Source: Gammaproteobacteria bacterium (lineage in GTDB: Bacteria > Pseudomonadota > Gammaproteobacteria > UBA4575). Taken from it: a stretch of 64,000 nt of DNA. Below the pieces are notes generated by a model. That model worked only from the letters and a program-made list of their open reading frames with translations, was not told where the DNA came from and searched no databases. The stretch lies in the NCBI GenBank assembly GCA_011523795.1, contig WTFY01000010.1, positions 124,001 through 188,000 of the forward strand, given 5' to 3'. The position numbers were made by a program, and so were the translations under genes. Shown in pieces: positions 1 to 64,000 of the stretch; position 1 is the first letter of the stretch, and each line of letters opens with the position of its first letter.

Positions 1-2
1 TC

Positions 3-458
3 GCCGGCGCCTTGCAGGAGCAGCTGGTGTCGGCCATGACCGCCGGCGGTCCCACCGCCGCGATCGAGGTGTGCAAGATCGCTGCACCGGACATCGCGGC
101 GGAGGCATCGGACGAGCGGGGTTGGCACATCGGGCGCACGAGCTTGAAGCTGCGCAACCCCGCCAACGCGCCCGATGCGTGGGAACTCGCCGTGCTGCGC
201 GGCTTCGAGACTCGCAAGGCCGCCGGCGAAGACCCTGCCGGGATTGACCACGCCGAGTTCGTGGTCCGCGACGGGCAGCGAACCTTCCGCTACATGAAGG
301 CCATCGGCACGCAGCCGGTGTGCACGATGTGCCACGGCACCGGCATCACGCCGGAGGTCGCCGCGGCGCTCGACGCCCTGTACCCGGAAGATCAGGCACG
401 CGGATTCGAGGTCGGTGACATCCGAGGCGCCTTTTCGATCGCTCAACCGGCACCCTGA
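3..458 (+). CDS. DUF3365 (Tll0287-like) haem-binding protein, 5' partial
   Basis: The frame is open to the left edge, so this is the C-terminal part (about 151 residues) of a gene starting outside the window. The region matches DUF3365/Tll0287-like domains, which are exported haem-binding sensor or redox domains. A single c-type haem motif, CTMCHG, lies near the C-terminus, preceded by the family-typical stretch around RTSLKLRNPANAPD. It ends shortly after a GAFSI motif. Location is probably periplasmic, inferred from the c-haem motif because the signal peptide is not visible. The next gene (bioF) is convergent, so no operon partner is seen. Partner and function are unknown. Confidence 0.8.
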   Translation, partial: AGALQEQLVSAMTAGGPTAAIEVCKIAAPDIAAEASDERGWHIGRTSLKLRNPANAPDAWELAVLRGFETRKAAGEDPAGIDHAEFVVRDGQRTFRYMKAIGTQPVCTMCHGTGITPEVAAALDALYPEDQARGFEVGDIRGAFSIAQPAP

Positions 459-611
459 TCTAGATGTGCGGGCCTCGCCGGGCCGGACGCGGCACTGCTC
501 GACATGCATTGACGGCGTGCAGCTGGTCAGTGCCCCCATGGCCGAATGCCTCTCCTGGTCCGAAGAACCGCTGGTAATTCACGATCTGGACACTAGGGTT
601 CCTTGCTCGGC

Positions 612-1796
612 TTAAGTGGCCGAATGGCTCGTCTCGTCGTGATTGGTCCTGGCAGGCTGCAAGGCCTTTGCCAAGGTCTCGACCAGGCGGTCGATGTGCG
701 TCTCGGTGTGCATGGCGGAAAACGTCACCCGCAGGCGGGCCTGCCCCCTGGCGACGGTCGGCGGGCGTATGGCGGGGACCAGGATTCCATGCTCGTGCAG
801 GGTCTGGCTGAGCCTGAGCGCTGCATCCGCCGAACCGGTCATCACGGGCTGGATCGGCGTGACCGATGCGGTGACCGGCAGGGCCTGCTCTGCTGCACAC
901 TTGCGGAAGTAGCCGACCAGTGCATGCAGCCTTTCCCTGCGCCAGGGTTCCTCGCGGATCAGTTGCAGGGCTGCACGGGCCGCATCGGCCAGGGGTGGGG
1001 GCAGGGCCGTGGTGTAGGCATAGCTCCTGGCCCGCTGGACACACCATTCGATGCTGTCCCCCGGGCCGGCGACGAATGCGCCGAAGGTGCCGAAGGCCTT
1101 TCCCAGGGTACCGACGACGAGCGTGTCCTTTTCGAGCCGGCCCTCCGTACAGCCTTTCCCATGCGGACCCAGCACGCCGATGCCGTGCGCATCGTCGATG
1201 ACGAGCCTGGCGCTGCAGACCCGGGCGATCTCCTGCAGGCGCTTCACCGGGCAGACGGTCCCGTCCATGCTGAATACGCCGTCGCTTGCAATCAGCCCGG
1301 GATGACCCGATACCGCTTCCAGCTTCTGCTGCAGTTCCTCCGTGTCCAGGTGCCGGTAGCGCTTCAGCCGGGCCCGGGCCAGCACGGCCGCATCGATCAG
1401 CGATGCATGGTTGAGGCGGTCCTCGAACACGACGGACGTGCGCCCGGCGAAGGCCCCGACGACCCCCAGGTTGGCCATGTACCCCGTTGAAAACAGCAGG
1501 GCCCGCTCGCAGCCCATGAACTCCGCAAGCTCCTCTTCCAGCGCATGGTGGCTCGTGTGATGGCCGGTGATGAGGTGCGAGGCCCCGCTGCCCACGCCGG
1601 ACTCGCTGGCCGTGCGCACCAGGCGCTCGGTGATCCGGGGATGGCTGGCCAGCCCAAGGTAGTCGTTGCTGCAGAACGACAGCACCTTTTTGCCGTCGAT
1701 GACCGGTTCGATCTCCTGGGCGGAAGACCGCACGCGCCGGGTGCGCAGCAGGTGCCCGGCCTGCAGCCGCTCAAGTTCCGTGGGCAGGTCGTCCAT
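612..1796 (-). CDS. bioF: 8-amino-7-oxononanoate synthase
   Basis: PLP-dependent condensation of pimeloyl-ACP (or -CoA) with L-alanine, the first committed step of biotin ring assembly; cytosolic. At 394 residues it is close to the usual ~385-390. Visible motifs are the fold-type-I core DDAHGIG (about residues 201-207) and the PLP lysine in TLGKAFG (about K233), with FCSNDYLGLA near the N-terminus. The start MDDLPTEL was chosen because a longer frame would run into bioB. The gene follows bioB by 11 nt on the same strand, so they are almost certainly co-transcribed. bioC, bioD and bioA are not in the window. Confidence 0.96.
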   Translation of the reverse strand: MDDLPTELERLQAGHLLRTRRVRSSAQEIEPVIDGKKVLSFCSNDYLGLASHPRITERLVRTASESGVGSGASHLITGHHTSHHALEEELAEFMGCERALLFSTGYMANLGVVGAFAGRTSVVFEDRLNHASLIDAAVLARARLKRYRHLDTEELQQKLEAVSGHPGLIASDGVFSMDGTVCPVKRLQEIARVCSARLVIDDAHGIGVLGPHGKGCTEGRLEKDTLVVGTLGKAFGTFGAFVAGPGDSIEWCVQRARSYAYTTALPPPLADAARAALQLIREEPWRRERLHALVGYFRKCAAEQALPVTASVTPIQPVMTGSADAALRLSQTLHEHGILVPAIRPPTVARGQARLRVTFSAMHTETHIDRLVETLAKALQPARTNHDETSHSAT

Positions 1797-1807
1797 GCAG
1801 GCCCGGT

Positions 1808-2830
1808 TCAGGCCTGTCCGGGTGCGCGTGAGGCGGTGAGCCGGTCGGCCTCGATGCCGAGACGGGAAAACAGCAAGCGGTCCTTTTCCGGGGCCGGGTT
1901 GCCGGCCGTAAGCAGGGTGTCGCCGTAGAAGACCGAATTGGCCCCGGCAAAAAAGCACAGCGCCTGGGTCTGCTCGTTCATGTCATCGCGTCCGGCGGAC
2001 AGGCGAACGAACGATTTCGGCATCATGATGCGGGCGACGGCGAGGGTGCGGACGAATTCGAACGGGTCCAGTTTCTCCGCATCGTACAGGGGGGTGCCCT
2101 TGATCCGGATCAGCATGTTGATCGGCACGGATTCCGGATGCCGGGGCAGGCAGGCCAGTTGCTGCAGCAGCCCGGCGCGGTCCTCGCGGGACTCGCCCAT
2201 GCCGATGATGCCTCCACAGCACACGCGGATGCCTGCCTCGCGCACGTGCTCCAGGGTGTCCAGCCGGTCCTGGTAGGTGCGGGTCGTGATGATGCTGCCG
2301 TAGAACTCCGGCGAGGTGTCCAGGTTGTGGTTGTAGTAGTCGAGCCCGGCCGTGCGCAGCCGTTGCGCCTGGGCCTGCGTGAGCATCCCGAGCGTCATGC
2401 AGGTCTCGAGTCCCGCCTCGCGCACCACGCGGATCATCTCCACGACGTGATCGAGATGGCGGTCCGTCGGGTTGCGCCAGGCCGCACCCATGCAGAACCT
2501 GGAAGCACCGCCGGCCCGGGCGGCCGCCGCCGTCTGTTCGACCTCTTCGAGCGACAGCAGGCGCTCCGGTTCGATGTCGGTATCGTAATGGCCGCTTTGC
2601 GGGCAGTAGGCGCAATCCTCGGGACAGGCCCCGGTCTTGATGGAGAGCAGGGTGCACACCTGTACCCGGTTGGGGTCATGCCAGGCGCGCAGGATCTGGT
2701 GGGCCCGGTAGAGCAGGTCGTTGAACGGCAGCGCGTACAGCTCCAGCACCTCTTCCAGCTGCCAGTCGTTTCGAGGGGGCTCAATGGTATTCAATAAAAG
2801 GTCCCGGATAGAAAATTCTGTCCCTGCCAT
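1808..2830 (-). CDS. bioB: Biotin synthase (radical SAM)
   Basis: Radical-SAM enzyme inserting sulfur into dethiobiotin, the last step of biotin synthesis. The 340-residue length fits the family. The SAM-cluster motif CPEDCAYC places the three iron-sulfur cysteines at about C69, C73 and C76, followed by PQSG; the [12 protein letters not shown] stretch is also typical. First gene of a bioB-bioF pair. The ATG at 2830 has no obvious Shine-Dalgarno sequence. Just upstream (about 2844-2862) is a near-perfect inverted repeat, GTTGCACC/GGTGTCAAC, that could form a leader hairpin or operator. It does not match the BirA box spacing, so biotin control is not shown. Confidence 0.97.
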
Positions 2831-2930
2831 GCAAGTCTAGCCGGTTGCACCGGGGTGTCAACTTCACCGGACGCCCGGGCCGGCATTCCCTGGCATGCCC
2901 GGCCTGTTCTGTCACCGTGCAGGCCCGGCA

Positions 2931-3827
2931 TCAGGCCGCCCGGACCAGGTACGAGGCGAGGATTCCGACGAAGATCACCAGCCCGAAATACTGGTTGTTC
3001 AGGAAGGCGCGCAGGCAGCGAGGGGCTTCCCGGTTGCGGATCAGCACCTGCTGGTAGCAGAACAGGCCGGCGCCTGCGCCCAGCGCGGCATGGTAGGGCC
3101 AGCCCAGCCCCGCGAGCCAGCCCGTCGCGGCGAGTCCGGCAAGCACCAGCCCCTGCATCAGCCCTACCGCCAGCCGGTCGGCCGTACCTAACAGGAGGGC
3201 CGTGGACTTCACGCCGAGCTTGCGGTCGTCCTCGCGGTCGGCCATGGCGTACATGGTGTCGTAGGCCACGGTCCAGAGCACCGAGCAGGCGAACAGCAGC
3301 CACGCGACCGGTGGCGGGCTGTTGCCGGTCGTGGCCGTGTACGCCATCGGCACGGACCAGGCAAAGGCCACGCCAAGATGTACCTGCGGCAGGGCATGCA
3401 GCCTTTTCATGAACGGGTAGCTGGCGGCGAGTACGGCCGCGGCCAGGGCGAACTGGAGCGTAAGGGAGTTCAGCAGCAGCACCGCGAGCGCGAACGCCAC
3501 CCCGGCCAGCACGCACGCCACCAGTAGGGCCTCATGCGGGGCCAGCGCCCCGCTGGCCAGCGGGCGGTCCCGGGTACGGGCCACGTGCGGGTCGATGTCC
3601 CGGTCGGCAAAGTCGTTGATCGCACAGCCGGCCGCGCGCATCAGCACCACGCCCGCGACGAAGACCGCGAGAATGGTGGAGTCCGGCCTGCCGCCGGATG
3701 CCAGGAACAGGGCCCAGAGAGCGGGCCAGAGCAGCAGGAAGGTGCCGACCGGCTTGTCCAGGCGCACCAGCCTGGCGTACAGGACCAGCCTGCCGGGGGG
3801 CTTGATGGAGGCCGCGGGGCGCGTCAT
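2931..3827 (-). CDS. ubiA: 4-hydroxybenzoate polyprenyltransferase
   Basis: Inner-membrane prenyltransferase joining 4-hydroxybenzoate to a polyprenyl chain in ubiquinone synthesis. Both Asp-rich substrate/Mg motifs are present: NDFADRDID (about residues 71-79) and YDTMYAMADREDD (about 189-201). Multiple hydrophobic helices lie between and after them. The start MTRPAAS overlaps the aroE stop by 4 nt (ATGA), giving 298 residues against about 290 in E. coli; a longer frame inside aroE was rejected. Translational coupling with aroE is likely. No ubiC chorismate lyase is adjacent. Confidence 0.95.
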   Translation of the reverse strand: MTRPAASIKPPGRLVLYARLVRLDKPVGTFLLLWPALWALFLASGGRPDSTILAVFVAGVVLMRAAGCAINDFADRDIDPHVARTRDRPLASGALAPHEALLVACVLAGVAFALAVLLLNSLTLQFALAAAVLAASYPFMKRLHALPQVHLGVAFAWSVPMAYTATTGNSPPPVAWLLFACSVLWTVAYDTMYAMADREDDRKLGVKSTALLLGTADRLAVGLMQGLVLAGLAATGWLAGLGWPYHAALGAGAGLFCYQQVLIRNREAPRCLRAFLNNQYFGLVIFVGILASYLVRAA

Positions 3828-4651
3828 GCGGGAGGCTGCGGGCGCAGGCACCGGCAGGCCATCGCGGTATCCGGGCGCTTGCCCCGCCACAGGTAGAAGG
3901 ATTCCGCGGCCTGTTCGAGCAGCATCCCGAACCCGTCCACCACCCGCTCAGCGCCCTGCTCACGGCCCCATTGCATGAACGGGCTGGGGGTATCGCCGTA
4001 CATCAGGTCGTAGCAGCAGGTGTGCGGGCCGACCAGGCCTGCGGGCAGGGCCAGCTCGCGGTGCTGCAGGCCTGCCGAGGTGGCGTGCAGGATCAGGTCA
4101 AACGGCCTGGACGGGATTTCGTCCAGGCTGCAGCCCCATACGGGGCCGGCCTCCTGGAAGGTGTCCGCGATGGCCCGGGCGTTCGCCTTGGTCCGGTTTG
4201 CGATCAGCAGGATGTCGGGCCGTTCCCCGAGCAGGGGCTCGATGATGCCCCGTGCGGCGCCACCGGCGCCCAGCACCAGGATCTTGCGCGCGTGCAGCGG
4301 CAGCTGCAGGGACTTTTTCAGGTCGCGCAGCAGGCCGATCCCGTCCGTGTTCGCACCGATGCAGGTCCCGTCGTCCTGCAGAAGGAGGGTGTTGACGGCC
4401 CCGGCGTGGTCGGCAAGTTCCGTGATCTGGTCCACGAGCTCGCAGGCATCGTGCTTGAACGGCAGGGTCACGTTCAGGCCCTTGCCCCCGTCGTCCTGAA
4501 ACTGCCTCACGACCTGCGTGAAATCCTGTCGCGTGGCGAGGATCCTCTCGTAGGTAATGTGTTCGCCCGTCTGTTCGGCAAACAGGCGGTGAATGTCGGG
4601 GGACCGGCTGTGTGCGATCGGGTTGCCGATGACGCCATACCGGTCGGTCAT
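3824..4651 (-). CDS. aroE: Shikimate dehydrogenase
   Basis: NADP-dependent reduction of 3-dehydroshikimate to shikimate in aromatic amino acid synthesis. At 275 residues it is normal for AroE. Visible motifs are VIGNPIAHSRSP (substrate-binding N-terminus), NVTLPFKHDA with the catalytic lysine, GANTDGIGLL with the catalytic aspartate, and the Rossmann loop GAGGAARG. The start MTDRYGVIG was preferred to an upstream ATG eight codons earlier because it aligns with the family N-terminus. It overlaps ubiA by 4 nt, so the two form one transcription unit. Confidence 0.96.
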   Translation of the reverse strand: MTDRYGVIGNPIAHSRSPDIHRLFAEQTGEHITYERILATRQDFTQVVRQFQDDGGKGLNVTLPFKHDACELVDQITELADHAGAVNTLLLQDDGTCIGANTDGIGLLRDLKKSLQLPLHARKILVLGAGGAARGIIEPLLGERPDILLIANRTKANARAIADTFQEAGPVWGCSLDEIPSRPFDLILHATSAGLQHRELALPAGLVGPHTCCYDLMYGDTPSPFMQWGREQGAERVVDGFGMLLEQAAESFYLWRGKRPDTAMACRCLRPQPPA

Positions 4652-4786
4652 GTCTTTCACGCTAGCCTGCTGCATAAAATGGTGTTTGTGGAAGCCTTCT
4701 GTATAGCAGGAAATAGCCTGGAGATACAGTGCTCCGGTGAAAGTTGCAGGCAGTGTGCAGCCTGCAGCCTGACCCGGTGCATCCTA

Positions 4787-4815
4787 TGGACACTTTTTAG
4801 GCAAAATCTTACAAT
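4787..4815 (+). promoter_or_regulatory. Sigma70-type promoter for gloA
   Basis: TGGACA (4787-4792) and TACAAT (4810-4815) are separated by exactly 17 nt, each matching consensus at 5 of 6 positions. Transcription would start near 4822, leaving a leader of about 70 nt before the gloA ATG at 4893. aroE is divergent on the other side. Confidence 0.6.
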
Positions 4816-4892
4816 GGACTGGCCCGAAGGGCAGAAAATGACTGCAGTTCGGGCAAACGAGACGATTTGTACATGTTAGCGAGTGACTGAAC

Positions 4893-5288
4893 ATGGCTAA
4901 AATAATTCATTCGATGATTCGCGTGCTGGACGTGGAGCGCTCCAAAAGCTTTTATGAGGACGTATTTAACATAAAAGAAAAGCGCTACCTGGATTTTGAT
5001 GACTTCGCCCTGGTATACCTGGGCAATGATGAGAATGATGTCGAGATTGAGTTAACCCTGAACAAAGGCCAGACTGAGCCTTACACACACGGCAACGGCT
5101 ATGGACATATTGCGATGTGTGTTGATGACCTGGAGGCGGAACATGACCGCATCCAGTCCCTTGGCTACGAGCCCCAGGACATTGTTTCATTCAGTCCTGG
5201 AGGGGAACTGCTCGCAAAATTCTTCTTTATCAAGGACCCGGACGGGTACGAAATAGAAGTCCTGCAAAGACACGGCGCCTACCGGTAG
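4893..5288 (+). CDS. gloA: Lactoylglutathione lyase (glyoxalase I)-like VOC protein
   Basis: Isomerises the methylglyoxal-glutathione hemithioacetal to lactoylglutathione. The 131 residues form two VOC half-repeats. All four expected metal ligands can be placed by comparison with the E. coli enzyme: H6 (IIHSM), E53 (EIELT), H72 (YGHIA) and E122 (YEIEVL). The FxIKDPDGYEIE tail is diagnostic. It is monocistronic between divergent aroE and convergent monooxygenase genes. Other VOC activities cannot be excluded, but conserved ligands and length favour GloA. Confidence 0.88.
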   Translation: MAKIIHSMIRVLDVERSKSFYEDVFNIKEKRYLDFDDFALVYLGNDENDVEIELTLNKGQTEPYTHGNGYGHIAMCVDDLEAEHDRIQSLGYEPQDIVSFSPGGELLAKFFFIKDPDGYEIEVLQRHGAYR

Positions 5289-5391
5289 CAACCCTGCGGG
5301 GCCGTTCACCCCAGGCGATACAGGCCTGCATGAAACCCCGGAGAGCCGGGTGCCTGTTTAAGTGCTGGAGCCTGAAAGGGTTTCAGGGCCG

Positions 5392-6804
5392 TCAGGCTGT
5401 AGCTGCCGATTTTCTGGGTTCTCCAGACAGTTTCCACTCGGGCAATGACCGAAACGCCTGATGGTCTTTCGCAAGCCGCCGGTGCCCGGCACCGAAATAG
5501 TGTTCACGCAAGGTGCTCGTATCGTAATGCGTGCGCATGCGGCCGCGTCGCTGCAGCTCGGGCACCACCAGGTTCACGAAATCGATGTACCCCGTGGGGT
5601 GGTTGGCCACGACGAGGTTGAACCCGTCACAATCCGTCACTTCCATCCAGCGTTCCAGTTCGTCTGCGACCGTTGCCGGGCTGCCGATGAATTTTGGCAT
5701 CACACTGCCGATCGAGATGAACTCGGCCGCTTCCTGCAGCGTCCAATCGCGGTCCGGATCCGCTTCAGCGAAATAACTCAGCAGTCCCTGGATTGCATTG
5801 GTCTCGGCATTTGCCAGCTTTTCATTGACATCGATCTTGGACAGGTCCACCCCCACCCAGCCGCAGTACAGTGCCAGGGCTCCTTCGGGGCTTCTGTATT
5901 TTTTGCAGGTCTCGAATTTCAGACGGGCCTCTTCGTCGGTCGGTGCGACGATTACGGAAATGCCGGGAAATATCTTTACCTCGTTCGGGTCGCGGCCCTG
6001 CTTGGCGATGACTTCGCGAGTGGAGCGGATGATATTCTTGGAGACCTCCATGTTCGGGTGGATCGCAAAGATTGCCTCGGCGTGGCGTGCCGCGAACTCG
6101 ATCCCCCGGCCCGAACCGCCCGCCTGAAACAGGACCGGTGTACGTTGCCGGGACGGTTCGCACATGTGCGGGCCAGGGACATTGAAGTACTTGCCCCTGT
6201 GATTGATCTCGTGCACTTTGGCGGGGTCGGTATGGATGTCTTTCTCAATATCACGGATGACGGCATCTTCTTCCCATGAGTGTTCCCACAGCTTGTACAC
6301 CACGTCCATGTATTCATCCGCCCGGTCATAGCGTTCGTCATGCTCCATCTGTTCACCGATGCCGAAATTCTCGTTGGCGTCCGGCAGGTAGGAGGTGACG
6401 ATATTCCACGCGATGCGCCCCTTGGTCAGGTGGTCCAGGGTGGAGAACAGCTTGGCGGTCTGGTAAGGGGGGAAATAACTCGTGGAGAATGTGCAGGCAA
6501 AACCGATATGCCGGGTGGCATAGGCCATTGCGGAGATCACCAGGGTAGGGTCGTTGCTGGGGATTTGTGTGCTGTGCCGCACTGCGGTATCACGCGACCC
6601 CTTGTAGACATTGTAGGTTCCGTGCACATCTGCCAGGAACAGGCTGTCAAAACAGCCGCGTTCCAGGGTTTTGGCGATATCAACCCAGTAGTTCACGTCC
6701 TTGTAGCCCATCGAGGATTGATCAAGGGGGTGTTTCCATTGGCCCTTCGAATGAAAGCAGATGGAGCACATGGTAAAAGCATTCATGTGAATTTGTTTTG
6801 ACAT
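5392..6804 (-). CDS. NtaA/SnaA/DszA-family FMN-dependent monooxygenase
   Basis: Luciferase-like (TIM-barrel) flavin monooxygenase of the class that includes nitrilotriacetate monooxygenase A, DszA and pristinamycin synthase SnaA; it needs reduced FMN from a separate reductase. The 470 residues fit the family. Typical stretches are LERGCFDSLFLAD, GRIAWNIVTSYLPDANENFG, YDRADEYMDVVYKLWEHSW, HRGKYFNVPGPH and PVLFQAGGSGRG. The start MSKQIHMNAF was chosen over a longer frame with a non-homologous 46-residue extension. It is divergent from the MetX-like hydrolase at 6986. The substrate is unknown; such enzymes oxidise C-N or C-S bonds. No flavin reductase gene of the usual NtaB type is adjacent. Confidence 0.88.
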   Translation of the reverse strand: MSKQIHMNAFTMCSICFHSKGQWKHPLDQSSMGYKDVNYWVDIAKTLERGCFDSLFLADVHGTYNVYKGSRDTAVRHSTQIPSNDPTLVISAMAYATRHIGFACTFSTSYFPPYQTAKLFSTLDHLTKGRIAWNIVTSYLPDANENFGIGEQMEHDERYDRADEYMDVVYKLWEHSWEEDAVIRDIEKDIHTDPAKVHEINHRGKYFNVPGPHMCEPSRQRTPVLFQAGGSGRGIEFAARHAEAIFAIHPNMEVSKNIIRSTREVIAKQGRDPNEVKIFPGISVIVAPTDEEARLKFETCKKYRSPEGALALYCGWVGVDLSKIDVNEKLANAETNAIQGLLSYFAEADPDRDWTLQEAAEFISIGSVMPKFIGSPATVADELERWMEVTDCDGFNLVVANHPTGYIDFVNLVVPELQRRGRMRTHYDTSTLREHYFGAGHRRLAKDHQAFRSLPEWKLSGEPRKSAATA

Positions 6805-6825
6805 TTTCTTATAACCATGCTTTGA

Positions 6826-6874
6826 GTTGACACTAGATTGATTCAATGGTAATGCTGTGTGACTAATTGTCAAC
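6826..6874. promoter_or_regulatory. Inverted-repeat operator candidate between divergent genes
   Basis: GTTGACA (6826-6832) followed by CTAG, and its inverted partner CTAA-TTGTCAAC (6863-6874), frame about 30 nt inside the 181-nt divergent spacer between the flavin monooxygenase and the MetX-like hydrolase. The paired elements also resemble -35 hexamers pointing both ways, so this could be overlapping promoters, a regulator site, or both. No regulator gene lies in the island. Confidence 0.4.
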
Positions 6875-6985
6875 CAACATGCATGGTACGGCAGACATGT
6901 GTGCCGCCTTGCCTTCTTGGGCGCTGCCAGCCTGCCAAACAACTACTTACGACAATTGCCCATGCAAGGTTGAGGGAGCTGTCAA

Positions 6986-8038
6986 GTGGAAAACGAGTAT
7001 TATTCCCAGGAAAACCACGGCCCGTACTCGCTGTTTGAACTCGGCGATTTCCAGCTTGAATGCGGCAGGACGCTTGCAGACTGCCAGCTGGCGTATTCGT
7101 GTTTCGGCGAACTGAATTCGGAAAAGACCAATGCCATCGTGTTTACGGTCATGTTTTCAGGCACCAACAAGGCCATGGAAAAATATATCGGAAAGGGTCT
7201 GGCGCTGGATCCCGAGAAATACTTCATTGTCGTACCGAATCAGCTGGGCAGCGGCCTGTCGACCTCGCCTCACAATGCTCCCCCTCCTGATGAGGGGCCT
7301 GACTTTCCGCAAATCTCGATCGGGGATGACGTTCGTGCACAGCACAGGCTGCTGACTGAAAAGTTCGGCGTGAAAAGCATAGACCTGGTCCTTGGCTGGT
7401 CCATGGGTGGGCAGCAGACGTACGAATGGTGCGTGAGGTATCCGGAAATGGTCAGGCGGGCTGCCCCGATAGGGGGGACTGCGAGAACCACCCCGCATGA
7501 CTCCCTGTACGTGGAGGTGTTCTGTGAGGCGCTGAAGTCTGATCCGGCCTGGGAACACGGCCGGTACACGCAACCCCATGCAGTGGAACTGGGCCTGAAG
7601 CGGCTTGCACACGTGTTTGCCCTGATGGGCAACTGCACGGAATTCTACCGGCAGGAAAAGTGGACCGATCTGGGGATTGCCTCGCTGGACGGTTACCTGA
7701 GCGGTTTTTGGGAAACCTGGTTCAAGCCCATGGACCCGAACAACCTGCTGTGCATGGCCTCGAAATGGAAACGGGGGGACGTGTGTGCGGTTTCGGGAAA
7801 GAGCCTGAAGGACACGCTGGGGTCCATCAGGGCGAAAGTCTTTGTCATTGCCTTTACGCAGGACATGTTCATCCCGCTCACGGACTGCAAATATGAGCAG
7901 GAGATGATTCCGGGCAGCGAGTTGAGACAGGTCCCCACCCTGTGGGGCCATTTTGGCATGCTGGGGCTGGCCCAGGAGGACTTTGACCTGATCAACAGCA
8001 TCTTGTCCGAGGCCCTTCAGTCACCCTGCGCCGCCTGA
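6986..8038 (+). CDS. MetX-like alpha/beta hydrolase (homoserine acetyltransferase family)
   Basis: Alpha/beta-hydrolase with the nucleophile elbow GWSMGG (about S139), a likely catalytic Asp in TQDMFIPLTD and His in LWGHFGML, all arranged as in homoserine O-acetyltransferase MetX. The 350 residues fit the family, as does the opening pattern (LxxCxLAYxxFGELN). The GTG start at 6986 is supported by GAGGGAG seven nt upstream. The catabolic and transport context argues against methionine synthesis; it may hydrolyse an ester, amide or thioester. Convergent with livF. Family assignment is confident, activity is not. Confidence 0.85.
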   Translation: MENEYYSQENHGPYSLFELGDFQLECGRTLADCQLAYSCFGELNSEKTNAIVFTVMFSGTNKAMEKYIGKGLALDPEKYFIVVPNQLGSGLSTSPHNAPPPDEGPDFPQISIGDDVRAQHRLLTEKFGVKSIDLVLGWSMGGQQTYEWCVRYPEMVRRAAPIGGTARTTPHDSLYVEVFCEALKSDPAWEHGRYTQPHAVELGLKRLAHVFALMGNCTEFYRQEKWTDLGIASLDGYLSGFWETWFKPMDPNNLLCMASKWKRGDVCAVSGKSLKDTLGSIRAKVFVIAFTQDMFIPLTDCKYEQEMIPGSELRQVPTLWGHFGMLGLAQEDFDLINSILSEALQSPCAA

Positions 8039-8128
8039 TCCGGTATTCAAATCAGGGGTTGGCATGGGAAGGATGCAAGGCACCCGCAGCCGGCTTTTGG
8101 GTACAACCGTTCCGTGCACAGGGAAGAT

Positions 8129-8881
8129 TCAGGGGTTGCCCGAGCCGAGATAATATTCCTTGATATCATCACGCACGGACAGTTCGTCGGCTTTTCCGGA
8201 CACGGCGACATTTCCGTTTTCCAATACGTAGCAGTAGTTGGCATACTTCATGGCAAGGTTGATGTTCTGCTCGGCGATCAGAAAACTCACATTATTCTCC
8301 CGGTTCATCGACTTGATGATTTCGAAGATCTCCTGGATGATTACCGGGGCCAGTCCCATTGAGGGCTCGTCCAGCAGGACCAGGATGGGCTTTGTCATGA
8401 GTGCGCGACCAATCGCGAGCATTTGCTGCTCACCGCCCGAAGCGAGTCCCGCCCTGCTTTTGCGCCGCAGCTTGAGGCGTGGAAACCACTCGTAGACCTG
8501 TTCCAGGTCTGAAGCCATTCTGGCACGGTTTGGCTGGCGTACGAAAGCGCCGGCCATCAGGTTTTCTTCTACGGTCAGTTGAGGAAATACATGCCTGCCT
8601 TCCAGCACCTGGACGATGCCCTTGGCTACGAGGTCGGAAGCGGAATAGCGCTCGATCGACTCACCCTGCCAGGTGATCCTGCCCTTGGTGATTTCACCCC
8701 GCTCCTGCCCCAGGAGCTTGGAGATGGCCTTGAGGGTAGTGGTTTTCCCGGCGCCGTTGGCGCCGAACAGGGACACGATTGATCCCTGTTCGACGACTAT
8801 CGTTACATCCTGCAGGGCTAGTATTGCCTGCCCGTAGTGAACCTGGATATTTTCAACCTTGAGAAAATCGCCAGTGCTCAA
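8129..8881 (-). CDS. livF: Branched-chain-type ABC transporter ATPase (LivF-like)
   Basis: One of the two ATPases of a HAAT-type importer. Walker A GANGAGKTT (about residues 37-45), signature LASGGEQQM, Walker B ILVLLDEP and the switch His region (LIAEQN) are visible. At 250 residues it is slightly longer than typical LivF (~235). It is the last gene of the livG-livH-livM-binding protein-livF run on the minus strand, 19 nt after the binding-protein stop. Cytoplasmic face of the inner membrane. The cargo is inferred from the island to be a non-amino-acid organic compound, but this is unproven. Confidence 0.93.
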   Translation of the reverse strand: MSTGDFLKVENIQVHYGQAILALQDVTIVVEQGSIVSLFGANGAGKTTTLKAISKLLGQERGEITKGRITWQGESIERYSASDLVAKGIVQVLEGRHVFPQLTVEENLMAGAFVRQPNRARMASDLEQVYEWFPRLKLRRKSRAGLASGGEQQMLAIGRALMTKPILVLLDEPSMGLAPVIIQEIFEIIKSMNRENNVSFLIAEQNINLAMKYANYCYVLENGNVAVSGKADELSVRDDIKEYYLGSGNP

Positions 8882-8900
8882 GACGGTGCCCGCTGCTCAC

Positions 8901-10244
8901 TTACGCTTCGCACTCGGGCAGGTCGCGCTTCGGGACGCCCTGCTCTTTTGCAAGCTCCTCTGCCTTGGCAGTGAAGATGGGCACGAACAGCTGTGTGTCG
9001 ATCTCGATCCAGTCGGTCGAATCCCATCCGTCGCCGGCCCACTGAATGACTTTCGCCTGGATGCTCTCACCTTGATGGTTGCAGCGCGAGAGCTTCAACG
9101 GGGCCAGCAGCCCGACCGCACCGATATCTTCGAGTCGTGCTTGATCGATGTTCAGGTTCTCGTAGGCCCACTTGGCTTCCTCACCGGTAATCGGCCTGTT
9201 TCCGAACTTCGTGTGGCCGGTTCTCAGGACCTCGGAATAGATCAGCGACGTGATCACGCCAAAGTTGTAGTAGACCGTGCCGAACCGCTCCATTTCCTTC
9301 AGGTCGCCCTTGCCCTTGTCATACAGGGTTTCCTTGATTCGCTTGAGAAGTTCATAATCGGTTCCCGGCGGGAAGATGTTGACTCCGGTGTAGCCAATCG
9401 CAGCATCGCCAGCCGGGCGCACATCGTCTTCTGAAGTCGCCCAGATGTCACCGATGATGTGATCGACCGGAAATCCCGTGCGCTTGGCCGTTTTGATGCC
9501 TACCGGGGTCATTGCCCCCCAGCTGCGGAAGAATACCCAGTCGGCCTTTTCGTTGCGAATGCGTTGCCACTGGGCCTCTTGCTGGATTCCCGGATGGGCC
9601 ACCGGAATCTGTACGTCCTTGAATCCGTACTGCTCGGACAGCATTTTCATCGGGGTGATGGTTTCTCGGCCGTATCCGGAATCATGGTACAGCGTCACAA
9701 TCACCTGGTCCTTGAGCTTGTCATGACCCCCGAGGCGCTGGGCGATATACTCGACAACAATCTGCGCTTCTCTCCAGTAGTCGAACATCACCGAGAACTG
9801 GTATTCGTTGAATCGCCCGTCAATGGCCGTTGCGGTACCACCGCCGGGTGTCATGTGTGGCATTTTGTGCTTGCGATTCCTCTCTACCGTCGCCGCGAAG
9901 AGTCCCGATGACATCCCCGTGATGGTCGCGGTGGGTGCACCCTGGTGTCCCCCGACGTAACGGTCGAAGCACTCGATGCCCTTGTCGATGTCGTATGAAG
10001 TTTCACACTCCACCATGTAGTTGAGAACTCCATTCACGCCACCCTCGGTTTCGTTGAGGTAATCCAGCATGTCCTTTTGTCCGGCTACGATTGAGGTCCC
10101 CACATTTGCGTAAGGTCCGGTCCGGTACGTGAACAGGGGATAGAACTGCTCCCCTTCATGCGCACCGGCTGCAAAGACCGCCTGCAAGCTGGTCGAAACC
10201 AGCACGGCGGCAAGCAGCGCATAGCTTAGTTGACGTAAATACAT
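8901..10244 (-). CDS. Periplasmic substrate-binding protein, LivK/Peripla_BP_6 type
   Basis: Secreted receptor for the adjacent importer. There is a clear Sec signal peptide (LLAAVLVSTSLQAVFAA, cleavage near residue 26). The mature part is a two-lobed type-I binding fold with GTSIVAGQKDMLDYLNETEGG and a long central domain; 447 residues is larger than classical LivK (~370). The start is well supported by AGGAGGA seven nt upstream of the ATG. It sits between livM and livF but is separated from livM by 176 nt, which contain a hairpin. Size and sequence suggest amide/urea-like or aromatic ligands rather than leucine, but that is inference. Confidence 0.9.
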   Translation of the reverse strand: MYLRQLSYALLAAVLVSTSLQAVFAAGAHEGEQFYPLFTYRTGPYANVGTSIVAGQKDMLDYLNETEGGVNGVLNYMVECETSYDIDKGIECFDRYVGGHQGAPTATITGMSSGLFAATVERNRKHKMPHMTPGGGTATAIDGRFNEYQFSVMFDYWREAQIVVEYIAQRLGGHDKLKDQVIVTLYHDSGYGRETITPMKMLSEQYGFKDVQIPVAHPGIQQEAQWQRIRNEKADWVFFRSWGAMTPVGIKTAKRTGFPVDHIIGDIWATSEDDVRPAGDAAIGYTGVNIFPPGTDYELLKRIKETLYDKGKGDLKEMERFGTVYYNFGVITSLIYSEVLRTGHTKFGNRPITGEEAKWAYENLNIDQARLEDIGAVGLLAPLKLSRCNHQGESIQAKVIQWAGDGWDSTDWIEIDTQLFVPIFTAKAEELAKEQGVPKRDLPECEA

Positions 10245-10290
10245 TGTAATTTCCTCCTAATAGTTATTATTTTATGCACTTATTCAAAGC

Positions 10291-10309
10291 CTGCTCCCGA
10301 GAGGGGCAG
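10291..10309 (-). other. Intercistronic hairpin between livM and binding-protein gene
   Basis: CTGCTCC and GGGGCAG form a 7-bp stem (one wobble pair) around a 5-nt loop in the 176-nt spacer. There is no U-tract after it in the direction of transcription, so it is more like an mRNA processing or stabilising hairpin than a terminator. Higher expression of the downstream binding-protein gene than of the permeases would be expected. Confidence 0.35.
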
Positions 10310-10419
10310 ACCTAAATATGCATGGCATCACCTCCTGCGATTTTTGTTCCTGAACAACATATCCCCAAAGGCCGATGGATCAGTACCCGTCCCGGACGGA
10401 TTCGGCATCCGGCGTGAGA

Positions 10420-11493
10420 TCACGCTGTAACCCGAAGCCGCCTGCACGCTCCACTCAAAGCAGCTGCAGCCCGTTGAAGCAGCTTGTAAAGGCCATCCGG
10501 CTCTTTGATCAGGATGTAAACAATCATAGCACCGAATAGTACTCGCTGCAGATTTGTGGTAATTCCGATATTCACATGTTCGGTCAGTCCGAGGCCGACC
10601 ACAGCCAGGTTGAGGAAAATAGGTGTCAGCACGATAAAGGCCGCGCCGATGAAGTTTCCGAATATGCTTGCCGTGCCGCCAATGATCACGATGAACAGGA
10701 TCTCGAAGGACTTGTCGAGATCAAAGGAGTGGGCATTGCTCGTCTGCAGGTAGCAGAATCCCCAGAGTACACCCGCGATGCCGCAGTAAAAGGAACTGAT
10801 GCCAAATGCCAGAAGCTTGCGGGCGCGAACCTTGATGCCAATGACGGTGGCCGAGGTCTCCATGTCACTTACTGCAATCCATTCCCGGCCAATGCGACTG
10901 CGCACGATGCTGTACGCGAGCGCAACCAGCGCAAGGGTGGTCACGCTGACGATCATGTAACGGCCATGCACTGACTTGAGGTCCATGCCGAAGAGCTCGA
11001 GCCGCGGAGCGGTGATGGTCAAGGACAGGTTATCGTTGCAGAACCAGGAAAAATTGGTGAACAGCCACTCGAAAAAAAACTGTGCCCCGAGGGTGGATGC
11101 CGCGAGGTAGAACCCCTTGATCCGCAGGCTAGGCAGCCCGAACAGGACACCGAATACCGCTGCAATCAGACCGGCCAGGATGATCACAACCGGCAGGGGA
11201 AGCACCGGTACCCGCAACAGCAGGTTGTAGGCCGAGAAGGCTCCCACGGCCATGAAGGCCGCCGAACCGATCGAGACACACCCGGTGAATCCCATCAGCA
11301 AATTGAGGCCGACGCCCGCGATACCCATCACCAGCATCGGGATCATGATGGAGTTGATCCAGTAATCGTTGAAACTGAGCGGCACGGCAAGTGCAGCGAT
11401 CGTCAACGCCCCGATGATGCCTGGCTTGACCAGGCCGGAACGCTGGGAGAGCGGGAGCAGGTCCGCGCGCGGTGAAGTCTGGGTCTCCGGCAT
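10420..11493 (-). CDS. livM: Branched-chain-type ABC permease (LivM-like)
   Basis: Inner-membrane permease subunit, 357 residues with about ten hydrophobic segments. The family hallmark region GAFSAYNLL and the loop LRIKGFYLAASTLGAQFFFEWLF followed by the AxxxxG coupling region (REWIAVSDMETSATVIGIKVRARKLLAFGISSFYCGIAGVL, given here only for position, about residues 205-245) are typical of LivM. It begins 3 nt after livH ends, so the two permeases are tightly coupled. The N-terminus has a polar leader before the first membrane helix, as in other LivM proteins. Confidence 0.93.
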   Translation of the reverse strand: MPETQTSPRADLLPLSQRSGLVKPGIIGALTIAALAVPLSFNDYWINSIMIPMLVMGIAGVGLNLLMGFTGCVSIGSAAFMAVGAFSAYNLLLRVPVLPLPVVIILAGLIAAVFGVLFGLPSLRIKGFYLAASTLGAQFFFEWLFTNFSWFCNDNLSLTITAPRLELFGMDLKSVHGRYMIVSVTTLALVALAYSIVRSRIGREWIAVSDMETSATVIGIKVRARKLLAFGISSFYCGIAGVLWGFCYLQTSNAHSFDLDKSFEILFIVIIGGTASIFGNFIGAAFIVLTPIFLNLAVVGLGLTEHVNIGITTNLQRVLFGAMIVYILIKEPDGLYKLLQRAAAALSGACRRLRVTA

Positions 11494-11496
11494 GGC

Positions 11497-12372
11497 TCAG
11501 ACCCGTTCGATCTCGCGCTCACCGAACAGGCCGGCAGGCTTGATCAGGAGAAAGAACACGGCCAGAATATAGGCAAACCAGGCGGATACGCTGCCCCGGA
11601 AGATGGGGCCCAGATAGAAGTCGGCTAGGCTTTCGGTCGCCCCGACCAGCAGGCCGGCCACGATGGCGCCGATCATGGACGAGAACCCCCCGATAATGAG
11701 TACCGGCAATGCCTTGAGGGCCGACAGGGTCAGCGAAAACTGGACCCCCTGGCGTGCCCCCCAGAGAAGCCCGGCGGCCAGGGCCACGAATCCTGCCACG
11801 CTCCACACAATCCGCCACACTTGCGGAAGCTTGATGCCGATCGATTGCGCCGCCAGCACATCGTCGGCCACCGCGCGCAGCGAGATGCCGATGCGCGTGG
11901 TGTTGAAGACGAACGAAATGACGACCACCATGAGAACGGCCATGGCGGTTGCAAACAGGTCAAACTCGCTCAGCCACAGGTCACCGATCTGCAGGGTGCC
12001 GTCCGCCACGCCAAGTTCCAGGATATGCACATCGGTGCCCATCGCCAGTTGCGCAATTCCCTCGATCATGAAACTCAACCCCAGCGTGGCCACGAACAGT
12101 ACCATCGGGTCACGATTCGCCATGGGGCGAAGCATCATCCGCTCGATGAGCACGGCACAGACCACCATGACGATCATCACGATGAGCAGCGCGATCCAGA
12201 ACGGAATGCCTGCTTCCACAAACGTCACATACATCAGTGCAGTGAACAGCACCATGGAACCCTGGGCGAAATTGAACACGCCCGATGCCTTGTAGATGAG
12301 AACGAAGCCAAGCGCCACGGAGGAGTACATCACCCCGGCAAGCAACCCACCCAGCAGCACCTCAAGAAACAT
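11497..12372 (-). CDS. livH: Branched-chain-type ABC permease (LivH-like)
   Basis: Partner permease, 291 residues, with about eight membrane segments. The N-terminus GLLAGVMYSSVALGFVLIYKASGVFNFAQG is the LivH signature region (about residues 9-38), and RAVADDVLAAQSIGI is the ATPase-coupling loop. It lies between livG (17 nt upstream) and livM (3 nt downstream). Confidence 0.94.
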   Translation of the reverse strand: MFLEVLLGGLLAGVMYSSVALGFVLIYKASGVFNFAQGSMVLFTALMYVTFVEAGIPFWIALLIVMIVMVVCAVLIERMMLRPMANRDPMVLFVATLGLSFMIEGIAQLAMGTDVHILELGVADGTLQIGDLWLSEFDLFATAMAVLMVVVISFVFNTTRIGISLRAVADDVLAAQSIGIKLPQVWRIVWSVAGFVALAAGLLWGARQGVQFSLTLSALKALPVLIIGGFSSMIGAIVAGLLVGATESLADFYLGPIFRGSVSAWFAYILAVFFLLIKPAGLFGEREIERV

Positions 12373-12389
12373 CCTCGCCCCCCGTCCCG

Positions 12390-13184
12390 TTATTCATACA
12401 CTTCTCCCAGGTAAGCCTTGATCACGCCCGGGTCGTTTCGTACCTGTTCGGGCATGCCGTCGGCAATCTTGCTCCCATAGTCCAGTACCACGATACGGTG
12501 CGCCAGCCCCATGACGATACCGATATCATGCTCGATGAGCACGATCGTGGTCTTGAAATGCGAGTTCACCTCCGAGACGATGCGGCTCATTTCCTGCTTC
12601 TCGTCCTGGTTCATTCCCGCCATGGGTTCGTCGAGCAGCAGCAGCCTGGGTTCCGAGACCAGCGCCCGTGCAAGGTCCACCCGTTTCTGGATGCCGAACG
12701 GGAGGGTCGATACGATGGTGCCGGCGTGTTCCTCGAGCTTGAGGAAGGCGATGACCCTGCTGGCCCAGGCGAGGAACCGCCTGTTTTCGGCGCGGTCGCG
12801 GCCGACATGGAATATGTTTTCCCAGAACGTGGTTTTCCCGTGGCGCGCAAGGCCTGCCAGGATGTTGTCCAGCACCGTCAGCCTTTCAAACAGCGCATTG
12901 TGCTGGAACGTCCTTCCGATCCCGCGCCGCGCCGCATCAAACGGGGTGATTTTCTGGAAATGCCTGCCGTCGAAGACCACTTCGCCATGCTGTGGCCGGT
13001 AGACACCGTTGATCACATTGAGCAGTGAACTCTTTCCCGCACCGTTCGGGCCGATAAGTGCGCAGATTTCGCCCTCCTGGACCTCCATGCTGACGTTGGA
13101 GAGCGCCTTCACTCCCTTGAACGACAGGGAAATTTCATGGATTTCCAAAAGCGCTTCTTTGCCGGCGGGCAGGTCTTCGGGCAT
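12390..13184 (-). CDS. livG: Branched-chain-type ABC transporter ATPase (LivG-like)
   Basis: Second ATPase of the importer and first gene of the transcription unit. Walker A GPNGAGKSS, Walker B LLLLDEPMAGM and a C-terminal YLGEVYE typical of LivG are present. The signature is degenerate (STLPFGIQKRVD in place of LSGGQ); LPFGxQ at this position is in fact typical of LivG proteins. The start MPEDLPAG (264 residues) was chosen because GGAGGGG lies seven nt upstream; an ATG seven codons earlier lacks this. It is divergent from the AlkB-like gene across a 287-nt regulatory region. Confidence 0.93.
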   Translation of the reverse strand: MPEDLPAGKEALLEIHEISLSFKGVKALSNVSMEVQEGEICALIGPNGAGKSSLLNVINGVYRPQHGEVVFDGRHFQKITPFDAARRGIGRTFQHNALFERLTVLDNILAGLARHGKTTFWENIFHVGRDRAENRRFLAWASRVIAFLKLEEHAGTIVSTLPFGIQKRVDLARALVSEPRLLLLDEPMAGMNQDEKQEMSRIVSEVNSHFKTTIVLIEHDIGIVMGLAHRIVVLDYGSKIADGMPEQVRNDPGVIKAYLGEVYE

Positions 13185-13255
13185 CAGAACCCCTCCATTT
13201 GACAAGTACTCTGCATATAAGAATTCTTGGCAGTACTCGACAAGTCATTGTATAC

Positions 13256-13273
13256 AGTTTTCAGGAGAAAACT
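13256..13273. promoter_or_regulatory. Perfect palindrome, operator candidate
   Basis: AGTTTTC-AGGA-GAAAACT is a perfect 7-bp inverted repeat with a 4-nt spacer, lying in the divergent region between livG and the AlkB-like gene. Its size fits a TetR- or GntR-type dimer site. Position upstream of both promoters suggests joint control of uptake and oxidation genes. No regulator is encoded nearby. Confidence 0.45.
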
Positions 13274-13297
13274 AACCTTAGTATACCCATGCTGAAT

Positions 13298-13327
13298 TTG
13301 ACATTGCCGGCGCCGCGTTGCTACGAT
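13298..13327 (+). promoter_or_regulatory. Sigma70-type promoter for the AlkB-like operon
   Basis: A perfect -35 TTGACA (13298-13303), an 18-nt spacer and a -10 TACGAT (13322-13327, 4 of 6). Transcription would start near 13334, giving a leader of about 138 nt before the ATG at 13472. It would drive the three-gene unit AlkB-like, molybdopterin enzyme and reductase. Confidence 0.5.
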
Positions 13328-13471
13328 GGAACTAGCGCCTAAAATAAATCGACAGATCTTGAGAAGGGTGCTGACTACCCTGCTATCAAACCAGGAAGGT
13401 GCAAGAGAAGCGGCGAGAACGAGGTTTTGGCGCTGTGGAAGTGTGTCATTGACTGGTTTGAGGGTACGGCT

Positions 13472-14653
13472 ATGTGGAAATATCTGAAGTTTGGGTGGCT
13501 GAACTGGATTGTGACCCTGGGCACCGCCGTCAGCTTCGTCGCAGGCGGCTGGTGGATGTGGTTCGGTGTCGGTTTCATGTTCATCATAGGGGTCGGAGGT
13601 GAACTCCTCAGCAAGGAGGACAACTCGGAACCCGGTTACAGTTTCGGCTGGATCTACGACTGGATCGTTTACACGATCTCCCTGTTCCTGCTCGTATCCC
13701 TGATTACTTTCGTCTGGGCGTTCAGCGGGGCTGACCTGCTCGGCATCGGGGCCTTCACGCTGGAACTGTTCGGGTATGACGCCCTGGCCGCGCGCGGTGA
13801 AAACGCTTGGTACCACTACACGGGTGCGGCGCTGTCCATCGGGATCACGCTGGGTGTACAGGGCATCGTCATGGGGCATGAACTGGTTTCGCGCACCGAG
13901 GACGCCGTGGACACGAGGATCGGCGAGCTGGTGTTCGCCCTGATGTTCGGGACGAACTTTGCCGTCGAGCATGTGTACGGGCATCACAAGAACCTGGGAT
14001 ATCCCGAGCACGACGCGGTCACCCCGATCCGGGGCACGCACTTCTACCAGTTCCAGACGGTCGGGACCTGGACCCAGTGGAAAAGCGGCTGGGAGGTTGA
14101 AAAGAGGCGCCTGAATGATGCCGGACAGTCTGTGTTTTCATTCGGCAACCGGATCGTGCAGGCCTGGCTGCGGGGCGGGATCGTCATGGCACTGGTGCTG
14201 GCCGGCGGCGGATGGGTCTGCTTCCTGTATTATCTCCTGGCCATTTGCTACGCCAAATTCATTCTGGAAGGACTCAACTTCTTCTCTCACTACGGGCTGG
14301 TCCGGGAAAAGGGTCAGCCGATCACTCCGCGTGTGACCTTCTCCAGCAACAATGCCTGGGGCAACTGGATTCTGCTGAATCTTGGCCGTCACGGCGCGCA
14401 TCATGCGGACAACAGCCGCTACCAGGATCTCAGGGCGTACAAGGACGATCCGCAGTGTCCCTTCGGGTACCTGACGATGACGGTCATTGCATGGATTCCC
14501 CCCCTGTTCTTCAAGGTGATCGTTCCCATGCTCAAGGAATGGGACGAAAAATACGCCACGGCTGCGGAGCTGGAAATCACCCGGAAGGAAAACCAGGAAA
14601 GCGGGATCAAGGAACTGGAGAATTTCGTACCCCGACGCATGGCTTCGGCCTGA
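13472..14653 (+). CDS. AlkB-like membrane di-iron oxygenase with altered first His box
   Basis: Integral-membrane non-haem di-iron enzyme of the alkane hydroxylase/xylene monooxygenase family; 393 residues with several hydrophobic helices in the N-terminal third. Histidine boxes (this start numbering): GHELVS at 135-140, EHVYGHH at 166-172, NFFSHYGL at 269-276 and LGRHGAHH at 304-311. The first box normally reads HELxHK; here the second His is Ser140. The rest matches AlkB closely. The ATG at 13472 has GAGGG seven nt upstream; a TTG 15 codons earlier has poor spacing. Electrons probably come from the reductase encoded two genes downstream. The substrate is unknown. Confidence 0.85.
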   Translation: MWKYLKFGWLNWIVTLGTAVSFVAGGWWMWFGVGFMFIIGVGGELLSKEDNSEPGYSFGWIYDWIVYTISLFLLVSLITFVWAFSGADLLGIGAFTLELFGYDALAARGENAWYHYTGAALSIGITLGVQGIVMGHELVSRTEDAVDTRIGELVFALMFGTNFAVEHVYGHHKNLGYPEHDAVTPIRGTHFYQFQTVGTWTQWKSGWEVEKRRLNDAGQSVFSFGNRIVQAWLRGGIVMALVLAGGGWVCFLYYLLAICYAKFILEGLNFFSHYGLVREKGQPITPRVTFSSNNAWGNWILLNLGRHGAHHADNSRYQDLRAYKDDPQCPFGYLTMTVIAWIPPLFFKVIVPMLKEWDEKYATAAELEITRKENQESGIKELENFVPRRMASA

Positions 14654-14678
14654 TCACACGCAAGAAGGAGGCATGGCC

Positions 14679-16838
14679 ATGGAACCGATCACTGTCAGAC
14701 CCGAGCCTCCACCCGGCCATACCCAGCACCACGTGGTATGCCCGCATGACTGCCCGGACGGCTGTTCGATGCTCGTCACGGTGAATGATGACACCGGCAA
14801 GGCGACCAGGGTGGAAGGCGATCCCAGCAATCCCATTACACGGGGCTACCTGTGCAACAAGGTCAACCATTACCTGGATCTTGTGTACAACGACAGCCGG
14901 GTGCTGTACCCCCACAAGCGAATCGGACCGAAAGGGCCCGGGGCGAAATTCGAGAGAATCTCCTGGGACGAGGCACTGGAAACGGTCACGGACAATTTCA
15001 AGTCGGTCATCGATGAGCATGGACCCGAAGCGGTCCAGCCGTATTCGTATTCGGGCACCCTGGGGCTGATCCATTTCTGGGGGATGGACCAGCGGTTCTG
15101 GAACCGGATGGAAGCGGCAAGGCTGGACCAGTCCATCTGTGCATGGGCCGGGATCTGGACCCATATCTACACCTATGGGCTGGCGGACGGGCCGAGCACG
15201 GAAGACATCCCGGATGCAGACATGGTGATTCTGTGGGCGAACAACATCGTCAGTACGGGCGTACACCTGATACCGTTCGTCGAGGAAGCAAGGGAACGCG
15301 GCGCCACGATCGTTGCGGTGGATCCGAGGAAAACCCGGACCACCGAGTTTGCGGACTGGCACATCCAGCCCCGTCCGGGCACGGACGGAGCCCTGGCGCT
15401 GGGGATGATGAAACTCATCGTGGACGCCGGGCTGCATGATGAGGCGTTCCTGAGGGAATACACGCATGGCTGGGAGCAGCTGATCCAGGACGAACTTCCG
15501 AAATGGCCGCTGGAGAAAGTGTCCCGCATCACGGGAATCGGAGCCCAGGAAATCGAAAAGTTCGCCCGGGCGTTCGCCGCGAGCAAGAAAACGAATATCC
15601 GGACCGGCTGGGGCCTCAACCGGCACAGGAACTCGGGCCAGACCTGCCGCGCGGTCATGCTTCTGCCCTGCATCACCGGTGCCTGGCGTGAAAAATGCGG
15701 GGGCTGCCTGAGCTGGACCGGCGAGGAAAACTGGATGCGGCTGCAACTGGGCAAGCTGCAGCGGCCGGACCTGGGCGACCGGGCGTCCAAGCGGACCATC
15801 AACATGGTGCAGATCGGCAGGGCCCTGGCGGACAACCAGGACATGAACGGCGAATCGCTCGACCCGCCGATCAAGTCACTTTTCGTGTACAACTCGGACC
15901 CCGCGAACTGTGCACCGAACACCAACAACGTACGCAAGGGCCTGATGCGTGACGATCTTTTCGTGGCGGTGCATGACGTGGTCTGGACCGACACCTGCCT
16001 GTATGCGGACATCGTGCTGCCGGCCGATACGCAGCTGGAACGCTGGGACCTGCATGCCCCCTGGGGCCACTACATCTACAACCTGAGCCAGCCGTGTATC
16101 AAGCCGCTCGGGGAGAGCGTGTGCAACTCGGAACTGTTCAGGATGCTGGCCGGGAAGATGGGGTATGACGAGGATGCCTTCAGGCAGTCTGACGAGGACA
16201 TGATCAGGGAAATCATCTGCGACGAGGGACACCCGGGCATGGAGGGCATCACGCTTGAAGGGCTCAAGCAGAACGGCTGGATGCGCTGCAATGTCGACTC
16301 GCCGAACCGGGACCGGCTGAAACACGGCTGGCCGACCGAGACGGGCAAGATCAACATCTGGTCCGAGGATGTCAAGAACCAGGGGCAGTCCCCTCTGCCC
16401 ACGTACGTGCCGGAAGAGGAAGGCCAGGAAAACTATGAACGGAGGAAGAAGTACCCGCTGCAGGTGCTGAGCAACGCACCGCATTACTTCATCGGTGATT
16501 CGTTCCAGTCCGTGCCCAGGCTGCAGGCGATGATGTCGAGGCCCACCGTGGAGCTGTGCCCTGAAGACGCCTTCGAGCGGGGCATCGAGGATGGTGACCT
16601 GTGCCGCCTTTACAACGACCGCGGTGAAACCTATGCCCATGCCGTGATCATCGACGGGCTGCTCCCCGGGGTTTGCAGTACCCAGAAACAGTTCAAGGGC
16701 AGTAACACGCCCGGGGGAGTGAATGCGAATGCGCTGATATCGGAGGACTTGACGGATATCGGCTGGAGTCCCTCGTTTTATTCGTGCCTGGCACAGGTGG
16801 AAAAAGCGCAGAGCGAACAGGACCCGTCAACGCCCTAG
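14679..16838 (+). CDS. Molybdopterin oxidoreductase (DMSO reductase superfamily)
   Basis: 719-residue bis-MGD enzyme. N-terminal 4Fe-4S motif CPHDCPDGC followed by GYLCNK supplies the four cysteines (about residues 20-60). A probable Mo-ligand Cys lies in LDQSICAWAG, although the ligand assignment is by analogy. WANNIVSTGVH and VAVDPRKTRTTEFAD are typical cofactor-binding stretches; the C-terminal dinucleotide-binding domain spans from LQVLSNAPHYFIGD. There is no Tat signal, so it is cytoplasmic. AAGGAGG is seven nt from the ATG at 14679 and only one from the ATG at 14673, so the former was chosen. No dedicated membrane anchor is encoded; the partner is probably the downstream reductase. Confidence 0.88.
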   Translation: MEPITVRPEPPPGHTQHHVVCPHDCPDGCSMLVTVNDDTGKATRVEGDPSNPITRGYLCNKVNHYLDLVYNDSRVLYPHKRIGPKGPGAKFERISWDEALETVTDNFKSVIDEHGPEAVQPYSYSGTLGLIHFWGMDQRFWNRMEAARLDQSICAWAGIWTHIYTYGLADGPSTEDIPDADMVILWANNIVSTGVHLIPFVEEARERGATIVAVDPRKTRTTEFADWHIQPRPGTDGALALGMMKLIVDAGLHDEAFLREYTHGWEQLIQDELPKWPLEKVSRITGIGAQEIEKFARAFAASKKTNIRTGWGLNRHRNSGQTCRAVMLLPCITGAWREKCGGCLSWTGEENWMRLQLGKLQRPDLGDRASKRTINMVQIGRALADNQDMNGESLDPPIKSLFVYNSDPANCAPNTNNVRKGLMRDDLFVAVHDVVWTDTCLYADIVLPADTQLERWDLHAPWGHYIYNLSQPCIKPLGESVCNSELFRMLAGKMGYDEDAFRQSDEDMIREIICDEGHPGMEGITLEGLKQNGWMRCNVDSPNRDRLKHGWPTETGKINIWSEDVKNQGQSPLPTYVPEEEGQENYERRKKYPLQVLSNAPHYFIGDSFQSVPRLQAMMSRPTVELCPEDAFERGIEDGDLCRLYNDRGETYAHAVIIDGLLPGVCSTQKQFKGSNTPGGVNANALISEDLTDIGWSPSFYSCLAQVEKAQSEQDPSTP

Positions 16839-16852
16839 ACTAGGAGGTTAGA

Positions 16853-17965
16853 TTGTCCGTGCAATTTCGGAGCCTGCCGGCGGCAGACCCTCGAATTCAA
16901 AACAGTCGGGTCCGGGTCAGCCAGGGAGTCATCACCGGCACCCGGAAACTCACGTACGACACGATGGAACTGGTGGTGCAGTGCGACCCGGCCTCCGCCC
17001 CGCTGAGCGGTACGGCCGGGCAGTATGCGATCCTGGCCACACCAAGCCTGAGCAAGCCCCGCGCCTACTCGTTTGCCATGGCGCCCGAGAACGAAGAGGC
17101 CGGCCGGCATACGTTCTTCGTCAAGCTGATTCACGGTGGCGAGTTTTCTGGGTGGCTGTTCAGGGCGGACCGGACCGGAGAGCCCATCACCCTGACCGGC
17201 CCGCTCGGGCAGTTCGTTCTCGATTCTTCCGCTGACCCGATGGTGTGCATTGCCGGCGGCAGCGGCATGAGCGCGATCAAGGCCATCCTTGAACATGCCG
17301 CGAACCGGTCCGTGAAGCGGGACGCCCTTTTCCTGTACGGGGCCAGGACCCAGGCCGACCTCTACTGCCAGGACGAAATCGAATCGATCAAGCGGAAATG
17401 GAACGCAGACTACCGGTTTGATTGCGTGAACGTTCTTTCGATGGAGCCGAAAGACAGCGGCTGGGCCGGCGCAAGGGGGCTGGTGACAGAGTATTTTGAA
17501 AGCGCGTACCTGCGGGACGGAAAATTCGGTATCGGCAACTCGCGGGCTTACCTGTGCGGCCCCCCGCCGATGGTGGATGCCGCGGTATCCGTGCTGGTTG
17601 ACAGCGGGATGGCACCCGGGCGGATCCATTACGACAAGTTCGAGGACGCGAGTTCGCCTGCGCCCGTCATTGACAATTCAAAATGCGTACTGTGTGATGA
17701 ATGCCTGCTGGTCAAGCCGATTCAAAACTGCATTGTCGAGGCATCGGGCTTCGTGCTCGACAAGAACGACGGGGTAGAGGGTTACTTGCGTGTGAATCCG
17801 GCACGAACTTCCGGCCTGTATTACAACTCGCTTTACATCGATGAGGATGAATGCATACGCTGCCTGGCCTGTGTGCATCAATGCCCGACCAATGCAATTT
17901 CCCCTTCCAACTCGGTGAATCCCGCCATGCTCCGGAACATGAGGACCGGGGCGCCCCCGGCCTGA
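16853..17965 (+). CDS. FAD/NAD(P) oxidoreductase with C-terminal 2[4Fe-4S] ferredoxin
   Basis: 370-residue electron-transfer protein. The FAD-binding domain contains RAYSFA (about residues 76-81), and the NAD-binding domain contains GGSGMSAIKAIL and ends with CGPPPMV, as in oxygenase reductases. Instead of the usual N-terminal 2Fe-2S plant-type ferredoxin it carries a C-terminal bacterial dicluster domain, with CVLCDEC plus a distal Cys and CIRCLACVHQCP. The TTG start has AGGAGG five nt upstream. Spacing of 14 nt after the molybdopterin gene shows one operon. It could serve the AlkB-like oxygenase, the Mo enzyme, or link the two. Confidence 0.88.
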   Translation: MSVQFRSLPAADPRIQNSRVRVSQGVITGTRKLTYDTMELVVQCDPASAPLSGTAGQYAILATPSLSKPRAYSFAMAPENEEAGRHTFFVKLIHGGEFSGWLFRADRTGEPITLTGPLGQFVLDSSADPMVCIAGGSGMSAIKAILEHAANRSVKRDALFLYGARTQADLYCQDEIESIKRKWNADYRFDCVNVLSMEPKDSGWAGARGLVTEYFESAYLRDGKFGIGNSRAYLCGPPPMVDAAVSVLVDSGMAPGRIHYDKFEDASSPAPVIDNSKCVLCDECLLVKPIQNCIVEASGFVLDKNDGVEGYLRVNPARTSGLYYNSLYIDEDECIRCLACVHQCPTNAISPSNSVNPAMLRNMRTGAPPA

Positions 17966-18006
17966 TTTTCCCGGCAGGCGTAGCCAGTCCTGCAGCAGGG
18001 CCTCCT

Positions 18007-19134
<1,128 letters not shown>

Positions 19135-19815
19135 CTATTCTTCCGGTTGTGCCGGGGCGGGCTGTGCCATCGGCGTGGGCGGCACGGGGTAGCCCGGGAA
19201 GCCCATGGCGTTGAACATGGGCTGGAAGGAGGACGGGTTCATCATCCAGGACATTCTCGGCATGTACCAGTTCGGATCGGCCATTGAGAACATGGGCTGG
19301 TAGAACGTCGAGTTCATCATGGCGGTCATCCAGCGCCCGTACCAGTTCGGTTGCATCATCTGCATCATGGGCTGGTAGGTGGCCGGGTTCATCGGCGCCA
19401 TCATCCAGTTCATGTAGATGGCCGGGTTGGTGAATTTCATCATGGCCCGCATCATGCCCTGCCAGTCGGTCACGCCGCGCATCCAGGTGTCCCACATCAC
19501 CGGTTCGGTTGCGCACTTGCTCATGACGTGGATGGTGCGGGGGTCCGAGACGATGGCCATCAGCTGCGCCATGCGGGCCGGGTCAGCCAGGGTGTCGGTC
19601 ATCACGTCGATGTCGGTGAACGCCTTCAGGTACGGCCGGATGTTTTCGAATTCGGCCGCCTCGGTCGCGGCGCACTCGCCGTAGTACTTCTTGGCCAGCT
19701 CGAACTTGTGCTCGACGTTCGGTGATACGGGCGCTTCGTTCTCGGCCGGCACCGCCGAGGCCATGCACAGGCCCAGCGAGAGCAGCCCGGTTCCAAGCCA
19801 ACGTGAAATGTTCAT
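19135..19815 (-). CDS. Secreted Met/Trp-rich repeat protein of unknown function
   Basis: 226 residues with a signal peptide (cleavage near ASAVPA-EN). A moderately conserved N-terminal part with two cysteines is followed, from about residue 107, by a region with about 25 methionines in about 95 residues. It includes at least two 25-residue units (NPATYQPMMQMMQPNWY and NSTFYQPMFSMADPNWY, each followed by an R-containing WMxxMM-type end) and a partial third unit. The tail is Pro/Gln/Glu-rich. I do not recognise a named family. Met-rich exported proteins often bind Cu(I)/Ag(I), but no other metal gene is adjacent, so this is only a possibility. Monocistronic, downstream of nothing obvious. Confidence 0.85.
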   Translation of the reverse strand: MNISRWLGTGLLSLGLCMASAVPAENEAPVSPNVEHKFELAKKYYGECAATEAAEFENIRPYLKAFTDIDVMTDTLADPARMAQLMAIVSDPRTIHVMSKCATEPVMWDTWMRGVTDWQGMMRAMMKFTNPAIYMNWMMAPMNPATYQPMMQMMQPNWYGRWMTAMMNSTFYQPMFSMADPNWYMPRMSWMMNPSSFQPMFNAMGFPGYPVPPTPMAQPAPAQPEE

Positions 19816-20564
19816 GATCTATCCCCCTTGCATGGACACGCAGTTTCAGGTCGCGCGAAATATGGACGCGTATTGGAATGGGCCGCATAGGGTATTGAAA
19901 TTCCAGGATCCGGGCAAGTGACCCGAATGGGAGATATGTATCCGTTTGAAATTTCAGGATTTACCTGCTTTTGTCTGCAAGGGATCAAGCCTGGGGGCAA
20001 TAGCCCATAGACCGATTGGGGAGGCAATCTTCAGTTCAAGGGTGGGCTATCCATGCGAAGGGAAAAGACCTGTAGCTCGATGCGCACTGGCACAATGAGG
20101 GCTGCTACTATGCCGCCGGCCGTGTTTCATGGACAAATTACTATGACCTGGACATCTCCTCGGACACGGTGGGGAGACTCGTCTCGGAGGTGGACGCCGA
20201 GGGTTTGAGGGTCTGTAAGAAATCTTGTGTGTTGAGTCAGTTTTTTCATTCAGGCTTCCAATACAAATCGGTCTTTGAACTGGATGGCGAACTGTGCCTT
20301 GGCAGTATGCCCGGCAACAGGGCTTGTGCTGCGACACCTTCTGCACCACTCCGGCCCCTGCAGCCTGTCCTCGCCCAGTGATAACTGCACCGGGCTCCTC
20401 ATACCAGTTGATATAACGGCCCAACGTGCATGCACATATGTCCAGCCACCGGGTCACCGCCTCTTGGCTCAGACGCCGCCGCGTCCAACTCTCAGCAGCC
20501 CGGCGCTGTGACAGGCTGGTTATCAAGGCGGTGGGGGTCGCGTTGAAGTAAGACGAATCATGGT
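19816..20564. other. Gene-poor region with degraded sequence
   Basis: About 750 nt with no convincing intact gene. It carries an open stretch with no start (plus strand, about 20070-20230) of unrecognised sequence, then the IS256-type remnant described separately. Several minus-strand frames between 20250 and 20526 are open but match nothing I recognise. The section looks like decayed mobile or accessory DNA on the left edge of the toxin-antitoxin cluster. Confidence 0.6.
20208..20330 (-). mobile_element. Remnant of an IS256-family element (transposase tail plus terminal repeat)
   Basis: On the minus strand a frame ends KAQFAIQFKDRF-VLEA-stop (about 20253-20306), resembling the C-terminus of IS256-type transposases (consensus NxFAIxFxxR). 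Immediately after it comes an end-like sequence containing ACACAAGATTTCTTACAGACC, the typical IS256 terminal inverted repeat shape. No matching left end and no upstream catalytic DDE part are found, so only the 3' end of an element survives. This was recognised by eye. Confidence 0.42.
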
Positions 20565-20593
20565 TTGAAGCGCTATAGCGGATAGGCTATAAT
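20565..20593 (+). promoter_or_regulatory. HigBA promoter with embedded palindromic operator; leaderless start
   Basis: TTGAAG (20565-20570) and a perfect TATAAT (20588-20593) have 17-nt spacing. Between them lies the perfect palindrome CGCTATAGCG (20571-20580), and half of it (GCTATA) recurs over the -10. This is the expected layout for autorepression by the antitoxin. Transcription should begin near 20600, exactly where a GTG start codon lies, so the toxin mRNA may be leaderless. Confidence 0.65.
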
Positions 20594-20599
20594 GCTGTG

Positions 20600-20923
20600 G
20601 TGACGTGGACAGTCGAAACCGTGTCAGCTGCCGATGCCGAAATCGGGGCTCTTCCGGTCGCATTGCGTGCCCGGCTGATCCGGTTGTTGGAGACAGTGGA
20701 GAAGGTTGGACTGGAGGCACTTCGCGCACCCCATGTCAAACATCTTGAGGACAAGCTCTGGGAGCTTCGAGTCAAGGCCGAAGGAGGTATCGCACGAGGG
20801 ATCTACGTGACGGCAGCACGGCAGCGGGTGGTGGTACTGCATGTCTTTGCGAAGAAGTCGCGCCGGACGCCGCGCCGCGCACTCGCGACTGCCAGGGAAC
20901 GGATGAAGCAGGTAACAAGATGA
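20600..20923 (+). CDS. higB: RelE/HigB-type toxin (Gp49-like, phage-derived)
   Basis: 107-residue toxin of the RelE/HigB superfamily (PF05973-like). Visible features are LPVALRARLIRLLE, VKHLEDKLWELRVKAEGG and RGIYVTAARQRVVVLHVFAKKSRRTPRRAL. The WELR..RxxY...VVLLHxFxKKxxKtP pattern is diagnostic of ribosome-dependent mRNA interferases. The start is GTG at 20600 or the preceding in-frame GTG at 20597; promoter position favours 20600. The toxin-first order and the 4-nt overlap with the XRE antitoxin are typical of higBA. Confidence 0.9.
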   Translation: MTWTVETVSAADAEIGALPVALRARLIRLLETVEKVGLEALRAPHVKHLEDKLWELRVKAEGGIARGIYVTAARQRVVVLHVFAKKSRRTPRRALATARERMKQVTR

Positions 20924-21204
20924 CAAAGCTGAAAGATCTTAAAAAGCAGTTCATGGAAGACTCCGAGTTCCGGGAGGAATATGCGCGGGTCGATGATGAG
21001 TATGCGCTGGTCGAGGCCCTGGTATGTGCACGCACGGCGGCGAAGCTGACACAGGCGGAGCTTGCTCAGCGGCTTGGCACGACCCAATCTGCGGTCGCGC
21101 GGCTGGAGGGTGGGCGAGTGTCACCGTCCTTTGCCACACTGCGCCGCTACGCCGAAGCCACCGGTACGCGGCTGACAGTGGGCCTGGTTCGGGCCGATGG
21201 TTAA
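20920..21204 (+). CDS. higA: XRE-family antitoxin (HigA-like)
   Basis: 94 residues. The C-terminal two thirds is a helix-turn-helix of the XRE type (LTQAELAQRLGTTQSAVARLEGGRVSPSFATLRRY, about residues 43-77), and the N-terminal segment is likely the toxin-neutralising part. Overlaps the toxin gene by 4 nt (ATGA). It probably binds the CGCTATAGCG palindrome in the shared promoter and represses the operon. Confidence 0.92.
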   Translation: MTKLKDLKKQFMEDSEFREEYARVDDEYALVEALVCARTAAKLTQAELAQRLGTTQSAVARLEGGRVSPSFATLRRYAEATGTRLTVGLVRADG

Positions 21205-21411
21205 GGAGTGCGACAGGCTGTGCGCCTATTTACAGGCGCAGGAAACACCCCTCTACAATTGGATTGTGACGAATCCACTTGCAAAATGACTGGATGGTCT
21301 CCCCGCAAGCCGATCTGGGCTTGGTGCGCAAAATCGCGTCAGGCTACCCCGTCTGCTGAATAGATTTTCCATCGCCAAATCCGGCTGATTCCAGCACTAT
21401 GCCCCGTAATT
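21205..21411. other. Spacer after higA with no recognisable feature
   Basis: About 200 nt between the HigA stop and the decayed GNAT remnant. Nothing supported by sequence was found except low-quality frames. Confidence 0.5.
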
Positions 21412-21538
21412 TATTACGGAGGCAGCCGTTTCAACGCTGTATTCTTGGCCGCATGGCGGTGCAGGTAGGTATGAATGGCATCCTTGCCACAGTCGAATGA
21501 TCTAACGTCGATCGCACCCGGGATCAAGCGGCAGAAAT
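21412..21538 (-). pseudogene. Decayed GNAT-type toxin (TacT-like) remnant
   Basis: Directly downstream of the TacA-like antitoxin stop, the minus strand encodes AAEFLPLDPGCDRR, then a stop; after a one-base frame change it continues as SFDCGKDAIHTYLHRHAAKN-TALKRLPP and stops. This matches the N-terminal signature of TacT/AtaT acetyltransferase toxins (PLxP.HDRSxFDCGxxALDxYLxxxAxQ). The acetyl-CoA-binding core is absent and there is no intact start. The toxin is therefore frameshifted and truncated. Confidence 0.55.
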
Positions 21539-21826
21539 TCAGCGGCTGGCATTCAACGTGAAACCCTCTTGGTCAAGTGCCTGTGCTGCCTTGCGAAGCT
21601 TGGCCGCTGGGGCCGGCGGGTTATCGCAGGCCTTGCAAAAGGTATCGAACTGTGCATTGCTCAGCTGAGTAGTGCTGTAGGCTTCCAGTACCTCGGGGGC
21701 ATGCTGCCTGACCAGTTGCGTGACATAGGCCCTGATGCTGGTTAATCCAGATGCACGTGTGGCGCGCTTTGCCAGCATGTGGGTTTCTTCATCCCATTGC
21801 ATTTCATAGCGTAAGACTTTGGGCAT
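21539..21826 (-). CDS. DUF1778/TacA-like ribbon-helix-helix antitoxin, apparently orphan
   Basis: 95 residues. The N-terminal MPKVLRYEMQWDEETHMLAKRATRASGLTSIRAYVTQLV fits a ribbon-helix-helix DNA-binding fold (about residues 1-42). The C-terminal toxin-binding segment is LSNAQFDTFCKACDNPPAPAAKLRKAAQ, characteristic of the TacA/DUF1778 family. Its usual partner gene lies immediately downstream; here only a frameshifted scrap remains. The upstream region is AT-rich with TTACGTAA-like sites, suitable for autoregulation. Retained antitoxins may protect against related toxins. Confidence 0.8.
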   Translation of the reverse strand: MPKVLRYEMQWDEETHMLAKRATRASGLTSIRAYVTQLVRQHAPEVLEAYSTTQLSNAQFDTFCKACDNPPAPAAKLRKAAQALDQEGFTLNASR

Positions 21827-22102
21827 GGCGGATCTTCGAATGCTCTTTACGGGAAGGTTATGTACTGGGTAAAAGTATTACGTAATTTATCCGTAAAAGC
21901 GAACATCGGTCTTGCTGGAAGAGGATAAAAATCTGCGGCCGGCTATATACCGATGCTGACAATGGTGCTGGTTGTCGGGTTTGGTGCGAACGTACTGCTG
22001 GAAGGTTTCGAGAAGGATTTTATTCAAGCTGCTACTCTCCTGGGGGACGACAGGGGGGTGCTGCAACAGGTATTCCCACATCGCCGCAGGCCCACCCGGG
22101 CA

Positions 22103-22543
22103 TCAGTTGCCGGAGGGGGATACGTTTGTTTCCAGTTGTGTCCTAGCGGTCAGGGAGTTGGTGATCAGGCAGTTTTTCTCTGCCTTTTCCAGTACACGCC
22201 TCGCCTTGTCCGCATTTTCCTGCGGGTCGATCGTGAGCGTGGCATGGACCTGCAGTTCCGTGAACTGCACGACCCGGTCGACCATGTCAAGGGTTCCCGT
22301 GACCTCGCAGACCAGTGTTTCCCACTTCAGCTTCGAGGCATTCGCCACGGCGCGAAACGTCAGGATCAGGCAGTCGGCTGCACAGGCGACCAGCAGGTCC
22401 TCGGGGGACCACTTGTCTCCGGGGCCGTCAAACTGCCTGGGCGCGGCGATCTCGAGGGTTTCGAGACCCTCTGCACGGGTAGTGACCGAACCGGTGGATT
22501 GGCCTTCGGCACGGGCCGTATAGTGATGTGGAAAATTTTGCAT
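22103..22543 (-). CDS. OsmC/Ohr-family protein
   Basis: 146 residues. OsmC-family proteins are thiol peroxidases reducing organic hydroperoxides with two cysteines. Here they are in ACAADCLILTF and EKAEKNCLITNSL, spaced as in the family. The conserved PRQFDGPGDKWSPEDLLVAC start is diagnostic. Divergent from pyrF. It does not show the full Ohr pattern, so it is best called an OsmC-like protein with probable peroxidase function. Confidence 0.88.
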   Translation of the reverse strand: MQNFPHHYTARAEGQSTGSVTTRAEGLETLEIAAPRQFDGPGDKWSPEDLLVACAADCLILTFRAVANASKLKWETLVCEVTGTLDMVDRVVQFTELQVHATLTIDPQENADKARRVLEKAEKNCLITNSLTARTQLETNVSPSGN

Positions 22544-22861
22544 GTCAGTTCACCATGGCTTCAGGTTCAGGGGGTCGGACCAAACGCGGCCCGTACGAGG
22601 TGCGGATTGTCCCGCATTCCGCCGGGCAGGTAATTATCCCCTTGTAGGAGGCCCTCATTGCCCGGGACCCTCGTGTCTGCCTGAAGTGACGTGTTAGTAT
22701 CCGGCACAGCGTTGCGGACAAGCGGTCGAGCGTGCATGGACTGTGCACCGGGTACCACGGTATGTTGTATCATGGCCCGTGGCAGGCACAGCATGTAGTG
22801 GATACCGTCTGTCCTGACTAAAATTTCGTGTAACCCAGCAGGGGTAAGGGAGCACAGGTCC
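22544..22861. other. Divergent intergenic region between OsmC and pyrF
   Basis: 318 nt holding the pyrF leader (GGGAG about 11 nt before the GTG) and the OsmC promoter. No strong -35/-10 pair, palindrome or RNA motif was recognised. Confidence 0.4.
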
Positions 22862-23629
22862 GTGAACCTTCCGGTAGAGATCGCTGCATCGGAGCGTCTG
22901 ATCGTGGCCCTGGATTTTGATACGGCCGGGGAGGCCCGCTCGCTCGTCGAGGGGCTGGGCGATACGGTCGGGTTTTACAAGGTCGGCTGGCAGCTTTTCC
23001 TGGGTGCGGGGTGGCCGTTCGTGGAAGACCTGCTGGAGTCCGGCAAGAAGGTATTCCTGGACCTGAAAATCGGGGACATCGGGACTACGGTACGCGCCGC
23101 GGTTGGCAACATGCCTGACTGCTCCGCCGGGCGGCTTGAAATGCTGACCCTGCAGGGCGGGCGGGCCACGGTGCAGGCCGCGATGGCCGGCCGCGGAGAA
23201 AGGACCCGGCCCTGGCTGCTCATGCTGACCGTGCTGTCGAGCATGGACGATGCCGATCTCGGGGACCTGTATCCGGGCGGTCACGACAGTGCCACCCTTG
23301 TCGATGTGATCCGGATTCGGGCACGGATGGCGCTGGATGCCGGCTGCGAGGGGCTGATCGCTTCCGGGGAGTCGGTGCGGGACCTGCGCGAACATTTCAG
23401 CGACCGGCAGTTCCTGATCGTGGCCCCGGGCATCCGCCCCGAGGCGGCCGCCCGCGACGATCACAAGCGTTCACTGACCCCGTACCAGGCGATCCGCTAC
23501 GGGGCCGACTACCTGGTGATGGGCCGGCCGGTCACCGGTGCCGACCGGCCGAACGACGTGGTGCGGTCTGTCATATCAGAGATCGAGAAAGCCCTGCAAG
23601 ACAGGGAGGTCCCCCCGGGCGCTGGCTGA
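22862..23629 (+). CDS. pyrF: Orotidine 5'-phosphate decarboxylase
   Basis: Last step of UMP synthesis. 255 residues, GTG start. The catalytic DxKxxD motif is present as DLKIGDI (about residues 67-73), preceded by LIVALDFD. The C-terminal phosphate-binding VAPGIRPEAAARDDHKRS and DYLVMGRPVTGA complete the TIM barrel. Monocistronic here. Length is slightly above the typical ~235. Confidence 0.95.
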   Translation: MNLPVEIAASERLIVALDFDTAGEARSLVEGLGDTVGFYKVGWQLFLGAGWPFVEDLLESGKKVFLDLKIGDIGTTVRAAVGNMPDCSAGRLEMLTLQGGRATVQAAMAGRGERTRPWLLMLTVLSSMDDADLGDLYPGGHDSATLVDVIRIRARMALDAGCEGLIASGESVRDLREHFSDRQFLIVAPGIRPEAAARDDHKRSLTPYQAIRYGADYLVMGRPVTGADRPNDVVRSVISEIEKALQDREVPPGAG

Positions 23630-23679
23630 GCCTCGCCTGCCTCAGGTGCAGGCCGCCGGTTTGGGACTGCAAGAAAGCC

Positions 23680-24129
23680 CTATTCGGGGAACAGCCGCCT
23701 TGTGCCCTGGTAGTGGTCACGCTCCCTTTCGATCAGCAGGCAGGCCAGGAACTGGTACCACGCCTCCCATGCCGCGATCGTTTTCTCGTCCATCCGGTCG
23801 CCGAGCATCTCACGCATGGCCGTGATCAGGGCATCCGCCATCATGGGATAGTGCTCTTCCCTGACCCCCGCCTTGACATGCTTGCGGGCGATGCCTACCC
23901 GGAAGCTCAGCAGCGTGTCGGGGTCATCCAGGCTCAGCATATGCGCCATCAGGGCCGTGGCGAACACGTTGGGCTGGTGCGGCTTGAAATCCTCGAACAG
24001 GTCCCGGGTCTGCGGGTATTTCTCGAACAGGATCTCGTACATGCGCCCGGTGACTTCCGACTGCCGGCTCCAGAACATGTGCTCGGTTTCCCTCAGGATC
24101 CTTCTGGTCTCTTCGCTTACGTTTTCCAT
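23680..24129 (-). CDS. Single-domain globin (flavohaemoglobin-like)
   Basis: 149 residues forming a complete 3-over-3 globin domain like Vitreoscilla haemoglobin, without a reductase domain. The proximal His is in RKHVKAGVREEHYP (about H84), followed by the family-typical LITAMREMLGD. Likely role is O2 or NO handling. RBS AGGAGG lies 6 nt before the ATG. It follows a small cupin gene by 14 nt, so the pair is co-transcribed. Confidence 0.88.
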   Translation of the reverse strand: MENVSEETRRILRETEHMFWSRQSEVTGRMYEILFEKYPQTRDLFEDFKPHQPNVFATALMAHMLSLDDPDTLLSFRVGIARKHVKAGVREEHYPMMADALITAMREMLGDRMDEKTIAAWEAWYQFLACLLIERERDHYQGTRRLFPE

Positions 24130-24143
24130 TTCCGCCTCCTCTT

Positions 24144-24467
24144 TCAGAAAATCAGGGTGAGCAGGATGACCGTGTCCTCTACTGCCTTCACCGCATGGGG
24201 TTCTTGTGGCATGAGGTACAGCAGCTGACCGGGTTCGAGGGGCTGGGTCGCACCCATGGCCGTGAACTCGGCCTTGCCCCGGATGCAGTGCACGGTCAGG
24301 GGCCCTGTGACCTGGTGGCTGGAAAGCGCCTTCCCGGCTGGCAGGAACAGCCGGATCATCTCCATCCGGTCGGTTCTTGCAATGACTTTCGTGCGGGCTT
24401 CGGGCAGGTCATCGGCCCAGGTCTCGAGATCCACCCTCTCGCCGGGGTCTGCCTGTCGGGTAGCCAT
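24144..24467 (-). CDS. Small single-domain cupin
   Basis: 107 residues with one cupin barrel. LSSHQVTGPLTVHCIRGKAEF contains the first His of motif 1 but few of the usual metal ligands; motif 2 is LEPGQLLYLMPQEPHAV. It is the first gene of a cupin-globin pair, an arrangement consistent with NO or hypoxia response, although no NsrR/FNR site was identified. Function unknown. Confidence 0.82.
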   Translation of the reverse strand: MATRQADPGERVDLETWADDLPEARTKVIARTDRMEMIRLFLPAGKALSSHQVTGPLTVHCIRGKAEFTAMGATQPLEPGQLLYLMPQEPHAVKAVEDTVILLTLIF

Positions 24468-24654
24468 TGTAGTTGCAATCTGGTTCCGGTTGTCGGTCTG
24501 GTGTCGGGAGTACCGGGATGCAAGGTCCGCTGACCGGTGGCAGGTGTGCCCTGCAGGCAGTCGCTGAATGCCTGCAAAAGTCCCTTGCCTGGAGGGTGGA
24601 CACTTCCCATCCGGGGGTACGCCGGGTACGAGTGTAGCACTTTACCCGGCTGCC

Positions 24655-24871
24655 TGTGCAGGTCTGCAGTCAGGACGAAGTGGTCCAACAGCGTGTACGT
24701 CATTTCACCGAACAGCGCGGTCTGCTGCAGGTCGTACGTTAGGTCCGAGTTGTAGGGCGAATCGAAGGCATCGTTGACGTCCCACTTGACGATCGTGTCA
24801 AGAATCAGGGTTTCGTCCTCGAATCCCTCGTCGAGCAGCAGGAACTGCTCCCTTCGTCCAAGTTCGACATC
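24655..24871 (-). pseudogene. Fragment resembling a TonB-dependent receptor barrel
   Basis: A minus-strand frame reads VKWDVNDAFDSPYNSDLTYD-LQQTALFGEMTYTLLDHFVLTAD, matching the ALFGExxYxLxDxxxLTAGLR strand-turn-strand signature of TonB-dependent receptor barrels. The frame lacks a start, plug domain and C-terminus, and becomes unrelated sequence downstream. It is a short relic of a receptor gene or of a recombined outer-membrane gene. Confidence 0.45.
24833..24868. repeat. 36-nt imperfect direct repeat, copy 1
   Basis: This stretch (GAGCAGCAGGAACTGCTCCC and onward) matches 26063-26098 with only 3 differences in 36 nt, in the same orientation. The two copies flank the beta-barrel gene at 25105-26022. 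They encode the shared peptide VELGRR.QFLLL on the minus strand, so the repeat is derived from coding debris. Confidence 0.7.
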
Positions 24872-24914
24872 AGGGAGTTTTGGGCAAGCCAGTAAATAAA
24901 CCCTTTCTATTAGG

Positions 24915-24920
24915 TATACT
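24915..24920 (+). promoter_or_regulatory. GTATACTG motif upstream of beta-barrel paralogue 1
   Basis: A TATACT hexamer in the context AGGTATACTGAC lies about 185 nt upstream of the ATG. The same GTATACTG core lies upstream of the other two barrel paralogues (41361 and 42565). It is probably the -10 element of a shared promoter type with a long leader. Confidence 0.4.
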
Positions 24921-25104
24921 GACAGCATGACTGCATACAGGGGTGCGAAGCGCTAGCAGGATTGTTCAAGCGAATTTCCGGCATGCCCTGCCCGATGGAA
25001 AATGGTCACTGATCGTCACGCCTAGCCTCTTGGATGCTCAAGTTTCTCGCAAAGACTCAACACCTTGCTGAAAGGTGCAGACAATAACAGGAGGGGTATA
25101 CGAC

Positions 25105-26022
25105 ATGAATAAATCTGTTTCACTTACAGCGGTTACCGCTGTTTTTATTGCATTCCTGGTAGTGGTTCCGGTGCAGGCTGAATCGGGGTTTTATATCAGC
25201 GGCGAGTTGGGCATGAACTTTGGTGAATCACTGGATTCTAAAGGGGTTGACAACGATCGTGGAAGTGTATGCGATGAATATCTCAATCCGGGCTACTTGA
25301 TGATTGCGAGGTGTAATGAACCGCGTACAGGGGGCGATGCATGGAAGAACAGTTTCAGTTCTGACGAGGGCATTCTGTTTGGTGCGGCAATCGGATACCG
25401 CTTCGAGAATTCCCGTTTTCGAGTTGAACTTGAATACTTCTACCGCGATACCGGCTATGAAGAGACCTCCACTATCGACTTTGGCGCGGACCCGCAGACC
25501 GTTGCAAAGATCAATGATGAACTCCTGGTTGTGGCAGAGCATATTGACAGTCTCATCTCGCACAACCTGTTTGCCAATGTGTACATGGATTTCGAGAACG
25601 ATAGTCAGTTTACGCCGTATATTGGGCTTGGCGCCGGCTTCGCGATGACAGATTTGGACTATGGCCTCGTGGCTCAGAGAAGGCTTGATCCGAATACTAT
25701 CTTTACCGTGCCGGATACACTGCCCGATGTAAGAAATAGACTAGCCGGCACGGCTACTATTGCGGACAAGGAGTTGGACGATACACTGTTCGGTTACCAG
25801 GTGATGGCTGGCGTGGACTATGCACTCACGGAATCGCTGCTGCTTGGGGTCAAGGCGCGCTGGGTCAGCTTCAACTCCTTCAAAGATGGCAGCGACTACG
25901 ATAGTCTCCGCAGCCACCCACCCAATCTTCGTCTGGACGGCAGTGAGCCCGTGGCATATGAAGTAAAGATCGATGATATCGAAATGTTTGGGGTCAGCAT
26001 GAACCTCAAGTACCAGTTCTGA
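25105..26022 (+). CDS. Outer-membrane beta-barrel protein, paralogue 1
   Basis: 305 residues with signal peptide (VVVPVQA-ES) and a small barrel of the surface-antigen/opacity type. Amphipathic strands alternate with loops; FRVELEYFYRDTGY, SHNLFANVYMDF, FTPYIGLGAGF and DTLFGYQVMAGVDYAL are barrel motifs shared with the paralogues at 41572 and 42697. It ends NLKYQF, a BAM-recognised C-terminal Phe. RBS AGGAGGGG precedes the ATG at 25105. Function unknown; strands are conserved while loops vary between paralogues. Confidence 0.88.
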   Translation: MNKSVSLTAVTAVFIAFLVVVPVQAESGFYISGELGMNFGESLDSKGVDNDRGSVCDEYLNPGYLMIARCNEPRTGGDAWKNSFSSDEGILFGAAIGYRFENSRFRVELEYFYRDTGYEETSTIDFGADPQTVAKINDELLVVAEHIDSLISHNLFANVYMDFENDSQFTPYIGLGAGFAMTDLDYGLVAQRRLDPNTIFTVPDTLPDVRNRLAGTATIADKELDDTLFGYQVMAGVDYALTESLLLGVKARWVSFNSFKDGSDYDSLRSHPPNLRLDGSEPVAYEVKIDDIEMFGVSMNLKYQF

Positions 26023-26463
26023 AAAGGAAAGCTTGCTCTGGTACATACACAGGGGGCTTGACAAGCAGCAGGAACTGCGCCCTTCGTCCAAGCTCGACGG
26101 GGGTGGCTTTTTGCGGGTCGGTGTAGGGCTTCTGAACAGGTTGTAGACTTCCTCCCTGTTGAAGCCCTCGATTCCCAGCCTCATCAAAAACCGTGGACTG
26201 GATACAGGTTCTGCGACCCGGTGGCCTTGGAGGCATGCAGGCCGCTTCCGGGCCGGAACAGGCGGACGGGGATGCTTTCACGCGTGTTTACGGACAGGGG
26301 TTCAGCATGACAGTTTGATGCCGGGCAGAAACGTCTGGCAGAGACGGATGCTGCGGTTCTGCATGGCGGGTGGATCGCGACCATTCTTTTCCTGGCACTC
26401 GGTCTACCCAGGATGGTTGATTCCAGTGGTTCCGGTTTCCCCTGCTGCACGACAGGGTCTCCA
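26023..26463. other. Intergenic region with second repeat copy and coding debris
   Basis: 441 nt between the barrel gene and the hipA stop. Holds copy 2 of the 36-nt repeat and minus-strand open debris (VELGRRAQFLLL), plus unrecognised sequence. No gene supported. Confidence 0.5.
26063..26098. repeat. 36-nt imperfect direct repeat, copy 2
   Basis: Partner of 24833-24868, same orientation, 33 of 36 positions identical. Lies about 40 nt after the stop codon of the barrel gene. Confidence 0.7.
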
Positions 26464-27744
26464 TCATTGCAGGCCCTTCGGCGCGCCTTCGAAAATAAAG
26501 TCATTCAGAAAGATGTGCTGAGCAAGCAGGTTGTGCTCGACTTCGGTCAACACGGCTTCCTTGCAGATGTCGTCCCATCCATCCCGGATGGTGCTGATCT
26601 GCCAGGCGATGATGTCCTTCGCCGCTTTCTCACTGAGCTGGAAATTGGGTGCGGTCTCGAGGCAGGTCGCAAGTGTGCTCGCCCGCTTGTTTCCGACGAT
26701 CAGCATCGCCTGGCTGGCCACATTGCCGGAACGGCTCTGCGGGCAGATGTCATAGGCAGGGGTCAGGGTCAGGTATTCGCCGTCCCAGAAGCCTGCATGG
26801 TTGCGGGCGTGGTCGTCCATGTTGCCGCACAGGACGTTGAACACGAGCCGTCCGTAGAGCTCGTGCAACGTCGACTTCGGCGAGGTAAATCGGTGCCGAA
26901 TGATTTCCGCAAGGTCTTCATAGCTGGCGTAACGCGCCATCATTGCATCGAGACCGAACAGGGTCAGCGCCGAGACCATCGCCTTGCGCATCCAGCCGTC
27001 TTTCGTCTTGGCGCGATCGAAACGCTCGACCAGCAGTACGTCCTTGCCGGCGACCTGTTCAAGCTGCACGGGAGCAACATTGAGCCCCGCCATGGCCGCA
27101 AGGCGCATGGCGACATACTCCGCCTTCACCATGTTGTAGGTGTCGGTCGAAGACGGGAACTTGGCGATCATCTTTGTGTCGCCATCCCGGATCATCGCCT
27201 TCGGGCGCGCGCCGCCGAGCGACGTACCGTGGAACAGCGCCTGATCGAGACCGGGCGTCAGCGGCACGCCTTGCTCGACTTTCTCGGCGGCGCTCAGCAG
27301 CTCTTCGAGCGTCGCGGTTTGGACAACGCGCGGCACGTACTCGGAAGGGGAGTGCTGGAAATCCAGCGAGCCGGTCCGGTCGGAGCCGGATTCCAGCAAA
27401 CAGGTCAGCTCGTCGAGTGCAGCGATCTCGACATCCTTGCACTTGCGTCCGAAGGTCCGGTTCAGGATGACGCGACGGCCCCACGCATCGGGCGCGGCGT
27501 CGCGCAGGCATCCGGGCATGCCCAGCCTGGCTCTGGGCGCAATCGCTCCGCTGCGCAACGGCAGTTCCGGCACGTAGATCGGAATGCGGTCTTCCAGGTC
27601 CAGATAGCTCTGGCCGTAGTTGAAGATCAGCCGCCTGCCGTCACGCGCGATGCGACCGGCGACGACCGGCATCGTCGCGCCGGGCAGCCAGATCCAGACA
27701 TAGGCCTCCTCCGGCACTTTCGTGCCGGGGCGGTCAGAAGTCAT
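26464..27744 (-). CDS. hipA: HipA-like serine/threonine kinase toxin
   Basis: 426 residues, similar to HipA (~440), the persistence toxin that phosphorylates glutamyl-tRNA synthetase in E. coli. Visible kinase elements are SLGGARPKAMIRDG (P-loop-like), MIAKFP (ATP Lys), VERFDR, the catalytic loop GNMDDHARNHAGF and the metal-binding YDICP. The N-terminal Couple_hipA domain contains GMPGCLRDAAPDAWGR. It overlaps hipB by 11 nt, antitoxin first. Variants of this family are widespread; the target here is unknown. Confidence 0.93.
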   Translation of the reverse strand: MTSDRPGTKVPEEAYVWIWLPGATMPVVAGRIARDGRRLIFNYGQSYLDLEDRIPIYVPELPLRSGAIAPRARLGMPGCLRDAAPDAWGRRVILNRTFGRKCKDVEIAALDELTCLLESGSDRTGSLDFQHSPSEYVPRVVQTATLEELLSAAEKVEQGVPLTPGLDQALFHGTSLGGARPKAMIRDGDTKMIAKFPSSTDTYNMVKAEYVAMRLAAMAGLNVAPVQLEQVAGKDVLLVERFDRAKTKDGWMRKAMVSALTLFGLDAMMARYASYEDLAEIIRHRFTSPKSTLHELYGRLVFNVLCGNMDDHARNHAGFWDGEYLTLTPAYDICPQSRSGNVASQAMLIVGNKRASTLATCLETAPNFQLSEKAAKDIIAWQISTIRDGWDDICKEAVLTEVEHNLLAQHIFLNDFIFEGAPKGLQ

Positions 27745-28072
27745 CTCTTACCTTCGTCGCCCCCGTGCGAACGGATTGCGGCAGCAGGGTGAGCTTGTCG
27801 CGTTCCATCGACAGATGGCGCGTTAGGGTTGTCGGTTCGGATTCAAACAAGCGCAGCCCGACAATGGCGGCCGCCTCGAAGGCCGCACCGATGGAGGAAC
27901 CCATTTCGCCTTTCTCGATGCGGTGCACGAGGCCACGCGAAATCCCGGCACGTTCGGCGACATCGGCGACCGTGAGACCGCGTTCGATGCGCGCGTTACG
28001 GATCATCAGCCCGAGAAGCTCTGCGGCTTCTCGGGTATAGCGGGAATAGCTTCTGTGTGTGGGCTTCGCCAT
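27734..28072 (-). CDS. hipB: HipB-like XRE antitoxin
   Basis: 112 residues. XRE helix-turn-helix at about residues 20-70 (LGLMIRNARIERGLTVADVAERAGISRGLVHRIEKG). The start is the ATG at 28072; an in-frame GTG one codon earlier is also possible. It is the first gene of the hipBA pair and presumably represses the operon through the AT-rich upstream region. Confidence 0.9.
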   Translation of the reverse strand: MAKPTHRSYSRYTREAAELLGLMIRNARIERGLTVADVAERAGISRGLVHRIEKGEMGSSIGAAFEAAAIVGLRLFESEPTTLTRHLSMERDKLTLLPQSVRTGATKVRDDF

Positions 28073-28478
28073 CACGATTTTGATTCATAAATAGACTGCT
28101 AAGGGCTTTTATGTATTATTTATAGATCATTCTAGCAGATTTCGAGCAGACTGGAAAGTTTGGGTTCAACAGATAGACCGTGAAATGGCTTAATGATCCG
28201 CGTATAGAACATATAGCGTTTGAGCCGCTGTAATAAAGCCGATGTGTTGGTTCAAAGCCAAAAGATGCGCGGGCAGGAACTTGCAGTCCCTGCACATTCA
28301 ATAACTTGAAGCACCTGTGCTGGCATGGTAGGGTCTGTCGCTGTAGTGTCCTCACTCGGAAAGTCCTGCAACACCGGGTACAGGCAGCGCACGGAAACTG
28401 GGCATAACCGAGGGGCCTGTTGGATGACCGGTGTTTCAAGCCGGGCCTGAAACAGCCCTCGAATCAGGGGAGGCCCCG
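28073..28478. other. Intergenic region with hipBA control elements
   Basis: 406 nt. The first 70 nt are AT-rich and contain CTGCTA (28096-28101) and its inverse TAGCAG (28133-28138), framing a stretch with a TAGAAT extended -10-like hexamer reading toward hipB. This is a plausible HipB operator/promoter. The rest has no recognised feature until the RBS of the methyltransferase gene. Confidence 0.4.
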
Positions 28479-29351
28479 ATGCAAAGCGGCTCCGACTTTT
28501 CGGGCATCAATGAGGCCAAGCACAGGATGGATCATATCTATGATCACTGTGATCCGCGGCTTTACTGCTCCACGCTTGAAGACCTGAACTACTCCATCCC
28601 CGACAGCGCCAAGCTGATCTGCCAGGCGCTGATAGAACAGCTGCGCGAGGTCCGGAATCGTGACACCGTACACGTCGTCGACCTGGGTTGCTCATACGGG
28701 ATCAATGCCGCCTTGCTGCGGTACGACCTGTCGATGGAGGACCTGTATGCGCGCTGGGACATGGATCATCGTGCAGAGGATTCGTGCAGGGAGATCATCC
28801 GGTCGGACCAGGAATTTTTCGAAAACATGCATCAGGACGGCAAGCTGGAAATCATCGGGATTGATCCGGCCCGGAACGCGGTCAACTTTGCCGAGGAAAC
28901 GGGCTTGGTGGATACGGGACTTGCGGTGGACCTGGAGTCCGAGCCCGTCTCAGAGCCTGTCGAGGACGGCCTGGCCTCCACCGACCTGCTGATGTCCACC
29001 GGTTGCGTGGGGTACGTGACGGAGAAAAGTTTCGAGCGCCTGATGCCGGCGGTCTCCCGGGAACCGCCCGCATGGATCGCCAATTTCGTACTTCGGATAT
29101 TCCCCTACCAGCCGATCCAGGATTGCCTGGCATCATGGGGGTATGAGACGGAAAAGCTCGAGGACAGAACCTTCCTGCAGCGCAGGATGGCTTCCCCCGA
29201 TGAGCAGGAAAAGGTCATCAGGCAGCTCAGGGACCGCAACATCGATCCTTCAGGGCAGGAGGCGGACGGGAACCTCGTGGCAGAGTTTTTCCTGTCGCGC
29301 CCCACTGAGGAAGTCCAGCAGCAGCCGCTCCATCAACTTCTCCAGCCTTAG
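28479..29351 (+). CDS. SAM-dependent methyltransferase-like protein
   Basis: 290 residues. Class-I methyltransferase motif I is VVDLGCSYGINAALL (about 66-80), and an acidic post-motif IIGIDPARNAV is visible (about 120-130). STDLLMSTGCVGYVTEKSFERLM resembles a motif IV/V region. The ATG at 28479 is preceded by AGGGGAGG with 5-nt spacing, so the longer frame was rejected. Related to small-molecule methyltransferases. It has no clear operon partner; substrate unknown. Confidence 0.82.
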   Translation: MQSGSDFSGINEAKHRMDHIYDHCDPRLYCSTLEDLNYSIPDSAKLICQALIEQLREVRNRDTVHVVDLGCSYGINAALLRYDLSMEDLYARWDMDHRAEDSCREIIRSDQEFFENMHQDGKLEIIGIDPARNAVNFAEETGLVDTGLAVDLESEPVSEPVEDGLASTDLLMSTGCVGYVTEKSFERLMPAVSREPPAWIANFVLRIFPYQPIQDCLASWGYETEKLEDRTFLQRRMASPDEQEKVIRQLRDRNIDPSGQEADGNLVAEFFLSRPTEEVQQQPLHQLLQP

Positions 29352-29568
29352 CGCACGACAACCTGCCGGCTCAAGATTCGCTGCGAACCCGGCGTACTCT
29401 CACAGTGTCTAACCAAGAGGGAAGGCGATACCGGCCCGGGGATGAGTGGCTTCCCCATGATCGGGGCCATGGAGATCGCCTGACAGGCCGCCCAGTGATG
29501 GTGACAAAAACCGGCACATGGCCAGGGACTTGACACCTAGGCTGTTTTGCCAGAGGCTCTAAAGTGGA

Positions 29569-30132
29569 ATGAAAACAGCATCCGCGAAAATTATCCAGCG
29601 CCGCATATTTGCCATCGTGGCGATCATGGGAGCGATTTTGTTTTTCGGTTACGATCTTGTGGATGATGCGTTTTTCGGGCACGAATACTTCTCGGTTCAC
29701 TTTATTGTCGAGTTATGCGTATTTGTTGGTGTATCCATTGCACTCGTAATCAATACTCGGGACCTGTTTCATTTGCGGACACTCTTGGAGCAGGAGAAGA
29801 AGCTAAACCAGGCACTGTCAGGAGCGCTTGCTGATAGCATCAATGCGCAACTGGATGAGTGGCGGATGACCCATTCGGAAAATGAAATCTCGTGGCTCAT
29901 TATCAAGGGCTACAGCTTTTCCGAGATTGCCCTCTTGCGCGGCGTCAAGGAGAACACCACCCGGTTCCAGGCTACCTCTATCTATACGAAGGCGGGTGTC
30001 AAGGGCCGCGCTGAGTTTGTCGCCGAGGTTATCCAGCCGCTGTTACTGACCATTCCTGAAGAACTTTCGACGCTCGAGCAGCAGCAGGAGGCCCGCACCA
30101 AATCGCACTGCAAGCCCGGCCATATCCAGTGA
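29569..30132 (+). CDS. Membrane-anchored LuxR-type transcriptional regulator
   Basis: 187 residues. Two hydrophobic segments (about residues 12-28 and 43-62) are followed by a short coiled-coil-like stretch (LRTLLEQEKKLNQALSG) and a C-terminal LuxR/GerE helix-turn-helix (about 100-165). In the HTH, NEISWLIIKGYSFSEIALLRGVKENTTRFQATSIYTKAGVKGRAEF follows the family spacing, although the usual Thr-Val-Lys-x-His is altered. The signal would be sensed in or near the membrane. No adjacent target is obvious. Confidence 0.8.
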   Translation: MKTASAKIIQRRIFAIVAIMGAILFFGYDLVDDAFFGHEYFSVHFIVELCVFVGVSIALVINTRDLFHLRTLLEQEKKLNQALSGALADSINAQLDEWRMTHSENEISWLIIKGYSFSEIALLRGVKENTTRFQATSIYTKAGVKGRAEFVAEVIQPLLLTIPEELSTLEQQQEARTKSHCKPGHIQ

Positions 30133-30267
30133 CTCATCAAGGTTTTTTTGTCTGATGTAACGGCTGGCAGGCATAACGCCTGAGGTTACGCTGCCGGAAA
30201 GCCTGTTTCGACAGACAGGCGCATCCTCGTCCCCGGCCATACACGCCCCTGTCCGCTACCTCGGAGA

Positions 30268-31122
30268 CTATTCCCGGAGCGTGCCGAAAACGCCTCGGAG
30301 TCGACCCTGCTCAAACTTGCCGGCCGCCCCCTCATGCTCATCACCGTAAAATGCACCGTCAATGAAATCCGACCCGTTTTCATGATGAAACGCACCATCT
30401 ACGATATCCAGCCCCCGCCACGCCATGTTGCTGTGACCTTCCGTCAAGTTCGTGAAGTCCACATCAAGTGTGGCGGAACCAAAGTCGGCCTCAAGTCGCA
30501 CGTCGCCGCCTGCCGGTGTACCGAGAGAATCTTCATTTTTGTCATACGCGCGCAGGCTGCCTGACCACACCGCTGAACCACTCGCCGGATTCACGCCTGT
30601 AGGTGTGCCTTCGGTTTGCAATGAGTACGGTAGAACTCCGTCGTTGTCATCATGAATTCCGACTCGGAACAGGGTTTGGCCTCCTCGACGCGCCCAGAAG
30701 CCCCAGTTATCAAAAGAATAGCTTGTTCCTGCCCTGAGAAACTCTCCCTGTTCAGTGAGAGACAGCCCGGAGTCACTGCTAAGGGCGTAGATTTCATCAG
30801 GTAATTCACTGGTACGATCCCCGTCGCCGTCGCCGTCGCCGTCGCCATCCCCATCGCCGTCACCATCGCCATCCCCATCGCCGTCACCATCGCCGTCACC
30901 ATCGCCGTCGCCATCGCCATCGCCGTCGCCGTCGCCGTCGCCATCGCCATCGCCATCGCCGTCGCCGTCGCCATCGCCATCGCCATCCCCGGGAGATGTA
31001 GACGAAGGGGGTGATGTAGACGTCCCGCTTCCTCCACCTCCTCCACCTCCTCCACCTCCACAACTGGTAGTGAGGAATGCAACACAACTCAGGACAAGTA
31101 AAATCAATTTTCGAATAGCCAT
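30268..31122 (-). CDS. Poly-Gly-Asp lipoprotein, TbpB-like (locus A)
   Basis: 284 residues. Lipoprotein signal with lipobox LTTSC (C21), followed by ten glycines, a Ser/Thr/Pro stretch and 29 uninterrupted Gly-Asp pairs. The C-terminal about 165 residues form a beta-rich domain ending FEQGRLRGVFGTLRE, as in transferrin-binding-protein-B-type barrels; FYGDEHEGAAGKF is also typical. The repeat looks like a flexible, highly acidic linker holding the domain away from the membrane. It shares plan and C-terminal pattern with the lipoprotein at 55302. Likely a Slam client, inferred from family. Confidence 0.85.
   Translation of the reverse strand: MAIRKLILLVLSCVAFLTTSCGGGGGGGGGGSGTSTSPPSSTSPGDGDGDGDGDGDGDGDGDGDGDGDGDGDGDGDGDGDGDGDGDGDGDGDGDGDGDGDGDRTSELPDEIYALSSDSGLSLTEQGEFLRAGTSYSFDNWGFWARRGGQTLFRVGIHDDNDGVLPYSLQTEGTPTGVNPASGSAVWSGSLRAYDKNEDSLGTPAGGDVRLEADFGSATLDVDFTNLTEGHSNMAWRGLDIVDGAFHHENGSDFIDGAFYGDEHEGAAGKFEQGRLRGVFGTLRE
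30817..30990 (-). repeat. 29-unit Gly-Asp codon repeat (hexanucleotide-type)
   Basis: 174 nt of 6-nt units (GGC/GGT/GGG plus GAC/GAT on the coding strand) encode 29 GD pairs. The third positions vary irregularly (GAC and GAT mixed), which suggests the array is not a very recent pure expansion. Unit length is a multiple of three, so changes in copy number would alter linker length but not reading frame. Confidence 0.95.
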
Positions 31123-31532
31123 GGTAGCCTCCAGTGGCGCCAGGAAAATATTTATGAATCAATTCGAGTTTTTGGCGCCCATAAGGGTGTATGCAGGAGG
31201 ACTCAACGGGTCGACCTGATCATCCGCCTATATCTTCATGGCATCCGATGACAATGAGCTATATGAGTTTTGTGATAAAGCCCGGAATATATGAGGTATG
31301 TTTGAACGGTACTGTCAAGAAATATCAGCGCATTCTGCAATTGCTGATGGTGAATGACTGTGCCGTCTTGCTGCACTCAACATTTGTGATAAACGGCAGA
31401 CTTTATAGCAAACATTGATTGTTTTCGGACTAGTCTAGTACCCTAATATTGACAAACCTGCAAGTCGGAAATTTGCACAAGCCCACAAGATGCCGGGTAC
31501 TTGTCTGGTGACCGCAAAGCGACTCGGAGCCA
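31123..31532. other. Divergent intergenic region, locus A
   Basis: 410 nt between the lipoprotein and the dioxygenase gene, AT-rich. It presumably holds both promoters. No strong hexamer pair or RNA structure was recognised. Confidence 0.4.
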
Positions 31533-32213
31533 GTGCGCAACGCTTGCCCAGTCTCGATAGTGAAAGCTGAAGGGGTAAATATCAGTCAGGCACAAAGTGA
31601 AGGTACCGTGAACTACTTTACAAAAATTAATGAGCAGGTAGACGTCAGTCCGCTACTGGGAGAACTGGACAGGTTCCCGGAAATGTGGCTTGCAGATACA
31701 AGCCGTCAACGGAAAATTCGCTGCCAGCGAAATACACAGAACATATTCCTGCGTGCAGCCAAAAAGCCTTTGCCACCCGGTGCGAAGAATGCTAACGATG
31801 TACATGGAGTTCGTTCCATGCCTGGGGCGAAAAAGTTTCCCTGTACACTGGAGTTCTGCGAGAGCGTCGCAAAAGAGCTTGATGCAGCACTCGGTCGTGC
31901 AACACTGGTAAAACTGTTACCTGGAAGCCAAGTCTATCCGCATGTTGACACGGGTTCGTATTATCGAATCAGGGACCGCTTGCATCTCGTTCTGAAAAGC
32001 ATCGGAGGAAGCCTGCTTGGAGTCGAGGATGAAACTGTGAGAATGCGAGAGGGAGAACTCTGGGTGATGGACAACAAGAAGCTGCATTGGGCAAGAAACC
32101 CGTCCGACAAGCCGCGTATACACCTGATTTTCGATCTCCTCCCCGCACCGGGACGTGGCTTTTACGCTTACCCGCAAACCGATACGCAATGCAGTGCCAG
32201 TGTTTTCGGATGA
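31533..32213 (+). CDS. Aspartyl/asparaginyl beta-hydroxylase-like 2-oxoglutarate dioxygenase
   Basis: About 226 residues. The PF05118 Fe(II)/2-oxoglutarate core is visible: LVKLLPGSQVYPHVDTGSYY (metal H..D at about YPHVD), RLHLVLKS, GELWVMDNKKLHWARN (second metal His) and PRIHLIFDL (2OG Arg). These enzymes hydroxylate Asp/Asn residues or free amino acids such as proline. The GTG start at 31533 gives the longest form; a GTG at 31608 preceded by GAAGG would give 201 residues and fits the domain better. Next to a GD-repeat lipoprotein and a toroid-like gene. Confidence 0.85.
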   Translation: MRNACPVSIVKAEGVNISQAQSEGTVNYFTKINEQVDVSPLLGELDRFPEMWLADTSRQRKIRCQRNTQNIFLRAAKKPLPPGAKNANDVHGVRSMPGAKKFPCTLEFCESVAKELDAALGRATLVKLLPGSQVYPHVDTGSYYRIRDRLHLVLKSIGGSLLGVEDETVRMREGELWVMDNKKLHWARNPSDKPRIHLIFDLLPAPGRGFYAYPQTDTQCSASVFG

Positions 32214-32283
32214 GTTATCGAGGCATCCGTCCAGGGACCTGGTGAGATTGCCGCATTACCGCATCGTCCGCCGCGGAGCATGA

Positions 32284-33894
32284 CTATCCGGCAGGTTTCA
32301 GGCGGGACATCGTGCGGCGAAGTGCTCCGGTTATACCGCCGGTATCGGGCAGCTTGTCAAACTTGATGGGACGCTGGATCTTGACGGCAGCGAGCAGGGC
32401 ATGGGCCGCAGAGTCCACTCGCACCGGGTTGTCGTAAGCCTCGGTACGCAGCGCACCGAGAACACGGTTCTTCTTGGAGATGTAGAAGGTATCGTTCTGA
32501 TCGCGAAACTGCAGTTGTCGCAATGACCGCAGCCCGCGCTGTATGGCCAGTTCATAGACGTCATGGCGGGTGTTGTCCCCAAGGGCTTGAGCCAGGGCCA
32601 CGGCATCGGCCAGCCCTTCCAGGTACACCCCGGTTGATGCCGCATGCGGTGGTCCGAAATCCGGGCGGCCCGGGTTGTAGAATCGTCCGAGCAGGTCAGG
32701 AGGCAACCCGTCCGACTGCTGCATCGACAGCAGCCAGTCGTTCATTTCCAGCACGAACTTTGCGAATTCGCGCCGGCCGGAGTGCGCAAACAGCAGGGTG
32801 CAGGCTTGCGTATGCCAGGGCACGAAGGCCGGGTTTCGTTTCTGAAGGTGCTTTTTGCGGCAACATTTGAATGCGGCCAGACACTGCTCCAGCGTGGGCG
32901 CGAAGCTTTCTCCCCGGTGTAATGCTGCGGCCCAGAACAGCAGAGCCTCTCCGGAATAAAAGTTCCAGTTCTCGCCATCGCGCTCGGCCGGGAAGAAGAA
33001 TGTCCGGAATCCGTTCTTGTCGTCGGCCATGGATTCGATGCCTGCGGCAAGCTTGGCCAGCTCCTGGGTAAACTCTGCCCGTGCCGGACTTTCCATGATC
33101 GCAAGTGCCGCGAGGGCCGCCGCACCCAGCTTGGCCCCGGTGTTTTCCACGATGGCGCCCCGCCCCTTGCCGATGTCCTTGAAGTAGCGTTTCAGGTTGA
33201 AGCGCAGGTTTCGCTGCGCGGCATCCAGCAGGGACTGGTTTGCGTTCAGCTCTCCCAGTCGCGTGATGGCCAGCGTCCCCAGAAACCGTCGAATGGCATT
33301 GTCAGCCGCTGACCCCAAGCCCCGGCTCGGCCAGTACTTGTACGGCAATGCACCGTCATTGGACATGTTTCGCAAGAACCACTGCCCGATATCATTGGCC
33401 AGTGCCGCCGCAGGACCCGGCTTGCCGTCCGTTGCCTGCTCTACCAGGGTGGACCCTCGATACAGGGCGACAGGCTTTGCATTTTTCCTGCCCGGGATCA
33501 GGAACTGCTGACCAGTGAAGGACCGCAGCTTGCCGCTTGCGAGAAACTCGTCCAGGCTGGCACCTTTCTTTTCCAGGAAGCCTTCCAGTGCCCGCTGAAA
33601 GCTGGAATTCGCGGCAATCATCCGTGTCGGGGCAAAGCGGACGACTTCTCCCTGGAAGGTCGCTTCCATGCCCAGGATGCCCCGCACGCGGTTGCAGAAC
33701 ACACGGGAGAACTGCGTCGTGTCCACGGGGTCAAACCTTTCAGCGATGCAGACCTCGATCGCATCCGTGGGGCGGGCGCGGATGCGCTTGCGCAGGTCCT
33801 TCAGGGGAACGCTGGGAATCCAGCCGCTGGACCGTGCCACGCCGTTTCTGCGTATGCAATACCAGGTCAGGGTGTCAGGAGTCATGCTGCCCAT
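32284..33894 (-). CDS. Conserved uncharacterised 536-residue toroid-like protein (paralogue A)
   Basis: 536 residues, no signal peptide or membrane segment. I recognise no named family. The N-terminal about 130 residues (TWYCIRRNGVARSSGW, IEVCIAERFDPVDTTQFS, CNRVRGILGMEA) form a separate beta-containing domain vaguely like AMMECR1. The C-terminal part (about 170-510) consists of paired helices with DGALPYKYWPS, DNAIRRFLGT, NWNFYSGEALLFW and FVPWHTQACTLLF, suggesting an alpha/alpha toroid as in glycosidase- or cyclase-type folds. It shares most of its sequence with the gene at 57757 (about three quarters identical by eye in the central part). The start MGS is conserved between copies. Probably cytoplasmic. 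Confidence 0.85.
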   Translation of the reverse strand: MGSMTPDTLTWYCIRRNGVARSSGWIPSVPLKDLRKRIRARPTDAIEVCIAERFDPVDTTQFSRVFCNRVRGILGMEATFQGEVVRFAPTRMIAANSSFQRALEGFLEKKGASLDEFLASGKLRSFTGQQFLIPGRKNAKPVALYRGSTLVEQATDGKPGPAAALANDIGQWFLRNMSNDGALPYKYWPSRGLGSAADNAIRRFLGTLAITRLGELNANQSLLDAAQRNLRFNLKRYFKDIGKGRGAIVENTGAKLGAAALAALAIMESPARAEFTQELAKLAAGIESMADDKNGFRTFFFPAERDGENWNFYSGEALLFWAAALHRGESFAPTLEQCLAAFKCCRKKHLQKRNPAFVPWHTQACTLLFAHSGRREFAKFVLEMNDWLLSMQQSDGLPPDLLGRFYNPGRPDFGPPHAASTGVYLEGLADAVALAQALGDNTRHDVYELAIQRGLRSLRQLQFRDQNDTFYISKKNRVLGALRTEAYDNPVRVDSAAHALLAAVKIQRPIKFDKLPDTGGITGALRRTMSRLKPAG

Positions 33895-34272
33895 CAATTC
33901 AGTGTCGTGATTCCGGTCCGGACATGTCTGTCTGCTGAACGCCTGAGGGATGCCCGTGCCTCTGCGGCTTCAGCCTTGTGTGTCGGGCAAACCAACCGGG
34001 CTACAGGTAGCGATTGTGCATGCCCTGCAGCGTGTCTGCAAGATTAGGGCGATATCATACATTGCGGACCCATACTGAGTTGAGGGACGCAGGGTGCAAA
34101 ATCCACAGCATCCAAAACCAACCAATCTGTGAACCCATCTGGCAACCCCAAATACAGCAACTTTTAAACGCAATCAAACACGCGTATACGCAAAGATAAT
34201 TGCGTATATAGTTGATAATTGCGCATATAAGTGGTTTAATTGCGCATAGATCTGATCGTGAGGGTGAATGCA
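33895..34272. other. Intergenic region upstream of fic
   Basis: 378 nt between two divergent genes. It holds the TTGCGCATATA repeats described separately, and otherwise nothing recognised. Confidence 0.5.
34182..34248. promoter_or_regulatory. Four-copy GCGTATA/GCGCATATA operator cluster upstream of fic
   Basis: AATTGCG begins at 34198, 34217 and 34238 (steps of 19 and 21 nt), each followed by TATATA, CATATAA or CATAG. A fourth, inverted copy overlaps the perfect palindrome GCGTATACGC (34182-34191). The spacing of about two helical turns puts all copies on one DNA face. The cluster ends about 25 nt before the preferred fic start and probably overlaps its promoter. The Fic protein has an N-terminal winged-helix domain, so autoregulation is a reasonable inference. 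Confidence 0.6.
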
Positions 34273-35694
34273 GTGGCGAAGCCCATGCCAGAGCAGGAAT
34301 TGAAGGCTATCGAAGCCGTGGTGTCCGCACATCCTGAGGGTATTGCTATCCAGGATATCCAACGAGCGCTGGAAGGGGAGATCGTCCTTCGCACCCTTCA
34401 ATACCGCCTCAAGCACCTGGTGGACGAAGGTCGCCTTGTCAAAGAGGGCATGAGGCGCTGGGCCAGGTATCTACCACCTCCTGATGAGCACGAAGGCAAG
34501 GCACTCGGCGTGCCCGGAGAAGAACTGGCGGGCGAAGTGCCCATTTCAAGGCCTGCCGCCGAAATCCTGAAACATGTCCGCAACCCTGTTCGTTCCCGAA
34601 AGCCTGTAGGGTATGAACGTGCATTTCTTGATGCATACAGGCCCAATGACACTGCCTACCTGTCTGGGGAGGAGCGTGTGCATCTGCAAGAGGTTGGGAC
34701 CCCATCATCCGGGAAACTGCCTGCCGGGACATTTGCCAAGCAGATACTGAACCGGATGCTCATCGATCTGTCATGGAACTCCAGCCGTCTGGAGGGGAAC
34801 ACGTACTCTCTGCTCGATACAAAACGACTGATCGAGTTTGGTGTAGAAGCGGAAGGCAAGGAGCAGCTTGAAGCGCAGATGATCCTGAACCATAAGAACG
34901 CCATCGAATTTCTTGTGGGCTCTGCAAAGGAGATAGGCATTAACCGGCACACGATTCTCAACCTGCACGCCCTGCTGGCAGACAACCTGCTGGCAGATGC
35001 GGAAGCACCCGGCCGTTTACGCTGGATGGAAATTGGGATAGAGAAATCAACGTTTCATCCCCTTGCGGTACCGCAGCTCATCGAGGAATGCTTTGATCAA
35101 ATTCTGGCAACTGCTGATGCGATCACGGATCCCTTCGAACAGGCTTTCTTTTTGATGGTTCAACTGCCGTATTTACAGCCGTTCGATGATGTGAACAAGC
35201 GTGTCTCGCGCCTCGCCGCGAATATACCTTTGATCAAAACAAATATGGCGCCGCTCTCCTTCACCGAGGTTCCGGCCAAAACCTACACGGAAGCGATGCT
35301 CGGCGTTTACGAGCTGAACAAGATTGACTTGCTGAAAGATGTTTTTGTTTGGGCTTACGAGCGCTCCGCATTACGCTCTGCGGCAGTTCGCCAATCCCTG
35401 GGTGAGCCAGATCCTTTCAGACTGAAGTATCGTGCAGCTTTGCGCGACGTCATCCGAACGATCGTGCTTGAGCGGCTGGGTAGAACGGCGACATTGACAT
35501 GCATCGCCGCTTGGGCAGAGAAAAGCGTCAAGGCCGATGAACGCGACCGGTTCAGGGAAGTCGTCGAAAACGAAGTGCTGGGACTTCATGAAGGTAACTT
35601 TGCTCGCTACCAGATCAAGCCTTCGCAGTTCAAGGCATGGCAGGATGTATGGCGAGCCGTGGGAACATCAGGCCGCAGTTTGCCTGAAAAGTGA
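34273..35694 (+). CDS. Fic-family protein with N-terminal winged helix and altered Fic motif
   Basis: 473 residues from the GTG at 34273 (GAGGG eight nt upstream; a TTG at 34240 would lie inside the operator repeats). Residues about 5-65 resemble a winged helix (IQDIQRALEGEIVLRTLQYRLKHLVDEGRLVKEG). The Fic domain holds an inhibitory SxxxEG motif (SSRLEG, about 170-175) like class II Fic proteins. The active-site motif HxFxDGNGRxxR is replaced by LQPFDDVNKRVSR (about 301-313): His to Gln and GNGR to VNKR. AMPylation of the classic kind is therefore doubtful. A terminator follows directly. Confidence 0.87.
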   Translation: MAKPMPEQELKAIEAVVSAHPEGIAIQDIQRALEGEIVLRTLQYRLKHLVDEGRLVKEGMRRWARYLPPPDEHEGKALGVPGEELAGEVPISRPAAEILKHVRNPVRSRKPVGYERAFLDAYRPNDTAYLSGEERVHLQEVGTPSSGKLPAGTFAKQILNRMLIDLSWNSSRLEGNTYSLLDTKRLIEFGVEAEGKEQLEAQMILNHKNAIEFLVGSAKEIGINRHTILNLHALLADNLLADAEAPGRLRWMEIGIEKSTFHPLAVPQLIEECFDQILATADAITDPFEQAFFLMVQLPYLQPFDDVNKRVSRLAANIPLIKTNMAPLSFTEVPAKTYTEAMLGVYELNKIDLLKDVFVWAYERSALRSAAVRQSLGEPDPFRLKYRAALRDVIRTIVLERLGRTATLTCIAAWAEKSVKADERDRFREVVENEVLGLHEGNFARYQIKPSQFKAWQDVWRAVGTSGRSLPEK

Positions 35695-35727
35695 AAAATA
35701 CCGGTGCCCGGGAAAATCCGGCACCAA

Positions 35728-35762
35728 GGACCCAGGAGCTACCAACTCCTGGGTCCGCTTTT
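35728..35762 (+). terminator. Rho-independent terminator after fic
   Basis: A perfect 11-bp stem, GGACCCAGGAG/CTCCTGGGTCC, with a 7-nt loop is followed by GC and four T. It lies 34 nt after the fic stop. Confidence 0.85.
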
Positions 35763-35993
35763 AAGACCAAGACGATACCGTTCAAGACAAGCCCAAAAAA
35801 CGAGGCAGGCCAGTAACCAAGAAGATGCTTCCCAAGATACCCGATACACCGGAGAATATTGCGAAGTCCATCATGCAAGGACCACCGAAGAAGGACTGGA
35901 TTCTTTGAAGGAGAACTGGTAGGAGAGGGACTAGGGTAAATTGGCATACGAGCTACTTTTTTTAGCACAACACCAAATCATACGAGGAAAATC

Positions 35994-37082
35994 ATGAACA
36001 AGTACGCAGTCATCCTGTTTTCACTGTTTCTCTGTGCCTGCGGAGGCGGCGGAAGCAGCAACATTGACTTCCGGCAGACCGCCTTCTCACAAGGTACAGA
36101 GCAGGAGATCACCGGCTTTGGCGAGGTCTCCAGCCGCATTATCGGCCTCACGCAGCAAGTTGGCGGGGCTCCGGTGTTTGGAGAGGGAGGCGACCAGGGT
36201 AGCGTGATGAGTTCCTACACCAACAGCCTTGCGAATGTCGAGAGCTTCGACACATCATTCAGCGGCGAGCAGTTCGTGCTTGAACTCAGCCGCCAGGACG
36301 GCACCTCGTCCATCGTGGATACCGAGACCGCAACCTATGCAGTAGGCACCGATCTCACCCCGGAGCAGAACCTGCTGTCCAACCGCGATGCGGTGCAGGC
36401 CCATACCCTGTCCACCACGGACTCCGCGTGGACCATCATGGGCACGTTCATCGAGTGGGAGGACGATGACTTCACGAACTACCTGGCGGCCGGTTACTGG
36501 ATTCATGCCAATACCGAGACTTCCGGCATAGAGTTCGGGGCTTTCGTGGACAGCCCGGAATACAATCAGGCTGTCACCGTGCCATCCTCAGGCAGAGCCA
36601 CGTACACGGGCCGTTCTGCTGGTTTTTACGTGGCTACCTATGGGCCCGGACTGCCTTATCCTGAAGGTACGACGGTCGCCGGCGAATTCCAGGGCGTGTT
36701 CACGATGCTTGCGGACTTCGACACCAGCATGGTCTCAGGGCAGGTCCGAGACGTGGACTTCACCTACGAGTCCGTACTCTTTCCCGGAGGCCAGGCCCAG
36801 GAGAACCGGACCTTGACCCGCACAGGCTACATGCTGGACATGCCAGCGACCTCGTTCGACAGCGCGGGCCAGTTCTTCGGTGACGACATCACACTCAGTC
36901 ACCCAGCCATCACCTTCGTTGAGACTGGCGGGTCGTGGGCAGGACGCTTTTCGGAAGTGGACGATGCCAACGGCTTCCCCAGGGCGGCCGCTGGCGTACA
37001 CCGCGGTTTCGGGATCAGTGCAAGCGGAAGTACCGCGCTTTTCGTGGGCGCGCACTACGGGTCTACAGAACAGTACGAATAA
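35994..37082 (+). CDS. Surface-type lipoprotein, TbpB-like family
   Basis: 362 residues. Lipoprotein signal with lipobox LCAC (C16) followed by GGGGSS. The body is beta-rich; the central motif ATYTGRSAGFYVATYG resembles ATYTGPATGLYMKK of the lipoprotein at 55302, as does AGYWIHANTETSGIEFGAF. It ends ALFVGAHYG. No GD repeat. Probably exported to the outer membrane and possibly flipped to the surface by Slam. Same strand as fic but separated by a terminator and about 230 nt. Confidence 0.85.
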   Translation: MNKYAVILFSLFLCACGGGGSSNIDFRQTAFSQGTEQEITGFGEVSSRIIGLTQQVGGAPVFGEGGDQGSVMSSYTNSLANVESFDTSFSGEQFVLELSRQDGTSSIVDTETATYAVGTDLTPEQNLLSNRDAVQAHTLSTTDSAWTIMGTFIEWEDDDFTNYLAAGYWIHANTETSGIEFGAFVDSPEYNQAVTVPSSGRATYTGRSAGFYVATYGPGLPYPEGTTVAGEFQGVFTMLADFDTSMVSGQVRDVDFTYESVLFPGGQAQENRTLTRTGYMLDMPATSFDSAGQFFGDDITLSHPAITFVETGGSWAGRFSEVDDANGFPRAAAGVHRGFGISASGSTALFVGAHYGSTEQYE

Positions 37083-37246
37083 GAAGCATGAGGGTCAGGG
37101 TAAACAGGCATACAAGCCCCGATACTTGCTGTCACCAATCTGTCAGATTCCCCGTTACAAAAGTTTGGTTTAGAAAGAATACTGACCTCTTTGTCGGCGA
37201 ATAATAATTGCCGCCTGCGGGTACGCTGAGCGCTATATCTCTGGGG

Positions 37247-38170
37247 TTATGATGCAAGCCAGTCGCGTGCTGGCAGGAAGTCCGTGTAAAGCCTCTCTTC
37301 GGGACTGCCGGGCTCGGGGTGCCAGCCGTATTCCCAGCGAACCCATGGGGGAAGGGACATCAGGATGGATTCCGTGCGCCCGCCGGACTGCAGGCCGAAC
37401 AGGGTGCCCCGGTCGTATACCAGGTTGAACTCGACGTAACGGCCGCGCCGGTACTGCTGGAAGCTGCGCTCCCGTTCACCGAAGTCATGGTCCCTGCGCC
37501 GTGCAACGATCGGCAGGTAGGCCTGCATGAAATGATTCCCCACGCTCTGCAGCAGCCGCAGGTCCTGTTCGAAGTCACCGGTGTTGTAGTCGTCGAAGAA
37601 CAGGCCCCCGATGCCGCGGGCCTCGTTGCGGTGCCGGATGAAAAAGTACTTATCGCAGTTTTTCTTGAACTGCGGATACAGGTCCTCGCCGATGGCATCG
37701 CAGGCCTTTCTTGCCGTGCGGTGCCACTCTACGGCGTCTTCCCTGAACCCGTAGTACGGGGTCAGGTCGAAGCCGCCGCCGAACCACCAGACGGGCAATC
37801 CGCCCGGACTTGCGGCAATGAAAAAGCGCACGTTGCAGTGGGCCGTGGGCACGTACGGGTTCAGCGGGTGTATGACGGTGGATACCCCGGTGGCCTGGAA
37901 GCTGCAACCGGCCAGTTCGGGGCGCAGCCGGCTGGCCGAGGGAGGCAGCTGATCACCGTACACGTGCGAGAAGCCGACGCCCGCCTGCTCGAACACCTGC
38001 CCGTCCCGCAGGATCTGCGTGAGACCGCCGCCGCCGCCGCCGCCCCCGTCGCGCTCCCAGGTGTCTGCCGCAAATACCGCACCCCCGTCCGCCTCTTCCA
38101 GCTGCTTGCAGATTTCTGCCTGCAGGGTCTTGAGGTACTGCAATACCTGCTCGAGGTCCGGCTGCATCAT
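37247..38170 (-). CDS. hemF: Aerobic coproporphyrinogen-III oxidase
   Basis: O2-dependent oxidative decarboxylation of coproporphyrinogen III in haem synthesis. 307 residues (E. coli 299). Visible motifs are [67 protein letters not shown] and [17 protein letters not shown]. The usual glycine loop is extended to an eight-Gly run encoded by repeated GGC. Two adjacent ATG codons (38170 and 38167) are possible starts. It follows tsaC by 4 nt, so it is in a topA-tsaC-hemF run. Confidence 0.97.
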
Positions 38171-38174
38171 GGAC

Positions 38175-38732
38175 CTAGGCTCCCCTGCGATGCACCTTCA
38201 TGCTCGTCAGTTCGCGCACTTCGCTCGCCACCCCGGTTCCTTCCGGGCCTAGGAGCACGTAGTCCAGGTGCGGCCCGAACCAGTCACGAAGCTGCCCGGG
38301 GCCGGTTGCGGTGGGATAGCCGGAGAGGTTTGCGCTGGTGGAGACGAGCGTCTGCACGGCCGCACACAGCGCACCCGCAAGCGGATGCTGCGGGATGCGC
38401 AGGGCCACGCTTTCGTGGTGGCCCGTGATCCAGGCCGGGACGTTCGCGCCGGCGGGCAGCACCCAGGTCGTGGGCGGCCCCGCCAGGGCGGCGGTGATCT
38501 GTTCGCGCTGCCCGGCAGTCAGCGGATGCGTGTAGTGCTGCATGGTCTCGATGTTTTCGGTCAGCAGGATCAGCCCCTTTTCCGCGCCGCGGGATTTCAG
38601 CCACAGGATTTTTTCAACCGCCTTGCGGTTGTGCGGGTCACAGCCCAGTCCCAGCACGGTATCCGTAGAGTAGGCAATGACACCGCCCTGTTCAACCACT
38701 GTCCGGGCTTGCTGGATGCGGCGGGTCAGCAC
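38175..38732 (-). CDS. tsaC: Threonylcarbamoyl-AMP synthase
   Basis: First step of t6A tRNA modification. 185 residues, YrdC fold: [20 protein letters not shown], the KxR..xxKGLILL binding loop, and [13 protein letters not shown] are characteristic of TsaC/Sua5. GTG start. It sits 9 nt after topA and 4 nt before hemF, a common gammaproteobacterial neighbourhood. Confidence 0.95.
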
Positions 38733-38741
38733 GGCGAGGGC

Positions 38742-41102
38742 TCAGGACGGCTTCGTCTTCGCCCGTTTCCCGACCGACTTGCGCCGGCCTGCCTTGTTGC
38801 GGGAGGTTTTCCGGGCCGCTTTTCTTTTCTGCGGGGCGGCGGCAATCAGCGCTTCACACTCCTCCAGGGTGAGTGTCGAGGGGTCCTGGTCTTTCGGAAT
38901 CCTCGCGTTCTTCTTGCCGTTGGTGATGTAGGGCCCGAAGCGGCCGTTCAGAACCTGGATCCCCTGCTTCTCGAATACCTGGATGACCCGGTTGGCCTCC
39001 CTGGCCTGGTGTTCCGCGATGACCTCGAGGGCGCGTTCCAGGCTGATGGTGTGCGGGTCGTCATCCGGGATGGAGACGTACTTGCCTGCGCATTTCACGA
39101 ACGGGCCGTAGCGGCCGGTGCCGGCCTGTACCGGTTCGCCCTGTGCGTTCTCCCCGAGCTCGCGCGGCAGGCGGAACAGTTCCAGCGCCTCCTCGAGGGT
39201 GATCTCGGACATCTTCTGCCCGTCACGCAGTCCGGCGAAGCGGGGTTTTTCGTCATCGTCCCGGGTGCCGATCTGCACGAAGGGCCCGTAACGGCCCATG
39301 CGCACGCTGACCGGCTTGCCCGAGGCTGGGTCGGTCCCGAGTTCGCGCGCCTGCACGGCCTCCTGGCGGCTGACGCTCTCGGACTTTTCGCTGACGCGCG
39401 TGCTGAAGGGCTCCCAGAAGGCGCGCACCACGGGCACCCATTCCTTCTCGCCCCGGGCGATCTCGTCCAGGTCGTCTTCCAGGTGCGCGGTGAAGTCGTA
39501 GTCGACGTACTGCGTGAAATGCTGGGTCAGAAACCCGTTGACCAGCCGGCCCATGTCGGTCGGCGTGAAACGCCGGCTTTCGAGCTCGGCGTACTCGCGG
39601 CTTTGCAGCGTCGAGATGATGCTCGCGTAGGTCGAGGGCCGCCCGATACCGAATTCCTCCAGGGTCTTGACCAGGGACGCCTCCGTGAAGCGGGGCGGCG
39701 GCTCGGTGAAATGCTGTTCGGCCCGGATGGCGTGCAGCCGGACACGGTCTCCCTTTTCCAGCGGCGGCAGCATGCGCTCGTCCGCGCTGCGCCGGGTGTC
39801 GTCGAGCCCCTCTTGGTAGACCTTGATGAAACCGGGGTTCTTGATGGAGGACCCGGTGGCGCGAAAGGCATTGCCTTCCCCGCAGGCCAGTTCCGCGGCC
39901 ACGAGGCTCAGGGTGGCATGGATCATCTGGCAGGCCACGGCCCGCTTCCAGATCAGGCTGTACAGCCGGTACTGCTCCTCGGACAGGAACCTGCGCACCT
40001 GTTCGGGCGTTCGCCTGCAGGACGTGGGCCGGATCGCTTCGTGCGCCTCCTGTGCGTTCTTGGACCGGGTCCGGTAGACTCGTGGCCGCTCCGGCAGGTC
40101 ACCGGGACCGTACTGGTCTGCGATGTACTCGCGCAGTTCCTGGACCGCCTCGCGCGCCAGGGCCACGGAATCCGTGCGCATGTAGGTGATGAGGCCGACC
40201 GGCCCCTCCCCGAGGTCGATGCCCTCGTACAGCTGCTGTGCGACCCGCATCGCCCTGGAGGCGGAGAACCGGAGCTTGCGCACGGCCTCCTGCTGCAGGG
40301 TCGAGGTGGTAAACGGCGGGGCGGGATTGCGGTTGCGCTGCTTTTTCTCGACCGAGGCGACGACCAGCTGTCCGCCGGCCAGCCGGTCGAGTTCCGACCG
40401 GGCCCCGGTGGCATCCTGCTCGTTGTCGAGATCGAACTGCTTGAGCTTGCGGTCCCGGTAGCGTTCCAGTTTCGCGGTGAAGACCTGGCTGTCCTTCTCG
40501 CAGTCCGCCTCGAGGGTCCAGTACTCGCGGGCCACGAATTTCTCGATCTCGTCCTCGCGCTCGCAGATCAGCCGCAGGGCCGGGCTCTGCACCCGCCCGG
40601 CAGACAGGCCGGGCTTGATCTTCCTCCACAGCAGCGGGGAGAGGTTGAAGCCGACCAGGTAATCCATGGCCCGGCGCGCCTGCTGGGCATTGACCAGCGC
40701 GTTGGAAAGGCTGCGCGGGTGTTCGATCGCATCCTGCACGGCGCGCCGGGTAATCTCATGGAACACCACCCGGTGCACGGGTTTCCCGTCCAGCACGCCC
40801 CGGTCTTTCAGCAGTTCAAACAGGTGCCAGGAGATGGCTTCACCTTCCCGGTCCGGGTCCGTGGCGAGGTACAGGGCGGCGGAAGTCTTGAGGGCTCGGG
40901 CGATGGCGGTGACATGCTTCCCGTTCTTCTTGATCACCTCGTAACGCATGGCGAAGTCCTGGTCCGGGTCGACCGCGCCGTCCTTGGGCACTAGGTCCCG
41001 CACGTGTCCGTAGGAGGCAAGCACGGCGTACTCGCGGCCCAGGTATTTCTCCAGGGTGCGGGCCTTGGCCGGGGATTCCACGATGACCAGGTTCTTACTC
41101 AT
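38742..41102 (-). CDS. topA: DNA topoisomerase I
   Basis: Relaxes negative supercoils. 786 residues. Toprim domain starts NLVIVESPAKARTL with DPDREGE; the active-site Tyr is in GLITYMRTDSVAL. C-terminal repeats GRYGPFVQIG, GRYGPFVKCAGKYVSIPDD and GRFGPYITNGKKNARIP are cysteine-free modules in place of the E. coli zinc fingers. The tail of about 30 residues is strongly Lys/Arg-rich (from KRKAARKTSRNKAGRR), as in several other bacterial TopA proteins. First gene of topA-tsaC-hemF. Confidence 0.97.
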   Translation of the reverse strand: MSKNLVIVESPAKARTLEKYLGREYAVLASYGHVRDLVPKDGAVDPDQDFAMRYEVIKKNGKHVTAIARALKTSAALYLATDPDREGEAISWHLFELLKDRGVLDGKPVHRVVFHEITRRAVQDAIEHPRSLSNALVNAQQARRAMDYLVGFNLSPLLWRKIKPGLSAGRVQSPALRLICEREDEIEKFVAREYWTLEADCEKDSQVFTAKLERYRDRKLKQFDLDNEQDATGARSELDRLAGGQLVVASVEKKQRNRNPAPPFTTSTLQQEAVRKLRFSASRAMRVAQQLYEGIDLGEGPVGLITYMRTDSVALAREAVQELREYIADQYGPGDLPERPRVYRTRSKNAQEAHEAIRPTSCRRTPEQVRRFLSEEQYRLYSLIWKRAVACQMIHATLSLVAAELACGEGNAFRATGSSIKNPGFIKVYQEGLDDTRRSADERMLPPLEKGDRVRLHAIRAEQHFTEPPPRFTEASLVKTLEEFGIGRPSTYASIISTLQSREYAELESRRFTPTDMGRLVNGFLTQHFTQYVDYDFTAHLEDDLDEIARGEKEWVPVVRAFWEPFSTRVSEKSESVSRQEAVQARELGTDPASGKPVSVRMGRYGPFVQIGTRDDDEKPRFAGLRDGQKMSEITLEEALELFRLPRELGENAQGEPVQAGTGRYGPFVKCAGKYVSIPDDDPHTISLERALEVIAEHQAREANRVIQVFEKQGIQVLNGRFGPYITNGKKNARIPKDQDPSTLTLEECEALIAAAPQKRKAARKTSRNKAGRRKSVGKRAKTKPS

Positions 41103-41571
41103 TTCACAGTCCGGGCCAATGCATTCCGCGTCGGTTGTTCAGGGTTGTTTTCACTTGCTGGCGGTTCGGAGCAGGCACATAGGCGGCAAACTAATACGCC
41201 GTTATGATGCTTTTGTAAATAATTTTTGCAACTTTATCGTGTCCGGTTCTGCCAGAGCCTGCACGGCCTGCGCATGCCGCAGCACATGCCCCGGCCCGCC
41301 TGGAGGGCCCATGAGGGAGCGGATGGGCGGGCCTGCCTGACAGGGTGGGTGGCGCTCAAGTATACTGGGACAACCACGCATTTTGATGGAACTGGCCAGA
41401 CTGTTGTTCAGTTTTCAAGGGACACGGGTACCGGGGTTTTGCAAGGCGAGGCCCGGTACGTTCCTTTCGGGGGCGCTGCCGGGGCAGGTGGCAGGATTCA
41501 CCTCCCGGGTACCCGAGGCTGTCGTGACAATCCCGCACCCGAGGGTGCGACCACGAGGGAGGTATGAAGGC
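41103..41571. other. Divergent intergenic region between topA and the barrel paralogues
   Basis: 469 nt. Holds the barrel promoter (41337-41366) and about 200 nt of leader. Several GC-rich short hairpins are possible between 41240 and 41340, but no ncRNA family was recognised. Confidence 0.4.
41337..41366 (+). promoter_or_regulatory. Sigma70-type promoter of beta-barrel paralogue 2
   Basis: CTGACA (41337-41342) and TATACT (41361-41366) with an 18-nt spacer, both 5 of 6 to consensus. The -10 lies in the GTATACTG context shared with the other two paralogues. The predicted leader is about 200 nt, long enough for small-RNA control, as with other outer-membrane protein genes. Confidence 0.55.
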
Positions 41572-42531
41572 ATGAGCAGATATTTTCCAATGGCCGTGAT
41601 CGCGGCCGCACTGATCGCCTGGACGGCCGGCCCGGTACAGGCGGAAGGATTCTATGTCAGCGGCGAGCTCGGCATGAATTTCGCCGATGCCGTGAAGACG
41701 GACGGGCATGACACCGACCGGTCCAGTGTCTGTGACGAGTACATCAACCCCCGGTTCATGACGGTCAACGACACGCCAGGCTGGAAGAACACCAACTGCA
41801 CCGGTCCGAACCGGGGTTCGGACAGCGTCTGGGAGAACCGGTTCGGGTCCGACGAAGGGGTCCTGTTCGGCTCGGCCATCGGCTACCACATCGCGGATTC
41901 CCGCTTCCGGGTCGAACTGGAATACTTCTACCGCGATACCGGTCATGACGAGGCCTCGGAAATCACCGTGGGCGGCGGGCAGGTGCTCAGCAAGGTGGTG
42001 CAGGAAATCGTGCGGGCCGAAGAGCGTATCGGGGATGTCAGCTCGCACAACCTGTTCGCGAACGTGTACATGGATTTCGATACCGGCGGCAAGTTTACCC
42101 CGTACATCGGCGTGGGCATCGGTTTCGGCTTTACCGAGCTGGAATACAGCGGCGTGTTTGCACGCGACGTGGACCCGGCCCGGATCACCACCGGCAATGC
42201 CCCGGCGGGCGGGCAGGCGCTGCCCAACGCGGCACAGATCCAGCAGAACCTGGCCGGCACCACCACCACCGAAAGCGAGGACCTCGACGACACGCTGTTC
42301 GGCTACCAGCTGCTGTTCGGAGTGGACTACACGCTGACCGATTCGCTGCTGCTCGGGGTGAAGGGCCGCTGGGTCAGCTACGATTCCTTCAAGGACAAGG
42401 ACGAATGGGACCAGCTGCGCAGCCACCCGTCCAACCTGCGCCAGGACGGCGGCGAGACCGTGGTGTACGACATCAAAACGGACGACATCGAGCTGTTCGG
42501 GGTCAGCCTGAACCTCAAGTACCGGTTCTAG
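41572..42531 (+). CDS. Outer-membrane beta-barrel protein, paralogue 2
   Basis: 319 residues with signal peptide (TAGPVQA-EG). Same plan as paralogues 1 and 3: GFYVSGELGMNF opening, FRVELEYFYRDTGH, SHNLFANVYMDF, FTPYIGVGIGFGF, DDTLFGYQLLFGVDY, LKYRF end. The ATG at 41572 follows GGGAGG; the longer frame upstream has no homology to the paralogues. Conserved barrel strands and variable loops point to duplication and divergence. Function unknown; possibly adhesion or porin-like. Confidence 0.88.
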   Translation: MSRYFPMAVIAAALIAWTAGPVQAEGFYVSGELGMNFADAVKTDGHDTDRSSVCDEYINPRFMTVNDTPGWKNTNCTGPNRGSDSVWENRFGSDEGVLFGSAIGYHIADSRFRVELEYFYRDTGHDEASEITVGGGQVLSKVVQEIVRAEERIGDVSSHNLFANVYMDFDTGGKFTPYIGVGIGFGFTELEYSGVFARDVDPARITTGNAPAGGQALPNAAQIQQNLAGTTTTESEDLDDTLFGYQLLFGVDYTLTDSLLLGVKGRWVSYDSFKDKDEWDQLRSHPSNLRQDGGETVVYDIKTDDIELFGVSLNLKYRF

Positions 42532-42564
42532 GCACCCGCTGTAACGGCCGCCAGCCGGTGGGGG

Positions 42565-42570
42565 TATACT
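42565..42570 (+). promoter_or_regulatory. GTATACTG motif upstream of beta-barrel paralogue 3
   Basis: TATACT in GGGTATACTGGC, 132 nt before the ATG and only about 35 nt after the stop of paralogue 2. No good -35 hexamer is visible at 16-18 nt. Its recurrence before all three paralogues supports a promoter role. Confidence 0.35.
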
Positions 42571-42696
42571 GGCTCGTATAACAATTCATGCAGTATCGGG
42601 GCGGCTCTTGCCGGGCACGCGTCATGCCTGTCCGGCAGCTGGCTTGCAGGGCTGTAACGCCGGGTACTGCAGTCGAAAATCAGGGGGGGTGAAATC

Positions 42697-43662
42697 ATGA
42701 ACAGGTATTTTTCGGTTTACGCAGCGGTGGCCGTCTTGGTCATGTTCTGCATGGCGGTGCCGGTACAGGCAAGCGGGTTCTACGTGAGTGGTGAGCTGGG
42801 TATGAATTTCGGTGAGAAAGTGGACATGACCGGCAAGAGCAATGACCGGGCCAGCGTGTGTGACGGCTACATCAATCCCCGCTACGCCGAAGTCGAGGGC
42901 ACGGCCGGGTACGAGAGCTACAACTGCACGGGCCCGAACCGCGGGGCCACCGGGGATTGGCACAACAGCTTCAGTTCCGACGAGGGGGTGCTGTTCGGTG
43001 CGGCGGTCGGCTATCGCATGCGGGACTCCCGCTTCCGCCTGGAGCTGGAGTATTTCTACCGTGACACCGGGTACGACGACACTTCGGACGTGTACAGTGC
43101 CTCGGGGGAAAGCGGCGACAAGCTCGAGCAGGAACTCGTGAGGACGATTGACCAGCTCGGCAGCCTCACCTCGCACAACCTGTTCGCGAACGTGTACATG
43201 GATTTCGAGACCGAAGGCAAGCTCACCCCGTACATTGGCGTGGGCGTCGGTTTCGGCTTTACCGAAGCGGAGTACGGCAGCCTGTGGGCGAGAAACTCGG
43301 ATGCCTCCAGGATCACGACCGGGGAAGGCCTGCCGAACGCGACGGAAATCCGGGAAAACCTTGCCAGCACCTCCAGTCATGCCGACACGGAACTGGACGA
43401 TACGCTGTTCGGCTACCAGCTGCTGTTCGGGGTGGATTACGCCCTGACCGACTCGCTGATGCTGGGGGTCAAGGGCCGCTGGGTCGATTATGACTCCTTC
43501 AAGGACGGCGGGGTGGAGTGGAACCCGCTGCGCGGGCATCCGCCCTACCTGCGAACCCCGGCGCAGGCCGCCGGGGGTGACCGGGAACATGTGGGCGGGC
43601 GCATCGAGCTCGACGACATCGAGATGTTCGCCATCAGCATGAACCTCAAGTACCAGTTCTGA
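42697..43662 (+). CDS. Outer-membrane beta-barrel protein, paralogue 3
   Basis: 321 residues, signal peptide (AVPVQA-SG). Tandem duplicate of paralogue 2, with the same strand motifs (FYVSGELGMNFGE, FRLELEYFYRDTGYDD, SHNLFANVYMDF, TPYIGVGVGFGF, DDTLFGYQLLFGVDYAL) and C-terminal LKYQF. A Gly-rich RBS (GGGGGG) lies 7 nt before the ATG. The last extracellular loop is longer than in the other two copies. Confidence 0.88.
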   Translation: MNRYFSVYAAVAVLVMFCMAVPVQASGFYVSGELGMNFGEKVDMTGKSNDRASVCDGYINPRYAEVEGTAGYESYNCTGPNRGATGDWHNSFSSDEGVLFGAAVGYRMRDSRFRLELEYFYRDTGYDDTSDVYSASGESGDKLEQELVRTIDQLGSLTSHNLFANVYMDFETEGKLTPYIGVGVGFGFTEAEYGSLWARNSDASRITTGEGLPNATEIRENLASTSSHADTELDDTLFGYQLLFGVDYALTDSLMLGVKGRWVDYDSFKDGGVEWNPLRGHPPYLRTPAQAAGGDREHVGGRIELDDIEMFAISMNLKYQF

Positions 43663-43806
43663 CTGCACGTACCGGCACCGGAACAGGTGGCGCCCAGGCG
43701 CTGCCTGTTCCCGTGCACCGGGGGTCTTGAGCCCGCAAGCGGGATGTCTCCACGGGGGTATTTTTGCTAGACTGTCGGACAGCCGTAAAGGTTAAATGAC
43801 AGCGCC

Positions 43807-44343
43807 ATGGCACTACTTGAGATCCTAAACTTTCCCGATCCACGGCTGCGCCGCCCGGCCCGCCCGGTCGAGGGAGTGGACGATGCGCTGCACCGCACCG
43901 TGGAGGACATGTTCGAGACCATGTACGAGGCCCGCGGCATCGGGCTGGCGGCCACCCAGGTGAACATCCTGAAGCAGATTGCCGTGATCGACGTCTCGGA
44001 GGAAAGAAACGAGCCCCGCTGCCTGATCAACCCGAGGATCGTTGAGCGGGAAGGCGAGGAGTCCAGGCAGGAAGGATGCCTGTCGGTGCCGGGCGTGTTC
44101 GCGAACGTGCTGCGTGCCGAAAAGATCCGGGTCGAGGCCCTCGACCGGGAAGGCCAGGCCATGACGCTGGATGCGGACGGCCTGCTGGCCATCTGCATCC
44201 AGCATGAAATCGACCATCTCGAGGGAAAGCTGTTCATCGATTACCTGTCTCCCCTCAAGCGACAGCGCATTGAGAAGAAGCTGCTCAAGGTGCAGAAAGC
44301 CGAGCGTATCGATTCCGCATCCCGCCCCGGTCATGCGGGCTAG
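43807..44343 (+). CDS. def: Peptide deformylase
   Basis: Removes the formyl group from nascent proteins. 178 residues with the three signature motifs [17 protein letters not shown] (C91) and QHEIDHLEG (H133, E134, H137), which bind the metal. First gene of def-fmt-DUF4390-ntrY-ntrX-trkA-trkH, all on the plus strand. Confidence 0.97.
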
Positions 44344-44375
44344 CCCCCTTCCGGGCTCGACTGTTTCAATCCACC

Positions 44376-45323
44376 GTGTCTGAAGGCCTCAGGGTGGCGT
44401 TTGCGGGCACGCCCGCGGTGGCCGCCACGCTCCTGCAAGCCGTGCTCGAGAGCTCCCACCGGGTGATTGGCGTGTATACCCAGCCCGACCGGCCCGCGGG
44501 CCGGGGCCGCAAGCTGCGCCCGGGTCCGGTCAAGACGGTGGCTGAACAGGCCGGTATTCCCGTCCTGCAGCCGCCGCGGTTCGACGACCAGGCCTGCCGG
44601 GACCTCAGGGCGCTGGATGCGGACGTGATGCTGGTGTATGCCTACGGGCTGCTGCTGCCCGGCCTCGCACTTACCATCCCGAGACTGGGCTGCATCAACG
44701 TGCACGCCTCGCTGTTGCCGCGCTGGCGTGGAGCGGCCCCGGTGCAGCGCGCCATCCTGGCCGGGGATACCCGGACCGGGATCTGCATCATGCGGATGGT
44801 CGAGGCGCTGGATGCCGGGCCGGTGCTCTATCGCGAGGCGTGTAAAATCCCTCCCGGGGAGACGGCCGTAACCCTGCATGCCCGCCTGGCTGACCTGGCG
44901 GGCGCGAGAATCGGGAGAGTGCTCGATGCGCTGGCGCAAAACCGGCTGGTGCCGGAACCCCAGGCGGGCCGGGGAATCACCTACGCGAAAAAGGTGGACA
45001 AGTCCGAAGCCGTCATAGACTGGAGCGAGAGCGCATCCCTCATCGCGCGCAAGGTCCGCGCGTTCAACGACTGGCCGGTGGCGTACACCTGGCTGGGCGA
45101 ACACCGGGTGCGTGTGTGGGAGGCGCACGTCGCGCCCGGAGACACCGCGCAGGCACCGGGCACGGTCCTGGATGCCCGTGCAGGCATCGAGGTGGCGACG
45201 GGTGCCGGAATCCTGGGCGTGACGGCGCTGCAGCTTCCCGGTGCACGGTGCCTCCCGGCACGGGACTTCCTCAACGCCCATGACCTGCAGGGGCGGTGTT
45301 TCCGCAGCGGGATGCCGGGATGA
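44376..45323 (+). CDS. fmt: Methionyl-tRNA formyltransferase
   Basis: Formylates initiator Met-tRNA. 315 residues, GTG start. Folate-binding motif HASLLPRWRGAAP with catalytic Asn/His/Asp (NVHASLLP and downstream AGDTRTGI) and an OB-like C-terminal domain are visible. It follows def by 32 nt. It overlaps the DUF4390 gene by 4 nt (ATGA); rsmB, which usually follows, is absent. Confidence 0.96.
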   Translation: MSEGLRVAFAGTPAVAATLLQAVLESSHRVIGVYTQPDRPAGRGRKLRPGPVKTVAEQAGIPVLQPPRFDDQACRDLRALDADVMLVYAYGLLLPGLALTIPRLGCINVHASLLPRWRGAAPVQRAILAGDTRTGICIMRMVEALDAGPVLYREACKIPPGETAVTLHARLADLAGARIGRVLDALAQNRLVPEPQAGRGITYAKKVDKSEAVIDWSESASLIARKVRAFNDWPVAYTWLGEHRVRVWEAHVAPGDTAQAPGTVLDARAGIEVATGAGILGVTALQLPGARCLPARDFLNAHDLQGRCFRSGMPG

Positions 45324-45892
45324 GCCGGTATTTCCACAGCCTGTATCCCTGGCCGGCCGTCATGATGGCCTGCACCCTCCTGTTCGCATTCCAGGTGGGC
45401 GGGGCCGGCAAGGCGTTCCACATCGACGAGGTGCAGGTCGTCACGCTCAAGGACGAGCTGCGCCTGCATGCAAAAATCCATTACGGGCTGAGCGCGCCGG
45501 TCCTGGAAGCCCTTGAAAACGGAATTCCCATGCCCTTTGAGCTCGAAGTGCGTGTAAAATCCATACATAGGTGGGCCCGGGACCGCACGGTGGCCGGTTC
45601 CAGGCAGGTACATCTGCTGAGCTACCATGCGCTCAGCGGGCAGTACCTTCTGGAAGACCTGAACGCATCGAGCATGACGGCCTTTCCGGACCTGCAGTCG
45701 GCACTCATGTACCAGGGGCGCATCGTATCCATGCATATTGCCAGAACCTCCAGCCTGGACCGGGACCGCGCACACGTCGTGCAGCTGCGTTCGCGCCTGC
45801 TGGTCGGCAGGCTGCCGCTGCCGCTGCGCATGGAAAGCTTCTTTTCCCCCAGCTGGAGACTGGAGAGCGGGTGGTACGAATGGCCGCTGTAG
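45320..45892 (+). CDS. DUF4390 protein
   Basis: 190 residues. An N-terminal hydrophobic segment (PAVMMACTLLFAFQV) suggests a signal or anchor, followed by the DUF4390 body (FHIDEVQVVTLKDELRLHAKIHYGLS, LLSYHALSGQYLL). The family is nearly always upstream of ntrYX-like genes, so it is thought to belong to that signalling unit, but its role is unknown. Overlaps fmt by 4 nt and ntrY by 13 nt. Confidence 0.85.
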   Translation: MSRYFHSLYPWPAVMMACTLLFAFQVGGAGKAFHIDEVQVVTLKDELRLHAKIHYGLSAPVLEALENGIPMPFELEVRVKSIHRWARDRTVAGSRQVHLLSYHALSGQYLLEDLNASSMTAFPDLQSALMYQGRIVSMHIARTSSLDRDRAHVVQLRSRLLVGRLPLPLRMESFFSPSWRLESGWYEWPL

Positions 45893-48081
45893 AAAAGTAT
45901 TTTTTCGTTCGCTACTGGCCGGTCGTGCTGCTGGTGCCGCTGATGGGTTCGCTGCTGCTGATCGCCGATGCCACGCGCAACGAGACGGGGTTCGAACGGC
46001 TGCATCACTGGCTGCTGCCGTTCAACCTGTTCCTGCTCAGCGTCTTCCTGGTCCTGATCGTGTTCAACGTGGTGCGCCTCGTGCTGCAGGTCGTGCGCCA
46101 GAAGCCGGGTTCCAGGCTGACGCTTCGCATGCTGGTCATGTTCGTGCTGCTGGCGATCCTGCCGGTCGGGATCGTGTACTCGTTTTCCATCTGGCTGCTG
46201 CAGGAAGGCGTGGACAGCTGGTTTGACGTGGACGTGGAGCAGGTGCTGCAGGACTCGGTGGACCTCAGCCGCTCGTCCCTGGACCTGCACATGCGCAAGC
46301 TGCTGCAGGAGACCGAGCCGATGATCGCGGAGCTGGCCGGGACCACGGCCGAGGACGCCCCGCTGGTGATCAACGACCTGATGCGCCGCAGCGACATGGC
46401 GGAGATCGTGCTGTTCGACCAGAACAGCCAGATCATCGCCTCGGGGGGTGAAATGGGGGCCACGGTGATGCCGCAGCTGCCGGGCGAGGCCGTCATGCGC
46501 ATGGTCAGCCAGGGGGAGACCTACGTGGGGCTGGACCCGATGCGGGAGTCCGGCATGCACGTGCACCTGGTGTTCCCGGTCCCGACCGACCCGCTGGGTT
46601 CCGGGCCGCGCATGGTGCAGGTGATGTACCCGATTTCCGGGCATATCAGCACCCTCGCGCTCAACGTGCAGGAAGGGTTCAGCAAGTACAACCAGCTGCG
46701 CTTCCTGCGCACGCCCCTGAAGCGCAACTTCAACCTGATCCTGACGCTGGTGCTGCTGCTGGGGGTGCTGTTCGCGGTCTGGGCGGCCTTTTACTCGGCA
46801 CGCAGGCTGGCTGCGCCGATCCGGGACCTGGCGCAGGGCACCCAGGCCGTGGCGGCCGGCCAGTACCACAAGAAGCTCCCGGTGGAGGAGCAGGACGACC
46901 TGGGCATGCTGGTGGCTTCCTTCAACCAGATGACCGAGCAGCTGGCCCTGGCCCACGACGAGGCCAAGTCCAGCCAGCGCCTGATCGACAGCCAGCGCCT
47001 CTACCTGCAGACCATCCTGGAAAACCTGTCCTCCGGGGTGATCAGCCTGGACCCGGACCGGGTGATCCGCACGGTCAACCCGACGGCCTCGCTGATCCTG
47101 GGCGAGGACCTCAACCGCTTCGTCGGCCGCAACCTCTCGCAGCTGCCCGAGGGGGGCGAGAACGCGAGGCGGTTTTTCGAGCAGATCGAGCCGCTGATGC
47201 AAAGCAGCGCCGGTCACTGGCAGACGGATATCAAGCTTGCGGACGAGGGAGAAACCCTGATGTGCAGGGGCGTGATGCTGCCGGGCGCTGCCGGGCAGGC
47301 GGGGGGCCATGTGCTGGTGTTCGAGGACGTGACCGAGCTGATCCGCGCCCAGCGGGATTCGGCCTGGGGCGAGGTCGCACGGCGCCTGGCGCACGAGATC
47401 AAGAACCCGCTGACGCCGATCCAGCTGTCCGCGGAGCGGCTCAGCAGCAAGATCCTGCCGGGCCTGGGCAAGGACCAGGCGGGCATCGTGGACCGCGCCA
47501 CGCGCACGATCGTGCAGCAGGTGGAGTCGATGAAGGAGATGGTCAACGCCTTTGCGGACTATGCCCGGGCCGTGCAGGTCGAGGCGGTCCCGCTGGACCT
47601 CAACGGGCTGGTCACGGAAGTCATCGAGCTGTACCGTGACAACACCGACCAGATTGAAATCACGGCCCGGCTGGATGCGGGCGCACCGCGCATCCGGGGG
47701 GACAGCACCCGCATGCGCCAGGTGCTGCACAACCTGCTCAAGAACGCGCTCGAGGCCATGCACGAGCAGCGCAGGCAGGGAGCGTGCATCGAGGTCATCA
47801 CGCAGTGTTTCGAAGTCCGGGGCGTGGCGCTGGTCAGCCTGGTCGTCGTGGATGACGGGCCGGGCATTCCGTATCGGCTGCTGGAGCGCCTGTTCGAGCC
47901 CTACGTCACGACCAAGGTCAAGGGCAACGGGCTGGGCCTTGCGATCGTGAAGAAGATCGTCGAGGAGCACGGCGGCTCGATCCGGGCCGAGAATGCGCCG
48001 GCGCGCGGGGCACGCATCCGCATCCGCCTGCCGGTCATCGACGCACGGGAAGCCGGCCTGTCCGGGGAGGCGCGCGCATGA
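45880..48081 (+). CDS. ntrY: NtrY-like sensor histidine kinase
   Basis: 733 residues, start MAAVEKYF. At least four hydrophobic segments lie in the N-terminal 310 residues, surrounding an extracytoplasmic part. A HAMP domain (ARRLAAPIRDLAQGTQAVAAG) and a PAS domain (LENLSSGVISLDPDRVIRTVNP) follow. The HisKA phosphoacceptor is H505 in RRLAHEIKNPL, and the ATPase N, G1 and G2 boxes are LLKNALEAM, DDGPGIP and GNGLGLAI. Overlaps DUF4390 and ntrX, so the three genes are translationally coupled. Senses an unknown signal, possibly redox or nitrogen. Confidence 0.93.
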   Translation: MAAVEKYFFVRYWPVVLLVPLMGSLLLIADATRNETGFERLHHWLLPFNLFLLSVFLVLIVFNVVRLVLQVVRQKPGSRLTLRMLVMFVLLAILPVGIVYSFSIWLLQEGVDSWFDVDVEQVLQDSVDLSRSSLDLHMRKLLQETEPMIAELAGTTAEDAPLVINDLMRRSDMAEIVLFDQNSQIIASGGEMGATVMPQLPGEAVMRMVSQGETYVGLDPMRESGMHVHLVFPVPTDPLGSGPRMVQVMYPISGHISTLALNVQEGFSKYNQLRFLRTPLKRNFNLILTLVLLLGVLFAVWAAFYSARRLAAPIRDLAQGTQAVAAGQYHKKLPVEEQDDLGMLVASFNQMTEQLALAHDEAKSSQRLIDSQRLYLQTILENLSSGVISLDPDRVIRTVNPTASLILGEDLNRFVGRNLSQLPEGGENARRFFEQIEPLMQSSAGHWQTDIKLADEGETLMCRGVMLPGAAGQAGGHVLVFEDVTELIRAQRDSAWGEVARRLAHEIKNPLTPIQLSAERLSSKILPGLGKDQAGIVDRATRTIVQQVESMKEMVNAFADYARAVQVEAVPLDLNGLVTEVIELYRDNTDQIEITARLDAGAPRIRGDSTRMRQVLHNLLKNALEAMHEQRRQGACIEVITQCFEVRGVALVSLVVVDDGPGIPYRLLERLFEPYVTTKVKGNGLGLAIVKKIVEEHGGSIRAENAPARGARIRIRLPVIDAREAGLSGEARA

Positions 48082-49436
48082 GCCGGGAAAGCATCCTGAT
48101 CGTCGACGACGAGCCCGCCATCCGCAACCTGGTGCAGGAAATCCTGGTCGACGAGGGCTACGCGGTGCAGGTGGCCGAGAGCACGGCCGCGGCGCGCCAG
48201 CACGCCCATGCCGAGCCGCCCGACCTGGTGCTGCTCGATATCTGGATGCCCGGCGAGGACGGGATCAGCCTGCTGAAGGACTGGCAGGGCAACCAGGAGA
48301 TAGACTGCCCGGTGGTCATGATGTCCGGGCACGGCACCGTGGAGACGGCCGTCGAGGCGACCCGCCTGGGGGCCTACGGGTTCATCGAGAAACCCCTGAC
48401 CACGGCCAAGCTGCTGGCGAGCGTGCGCGATGCACTCGAGCATTCCCAGGAGAGGATGCAGCAGACCCGCAAGCGCTTCGTGGTCGAGGAGCCGGTCGGC
48501 ATGAGCGTGCAGATGCGGACCCTTCGCGAACAGGCCCGGAAACTGGCCCAGCATGACAACGTCGTGCTGATCACGGGGGAGAGCGGCGCCGGCAAGAAAA
48601 CCTTCGCCCGCTACGTGCATGCCGTCAGTGCACGCCAGGGGCACGAGTTCATCGTCCTCAGCGAGGGGGACTTCAGTGAAAGGGGGCTGGCACGGGAGCT
48701 GTTCGGAAGCGAATCGGACGGGGCCGTGACCCCCGGCATCCTGGAGCAGTGCCGCGGCGGCACGGTACTGGTGGATGACGTGGCCAGCATCCCCGTGCAG
48801 GACCAGAAGATCCTGTCACGGCTGATCGAGCGCGGGCAGTACGGCCGCGTCGGGGGGCAGGGGCAGCAGAGTCTCGAGTCGCGCATCATGGTGACGACCC
48901 GGTGCAACCTGCAGACCGAGGTCCAGGCCGGGCGCTTCGACGCCACCCTGTATTTCCAGCTGAACGCCGTGCCGATCCAGGTGCCGGCGCTTCGTGAACA
49001 CCTGAAGGACGTGCCCGGGCTGCTGCACCATTTCACCGACCTCTACTGCACGCGGGAGAACTATCCCTACCGGAAGTTCTCCATCGCCGCGCAGAACCTG
49101 CTGCTGCACTACGACTGGCCCGGGAACGTGCGGGAACTGGGCAACCTGGTCCAGAGGCTGCTCATACTGGGTATTTCGGACGAAATCTCGGTCAGGGAAG
49201 TCGAGGCCGCCCTGGACGAGAACGCCCCGCAGGAAGGGCCTGAGGCGACCTGGCGGCAACGTCTCTACCAGTTGCCCCTGCGCGAGGCCCGCGAATCGTT
49301 CGAACGGGACTACCTGCTGCACCAGCTGCGGCTGGTGGAGGGCAATATCAGCAAGCTGTCGAGGAGGGTGGGCCTGGAACGCACCCACCTGTACCGCAAG
49401 CTGCGCGCCCTCGGGATCACTCCCAAGGAACCCTGA
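48078..49436 (+). CDS. ntrX: NtrX-like response regulator with degenerate AAA+ motifs
   Basis: 452 residues: receiver domain (D54 phosphoacceptor in LLDIWMPG, K105), AAA+ domain and C-terminal Fis-type helix-turn-helix (GNISKLSRRVGLERTHLYRKLRALG). The AAA+ domain is atypical: Walker A GESGAGKKT (167-175), the position of the sigma54-contact GAFTGA loop reads ESDGAVTPG, and Walker B is GGTVLVDDV rather than GGTLFLDE. ATP-driven activation of sigma54 polymerase is thus doubtful; it may act as a plain DNA-binding regulator. Directly coupled to ntrY by a 4-nt overlap. Confidence 0.92.
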   Translation: MSRESILIVDDEPAIRNLVQEILVDEGYAVQVAESTAAARQHAHAEPPDLVLLDIWMPGEDGISLLKDWQGNQEIDCPVVMMSGHGTVETAVEATRLGAYGFIEKPLTTAKLLASVRDALEHSQERMQQTRKRFVVEEPVGMSVQMRTLREQARKLAQHDNVVLITGESGAGKKTFARYVHAVSARQGHEFIVLSEGDFSERGLARELFGSESDGAVTPGILEQCRGGTVLVDDVASIPVQDQKILSRLIERGQYGRVGGQGQQSLESRIMVTTRCNLQTEVQAGRFDATLYFQLNAVPIQVPALREHLKDVPGLLHHFTDLYCTRENYPYRKFSIAAQNLLLHYDWPGNVRELGNLVQRLLILGISDEISVREVEAALDENAPQEGPEATWRQRLYQLPLREARESFERDYLLHQLRLVEGNISKLSRRVGLERTHLYRKLRALGITPKEP

Positions 49437-49526
49437 GGAAAAACCCTTGCCCGGCGGCGGCACTTCCCCTATGCTTGCCCGCCTGCAAACCACCTGTCCG
49501 CAGGTTCGGGCAGATGAGGCGTGGCT

Positions 49527-50894
49527 ATGAAGATTATCATTCTGGGGGCCGGCCAGGTCGGCTCCTCGCTGGCGCTGAGCCTTGCGAACGAGGCGCATGA
49601 CATCACCCTGGTGGATTCCGATCCGCGGGTCCTGCGCGAGATACAGGGGCGGGCCGACCTGCGCACCCTGGTCGGCGAGGCCTCGCATCCCACCGTGCTG
49701 GAGCATGCCGGGGCGCAGGATGCCGACATGGTGATCGCGCTGACCGACAGCGACGAGACCAACATGGTCGCCTGCCAGGTCGCCTACTCGCTGTTCCACA
49801 CCCCCACCAAGATCGCGCGCGTGCGTGCGGTGGACTATTTCGGGTACAACAACCTGTTCGTGCAGGAGGCGCTGCCGGTGGACGTGCTGATCAGCCCGGA
49901 ATACCTGATCTCGCAGTCCATCCAGAAACTGATCGAACATCCCAACTCCCTGCAGGTGCGGGACTTCGTGGGCGGGCAGATCAAGCTGCTGGTGATGCGC
50001 GCGGGAAAAACCATGCACGGCAAGCAGCTGAAGGACATCTGGGAGCTGGTGCCGGAGGTCGAGGCCCGGGTGGTGGCCGTGTACCGGGACAACAGGCCGA
50101 TTCCCGCCGTGGACACGACCGTGTTCCAGACGGGGGACGAGGTGTTCTTCCTCACCTCGGCCCGGGACTCGGTGGAGCTGACGTCGCAGCTGCACCGCAC
50201 ACGCAGGCGATACCGGCGCGTGGTACTGGCCGGCGGCGGCAACATCGGCTTTCACCTGGCGGTGTCGCTGGAGAACCGCTACCAGATCAAGCTCATCGAG
50301 CACAACCCGGGACGCGCGAAGTTCCTGTCCGAATCGCTGAACAAGGCCATCGTGCTGCACGGGGATGCGGCCGACGAGGACATGCTGGTCCAGGAGAACA
50401 TCCAGGACACCGACGTCTTCTGCTCGCTCACCAACGATGATGCGGCCAACATCCTGTCGGCCATGCTGGCCAAGCGACGGGGCGCGAAAAAGGTCATGTC
50501 GCTGATCAACCGCCCGAGCTACGTGGACCTGGTGGAGAGCCACGAGATCGACGTGGCGATCTCGCCGCATCACATCACGCTCGGCACGCTGCTGGCGCAC
50601 GTGCGCAAGGGCGACGTGGTGGCGGTGCATTCGCTGCGCAGGGGGGCTGCGGAGGCCATCGAGGCCATCGCCCACGGCGACAAGCACACCTCGAAGGTGG
50701 TCGGCCGCAGGATCGGGGAGATCGACCTGCCGAAGGGAGCCACCATCGGGGCCATCGCGCGCGGCGGCGAGATGATCCTGGCCGACGAGGACCTGGTGAT
50801 CGAGTCCGAGGATCACGTGATCATGTTCCTGGCCGACAAGAGCGGAGTCAAGGAAGCGGAAAAGCTCTTCCAGGTGAGCGCCACGTTCGTATAG
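49527..50894 (+). CDS. trkA: Trk K+ uptake regulator
   Basis: Cytoplasmic NAD-binding RCK subunit gating the TrkH channel. 455 residues, two tandem RCK modules each with a Rossmann motif (GAGQVGSSLA near the start and GGGNIGFHLA after about residue 235). The ATG at 49527 gives the family N-terminus MKIIILGAG; a GTG two codons earlier is possible. Followed by trkH after 34 nt. Confidence 0.96.
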   Translation: MKIIILGAGQVGSSLALSLANEAHDITLVDSDPRVLREIQGRADLRTLVGEASHPTVLEHAGAQDADMVIALTDSDETNMVACQVAYSLFHTPTKIARVRAVDYFGYNNLFVQEALPVDVLISPEYLISQSIQKLIEHPNSLQVRDFVGGQIKLLVMRAGKTMHGKQLKDIWELVPEVEARVVAVYRDNRPIPAVDTTVFQTGDEVFFLTSARDSVELTSQLHRTRRRYRRVVLAGGGNIGFHLAVSLENRYQIKLIEHNPGRAKFLSESLNKAIVLHGDAADEDMLVQENIQDTDVFCSLTNDDAANILSAMLAKRRGAKKVMSLINRPSYVDLVESHEIDVAISPHHITLGTLLAHVRKGDVVAVHSLRRGAAEAIEAIAHGDKHTSKVVGRRIGEIDLPKGATIGAIARGGEMILADEDLVIESEDHVIMFLADKSGVKEAEKLFQVSATFV

Positions 50895-50928
50895 GATCCG
50901 GACCGGCATTTATTCCCGGCAGGCGCAC

Positions 50929-52380
50929 ATGCAGCGACAGGTCGTACAGAGAATACTGGGCATCCTGCTGGGGGGGTTCAGCCTCACCATGCTGCCCCCG
51001 ATCGGGGTGACCCTGCTCTACCCGGACGAGTCGGCGGTTCCGTTCGTGCTCTCCGTGCTCATCACCCTGGCCTGCGCGCTGGCCCTGTGGTACCCGGTGC
51101 GCGACTCAAGGGACGACATGCACCTTCGCGACGGGTTCCTGGTCGTGGTCCTGTTCTGGACCGTGCTCGGGAGCTTCGGGGCGTTGCCCTTCCTGCTCTG
51201 CGAGCCGCTCGCACTCGGCATCACCGATGCGGTGTTCGAGTCCATCTCCGGGCTGACCACGACCGGTGCCACCGTCATCACCCAGCTCGACACCATGCCG
51301 AGATCGATCCTGTTCTACCGCCAGACCCTGCAGTGGCTGGGCGGCATGGGGCTGATCGTGCTGGCCGTGGCGATCCTGCCGATGCTCGGCGTCGGCGGCA
51401 TGCAGCTGTACCAGGCCGAGACCCCGGGGCCGGTCAAGGACAACCGGCTGACGCCGCGCATCAAGGAGACGGCCAAGGCGCTGTGGTTCATCTACCTGCT
51501 GCTGACCGTGATCTGCGCGTTCAGCTACTGGCTGGCCGGCATGAGCCTCTTCGATGCGATTTCGCACAGCTTCTCCACCGTGGCCATCGGCGGGTTTTCC
51601 ACGCACGATGCGAGCCTCGGCTATTTCGACAGTGCCGCGATCGAGACGATCGCGATCGTGTTCATGCTGCTGGCGGGTGCCAACTTCGGGCTGCATTTCA
51701 TCACCTGGAAGTCCCTCAAGGTGCGCCACTACCTGCAGGATGCGGAGTTCAGGACCTACGTCCTGGTGCTGCTTGCGATCACCCTGATCGCGTTCCTGTT
51801 CCTGCGTCTCGCGCAGGTCTATCCCGTGTGGGACCATGCCTTCGGCAAGGCCGTCTTCCACGCGGTGTCGATCGGCACCACCACGGGCTTCACCACGTCC
51901 GAGTTCCACCTGTGGCCGGGCTTCCTGCCGTGGCTGCTGCTGTTTGCAAGTTTCATCGGGGGCTGTGCGGGCTCGACCGGGGGCGGGCTCAAGGTGATCC
52001 GCGTGCTGCTGCTGTTCAAGCAGGGCATGCGGGAGATGATGCGCCTGGTCCACCCGAGCGCGGAGATCGCGGTCAAGATCGGGCCCAGGCCCGTGGACGG
52101 GCGGGTGATGCAGGCGGTGTGGGGATTCTTCTTTGCGTACATCGCCATCTTCATGTTCATGACCCTGCTGCTCATGGCCACCGGGCTCGACGAGACCACG
52201 TCCTTCTCCGCGGTGGCCGCGACCCTCAACAACCTGGGCCCGGGCCTGGGCGAGGTGGGTGCGAACTACACCGGCATCAATGCCCTGAGCAAGTGGATCC
52301 TGTGCCTGGCCATGCTGCTGGGGCGGCTCGAGATCTTCACCCTGCTGGTGGTGCTGACGCCCGCGTTCTGGCGCAGGTAG
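50929..52380 (+). CDS. trkH: Trk K+ uptake channel subunit
   Basis: 483 residues, polytopic. Four pore-loop repeats are visible: ESISGLTTTGATV, SHSFSTVAIGGFSTHD, VSIGTTTGFTTSEF and ATLNNLGPGLGEVGAN. GGxGI-like LQWLGGMGLIVLAVAILPMLGVGGMQLYQAETPGP precedes the first module. Encoded directly after trkA. Confidence 0.96.
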   Translation: MQRQVVQRILGILLGGFSLTMLPPIGVTLLYPDESAVPFVLSVLITLACALALWYPVRDSRDDMHLRDGFLVVVLFWTVLGSFGALPFLLCEPLALGITDAVFESISGLTTTGATVITQLDTMPRSILFYRQTLQWLGGMGLIVLAVAILPMLGVGGMQLYQAETPGPVKDNRLTPRIKETAKALWFIYLLLTVICAFSYWLAGMSLFDAISHSFSTVAIGGFSTHDASLGYFDSAAIETIAIVFMLLAGANFGLHFITWKSLKVRHYLQDAEFRTYVLVLLAITLIAFLFLRLAQVYPVWDHAFGKAVFHAVSIGTTTGFTTSEFHLWPGFLPWLLLFASFIGGCAGSTGGGLKVIRVLLLFKQGMREMMRLVHPSAEIAVKIGPRPVDGRVMQAVWGFFFAYIAIFMFMTLLLMATGLDETTSFSAVAATLNNLGPGLGEVGANYTGINALSKWILCLAMLLGRLEIFTLLVVLTPAFWRR

Positions 52381-52389
52381 GAACCGGTC

Positions 52390-52986
52390 ATGGCCGATGA
52401 ACAGGCCCGCGGGAAGTGGAACCGGAAGTACTCAGAGGCACCCTCGGGAAAGCCGGGCGCGTGCGCGGCACTGAAGGAATACGCCTTCCTGTTGCCTGCA
52501 ACCGGCACGGCCCTGGACCTGGCCTGCGGGCGGGGCGGCAATGCGCTTTTCCTGGCCAGGCGGGGACTGCAGGCGCATGCCTGGGACATCTCCGGGGAGG
52601 CGATCGGGACACTCGTCCGTGAGGCCGAAGCCGAGGGGCTGAGGGTTGTGACTGCAGTGCGGGACGTGCAGGCATCCCCGCCTGCGCCGGGCACCTTCGA
52701 TGTGATCTGTGTCAGCTTTTACCTGGAGCGAGAGATTTGTGGTGCGCTCACCGAGGCATTGAGCCCGGGCGGCCTGCTGTTCTACCAGACCTTCATTCAT
52801 GAGAAGGTTACCGATGAAGGTCCAAGCAATCCTGCGTACCGGCTGGGTGCCAACGAGTTGCTGGGTTTGTTCGCCCCGCTGCATGTACTGGCCTACCGGG
52901 AACTGGGCCGTGTCGGGGATACCGGTCAGGGAGTGCGGGACACGGCTTGGCTGGTGGCGCAGAAGCGCTTAGATCAGACGAAGTGA
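52390..52986 (+). CDS. TehB-like SAM-dependent methyltransferase
   Basis: 198 residues. Motif I ALDLACGRGGNALFLARRG (about 41-59) and FDVICVSFYLER (motif IV) are clear. Similar to TehB/thiopurine-type small-molecule methyltransferases such as tellurite methyltransferase, but no tehA is present. It lies 9 nt after trkH in the same direction and may be in that operon. Confidence 0.88.
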   Translation: MADEQARGKWNRKYSEAPSGKPGACAALKEYAFLLPATGTALDLACGRGGNALFLARRGLQAHAWDISGEAIGTLVREAEAEGLRVVTAVRDVQASPPAPGTFDVICVSFYLEREICGALTEALSPGGLLFYQTFIHEKVTDEGPSNPAYRLGANELLGLFAPLHVLAYRELGRVGDTGQGVRDTAWLVAQKRLDQTK

Positions 52987-53053
52987 TTTGCCGATTGAGA
53001 TACTGAAATGAGAGAGCAGTCGTCCGGGTGTGACAGCCTGACTGAGTTTGCGA

Positions 53054-54403
53054 TTAGAACTGGCGGACGAACCGGACCTCGCCGTTGGTGCGGTCGTAGT
53101 CGTAGATCTGGGCATTGGTATCCCGCTGCTCATGGGTCACCACGAACTGCGGGCTGAAGCCGCGCACGGTCCAGCCGCGGTTGAGCAGTGACAGGCGCAG
53201 GATCTCGGTGCGGTCACTGCGGGGAGACCCGTCTTCCGTGAAGGGAAACCAGTTGCCCTCGTATTCGGTCTTGCGGTATTCACCGCTGAGACCCAGCGAG
53301 AAACCTTTCGGCAGGGCAATGGAGGCACCCAGGCGTGCCCATCGTGAATCGTTGCGCCAGGTCTTGGCGTCCGTGTATTCTTCCGCATACCCGATGGCTC
53401 CATTGGCCTGCAGGATCGGCAGGACTACCCAGGTGCCGTTCAGCGAAATGTCAAAGACCGAGCCGTCAAGGATGTCAACGGTCCGGTATTCACGGTCATA
53501 CCAGGAAGCTCGTCCTGTCAGGAAGATCCGTCGGTTGACCCGGTGCCTGACTTCCGAGCGGGCGCCGAGATCCAGGTAATAAGGAGACGTTGCGAGCCAG
53601 CGCTGGCGTGCGTCGGCCACCAGGCTCACGCTGGTATCCCGGGTTGCCAGCCAAAGAGGTCCAGCATGGGCGGAAAGAAATGTTTGGTCAAACTGGCTGC
53701 CCGGGTATTCCTCCCGGGTGGCATCGCTGCCTAGGCGCAAGCGGAGGCGATTCCCCAGCGGGTGCAGGTACTCACCTCCTGTCCACAGGGAGATGCCCAC
53801 GCCTGAGCGCCTGGGTTCATCCGCATCACGACGGAAAGGTAAGCCAAAAATGTTGATGATGTCAGAGTCCGAGGTCCTGCCAATGTTGGTGCTGGGGGTC
53901 ACAGCTGCACCCAGATACATGGACCATCGCCGACGGGCACGAATCTCGTTCAGGAATCGCTGGACGTTGGCAACAACCGGGTCCGGTGGCTTGCCGGCCA
54001 GAACGCGTTCAAAGTGCTTGCGTGCCAGGCTGTCTTCCTTCTTGTAGAAGAATGCGCGGGCAAGTTCCAGGCGTACGCGTTCCAGATTGGGCTGGTCAAT
54101 TAGGATTTTGTGAAGGGCTGCAATGGCCTCGTCAAGCAGCGACTTTTGTTCTTCCTCTGTCTCAGCCAATCGGGAACTTTCGATGGCCGCCAGAGCACGA
54201 AGAAAGTGAATATTGGTGTGTTCCGGATAAGTCTTGGCCACCGGGCGCAGGATGGCCAGTGCCTCGTTGAACTTGCCGGCATTTATCAAAGCACGGGCCT
54301 CGCTTGTCTCCGGCATCGCTTCGTCCGCATGCGCTGGTACAGCGACAAGCATGAGCAACAGCACTGCAGCAACGCACACACTGCAGGTCGCCTTTCTTAT
54401 CAT
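53054..54403 (-). CDS. Surface lipoprotein assembly modifier (Slam)-like outer-membrane protein
   Basis: 449 residues with signal peptide (VAVPAHA-DE). An N-terminal TPR part (ARALINAGKFNEALAILRPVAK, about residues 35-145) is followed by a DUF560-type beta barrel (RARRRWSMYLGAAVTPSTNI and GGEYLHPLGNRLRLRLG). The end FVRQF carries the outer-membrane-protein terminal Phe. This matches Slam, which moves TbpB-like lipoproteins to the outer leaflet surface. The lipoprotein at 55302 (same strand, ~900 nt upstream) is the likely client; those at 30268 and 35994 are other candidates. Confidence 0.87.
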   Translation of the reverse strand: MIRKATCSVCVAAVLLLMLVAVPAHADEAMPETSEARALINAGKFNEALAILRPVAKTYPEHTNIHFLRALAAIESSRLAETEEEQKSLLDEAIAALHKILIDQPNLERVRLELARAFFYKKEDSLARKHFERVLAGKPPDPVVANVQRFLNEIRARRRWSMYLGAAVTPSTNIGRTSDSDIINIFGLPFRRDADEPRRSGVGISLWTGGEYLHPLGNRLRLRLGSDATREEYPGSQFDQTFLSAHAGPLWLATRDTSVSLVADARQRWLATSPYYLDLGARSEVRHRVNRRIFLTGRASWYDREYRTVDILDGSVFDISLNGTWVVLPILQANGAIGYAEEYTDAKTWRNDSRWARLGASIALPKGFSLGLSGEYRKTEYEGNWFPFTEDGSPRSDRTEILRLSLLNRGWTVRGFSPQFVVTHEQRDTNAQIYDYDRTNGEVRFVRQF

Positions 54404-55301
54404 TGTGTCGTGAAGTCCATGGGTCGGGGGAGGTACGCCAAGAGATTGTACACGTAATCGGAAAGAGTTGATATGAATTCAGCCGTTGTCGGTCCGATCC
54501 GGAGCATGCATTATTTGAGAACTAGCCAACCGGATTGCCGTTGCAGTCTATGAAACTTGAAACAGTGCTGCTGACCTTGAGCATCTGTCTAGTCTATATT
54601 TCATGACGGAAAAGAGGGCGGTCAAGATGGGATGTCCTTTTGTTACGCATAGGCCGAAATCTGAAGGAAACTCTGGTTCAACCTTGTTGCAGGGCAGGTT
54701 GGAAAAAAAGAGGGCGACCCGACGATCCCGCGTTGCTCTCTTAGGTCAGGTGTCAGGCTATCAGTAACTGCCTGGGCCGGGCTTGTTTGGCCTGTCTGCT
54801 TGCTCTGGAATTTGGCAACAAGGTATCTGGAATGCTATCCCTGTAGGGTGTAGGCACCATCCGAATTGAAAGTCTTTTTACCGTAGCAGCCCTCATTTCT
54901 TGCTCTTCAGTGACTGTCATGCTTTGTTTTGTACGTTTTCTGCCGCAAGTACATCGAACGAAAGATCAGAATTAGACAAAGATACAGCGAGCCTCACCGT
55001 TACCAGACAATGTTAATTCAAGTGTGAGACAACATGTGCACATCCAAAATGTGCAGAAATTAAACAAGCCTTCTTACGGGTGTAGTTTTACCGTCTACCT
55101 ACATGGGGCGAGGGAGTCTGAGGAAAACGGGGACAGGCAGTTCATGAAGTACATGAATGGCAAAAAAAGCAACCCTGTATGTACAGGGTTGCTTTACATC
55201 AATCGTTAGGGCTGTATTAAAAAAGCGTCTTTTGATCTTGAAAGGACACCGCCCGGGAAATCATACAAACCCGAGCGATATTCTTTCTTCGATGGCCCGA
55301 T
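54404..55301. other. Gene-free AT-rich region, Slam locus
   Basis: About 900 nt, distinctly AT-rich. It contains the lipoprotein terminator (55162-55192) and an imperfect hairpin followed by seven T on the minus strand near 54702-54737, possibly an attenuator upstream of the Slam gene. A 61-codon plus-strand frame at 55024 overlaps the terminator and has no support. No gene or RNA was recognised. Confidence 0.5.
55162..55192 (-). terminator. Rho-independent terminator after the poly-GD lipoprotein
   Basis: GCAACCCTGTA and TACAGGGTTGC form a perfect 11-bp stem with a 2-nt loop, followed on the minus strand by seven T. It lies about 110 nt downstream of the lipoprotein stop, so the lipoprotein and Slam genes have separate transcripts. 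Confidence 0.85.
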
Positions 55302-57152
<1,851 letters not shown>

Positions 57153-57756
57153 TACAACCCCCACGAATCTGTTAGTCTTTTAAGTCTCGGCACTGGTGCC
57201 GTTCCGTAACAAATGGTAACAAGAATTTAGAGTCCTCATCTACACCTATAGCAAAAATTACACACCTACACGCCCATCTTCATACAATATTGCATGAACA
57301 AGGCGCGCCACCCAAGGTTCTTGTTGAATTTGCTCAGTGGAGTTTATAACAGAGTTTTCTGGCTACGCAAGTGAATTTACGTTTTAACTCATATAAATGT
57401 TCAAAATTTGCACTCATTTCCGATTCAGCAATTGAAAGCTGAAACTTGCTTTCATTTTGTAGAACATCTGCGACATAGTCATAGGAAACAAGTTTTCTCC
57501 TGATAAACTCCATTTGATCACTGAGAATTCCTCATCTTCAGTTATCTTACATTATCATTCCTGAGTGTGAACGGGACCTGAAATAACTTTTTTTAATGCT
57601 TTTTCCAAAATGTCAAAATAATCACCATATGAACCTAAGAGTTCGTGAGCGAACATACAGGTTTATCACCAAGATCTTTTAAACGATGTTCTTCAGAGGA
57701 GTTCCGAGTAACTCGTATAATCACGATACCAATTCAGAAAACTAAAAACTGAACTT
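57153..57756. other. AT-rich divergent region, locus B
   Basis: 604 nt, the most AT-rich stretch in the window, between the lipoprotein and toroid paralogue B. No gene, clear hexamer pair or RNA was recognised; it presumably contains both promoters. Confidence 0.45.
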
Positions 57757-59370
57757 ATGGGCAGTGCAACTCCAAACAGCTTGACTTGGTTTTGCGTGCG
57801 ACGTAATGGCGTGGCGCGGTCCAGTGGCTGGATAAACGGTGTGCCATTAAAGAATTTGCGAAAGCGTACCAAGGCACGACCCAGCGATATCGTGGAAGTA
57901 AGTGTTGTAGAAAAGTTCGACCCCGTGGACACGACTCAGTTCTCCCGTGTGTTCTGCAATCGCGTACGTGGCATCCTTGGTATGGAAGTTGTTTTTCGTG
58001 GCAAGGTAATTCGCTTTGCACCGACACACATGATTGCCACTAACCTGAGTTTCCAGCGACTGCTGGAAAGTTTCCTCGAAAAGAAGGGAGCCGGTTTTGA
58101 CGAGTTTTCTGCCGAGGGGCAACTGCGTTCATTTTCAGCCCACCAGTTCCTGCTGCCAGACAGTAAGAAAAAAAAGCCCGTAGACTTGTTCCGAGGTTCA
58201 ACGCTGGTTGAACCAATGTCTTACACTTTATCTGATAGGGCAGAAGCTCTGGCCAATGGAATCGGGCAGTGGTTTATGCAAAACATGGCAGCTGACGGCT
58301 CATTACCCTACAAGTACTGGCCGAGCCAGGGTAAGAACTCGCCTGCGGACAATGCTATTCGCCGGTTCCTGGGGACGTTGGCACTTGCACGCTTGGGTGC
58401 ATTACAGGGAAACCAATCGATGTTGGACGCTGCGCAACGAAACTTGCGTTTCAACCTGAAGCGCTACTTCAAGGACATAGGCGGAGGACGTGGTGCAATC
58501 GTGGAAGGCAGCGAAGCCAAGCTCGGCGCTGCCGCCCTGGCGGGGTTGGCGATCATGGACAGCCCGGAGCGAGAGGAGTTTTCCGAGGAACTAACCATGC
58601 TTGCAGCGGGAATCGAATCACTTGTGGACAATAAACTCGGATTCCGCACGTTCTTCTTTCCCGCTGAACGTGATAGTGATAACTGGAACTTTTATTCAGG
58701 CGAGGCCTTGCTGTTCTGGGCCGAAGCATTACGCCGGGGAGAGCGCTTCGCGCCGACTCTTGAACAATGTGTGAAGGTGTCAAAATGCTGCCGCAAGGTG
58801 CACTTTCAAAAACGAAACCCGGCTTTCGTACCTTGGCATACGCAAGCCTGTACCTCATTGTTTGCGTACTCGGGTCGAAAGGAGTTTGCAAAGTTTGCGC
58901 TTGAGATCAGCGACTGGCTGTTGCCAATGCAGCAATGGGACAATCTGCCACCTGATCTGCCCGGGCGATTCTACAACCCGAGCCAGCCAGACTATGGTCC
59001 TCCGCATGCTGCATCCACGGGGGTGTACATGGAAGGTTTCGCCGACGCGACTGCACTTGCCCGGGCCTTGGGTGACAGTGCCCGCGAGGCTACCTATGGG
59101 CAAGCTCTTCAACGTGGCTTGCGCTCGTTGCGACAATTACAATTTCGTGATCAATACGATACCTATTACATTTCCAAGAAGAACCGGGTACTTGGCGCCC
59201 TGCGTACAGAGGCTTACGATAATGCGGTCCGAGTCGATTCAGCCGCACATGCCCTTCTGGCTGCTGTCAAAATTCTGCGGCCTATGGAGTTTGGGTCGGT
59301 TCAGTCCAAGACCGGCAGCATAGCAGGGGCATTCAGCCGGACTATGTCGCGAATAAAACGCACCAAGTAG
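57757..59370 (+). CDS. Conserved uncharacterised 537-residue toroid-like protein (paralogue B)
   Basis: 537 residues, near-identical in length to paralogue A (536) and highly similar throughout: NGVARSSGWI, VDTTQFSRVFCNRVRGILGM, DGSLPYKYWPS, NLRFNLKRYFKDIG, FRTFFFPAERD, FVPWHTQACTSLF. Domain plan is as described for the copy at 32284. The DNA is clearly less GC-rich than paralogue A at synonymous positions. It is adjacent to a GD-repeat lipoprotein, as is paralogue A. No signal peptide, probably cytoplasmic. Confidence 0.85.
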   Translation: MGSATPNSLTWFCVRRNGVARSSGWINGVPLKNLRKRTKARPSDIVEVSVVEKFDPVDTTQFSRVFCNRVRGILGMEVVFRGKVIRFAPTHMIATNLSFQRLLESFLEKKGAGFDEFSAEGQLRSFSAHQFLLPDSKKKKPVDLFRGSTLVEPMSYTLSDRAEALANGIGQWFMQNMAADGSLPYKYWPSQGKNSPADNAIRRFLGTLALARLGALQGNQSMLDAAQRNLRFNLKRYFKDIGGGRGAIVEGSEAKLGAAALAGLAIMDSPEREEFSEELTMLAAGIESLVDNKLGFRTFFFPAERDSDNWNFYSGEALLFWAEALRRGERFAPTLEQCVKVSKCCRKVHFQKRNPAFVPWHTQACTSLFAYSGRKEFAKFALEISDWLLPMQQWDNLPPDLPGRFYNPSQPDYGPPHAASTGVYMEGFADATALARALGDSAREATYGQALQRGLRSLRQLQFRDQYDTYYISKKNRVLGALRTEAYDNAVRVDSAAHALLAAVKILRPMEFGSVQSKTGSIAGAFSRTMSRIKRTK

Positions 59371-59538
59371 TTTTCGGGCAGCCATGTCAGATTACCTTGA
59401 AAAGGTGTGCCTGAATTGCATACAAATGTGAGAGCGTGAAAGCACGTCGGCATCTGCACGGACCAACACACGGCTGGGCTATACTTTTATATATCCATAC
59501 ACGTTGAGAACCGCCCAATTCTCCCAGAAATTGATACG

Positions 59539-60495
59539 ATGAAATACCTGTCCCTGTACCCTGAAATCGAACCATACAAAACGTTCACGCTGAAGGTGTC
59601 CGAACTGCACTCGCTTTGGGTCGAGGAATGCGGCAACCCGGACGGTATCCCCGTCGTGTTCCTGCATGGCGGGCCGGGTGCGGGATGCGAAACGTTTCAC
59701 AGAAGGTTCTTCGACCCTAAACGCTACCGGGTCATCCTGTTCAACCAGCGCGGCTGCGGGCGTTCCACCCCGCATGCGGAGTTGCGCAAGAACACGACGC
59801 AAAATCTGGTCGCGGACATCGAACGCATTCGCGTGCACCTGGGTATCGAGAGTTGGCTGGTATTCGGCGGCTCTTGGGGCTCCACGCTGGGACTGGCCTA
59901 TGCCGAGGCGTATCCCGGGCGGGTCACAGGACTCATCCTGCGCGGCATCTTCCTGTGTCGCAGGCAGGACATCCAGTGGTTCTACCAGGAGGGCGCAGGC
60001 CGGATCCACCCGGAGCTGTGGGAAGAGTACGTGCGCATCATCCCCGGGGATGAGCGCCATGACATGGTCGGTGCCTACTACCGGCGCCTGACCTCGAGCG
60101 ATGAGAACGTGCGGCTTGCCGCTGCACGCGCCTGGTCGGTCTGGGAAGGTGCGACCTCCAGCCTGGTCACCAAGCCCTCGGTGCTGGATCATTTTGAACA
60201 CGAGCCCACCGCCCTGAGCTTGGCGAGAATCGAGTGTCATTACTTCATGCACGATTCCTTCCTGGCCGACAACCAACTACTCAAGGATGCCCACCGTCTC
60301 GAAGGCATTCCCGGGGTGATCGTGCACGGGCGCTATGACATGGTGTGTCCCATCGAGCAGGCCTGGGCGCTGCACCGGGCCTGGCCCGGATCGGAACTCA
60401 AGGTCGCACCGTGCTCGGGACATTCTGCAACCGAGTCCGAGATCATCGATGCCTTGGTCCGGGCCACACAACAATTCAGGGAAATGGTTGCATGA
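59539..60495 (+). CDS. pip: Proline iminopeptidase
   Basis: 318 residues. Serine peptidase of the alpha/beta-hydrolase fold (S33). Oxyanion HGGPGAG, nucleophile GGSWGSTLGLAYA, NQRGCGRSTPH, and catalytic HGRYDMVCP (Asp) with CSGHSA (His) are all present. Removes N-terminal proline from peptides. Followed by dtd after 22 nt in the same direction. Confidence 0.95.
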   Translation: MKYLSLYPEIEPYKTFTLKVSELHSLWVEECGNPDGIPVVFLHGGPGAGCETFHRRFFDPKRYRVILFNQRGCGRSTPHAELRKNTTQNLVADIERIRVHLGIESWLVFGGSWGSTLGLAYAEAYPGRVTGLILRGIFLCRRQDIQWFYQEGAGRIHPELWEEYVRIIPGDERHDMVGAYYRRLTSSDENVRLAAARAWSVWEGATSSLVTKPSVLDHFEHEPTALSLARIECHYFMHDSFLADNQLLKDAHRLEGIPGVIVHGRYDMVCPIEQAWALHRAWPGSELKVAPCSGHSATESEIIDALVRATQQFREMVA

Positions 60496-60517
60496 CGTTT
60501 CCCGCAGGATTACTTAG

Positions 60518-60955
60518 ATGATCGCGCTGCTGCAACGCGTATCCACGGCAAGCGTGAACGTTGAGACTGAAACCGTCGCTGCGATCGGTTCAGGATTGCT
60601 GGTGTATGTGGCGTTGCAGCCGCAGGACGACGAGGCCATCCTCGTACGCATGGGCGAACGGGTGCTTGCCTACCGGGTCTTCGCTGACGATGCGGACCGC
60701 ATGAACCTCGGTGTCGAACAGGCCAAGGGCGAGGTACTGCTGGTCCCGCAGTTCACGCTGGCCGCCAGCACCCGCAAGGGGCTGCGCGCGAGCTTCTCGC
60801 AGGCGGCTTCCCCCGAACGTGCGAAGGTACTGTTCGAGCAGTTTGCAGACCATCTGAAGTCGAAATATGGTAGAGTGAAGACCGGTGTGTTCGGCACGCA
60901 CATGCAGGTGCACTCGGTCAATGACGGACCGGTGACCTTCTGGTTGCAGCTGTGA
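60518..60955 (+). CDS. dtd: D-aminoacyl-tRNA deacylase
   Basis: Hydrolyses D-aminoacyl-tRNA and Gly-tRNA(Ala). 145 residues with the two DTD motifs: VPQFTLAAST (canonically SQFTL, here P instead of S) and the Gly-cisPro NDGPVTFWL at the C-terminus. Located between pip and hisB; 50 nt precede hisB. Confidence 0.95.
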   Translation: MIALLQRVSTASVNVETETVAAIGSGLLVYVALQPQDDEAILVRMGERVLAYRVFADDADRMNLGVEQAKGEVLLVPQFTLAASTRKGLRASFSQAASPERAKVLFEQFADHLKSKYGRVKTGVFGTHMQVHSVNDGPVTFWLQL

Positions 60956-61005
60956 CCGCCGGGACACGAAAACGCATGAATTGAAACCCCGATCACCCCG
61001 CAGCC

Positions 61006-61599
61006 ATGAGTACGCGCAACGCAAGTGTGGAACGCAATACCAAGGAGACCCGGATTGCGGTCCAGCTGAACCTGGACGGCAGCGGCCAGGCGAAACTTGA
61101 TACCGGCCTGCCCTTTTTCGAGCACATGCTGGACCAGGTGGCCCGCCACGGGAGGCTGGATCTTGACCTGCATGCCAAGGGGGACCTGGAAATCGATGCG
61201 CACCATACCGTCGAAGACGTCGGTATCACGCTGGGGCAAGCCTTTGCACAAGCCGTCGGCGACAAGGTGGGTATCTACCGGTACGGGTATGCCTATGTCC
61301 CGCTGGACGAAGCGCTCTCCCGGGTGGTGATTGATTTTTCCGGGCGCCCGGGTCTTGAATTCCGGGTGCAGTTCCCGCGTGCGCGGGTAGGCGATTTCGA
61401 TGTCGACCTCATCCACGAGTTCTTCCAGGGGTTTGTCAACCATGCGAACGTGACCCTGCATGTGGACAACCTGTCGGGGTCCAACTCGCACCACATTGCC
61501 GAGACCGTGTTCAAGGCCTTCGGCCGTGCGCTGCGCATCGCTGTCACAGATGATCCCCGCATGCAAGGAGAGATTCCGTCGACCAAGGGCAGCCTCTGA
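61006..61599 (+). CDS. hisB: Imidazoleglycerol-phosphate dehydratase
   Basis: Monofunctional dehydratase, 197 residues. Mn-binding motifs [14 protein letters not shown] and [15 protein letters not shown], plus [14 protein letters not shown] near the start, are clear. First gene of hisBHAF, all on the plus strand. No hisG/D/C precede it here. Confidence 0.97.
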
Positions 61600-61648
61600 A
61601 CCCGCTTCCTGCGCCTGCGAGCAGGCGCGTGTACTGACCGTCACTTCC

Positions 61649-62293
61649 ATGCACCGCCTTGCCATAATTGATTACGGAATAGGAAACCTTTATTCTGTAA
61701 TAAAGGCGGTCGAGCATGTTGCGGGGCCTGCAGACCGCGTGCGGGTCACATCGAATCCAGAAGAAATCGCCACGAGTGACAAGGTGGTATTCCCGGGCCA
61801 GGGTGCGGCACTTGACTGCATGCGCGCCCTGCATGCACTGGACCTGTTCGATGCCGTGAGGGAGGCGGCCCGGCAAAAACCGTTCCTGGGGATCTGTATG
61901 GGAATGCAGGTGCTCATGCAGGACAGCGAGGAAAACGAAGGCACCGGATGCCTGGCATTGTATGACGGCAGGGTGAAGTACTTCGGCAACCACATATCCG
62001 CGGGCGCAGGCGAGGGGCGCTACAAGATTCCGCACATGGGCTGGAACAGCATCCGCCAGGAGCAGGACCATCCGCTCTGGGCCGGCATTCCGCAGTCCAG
62101 CTATTTCTACTTCGTGCACAGCTACTTCGTGCAGTGTGCCCAGCCGGACCTGGTTGCAGGCACGACCGACTACGGCATCCCGTTCGCCTCCGTGATCGCG
62201 CGGGACAACGTGTTTGCCATGCAGTGCCACCCCGAAAAGAGCGCGGACCCGGGCCTCAGGCTGCTCAGCAACTTCATGCACTGGGACGGGTAG
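61649..62293 (+). CDS. hisH: Imidazole glycerol phosphate synthase, glutaminase subunit
   Basis: 214 residues from the ATG at 61649 (MHRLAIIDYGIGN). Class-I glutaminase: nucleophile Cys in LGICMGMQVL, and the His-Glu pair in MQCHPEKS. Provides ammonia to HisF. The longer upstream frame overlaps hisB and was rejected. Confidence 0.95.
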   Translation: MHRLAIIDYGIGNLYSVIKAVEHVAGPADRVRVTSNPEEIATSDKVVFPGQGAALDCMRALHALDLFDAVREAARQKPFLGICMGMQVLMQDSEENEGTGCLALYDGRVKYFGNHISAGAGEGRYKIPHMGWNSIRQEQDHPLWAGIPQSSYFYFVHSYFVQCAQPDLVAGTTDYGIPFASVIARDNVFAMQCHPEKSADPGLRLLSNFMHWDG

Positions 62294-62319
62294 GGCCAAA
62301 CGGATACGAAGAACCGAAG

Positions 62320-63063
62320 ATGATCGTCATTCCAGCCATCGATCTCAAGGACGGCAAGTGCGTGCGCCTCCGCCAAGGTGCCATGAGTGATGTCACGGTG
62401 TTCTCCGATGACCCGGTCAGCGTTGCGGACAACTGGGTCGAGGCCGGTGCCAGGCGCCTGCACATCGTGGACCTGGACGGGGCCTCCACCGGCACCCCGC
62501 AGAATGCCGGGATCGTCGAGGCCATCGCCTCCAGACATCCTGATCTCCCGATCCAGGTCGGCGGCGGCATCCGCCACGAGGATACCGTGCAAAACTACCT
62601 GGACATCGGCGTGCAGTACGTGATCCTCGGCACGCGTGCCATCAGTACCCCGCATTTCGTCAACGACCTGTGCCTGGAGTTCCCGGGGCACATCATCGTC
62701 GGACTGGATGCGCGCAACGGCAAGGTGGCGGTCGACGGCTGGTCCAAGCTGTCCCACCATGATGCCATCGACATGGCACAGCATTTCGAGGCCGACGGGG
62801 TGGCGGCCATCGTGTTCACGGACATCAGCCGAGACGGCATGATGCAGGGACTGAACGTCGAGTCGACCGCAGAGCTTGCAGGTGCCGTGCACATCCCGGT
62901 GATCGCATCGGGCGGCGTAACCGACGAGGCCGACATCCGCAGGCTGTGCGAGTGCGACGAGGAAGGCATCGTCGGGGTCATCGTCGGGCGAGCCCTGTAC
63001 GAGGGAACCATCAAGCTGGAACAGGCCCAGGCGCTGGCAGATGATGCGACCGGCGAGGCATGA
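62320..63063 (+). CDS. hisA: ProFAR isomerase
   Basis: 1-(5-phosphoribosyl)-5-[(5-phosphoribosylamino)methylideneamino]imidazole-4-carboxamide isomerase, 247 residues. Half-barrel catalytic aspartates in PAIDLKDGKCVRL (D8) and GLDARNGKVAV are conserved. Follows hisH by 26 nt. Confidence 0.97.
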   Translation: MIVIPAIDLKDGKCVRLRQGAMSDVTVFSDDPVSVADNWVEAGARRLHIVDLDGASTGTPQNAGIVEAIASRHPDLPIQVGGGIRHEDTVQNYLDIGVQYVILGTRAISTPHFVNDLCLEFPGHIIVGLDARNGKVAVDGWSKLSHHDAIDMAQHFEADGVAAIVFTDISRDGMMQGLNVESTAELAGAVHIPVIASGGVTDEADIRRLCECDEEGIVGVIVGRALYEGTIKLEQAQALADDATGEA

Positions 63064-63130
63064 TCTGCCGCACAGTTGAACGGCTGGTCCCGGGACCTGC
63101 CTGAACCACTGACGACCCCTCCATCCGCCC

Positions 63131-63928
<798 letters not shown>

Positions 63929-63987
63929 GGATTCGGGCCCGGCATGTGGTACTGTAGATGCTGGCGGACAACGGATGGGTGAGAGCA

Positions 63988-64000
63988 ATGAGTACTGAGG
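63988..64000 (+). CDS. Start of a gene running off the window, possibly hisI
   Basis: An ATG at 63988 opens a frame (MSTE...) that is not closed before the end. Operon order would predict hisI (phosphoribosyl-AMP cyclohydrolase) here, but only about four codons are visible, so identity is an inference from position. GAGAG lies a few nt upstream. Confidence 0.3.

What the first reader, a model, noticed from the sequence alone, without database searches (positions are those of the whole stretch)
5392..17965. Catabolic island joining an ABC importer, a flavin monooxygenase, an AlkB-like oxygenase and a molybdopterin enzyme
Nine genes for import (complete Liv-type system), two different oxygenases, a MetX-like hydrolase, a Mo-oxidoreductase and a two-cluster reductase lie together, with two divergent control regions carrying inverted repeats and no regulator. 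The combination is not a pathway I know. It points to uptake and oxidative breakdown of a charged or polar organic compound, possibly with C-S or C-N bonds given the NtaA/SnaA-type enzyme.
Basis: partly seen in the sequence, partly recalled or inferred. Interest (0 to 1): 0.7.

Follow-up and report, generated by a model that had tools for sequence, protein, structure and literature searches.

The report
Composite organosulfur-type uptake and oxidation island
Ten genes wedged between two housekeeping genes form a patchwork rather than one new pathway: an importer of the kind that elsewhere travels with sulfur-scavenging enzymes, an esterase, and a separate membrane-oxygenase/molybdenum-enzyme operon whose oxygenase lacks an iron-binding histidine found in every relative examined.

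Summary
The genes are real: ten intact ORFs (not nine) at 5392-17965. They fill the aroE-hemB junction. Those genes are adjacent in six genomes of other genera of the family, 13.3 kb apart here, and 7.9 kb apart in a same-genus genome whose insert shares only the MekB-type hydrolase (79%). So the island is an assembly at a variable site.

Module 1 is LivGHM-SBP-LivF plus an NtaA/DmoA-family flavin monooxygenase (LLM). The SBP joins a fully supported clade of rhizobial plasmid SBPs. In 10 of 10 inspected loci with intact flanks this transporter type sits beside an NtaA/DmoA-type LLM or SfnG (dimethylsulfone monooxygenase) and an SfnB-like flavoprotein. Uptake and C-S cleavage of a small organosulfur compound is the best reading. 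The LLM is in another clade with a changed pocket, so its substrate is unknown.

Module 2 is AlkB-Mo-Red. Mo-Red is a second copy of a pair whose Mo gene is in all 19 genomes of the order. The AlkB-like protein is at most 38% identical to anything found in about 85,000 species. One of nine iron-binding His is Ser; all 114 relatives keep it.

A single joint pathway is not supported; the C-S hint is, by context. The inverted repeats are at chance level.

The parts
4676..18006 (.). Insert between aroE (3824-4675) and hemB (18007-19002)
   Evidence: aroE and hemB adjacent in six genomes of other genera of the family; 7.9 kb apart in same-genus G277
5392..6801 (-). LLM: NtaA/DmoA-family FMN-dependent monooxygenase (469 aa)
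   Evidence: TIGR03860 545 bits, cut-off 280; nearest relative 63%, G613; pocket differs from DmoA and LadA
6986..8038 (+). MekB/CgHle-type alpha/beta hydrolase (350 aa, GTG start)
   Evidence: PRK07581 445 bits, cut-off 332; 5e4y E=7e-107; 79% ortholog at the same site in G277
8129..8881 (-). LivF-type ATPase
   Evidence: 67% to the Sinorhizobium BG8 locus L102
8901..10244 (-). Periplasmic substrate-binding protein (SBP)
   Evidence: PF13458; 4ru0 E=5e-136; clade 100/99 with rhizobial plasmid SBPs
10420..11493 (-). LivM-type permease
   Evidence: PF02653; 61% to L102
11497..12372 (-). LivH-type permease
   Evidence: PF02653; 66% to L102
12390..13205 (-). LivG-type ATPase (TTG start listed)
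   Evidence: PF00005 and PF12399; 71% to L102
13427..14653 (+). AlkB/XylM-like membrane protein; likelier start ATG 13472; Ser155 in place of the second His of box 1
   Evidence: PF00487; 8f6t E=1e-39; at most 38% to other genomes; Ser155
14673..16838 (+). Cytoplasmic-type molybdopterin oxidoreductase (Mo) with N-terminal 4Fe-4S motif and Cys156 as likely metal ligand
   Evidence: PF04879, PF00384, PF01568; homologues in 19/19 genomes of the order
16853..17965 (+). Red: FAD/NAD(P)H reductase domain plus two C-terminal 4Fe-4S motifs (TTG start listed)
   Evidence: PF00970, PF00175, Fer4; all eight Cys conserved with five homologues

Best explanation
A composite island at a variable hemB-aroE junction, holding two units and a resident esterase. 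Unit 1 (inferred): the SBP and LivHMGF import a small organosulfur compound (sulfone, sulfoxide or sulfonate type). The NtaA/DmoA-family LLM, using FMNH2 made by a reductase encoded elsewhere, inserts oxygen next to sulfur and cleaves the C-S bond, giving sulfur for assimilation and an aldehyde. Unit 2 (inferred): Red passes NAD(P)H electrons through FAD and two 4Fe-4S clusters to the Mo-enzyme, and possibly to the AlkB-like protein of the same gene run. That protein is not expected to be a normal alkane hydroxylase, because one of nine iron ligands is missing. MekB occurs at this site independently of the rest and hydrolyses an ester. Shown: gene content, separate histories, insertion site, synteny of the transporter with sulfur-scavenging genes, the lost His. 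Inferred: substrates, reactions, electron routes.
For: aroE-hemB adjacency in other genera and a different insert in G277. LivGHM-SBP-LivF beside an LLM or SfnG and an SfnB-like flavoprotein in 10 of 10 loci with intact flanks, with SfnB at 609 bits in G561. SBP tree. An SBP paralog near SfnG and an MsuE-like reductase in the same assembly and in G286, where the closest Mo homologue follows on the same contig. LLM His17 aligns with the sulfone-binding His20 of BdsA (PMC5819316). Mo-Red elsewhere as a pair.
Against: The LLM is outside the clade linked to this transporter and lacks BdsA His316 and DmoA His17, Gln18 and GLG366-368. No SfnB-like gene or flavin reductase is in the island. The ten loci came from the best hits of two searches, not a random sample. 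No sulfur-related gene other than the LLM is in the island. No expression or ligand data exist.
Confidence: 0.5

Rival explanations
1. No shared function at all: a hotspot that collected unrelated genes, some of them decaying (AlkB).
For: MekB alone in G277; Mo-Red and AlkB never together elsewhere; different insert beside hemB in G274; Ser155 in AlkB.
Against: Liv gene order is intact and an LLM of the right family is present; all ORFs are open; MekB is under purifying selection (dN 0.15, dS 1.3).
Confidence: 0.28
2. Ketone or ester catabolism: the LLM acts as a type II Baeyer-Villiger monooxygenase and MekB hydrolyses the ester, as MekA and MekB do in methyl ethyl ketone breakdown (pathway from memory).
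For: LLM and MekB are divergently transcribed neighbours. In Methylibium PM1 a 49% MekB relative follows an NAD(P)/FAD-dependent oxidoreductase.
Against: The G277 ortholog of MekB has no LLM beside it. The LLM is in the LadA/DmoA group, not a known Baeyer-Villiger type. The transporter's links are to sulfur genes.
Confidence: 0.12
3. A hydrocarbon island: a LadA-like LLM and AlkB both hydroxylate alkanes, followed by further oxidation.
For: LLM 52% to the LLM of plasmid pLW1071, which I know as LadA; AlkB-like fold family.
Against: An ABC importer is not expected for alkanes. AlkB lacks an iron ligand described as invariant and indispensable (PMC10110569). Its relatives pair with a XylA-type reductase, not a Mo-enzyme. 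No alcohol or aldehyde dehydrogenase is in the island.
Confidence: 0.06

Closest known systems
sfn-type organosulfur loci (sfnAB with predicted ABC transporters in Pseudomonas putida; SfnG/MsuE/Liv/SfnB on Rhizobium phaseoli plasmid)
   Same: LivGHM-SBP-LivF order; transporter clade; a group C flavin monooxygenase beside it
   Different: LLM of another clade; no SfnB, no FMN reductase, no RibB in the island; MekB lies between LivF and the LLM on the other strand
DmoA / LadA / DszA-BdsA group of FMN-dependent monooxygenases
   Same: TIGR03860 member; ADV, Tyr63, Gln79, Ser137, Tyr138 kept; His at the BdsA His20 place
   Different: Phe for DmoA His17, His for Gln18, SVM for GLG366-368; Trp for BdsA His316
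AlkB / XylM membrane di-iron monooxygenases
   Same: PF00487 fold family; eight of the nine iron-ligand His
   Different: Ser155 in box 1; followed by a Mo-enzyme; no XylA-type [2Fe-2S] reductase or rubredoxin in the island
MekB / CgHle acetyl-ester hydrolases
   Same: Closest solved structures; GxSxGG motif and conserved Asp and His in the alignment
   Different: No Baeyer-Villiger MekA beside it
Acetylene hydratase / formate dehydrogenase-like Mo/W enzymes
   Same: N-terminal 4Fe-4S motif and an aligned Cys ligand
   Different: No His after the Cys as in formate dehydrogenase; far below every curated cut-off; partner is a fused FAD/NAD and 2x4Fe-4S reductase

Membership tests
sfn-type LLM + Liv organosulfur locus | Transporter of the clade found with SfnG, NtaA/DmoA-type LLM or SfnB-like genes, in G-H-M-SBP-F order | tested here: met
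sfn-type LLM + Liv organosulfur locus | LLM of the transporter-linked clade | tested here: not met
   Window LLM groups with G613 outside it (97/93 for the pair)
sfn-type LLM + Liv organosulfur locus | SfnB-like flavoprotein in the locus | tested here: not met
   None among the ten genes
sfn-type LLM + Liv organosulfur locus | Growth on, or induction by, organosulfur compounds | not testable with these tools
   Needs experiment
NtaA/DmoA subfamily (TIGR03860) | Score above the curated cut-off | tested here: met
   545 against 280 bits
Dimethylsulfide monooxygenase DmoA | Binding residues listed in PMC9259527, His17 among those kept in all homologues | tested here: not met
   F16/H17 and SVM instead of H17/Q18 and GLG
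AlkB alkane monooxygenase | Nine iron-coordinating His | tested here: not met
   Ser155 in box 1; His in all 114 relatives examined; PMC10110569
Formate dehydrogenase | Cys/Sec followed by the catalytic His | tested here: not met
   Cys156 followed by Ala; 244 bits against a cut-off of 666
MetX homoserine O-acetyltransferase | Score above the MetX cut-off | tested here: not met
   160 against 500 bits
MekB/CgHle-type ester hydrolase | Closest homology and conserved catalytic motif | tested here: met
   activity not tested

The most novel reading that the evidence does not exclude
AlkB-Mo-Red is a new redox unit in which one NAD(P)H reductase with two 4Fe-4S clusters feeds both a molybdenum enzyme and a membrane di-metal protein with an altered eight-histidine site, acting on a product of LLM-catalysed organosulfur cleavage.
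Probability: 0.1. Interest if true: 0.65.

Novelty: new variant of a known kind. Interest (0 to 1): 0.36.

Why it matters
It links a Liv-type importer clade, usually annotated as amino-acid transport, to organosulfur monooxygenases across several proteobacterial groups, which makes its ligand directly testable. It also supplies a natural AlkB-family protein lacking an otherwise invariant iron ligand, and an uncharacterised Mo-Red pair whose Mo gene is in every genome of its order. As a pathway the island is not a new kind.

Tried and rejected
MetX identity (rejected). DmoA identity (pocket test failed). Formate dehydrogenase for the Mo-enzyme (no catalytic His). Alkane island (Ser155). Inverted repeats as operators (chance level). 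A direct-repeat or tRNA boundary for the insertion (none found). RNA elements (none). GC as proof of foreign DNA (stretches of other contigs of the same assembly are 49-50%). A mixed assembly as the cause of that GC spread: not favoured, because clpB and topA each have one full-length copy with genus-typical identities. Paper searches for sponge symbionts with these genes gave nothing useful, and the organism was not identified. No structure was predicted, because sequence comparison already fixed the folds and a metal-free model would not settle Ser155.

Full report
WHAT IS THERE. Ten intact genes occupy 5392-17965. On the minus strand are LLM (5392-6801) and LivF, SBP, LivM, LivH, LivG (8129-13205). 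On the plus strand are a MekB-type hydrolase (6986-8038) and AlkB-Mo-Red (13427-17965, gaps of 19 and 14 bases). Pfam and NCBIfam support the family assignments. There is no regulator gene.

INSERTION SITE. The genes lie between aroE and hemB. In six genomes of other genera of the family (G044, G185, G278, G279, G283, G285) those two genes are adjacent. Here they are 13.3 kb apart. In same-genus G277 they are 7.9 kb apart, and that insert shares only the MekB ortholog (79%) with the island. In same-genus G274 other genes (a metal ABC transporter) follow hemB, and aroE is on another contig. The island is therefore an assembly at a variable junction, not an old block. No flanking repeat or tRNA was found. 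Island genes have 55-61% GC against 65-71% for most flanking genes, but stretches of contigs C7 and C17 of the same assembly have 49-50%. clpB (C7) and topA (C18) each have one full-length copy with genus-typical identities, so the assembly does not look like a mixture, and GC is not proof of transfer.

MODULE 1: IMPORTER AND LLM. The SBP belongs to a clade (100/99) with plasmid SBPs of Phyllobacterium and Rhizobium (L103, L104, L271) and is far from the SBPs inherited in its own family (the window row has a long branch). The gene order G-H-M-SBP-F is the same in rhizobia. Identities of LivG, LivH, LivM, SBP and LivF to the L102 locus are 71, 66, 61, 58 and 67%. I inspected ten loci with intact flanks. 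Eight carry an NtaA/DmoA-type LLM (L102, L104, L105, L271, L272, L273, L276, L243) and two carry SfnG (L274, L275). All ten carry an SfnB/DszC-like flavoprotein. In L243 it is SfnB at 609 bits, cut-off 431. The P. putida sfn operon is described as having sfnAB separated by predicted ABC transporters (PMC8234197), so the kind is known; I found no report of the transporter's ligand. On contig C17 of the window's own assembly an SBP paralog lies near SfnG (555 bits, cut-off 383) and an MsuE-like FMN reductase. In G286 a DmoA-like LLM, an SBP, SfnG, an MsuE-like reductase and the closest homologue of the window's Mo-enzyme share one contig. This context favours a small organosulfur ligand.

THE LLM ITSELF. 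It is about 50% identical to LadA and DmoA, but its nearest relative is a 63% LLM of G613 that lies near an apparent aldehyde dehydrogenase gene (judged by eye). That pair is outside the Liv/SfnB-linked clade. It keeps most DmoA binding residues but has Phe for His17, His for Gln18 and SVM for GLG366-368 (residue list from PMC9259527; test). Its His17 aligns with BdsA His20, one of the docked sulfone-binding residues, whose change to Phe costs more than 90% of activity (PMC5819316; alignment). BdsA His316 is Trp here. A sulfone-like substrate is suggested, not shown. The FMNH2 supply must come from elsewhere in the genome.

MEKB. Its best solved relatives are 5e4y and 5d6o, which I recall as MekB and CgHle. 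Because the G277 ortholog sits at the same site with no LLM, its pairing with the LLM here looks secondary. dN 0.15 against dS 1.3 indicates purifying selection.

MODULE 2: ALKB-MO-RED. Mo-Red pairs (Mo 61-69%, Red 51-58%) are found in relatives, mostly without AlkB and among unrelated neighbours; in G044 and G185 a distant AlkB-like gene (27-28%) lies about 3 kb from the pair, with unrelated genes between. A Mo homologue is in 19 of 19 genomes of the order, and second copies are rare. The window's pair is thus a second, diverged copy. The Mo-enzyme has an aligned Cys ligand but no formate-dehydrogenase-type His. The AlkB-like protein has no relative above 38% among the GTDB contigs scanned; those relatives usually lie by a XylA-type reductase and never by this Mo-enzyme. 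At the second His of box 1 it has Ser155, codon TCG, more than one base from any His codon. All 114 relatives examined have His there; nine apparent exceptions are alignment gaps with the His in the next column. Since the nine His are described as invariant and indispensable (PMC10110569), ordinary AlkB activity is unlikely, though a changed metal site is possible.

CONCLUSION. One common pathway is not supported: the parts have separate histories, no other genome found has the combination, and one of the two oxygenases is atypical at its metal site. The main uncertainty is the ligand of the SBP and the substrate of the LLM. The scan behind one search leaves out the window's own genome and possibly very near ones. 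The ten loci were picked from the best hits of two searches, so the 10 of 10 figure is not from a random sample.

Noticed in passing
G000 contigs C7 and C17 (L091, L098, L099) against the window: Strong GC heterogeneity within one assembly: 49-50% on stretches of C7 and C17, 65-71% in most housekeeping genes of the window, although clpB and topA both show genus-typical identities.
   Followed up: partly
L265 (G286:C28): A locus joining a DmoA-like LLM, flavin reductase, NtrC-type regulator, SBP, SfnG, MsuE-like reductase and a second Mo-enzyme with no Red gene beside it.
   Followed up: partly
L247:4633-12507 (G277): The other insert at the hemB-aroE junction: a weakly HipA-like ORF, the MekB ortholog and a putative helix-turn-helix/ATPase-type protein.
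   Followed up: partly
window 32284-33897 (-) and 57757-59370 (+): Two paralogous 537-aa genes on opposite strands, about 25 kb apart, of unknown function.
   Followed up: no
window 25075-26022, 41383-42531, 42697-43662 (+): Three paralogous outer-membrane beta-barrel-like genes.
   Followed up: no
window 30268-31122 (-) and 55302-57164 (-): Two lipoprotein-like ORFs with a run of Gly-Asp repeats after the signal region.
   Followed up: no
window 26464-27744 (-): HipA-like ORF, judged by eye.
   Followed up: no

Follow-up and report, generated by a model that had tools for sequence, protein, structure and literature searches.

What becomes of an AlkB-type oxygenase when one of the nine histidines of its di-iron site is a serine? 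A paper on the Fontimonas thermophila enzyme (FtAlkB) describes these histidines as the same in all species and as essential to GPo1 AlkB (PMC10110569). The question is raised by a gene on the forward strand (13472..14650) of a gammaproteobacterial stretch of 64,000 nucleotides, here called the window, which encodes an AlkB-like membrane protein (393 codons without the stop codon). Its nearest relatives are nine sequences (L001-L007, L136 and L137; 47-51% identical), for which the name SHYG clade was coined in this analysis and which share its NFFSHYG and GRHG boxes but, unlike it, keep the second His of box 1 (HELTH in all nine).

The AlkB-like protein and its histidine boxes

The open reading frame is full length and free of stop codons, and its N-terminus (MWKYLKFG) is the same start as in sister sequences. 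The protein matches PF00487 (FA_desaturase; 4.1e-20, 73.1 bits against a gathering cut-off of 29.7) in Pfam and nothing in NCBIfam at E values up to 1, and its only confident relatives in the PDB are two structures of Fontimonas AlkB, 8f6t (1.2e-39) and 8sbb (7.2e-31). The first-pass annotation had pointed out that box 1 reads HELVS, with Ser140 in place of the second His, and both the reading frame and the codons bear this out: the box (13877..13891, forward strand) stands in the context VMGHELVSRTED, with H136 encoded by CAT (13877-13879) and S140 by TCG (13889-13891). The other three boxes, all on the forward strand, had been described as intact, which is correct for their histidines (H167, H171, H172, H273, H307, H310 and H311 are all kept) but not for every ligand. 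Box 2 (13967..13987) is EHVYGHH (E166-H172) and box 4 (14387..14404) is RHGAHH (R306-H311), but box 3 (14276..14296; N269-G275) is NFFSHYG instead of NYxEHYG, so that the conserved Glu beside Fe2 is here Ser272. Eight of the nine histidines are thus present, and the serine at column 272 is common to the window protein and its nine sisters.

In alignments to the PDB sequences, S140 falls on FtAlkB His141 and S272 on Glu271. The 8F6T paper, in the part available, gives His137, His141, His167, His172 and His314 as ligands of Fe1, and His171, His272, His311 and His315, together with Glu271, as those of Fe2, and puts His141 beyond the Fe1 plane, on the line through both irons (PMC10113152). Since S140 aligns with an Fe1 ligand, the altered ligand set that had been proposed for this protein is supported by homology, and two of the ten reported ligands would be missing from it, one in its genome only and the other throughout the clade (ten sequences). 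The accompanying idea, that another residue takes over as ligand, fared less well, given that the extra histidines H115, H180 and H190 were rejected as replacements for lack of conservation in the seven sister sequences compared.

The predicted model of the protein (pLDDT 97.0, pTM 0.93, from an alignment of 85 rows) has the AlkB fold, and superposes on 8f6t with a Z score of 41.3 and an rmsd of 2.1 over 353 residues, and on 8sbb with a Z score of 37.3. The fold is therefore predicted with high confidence, independently of the missing His. Fontimonas AlkB shares with the window protein this fold, the four boxes and eight of the nine iron-binding histidines, and differs from it in His141 and Glu271 (Ser in both cases), at 25-29% identity; moreover, the 393-residue chain has no rubredoxin domain, unlike the Fontimonas enzyme. 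Two further structural matches, 8xks_K (Z 13.5) and 8xqw_M (Z 11.9), with an rmsd of about 6, were dismissed as possible common helical arrangements. The stearoyl-CoA desaturase SCD1 is also a weak structural match (Z 5.3-5.6); its His-rich di-iron centre has a layout similar to that of AlkB, according to the available text of PMC10110569, whereas its overall fold and box spacing differ from those of the window protein.

Ser140 among the relatives of the protein

The column of S140 holds a His in 80 of 80 loci (the best 80 of 119 relatives from a scan of genome contigs) and in all 124 other distinct sequences of a wider set, built from 142 open reading frame hits from that scan and from whole-genome searches after removal of 15 contained duplicates and two short fragments. 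No further carrier of Ser140 was found in the genus (5 genomes), family (19), order (19), class (369) or phylum (398), nor in the 36 genomes covered for the sister lineage, an identical set at family and at order level. Viral contigs yielded no relative of the protein, the best plasmid relatives are 35-36% identical, and in the genome, viral and plasmid searches none was closer than about 51%. Among the titles and abstracts found by literature searches, none reports an AlkB-like protein without the second His of box 1, which is weak evidence of absence. As every relative collected has the His, Ser140 is a derived change, present in one genome only. The alignment of homologues that the first-pass annotation had called for has thus been made, and what it had named as the mark of a local mutation, namely that close homologues all have His, is indeed what was found; however, with even the closest of them at no more than about 50% identity, this does not suffice to show that the mutation is recent or degenerate.

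Could the serine simply be an assembly or sequencing artefact? The assembly comprises 22 contigs and the serine rests on a single sequence. Nonetheless, the eight sister loci whose codon was read (L001-L007 and L136) use CAT or CAC for the His, and TCG differs from both at all three bases, so it is not a single-base error; furthermore, the reading frame is uninterrupted, and another gene on this contig has relatives within the genus. We consider an artefact very improbable.

In a tree of 30 rows, hand-chosen from the 125 available, the window protein is sister to the nine with a support of 100/100, and a quick tree of all 125 rows places it likewise (support 100). Its branch measures 0.56 in the first, against 0.82-0.98 for the sister tips from the same node, and 0.66 in the second, against about 0.80-0.98. 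Among the 24 positions that are invariant in the nine sisters and at least 95% conserved in the 115 other sequences, S140 is the sole change, compared with 56 changes at the 165 less conserved clade-invariant positions (Fisher p 0.0017). With a looser cut (at least 76 of the first 80 loci), the window protein departs at 3 of 43 positions, including W153 and M350. With 23 of the 24 most conserved positions kept, a branch that is not long and a confidently predicted fold, there is no general decay of the gene. For the greater part of the branch, this argues that the protein has been under selection, which would still be compatible with a change near its tip.

These data bear directly on a reading in which the oxygenase activity has been lost, either because Ser140 arose recently and abolished function or because a non-catalytic membrane protein survives. 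We hold this to be quite possible, at clearly less than an even chance. It agrees with the reported indispensability of the nine histidines in GPo1 AlkB (PMC10110569, in the text available), with the His in every relative, and with the lack of the gene in all four further genomes of its genus (matches there are 30% identical or less), which makes it dispensable to the genus. It is at odds with the retention of the eight other histidines and of the most conserved positions, with the unaccelerated branch, and with partner genes that are open and full length.

Serine at this place is unique to the window protein, and none of the other 124 sequences has changed the second His of box 1, but other ligands of the first shell do vary. 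Column 272 holds Glu in 109 of the 124, Ser in 9, Gln in 4 and Phe in 2, and the column of H307, an Fe2 ligand in FtAlkB, holds Gln in 21 sequences, every one of which comes from the family of the window genome. The subfamily's Glu-to-Ser change at Fe2 and this 21-member Gln clade indicate that AlkB-like proteins do not all share one fixed set of ligands.

Some variants seen in passing deserve a record. The Gln carriers (L083-L085, L088-L090, L092, L094, L096-L105 and L108-L110) have a box 4 of the form GR-Q-[GA]DHH, and in all 21 the Glu of box 2 is replaced by Ala; of four Gln-type copies found in longer stretches, three (L148, L149 and L151) have a FabA gene close by, and the group may thus consist of lipid desaturases whose Fe2 site is altered. 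Two tandem genes of one genome (L118 and L121) have HN[LM]xH as box 1 and RHP[YF]GHH as box 2, not HExxH and EHxxGHH. In L001, the SHYG-clade gene is immediately followed by a second AlkB-like gene (L001:5321-6499), in which Phe replaces the Fe2 Glu (FHHG), as it does in L134.

Gene neighbourhood and candidate pathway

Downstream on the forward strand there is a DMSO-reductase-family molybdopterin oxidoreductase of 721 aa (14673..16838; PF00384 at 3.8e-38, PF01568 and PF04879), followed by an FAD/NAD reductase with a C-terminal 4Fe-4S domain (16853..17965; PF00175 and PF00037). Orthologous copies of both, 58-63% and 49-51% identical respectively, are found beside the sister gene in L001, L003, L004 and L007; these four of seven loci are a lower bound, since L002, L005 and L006 end early on one side. 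The records of L003 and L004 are metagenome-assembled genomes titled Klebsiella pneumoniae, yet the taxonomic grouping used here puts them in a single family with uncultured gammaproteobacteria sharing the gene, and the titles look wrong. Unlike the window, where no separate gene for it was found, four of the seven sister loci have an extra adjoining 2Fe-2S/FAD reductase (partial in L006). Clade members have a reductase resembling BenC and XylA, a point in common with the xylene monooxygenase hydroxylase XylM, a remote relative whose plasmid sequences match the window protein at about 32%.

The molybdoenzyme looks like a core enzyme. It has homologues, up to 69% identical, in 19 of the 19 genomes of the window's own family, so it also has a role without the AlkB-like gene. 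A second copy, 67% identical, is encoded in the same genome (G000:C7:261895-264030), and in seven of the eight stretches examined that contain the enzyme, it lies next to the 4Fe-4S reductase. A simple transfer of the module in one piece from the sister lineage is not supported, the molybdoenzyme being nearer to copies in its own family than to those of the sister clade.

Two more genes possibly belong to the same pathway: one for a MetX-like alpha/beta hydrolase (6986..8038, forward strand; NF005757, 444.6 bits, cut-off 332), with copies 49-52% identical in five of the seven sister loci (L002, L003, L004, L005 and L007), and one for an NtaA/DmoA-family FMN-dependent monooxygenase (5392..6942, reverse strand; TIGR03860, 544 bits, cut-off 279.7), which was not found in the sister loci examined. 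Nor was the five-gene transporter of the branched-chain-amino-acid/urea ABC type (8129..13205, reverse strand) that diverges from the AlkB-like gene, and whose gene at 8901-10244, placed as the binding protein, has no NCBIfam match. Sister loci L004, L005 and L007 hold relatives of sulfide-quinone reductase or flavocytochrome c sulfide dehydrogenase, and L003 and L004 a TorA/BisC-like enzyme. Taken together, the neighbourhood suggests an organosulfur pathway.

With such neighbours, might the ligand change have led to a new reaction, such as desaturation, decarbonylation or sulfoxidation? The axial ligand of Fe1 and the carboxylate of Fe2 have both changed, and a DmoA/NtaA-family monooxygenase and a DMSO-reductase-family enzyme are at hand. 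Nevertheless, the sister enzymes have their His in the same kind of cluster, whose chemistry would thus need no Ser140, and we regard a new reaction as improbable. Of the two proposals made for this protein at the outset, the altered ligand set is supported by homology; no support was found for an altered reaction.

What a missing axial histidine may mean

The reading that we tentatively prefer, at slightly under an even chance, is that of a still-selected oxygenase with two irons, in which Fe1 would be held by four histidines. The subfamily would already have replaced its Fe2 carboxylate (Glu to Ser) while travelling with the molybdoenzyme and the FAD/4Fe-4S reductase; on the branch leading to the window genome, Ser would then have taken the place of Fe1's axial ligand, the second His of box 1, in a protein apparently kept under purifying selection. 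As regards metal binding, activity, electron donor and substrate, we infer that both irons are probably still bound, Fe1 through H136, H167, H172 and H310, that water or the hydroxyl of the serine may fill the vacant axial place, and that O2-dependent oxidation would have continued with the nearby reductase as electron source and, perhaps, an organosulfur compound or another small alkyl molecule as substrate. A retained oxygenase is in line with the first-shell changes elsewhere in the family (Gln at H307 in 21 of 124 sequences; Ser, Phe or Gln at column 272 in 15) and with the molybdoenzyme and reductase beside the sister gene. Against it stand the reported invariance and indispensability of the nine histidines (PMC10110569, in the text available), the occurrence of Ser in one sequence only, and a constraint that, measured along a long branch, is compatible with a change near its tip. 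Retention and loss of activity are thus close rivals that the sequence cannot separate.

The Ser140 change is real and, as far as this data set goes, unique, and the gene in which it lies is otherwise well preserved and belongs to a recognisable subfamily; homology supports an altered ligand set. That this is a working AlkB-type oxygenase whose di-iron site has only eight histidines and lacks a carboxylate, the His perhaps having gone second, once the subfamily had given up its Fe2 carboxylate, and hence that nature can replace the axial His of Fe1, we rate as rather unlikely. If true, however, a ligand held to be indispensable would prove replaceable in nature; the AlkB structure papers, in the parts available, describe the nine histidines as invariant and the axial one as stabilising Fe1 opposite Fe2. 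A natural protein without it, whose scaffold and gene cluster are otherwise conserved, offers a test case, already at hand, for the role of this ligand.

What the first reader, a model, noticed from the sequence alone, without database searches (positions are those of the whole stretch)
30268..59370. Two loci each pair a Gly-Asp-repeat lipoprotein with the same 536-537-residue uncharacterised toroid-like protein
Locus A: GD-lipoprotein (30268-31122), Asp/Asn-hydroxylase-like dioxygenase (31533-32213), toroid paralogue A (32284-33894). Locus B: Slam-like translocon (53054-54403), GD/Ala lipoprotein (55302-57152), toroid paralogue B (57757-59370). The toroid proteins are almost equal in length and strongly similar, and both lie beside a lipoprotein with a GD codon repeat and a TbpB-type C-terminal strand. 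Two independent co-locations suggest a functional link, perhaps cytoplasmic modification or processing linked to surface-lipoprotein display. No family name was recognised for the toroid protein.
Basis: partly seen in the sequence, partly recalled or inferred. Interest (0 to 1): 0.78.

Follow-up and report, generated by a model that had tools for sequence, protein, structure and literature searches.

The report
Enzyme cassette beside glycine-aspartate repeat proteins
The two look-alike 537-residue proteins belong to an undescribed enzyme family that, wherever it could be checked, sits near a gene for a protein with a long run of alternating glycine and aspartate, usually with an aspartate-hydroxylase-like oxygenase, which suggests an unknown chemical modification of these repeats in bacteria of several phyla.

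Summary
The two 537-aa proteins are 74% identical. The genome's only two (Gly-Asp)7+ arrays lie 0.7-1.3 kb from its only two copies of the gene.

In 15 of 15 evaluable loci of the close family (Gammaproteobacteria, Alphaproteobacteria, Binatia, Acidobacteriota and others), toroid, PF05118 oxygenase and a GD-array gene are neighbours. A LuxR-type membrane regulator is present in 12. The GD proteins have different architectures; the array is the shared part. Diverged homologues in two cultured bacteria also lie near GD arrays: Thioclava electrotropha (38% identity; 55 GD units) and Rhizobium lusitanum (30%; a 73-aa double-glycine-leader peptide with a GD core, a radical SAM enzyme and a C39-peptidase exporter).

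By predicted structure the protein is an AMMECR1-fold domain fused to an (alpha/alpha)6 barrel.

Best explanation: the toroid and a partner oxidase modify (Gly-Asp)n tracts of exported proteins. The genetic link is shown. The substrate assignment is inferred. Aspartate beta-hydroxylation rests on family membership. The toroid's own reaction is unknown. Slam and the lipoprotein anchor are not conserved.

The parts
29569..30132 (+). LuxR-type DNA-binding protein with an N-terminal membrane segment; probable regulator of the cassette
   Evidence: NF047608 match 59.5 bits, below the curated cut-off of 200; hydrophobic segment near residue 43; homologues in 12 of 15 cassettes
30268..31122 (-). Lipoprotein A: lipobox, (GD)29 array, weak TbpB-type C-terminal barrel; proposed substrate
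   Evidence: orthologue with a GD array in the same-genus genome G003 (L004)
30817..30990 (-). GD array A, 29 units of GGN GAY with mixed synonymous codons
31533..32213 (+). PF05118 Asp/Asn hydroxylase-like Fe(II)/2-oxoglutarate oxygenase (226 aa); H137, D139, H185 and R195 invariant in 12 homologues
32284..33894 (-). Toroid A: AMMECR1-fold domain plus (alpha/alpha)6 barrel (536 aa from the ATG)
   Evidence: fold predicted on paralogue B
55302..57164 (-). Lipoprotein B: lipobox, (GD)8 array, Ala-rich region and a C-terminal part without a Pfam match; proposed second substrate
56994..57041 (-). GD array B, 8 units
57757..59370 (+). Toroid B (537 aa), paralogue of toroid A, divergent from lipoprotein B
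53054..54403 (-). Slam-like outer-membrane protein; local neighbour, not a conserved member of the cassette
   Evidence: PF04575 75.2 bits; no relative found at the other loci tested

Best explanation
This is a horizontally spread cassette for post-translational modification of (Gly-Asp)n tracts. A GD-array protein is made ribosomally. Before export, the AMMECR1-(alpha/alpha)6 'toroid' protein and a partner oxidase act on the array. In the close family the partner is a PF05118 Fe(II)/2-oxoglutarate oxygenase, expected to beta-hydroxylate the Asp residues; at the Rhizobium locus it is probably a radical SAM enzyme. The modified array is then exported by whatever route its carrier uses: Sec with a lipobox, Sec with a signal peptide, type I secretion, or a C39-peptidase ABC exporter that cuts after Gly-Gly. 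It ends up on or outside the cell as a dense array of (probably hydroxylated) carboxylates. A membrane LuxR-type protein probably regulates it. Shown: the gene linkage, the repeat and the sequence families; the folds are predicted. Inferred: that the array is the substrate, that Asp is hydroxylated, and that the product binds metal or coats the surface. Unknown: the reaction of the toroid. Locus B is a second substrate-toroid pair that would borrow the oxygenase of locus A.
For: Toroid, oxygenase and GD array are neighbours in 15 of 15 evaluable close-family loci across phyla; the three loci fetched last, after the pattern was seen, all fit. The genome's only two arrays flank its only two toroid genes. 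Carriers of the array differ in architecture while the array is constant, with mixed synonymous codons. At 38% and 30% identity the toroid is still near a GD array: Thioclava, 55 units, and Rhizobium, a GD core behind a double-glycine leader in an operon with a radical SAM enzyme and a C39-peptidase exporter. A third distant homologue lies between a repeat protein and a RiPP-maturation radical SAM enzyme. Toroid and oxygenase identities co-vary, r = 0.90. PF05118 is the Asp/Asn beta-hydroxylase family and the Fe/2OG residues are invariant.
Against: No modification has been observed. GD arrays also occur without the cassette: G326, about 31 units, and G002, 7 units in an autotransporter. PF05118 also contains lipid A and free amino acid hydroxylases. 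The barrel resembles sugar-active enzymes. Locus B's array is short and has no oxygenase beside it. In Thioclava the array is about 11 kb from the toroid.
Confidence: 0.7

Rival explanations
1. The toroid and oxygenase act on a surface glycan or lipid (the barrel as a glycosidase or epimerase, the oxygenase like lipid A hydroxylase LpxO), and the GD array is only a flexible acidic stalk of a protein encoded in the same island.
For: The best structural matches of the barrel are sugar-active enzymes; there is a weak NCBIfam match of the oxygenase to LpxO; GD stalks exist without the cassette.
Against: It does not explain why carriers of unrelated architecture share only the array, nor the Rhizobium operon in which the array is the core of a 73-aa leader peptide beside a radical SAM enzyme and a C39-peptidase exporter.
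Confidence: 0.15
2. One reading: an accessory system for Slam-dependent display of surface lipoproteins, in which the GD linker marks the lipoprotein.
For: Both window loci have lipoproteins and a Slam-like gene lies near locus B; L012 and L015 array proteins also have a lipobox-like Cys.
Against: No Slam relative was found at the other loci tested. Array proteins in L008, L010, L102, L103 and L104 have signal peptides without a lipobox; Thioclava and Rhizobium arrays are next to type I and C39-type exporters.
Confidence: 0.06
3. The GD array is a recombination or assembly hotspot at which an unrelated oxygenase-toroid island tends to insert or contigs tend to join.
For: Several contigs end in the array; the cassette has moved between phyla.
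Against: Array, oxygenase and toroid are complete on large contigs or chromosomes (L010, L014, L102, L103). Array and oxygenase genes are on one strand in 13 of 15 loci and 42-79 bases apart in five. No other gene family recurs in the flanks. The association persists at 30-38% toroid identity with a different gene order.
Confidence: 0.03

Closest known systems
RiPP pathways with double-glycine leaders and C39-peptidase exporters (NHLP/bacteriocin type)
   Same: The Rhizobium relative has a short leader-core ORF, modifying enzymes and a Peptidase_C39 ABC exporter in one operon.
   Different: The GD core and the toroid match no NCBIfam model. In the window the array is part of a large lipoprotein with no peptidase exporter found beside it.
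PF05118 Asp/Asn beta-hydroxylases (AspH, LpxO, cis-proline hydroxylase relatives)
   Same: Family match above cut-off and conserved HxD...H and Arg.
   Different: A distinct subfamily; linked to GD arrays, not to EGF domains or lipid A genes.
AMMECR1 family (AmmeMemoRadiSam protein A)
   Same: The N-terminal domain has the same predicted fold; the distant homologue L105 has a true AMMECR1 domain before the toroid.
   Different: No sequence-level match in the close family; the RGCIG segment seen in the AMMECR1 relatives is not kept; fused to an (alpha/alpha)6 barrel; no Memo gene seen.
(alpha/alpha)6-barrel enzymes (GH88/GH105, GH76, sugar 2-epimerases)
   Same: Fold of the C-terminal 370 residues.
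   Different: No family-level sequence match and a different context; catalytic residues not assigned.
Ser-Asp repeat adhesins (Sdr/Clf) and their glycosylation
   Same: A long acidic dipeptide repeat on a surface protein, giving weak low-complexity NCBIfam matches; their Ser residues are known to be glycosylated (own knowledge).
   Different: Gly-Asp has no hydroxyl group unless hydroxylated; the modifying enzymes are unrelated.

Membership tests
PF05118 Asp/Asn hydroxylase | Profile match above the curated cut-off | tested here: met
   64.8 bits against 22.6
PF05118 Asp/Asn hydroxylase | Fe(II) ligands and 2-oxoglutarate-binding Arg conserved | tested here: met
   H137, D139, H185, R195 invariant in 12 homologues; roles assigned from family knowledge
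PF05118 Asp/Asn hydroxylase | Hydroxylates Asp/Asn in a protein | not testable with these tools
   Needs biochemistry
AMMECR1 | AMMECR1 sequence profile match | tested here: not met
   Not in Pfam at E up to 10; hhalign probability under 1% for the N-terminal domain. Met only in the distant homologue L105
AMMECR1 | AMMECR1 fold | tested here: met
   Predicted model; the only significant PDB matches are 1zq7, 1vaj, 1wsc
RiPP | Small precursor with leader and core beside the modifying enzymes | tested here: inconclusive
   Met for the Rhizobium relative; in the window the candidate substrates are whole lipoproteins
RiPP | Core peptide is modified | not testable with these tools
   Needs mass spectrometry
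Slam-dependent surface lipoprotein system | Slam gene recurrently linked to the GD protein and toroid | tested here: not met
   Slam relative found only at window locus B
TbpB-type lipoprotein (PF01298) | Profile match above the cut-off | tested here: not met
   Lipoprotein A 24.7 bits against 26; lipoprotein B no match

The most novel reading that the evidence does not exclude
A previously undescribed class of ribosomal biopolymer: poly(Gly-Asp) tracts processed by an AMMECR1-toroid enzyme with a reaction not seen before (for example aspartimide or isopeptide chemistry at Asp-Gly, or acylation of the Asp side chain), then hydroxylated, yielding exported modified poly(Gly-Asp) used for metal capture or as a protective coat by symbionts.
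Probability: 0.4. Interest if true: 0.92.

Novelty: new variant of a known kind. Interest (0 to 1): 0.82.

Why it matters
It ties an enzyme architecture of unknown function (AMMECR1 fold plus alpha/alpha barrel) to one candidate peptide substrate, (Gly-Asp)n. That would make the chemistry of an AMMECR1-type protein directly testable, with cultured relatives at hand (Thioclava electrotropha, Rhizobium lusitanum). It would also show a shared surface or secreted modification spread across several phyla, apparently of sponge symbionts, and it gives a genome-mining handle: a GD array near a toroid.

Tried and rejected
AMMECR1 by sequence: Pfam and hhalign against AMMECR1 proteins from relatives were negative; the domain was placed by predicted structure and by the distant homologue instead. 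PDB sequence search with the toroid profile: nothing significant. Viral contigs and phages: no relatives. Slam as a cassette member: rejected. Toroid as a widespread gammaproteobacterial housekeeping protein: rejected, 1 of 369 genomes. GD array as sufficient sign of the cassette: rejected, since arrays occur without it (G326; G002 with 7 units inside an autotransporter). The Sulfitobacter plasmid PF05118 relative (41%) has no GD run of 4 or more units within 9 kb and was not counted. A literature search for the string GDGDGDGD gave two papers with unrelated titles, and the searches combining AMMECR1 with RiPP terms listed no paper holding AMMECR1.

Full report
Observation. Both loci are as described. 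The two 537-aa proteins are 74% identical over 534 aa and match no Pfam or NCBIfam family and no PDB chain by sequence. Locus A holds a GD lipoprotein with 29 uninterrupted GD units, a PF05118 oxygenase (64.8 bits, cut-off 22.6) and toroid A, plus a LuxR-type regulator at 29569-30132. Locus B holds a lipoprotein with 8 GD units, divergent toroid B and, further off, a Slam-like protein. In the whole 2.07 Mb assembly the toroid occurs twice and (GGNGAY)7 arrays occur at exactly two places, 0.7 and 1.3 kb from those genes. The oxygenase subfamily occurs once.

Wider distribution. A scan of genome contigs gave 12 loci from MAGs labelled Gammaproteobacteria, Immundisolibacterales, Alphaproteobacteria, Binatia, Pseudomonadales, Acidobacteriota, Gemmatimonadetes and Chloroflexi. 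The last two rest on contigs under 7 kb, so their binning is uncertain. MAG prefixes such as COS and APA fit sponge species listed in PMC8163846 (Coscinoderma, Aplysina); the sponge origin is an inference from names. Toroids of different phyla share roughly 56-76% identity, which points to horizontal transfer. In a sample of 369 gammaproteobacterial genomes only the window genome has the gene.

Cassette anatomy. In every locus with sequence on the relevant side, the toroid is beside the PF05118 gene and a GD array lies next to or near the PF05118 gene: window locus A, L004 (the same locus as L007), L008-L017 and L102-L104, 15 of 15. L102-L104 were fetched after the pattern was noticed and all three fit, with arrays of 83, 68 and 32 units. 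The contigs of L009, L011, L013, L015 and L017 end inside the array or its gene, an assembly break expected of a repeat; in L009 and L017 only about six units are visible. The gap from oxygenase to array is 42-79 bases in five loci and up to 2.4 kb in others. The LuxR-type regulator is present in 12 of the 15 and was not detected in L013, L014 and L016. Outside the cassette no gene family recurs at most loci. Toroid and oxygenase divergence are correlated (r = 0.90, Mantel p = 2e-4, 15 loci; toroid-regulator r = 0.80, 11 loci); shared descent of whole cassettes would give this.

The array is the shared part of the candidate substrates. Carriers differ: a lipobox followed by little but the array (L012); a signal peptide with an A-x-A-like junction just before the array (L010, L102, L103, and similar in L008 and L104, with QEARAD or QEAH before it in several); an array followed by other domains (L014, L104, window A and B); an array at the very C-terminus of an 859-aa protein ending GDGDDDDDDDD (L016). 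Four array proteins (L009, L017, L102, L103) end in related tails, for example RDELARRLRNDQF and RDDLARRLRGDRF. Codons in the arrays are mixed synonyms, which simple slippage would tend to homogenise.

Distant relatives. The plasmid collection holds two diverged toroids. Thioclava electrotropha pTElox9 (38%): the toroid is beside a Mur-ligase-family gene; about 11 kb away, upstream of TolC and type I secretion genes, an open frame with 55 GD units was not called as such in the annotation, which shows an antisense ORF and a truncated downstream ORF there. That it is the type I secretion substrate is inferred from position. Rhizobium lusitanum p_2 (30%): a 73-aa ORF reads ...LEEELNQVAGG and then DGDGDGDGDGDGDGDGDDD; it is followed by an unknown gene, a radical SAM gene, the toroid, HlyD and an ABC exporter with a Peptidase_C39 domain (108.6 bits, cut-off 22); a 2OG oxygenase of another family lies nearby on the opposite strand. 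No PF05118-type relative was found in either neighbourhood, so toroid plus GD array appears to be the older association and the oxidase partner varies. A third homologue (L105, blastp E 1e-15) is a 1049-aa frame with a phosphoribosyltransferase-like part, a true AMMECR1 domain (54.7 bits, cut-off 25) and the toroid. It lies between a VEVAPEI-repeat protein and a RiPP-maturation radical SAM enzyme (TIGR03975, 549.9 bits, cut-off 281.85).

Fold. AlphaFold2 with 13 homologues gave pLDDT 73 and pTM 0.69. Foldseek against PDB places the C-terminal part among (alpha/alpha)6 barrels: unsaturated glucuronyl hydrolases, GH76, sugar epimerases. The N-terminal domain alone (pLDDT 80) matches only AMMECR1-family structures significantly: 1zq7, 1vaj and 1wsc, E 2e-5 to 6e-4, next match 0.2 (that these three entries are AMMECR1-family proteins is own knowledge). 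Sequence profiles did not show this.

Mechanism. The most economical reading is that the toroid recognises and modifies (Gly-Asp)n together with an oxidase partner, and the array is then exported. PF05118 enzymes hydroxylate Asp or Asn at the beta carbon, or lipid A and amino acids (family knowledge), so beta-hydroxyaspartate is the first expectation in the close family. Repeated beta-hydroxyaspartate would chelate iron or calcium well (inference). Asp-Gly is also the classic aspartimide site (own knowledge), so imide or isopeptide chemistry by the toroid is a live alternative. Which reaction the toroid performs cannot be said from these data.

Limits. No modification has been observed. GD arrays exist without the cassette (G326, about 31 units). 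The sample of distant relatives is small. Most loci come from MAGs. Locus B's array is short and its oxygenase would have to act in trans.

Noticed in passing
L109:8746-9075 (NZ_CP053563.1, record about 18745-19074): The Thioclava GD-array gene is not called in the record's gene table: an antisense ORF overlaps the array and only the downstream part is annotated.
   Followed up: partly
L105:535-6605 (G445:C85): A distant AMMECR1-toroid protein with a phosphoribosyltransferase-like part, next to a VEVAPEI-repeat protein and a TIGR03975 RiPP radical SAM enzyme: possibly a second repeat-peptide pathway.
   Followed up: partly
L075:84-1694 (G326:C26): A secreted-looking protein with about 31 GD units in a gammaproteobacterium without toroid or oxygenase: GD arrays can exist alone.
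   Followed up: partly
L009, L017, L102, L103 array proteins: Related C-terminal tails after the array (for example RDELARRLRNDQF, RDDLARRLRGDRF), a possible recognition or sorting signal.
   Followed up: no
L006:3851-4687 (past the right end of the window): A lipoprotein related to lipoprotein A, with a sub-threshold TbpB-type match but no GD array and no toroid beside it.
   Followed up: partly
BFVD A0A5B8IQW3 (ChoanoV1 Memo-like protein, 929 aa): Best viral structural match, E 2.8e-5 over 619 columns but with low TM-scores; may share the AMMECR1-plus-barrel architecture.
   Followed up: no
window 34240-35694: A Fic/DOC-family protein lies just beyond toroid A (PF02661, 38.8 bits).
   Followed up: no
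L108:8983-9585 (Sulfitobacter plasmid NZ_CP040754.1): A PF05118 relative (41%) beside a DUF1611 gene and an ABC transporter without a GD array nearby: another context for this oxygenase subfamily.
   Followed up: partly
L051:6595-6642 (G004:C144): A same-genus genome has the lipoprotein A orthologue with at least 8 GD units at a contig end; no toroid or oxygenase was found in that assembly.
   Followed up: partly
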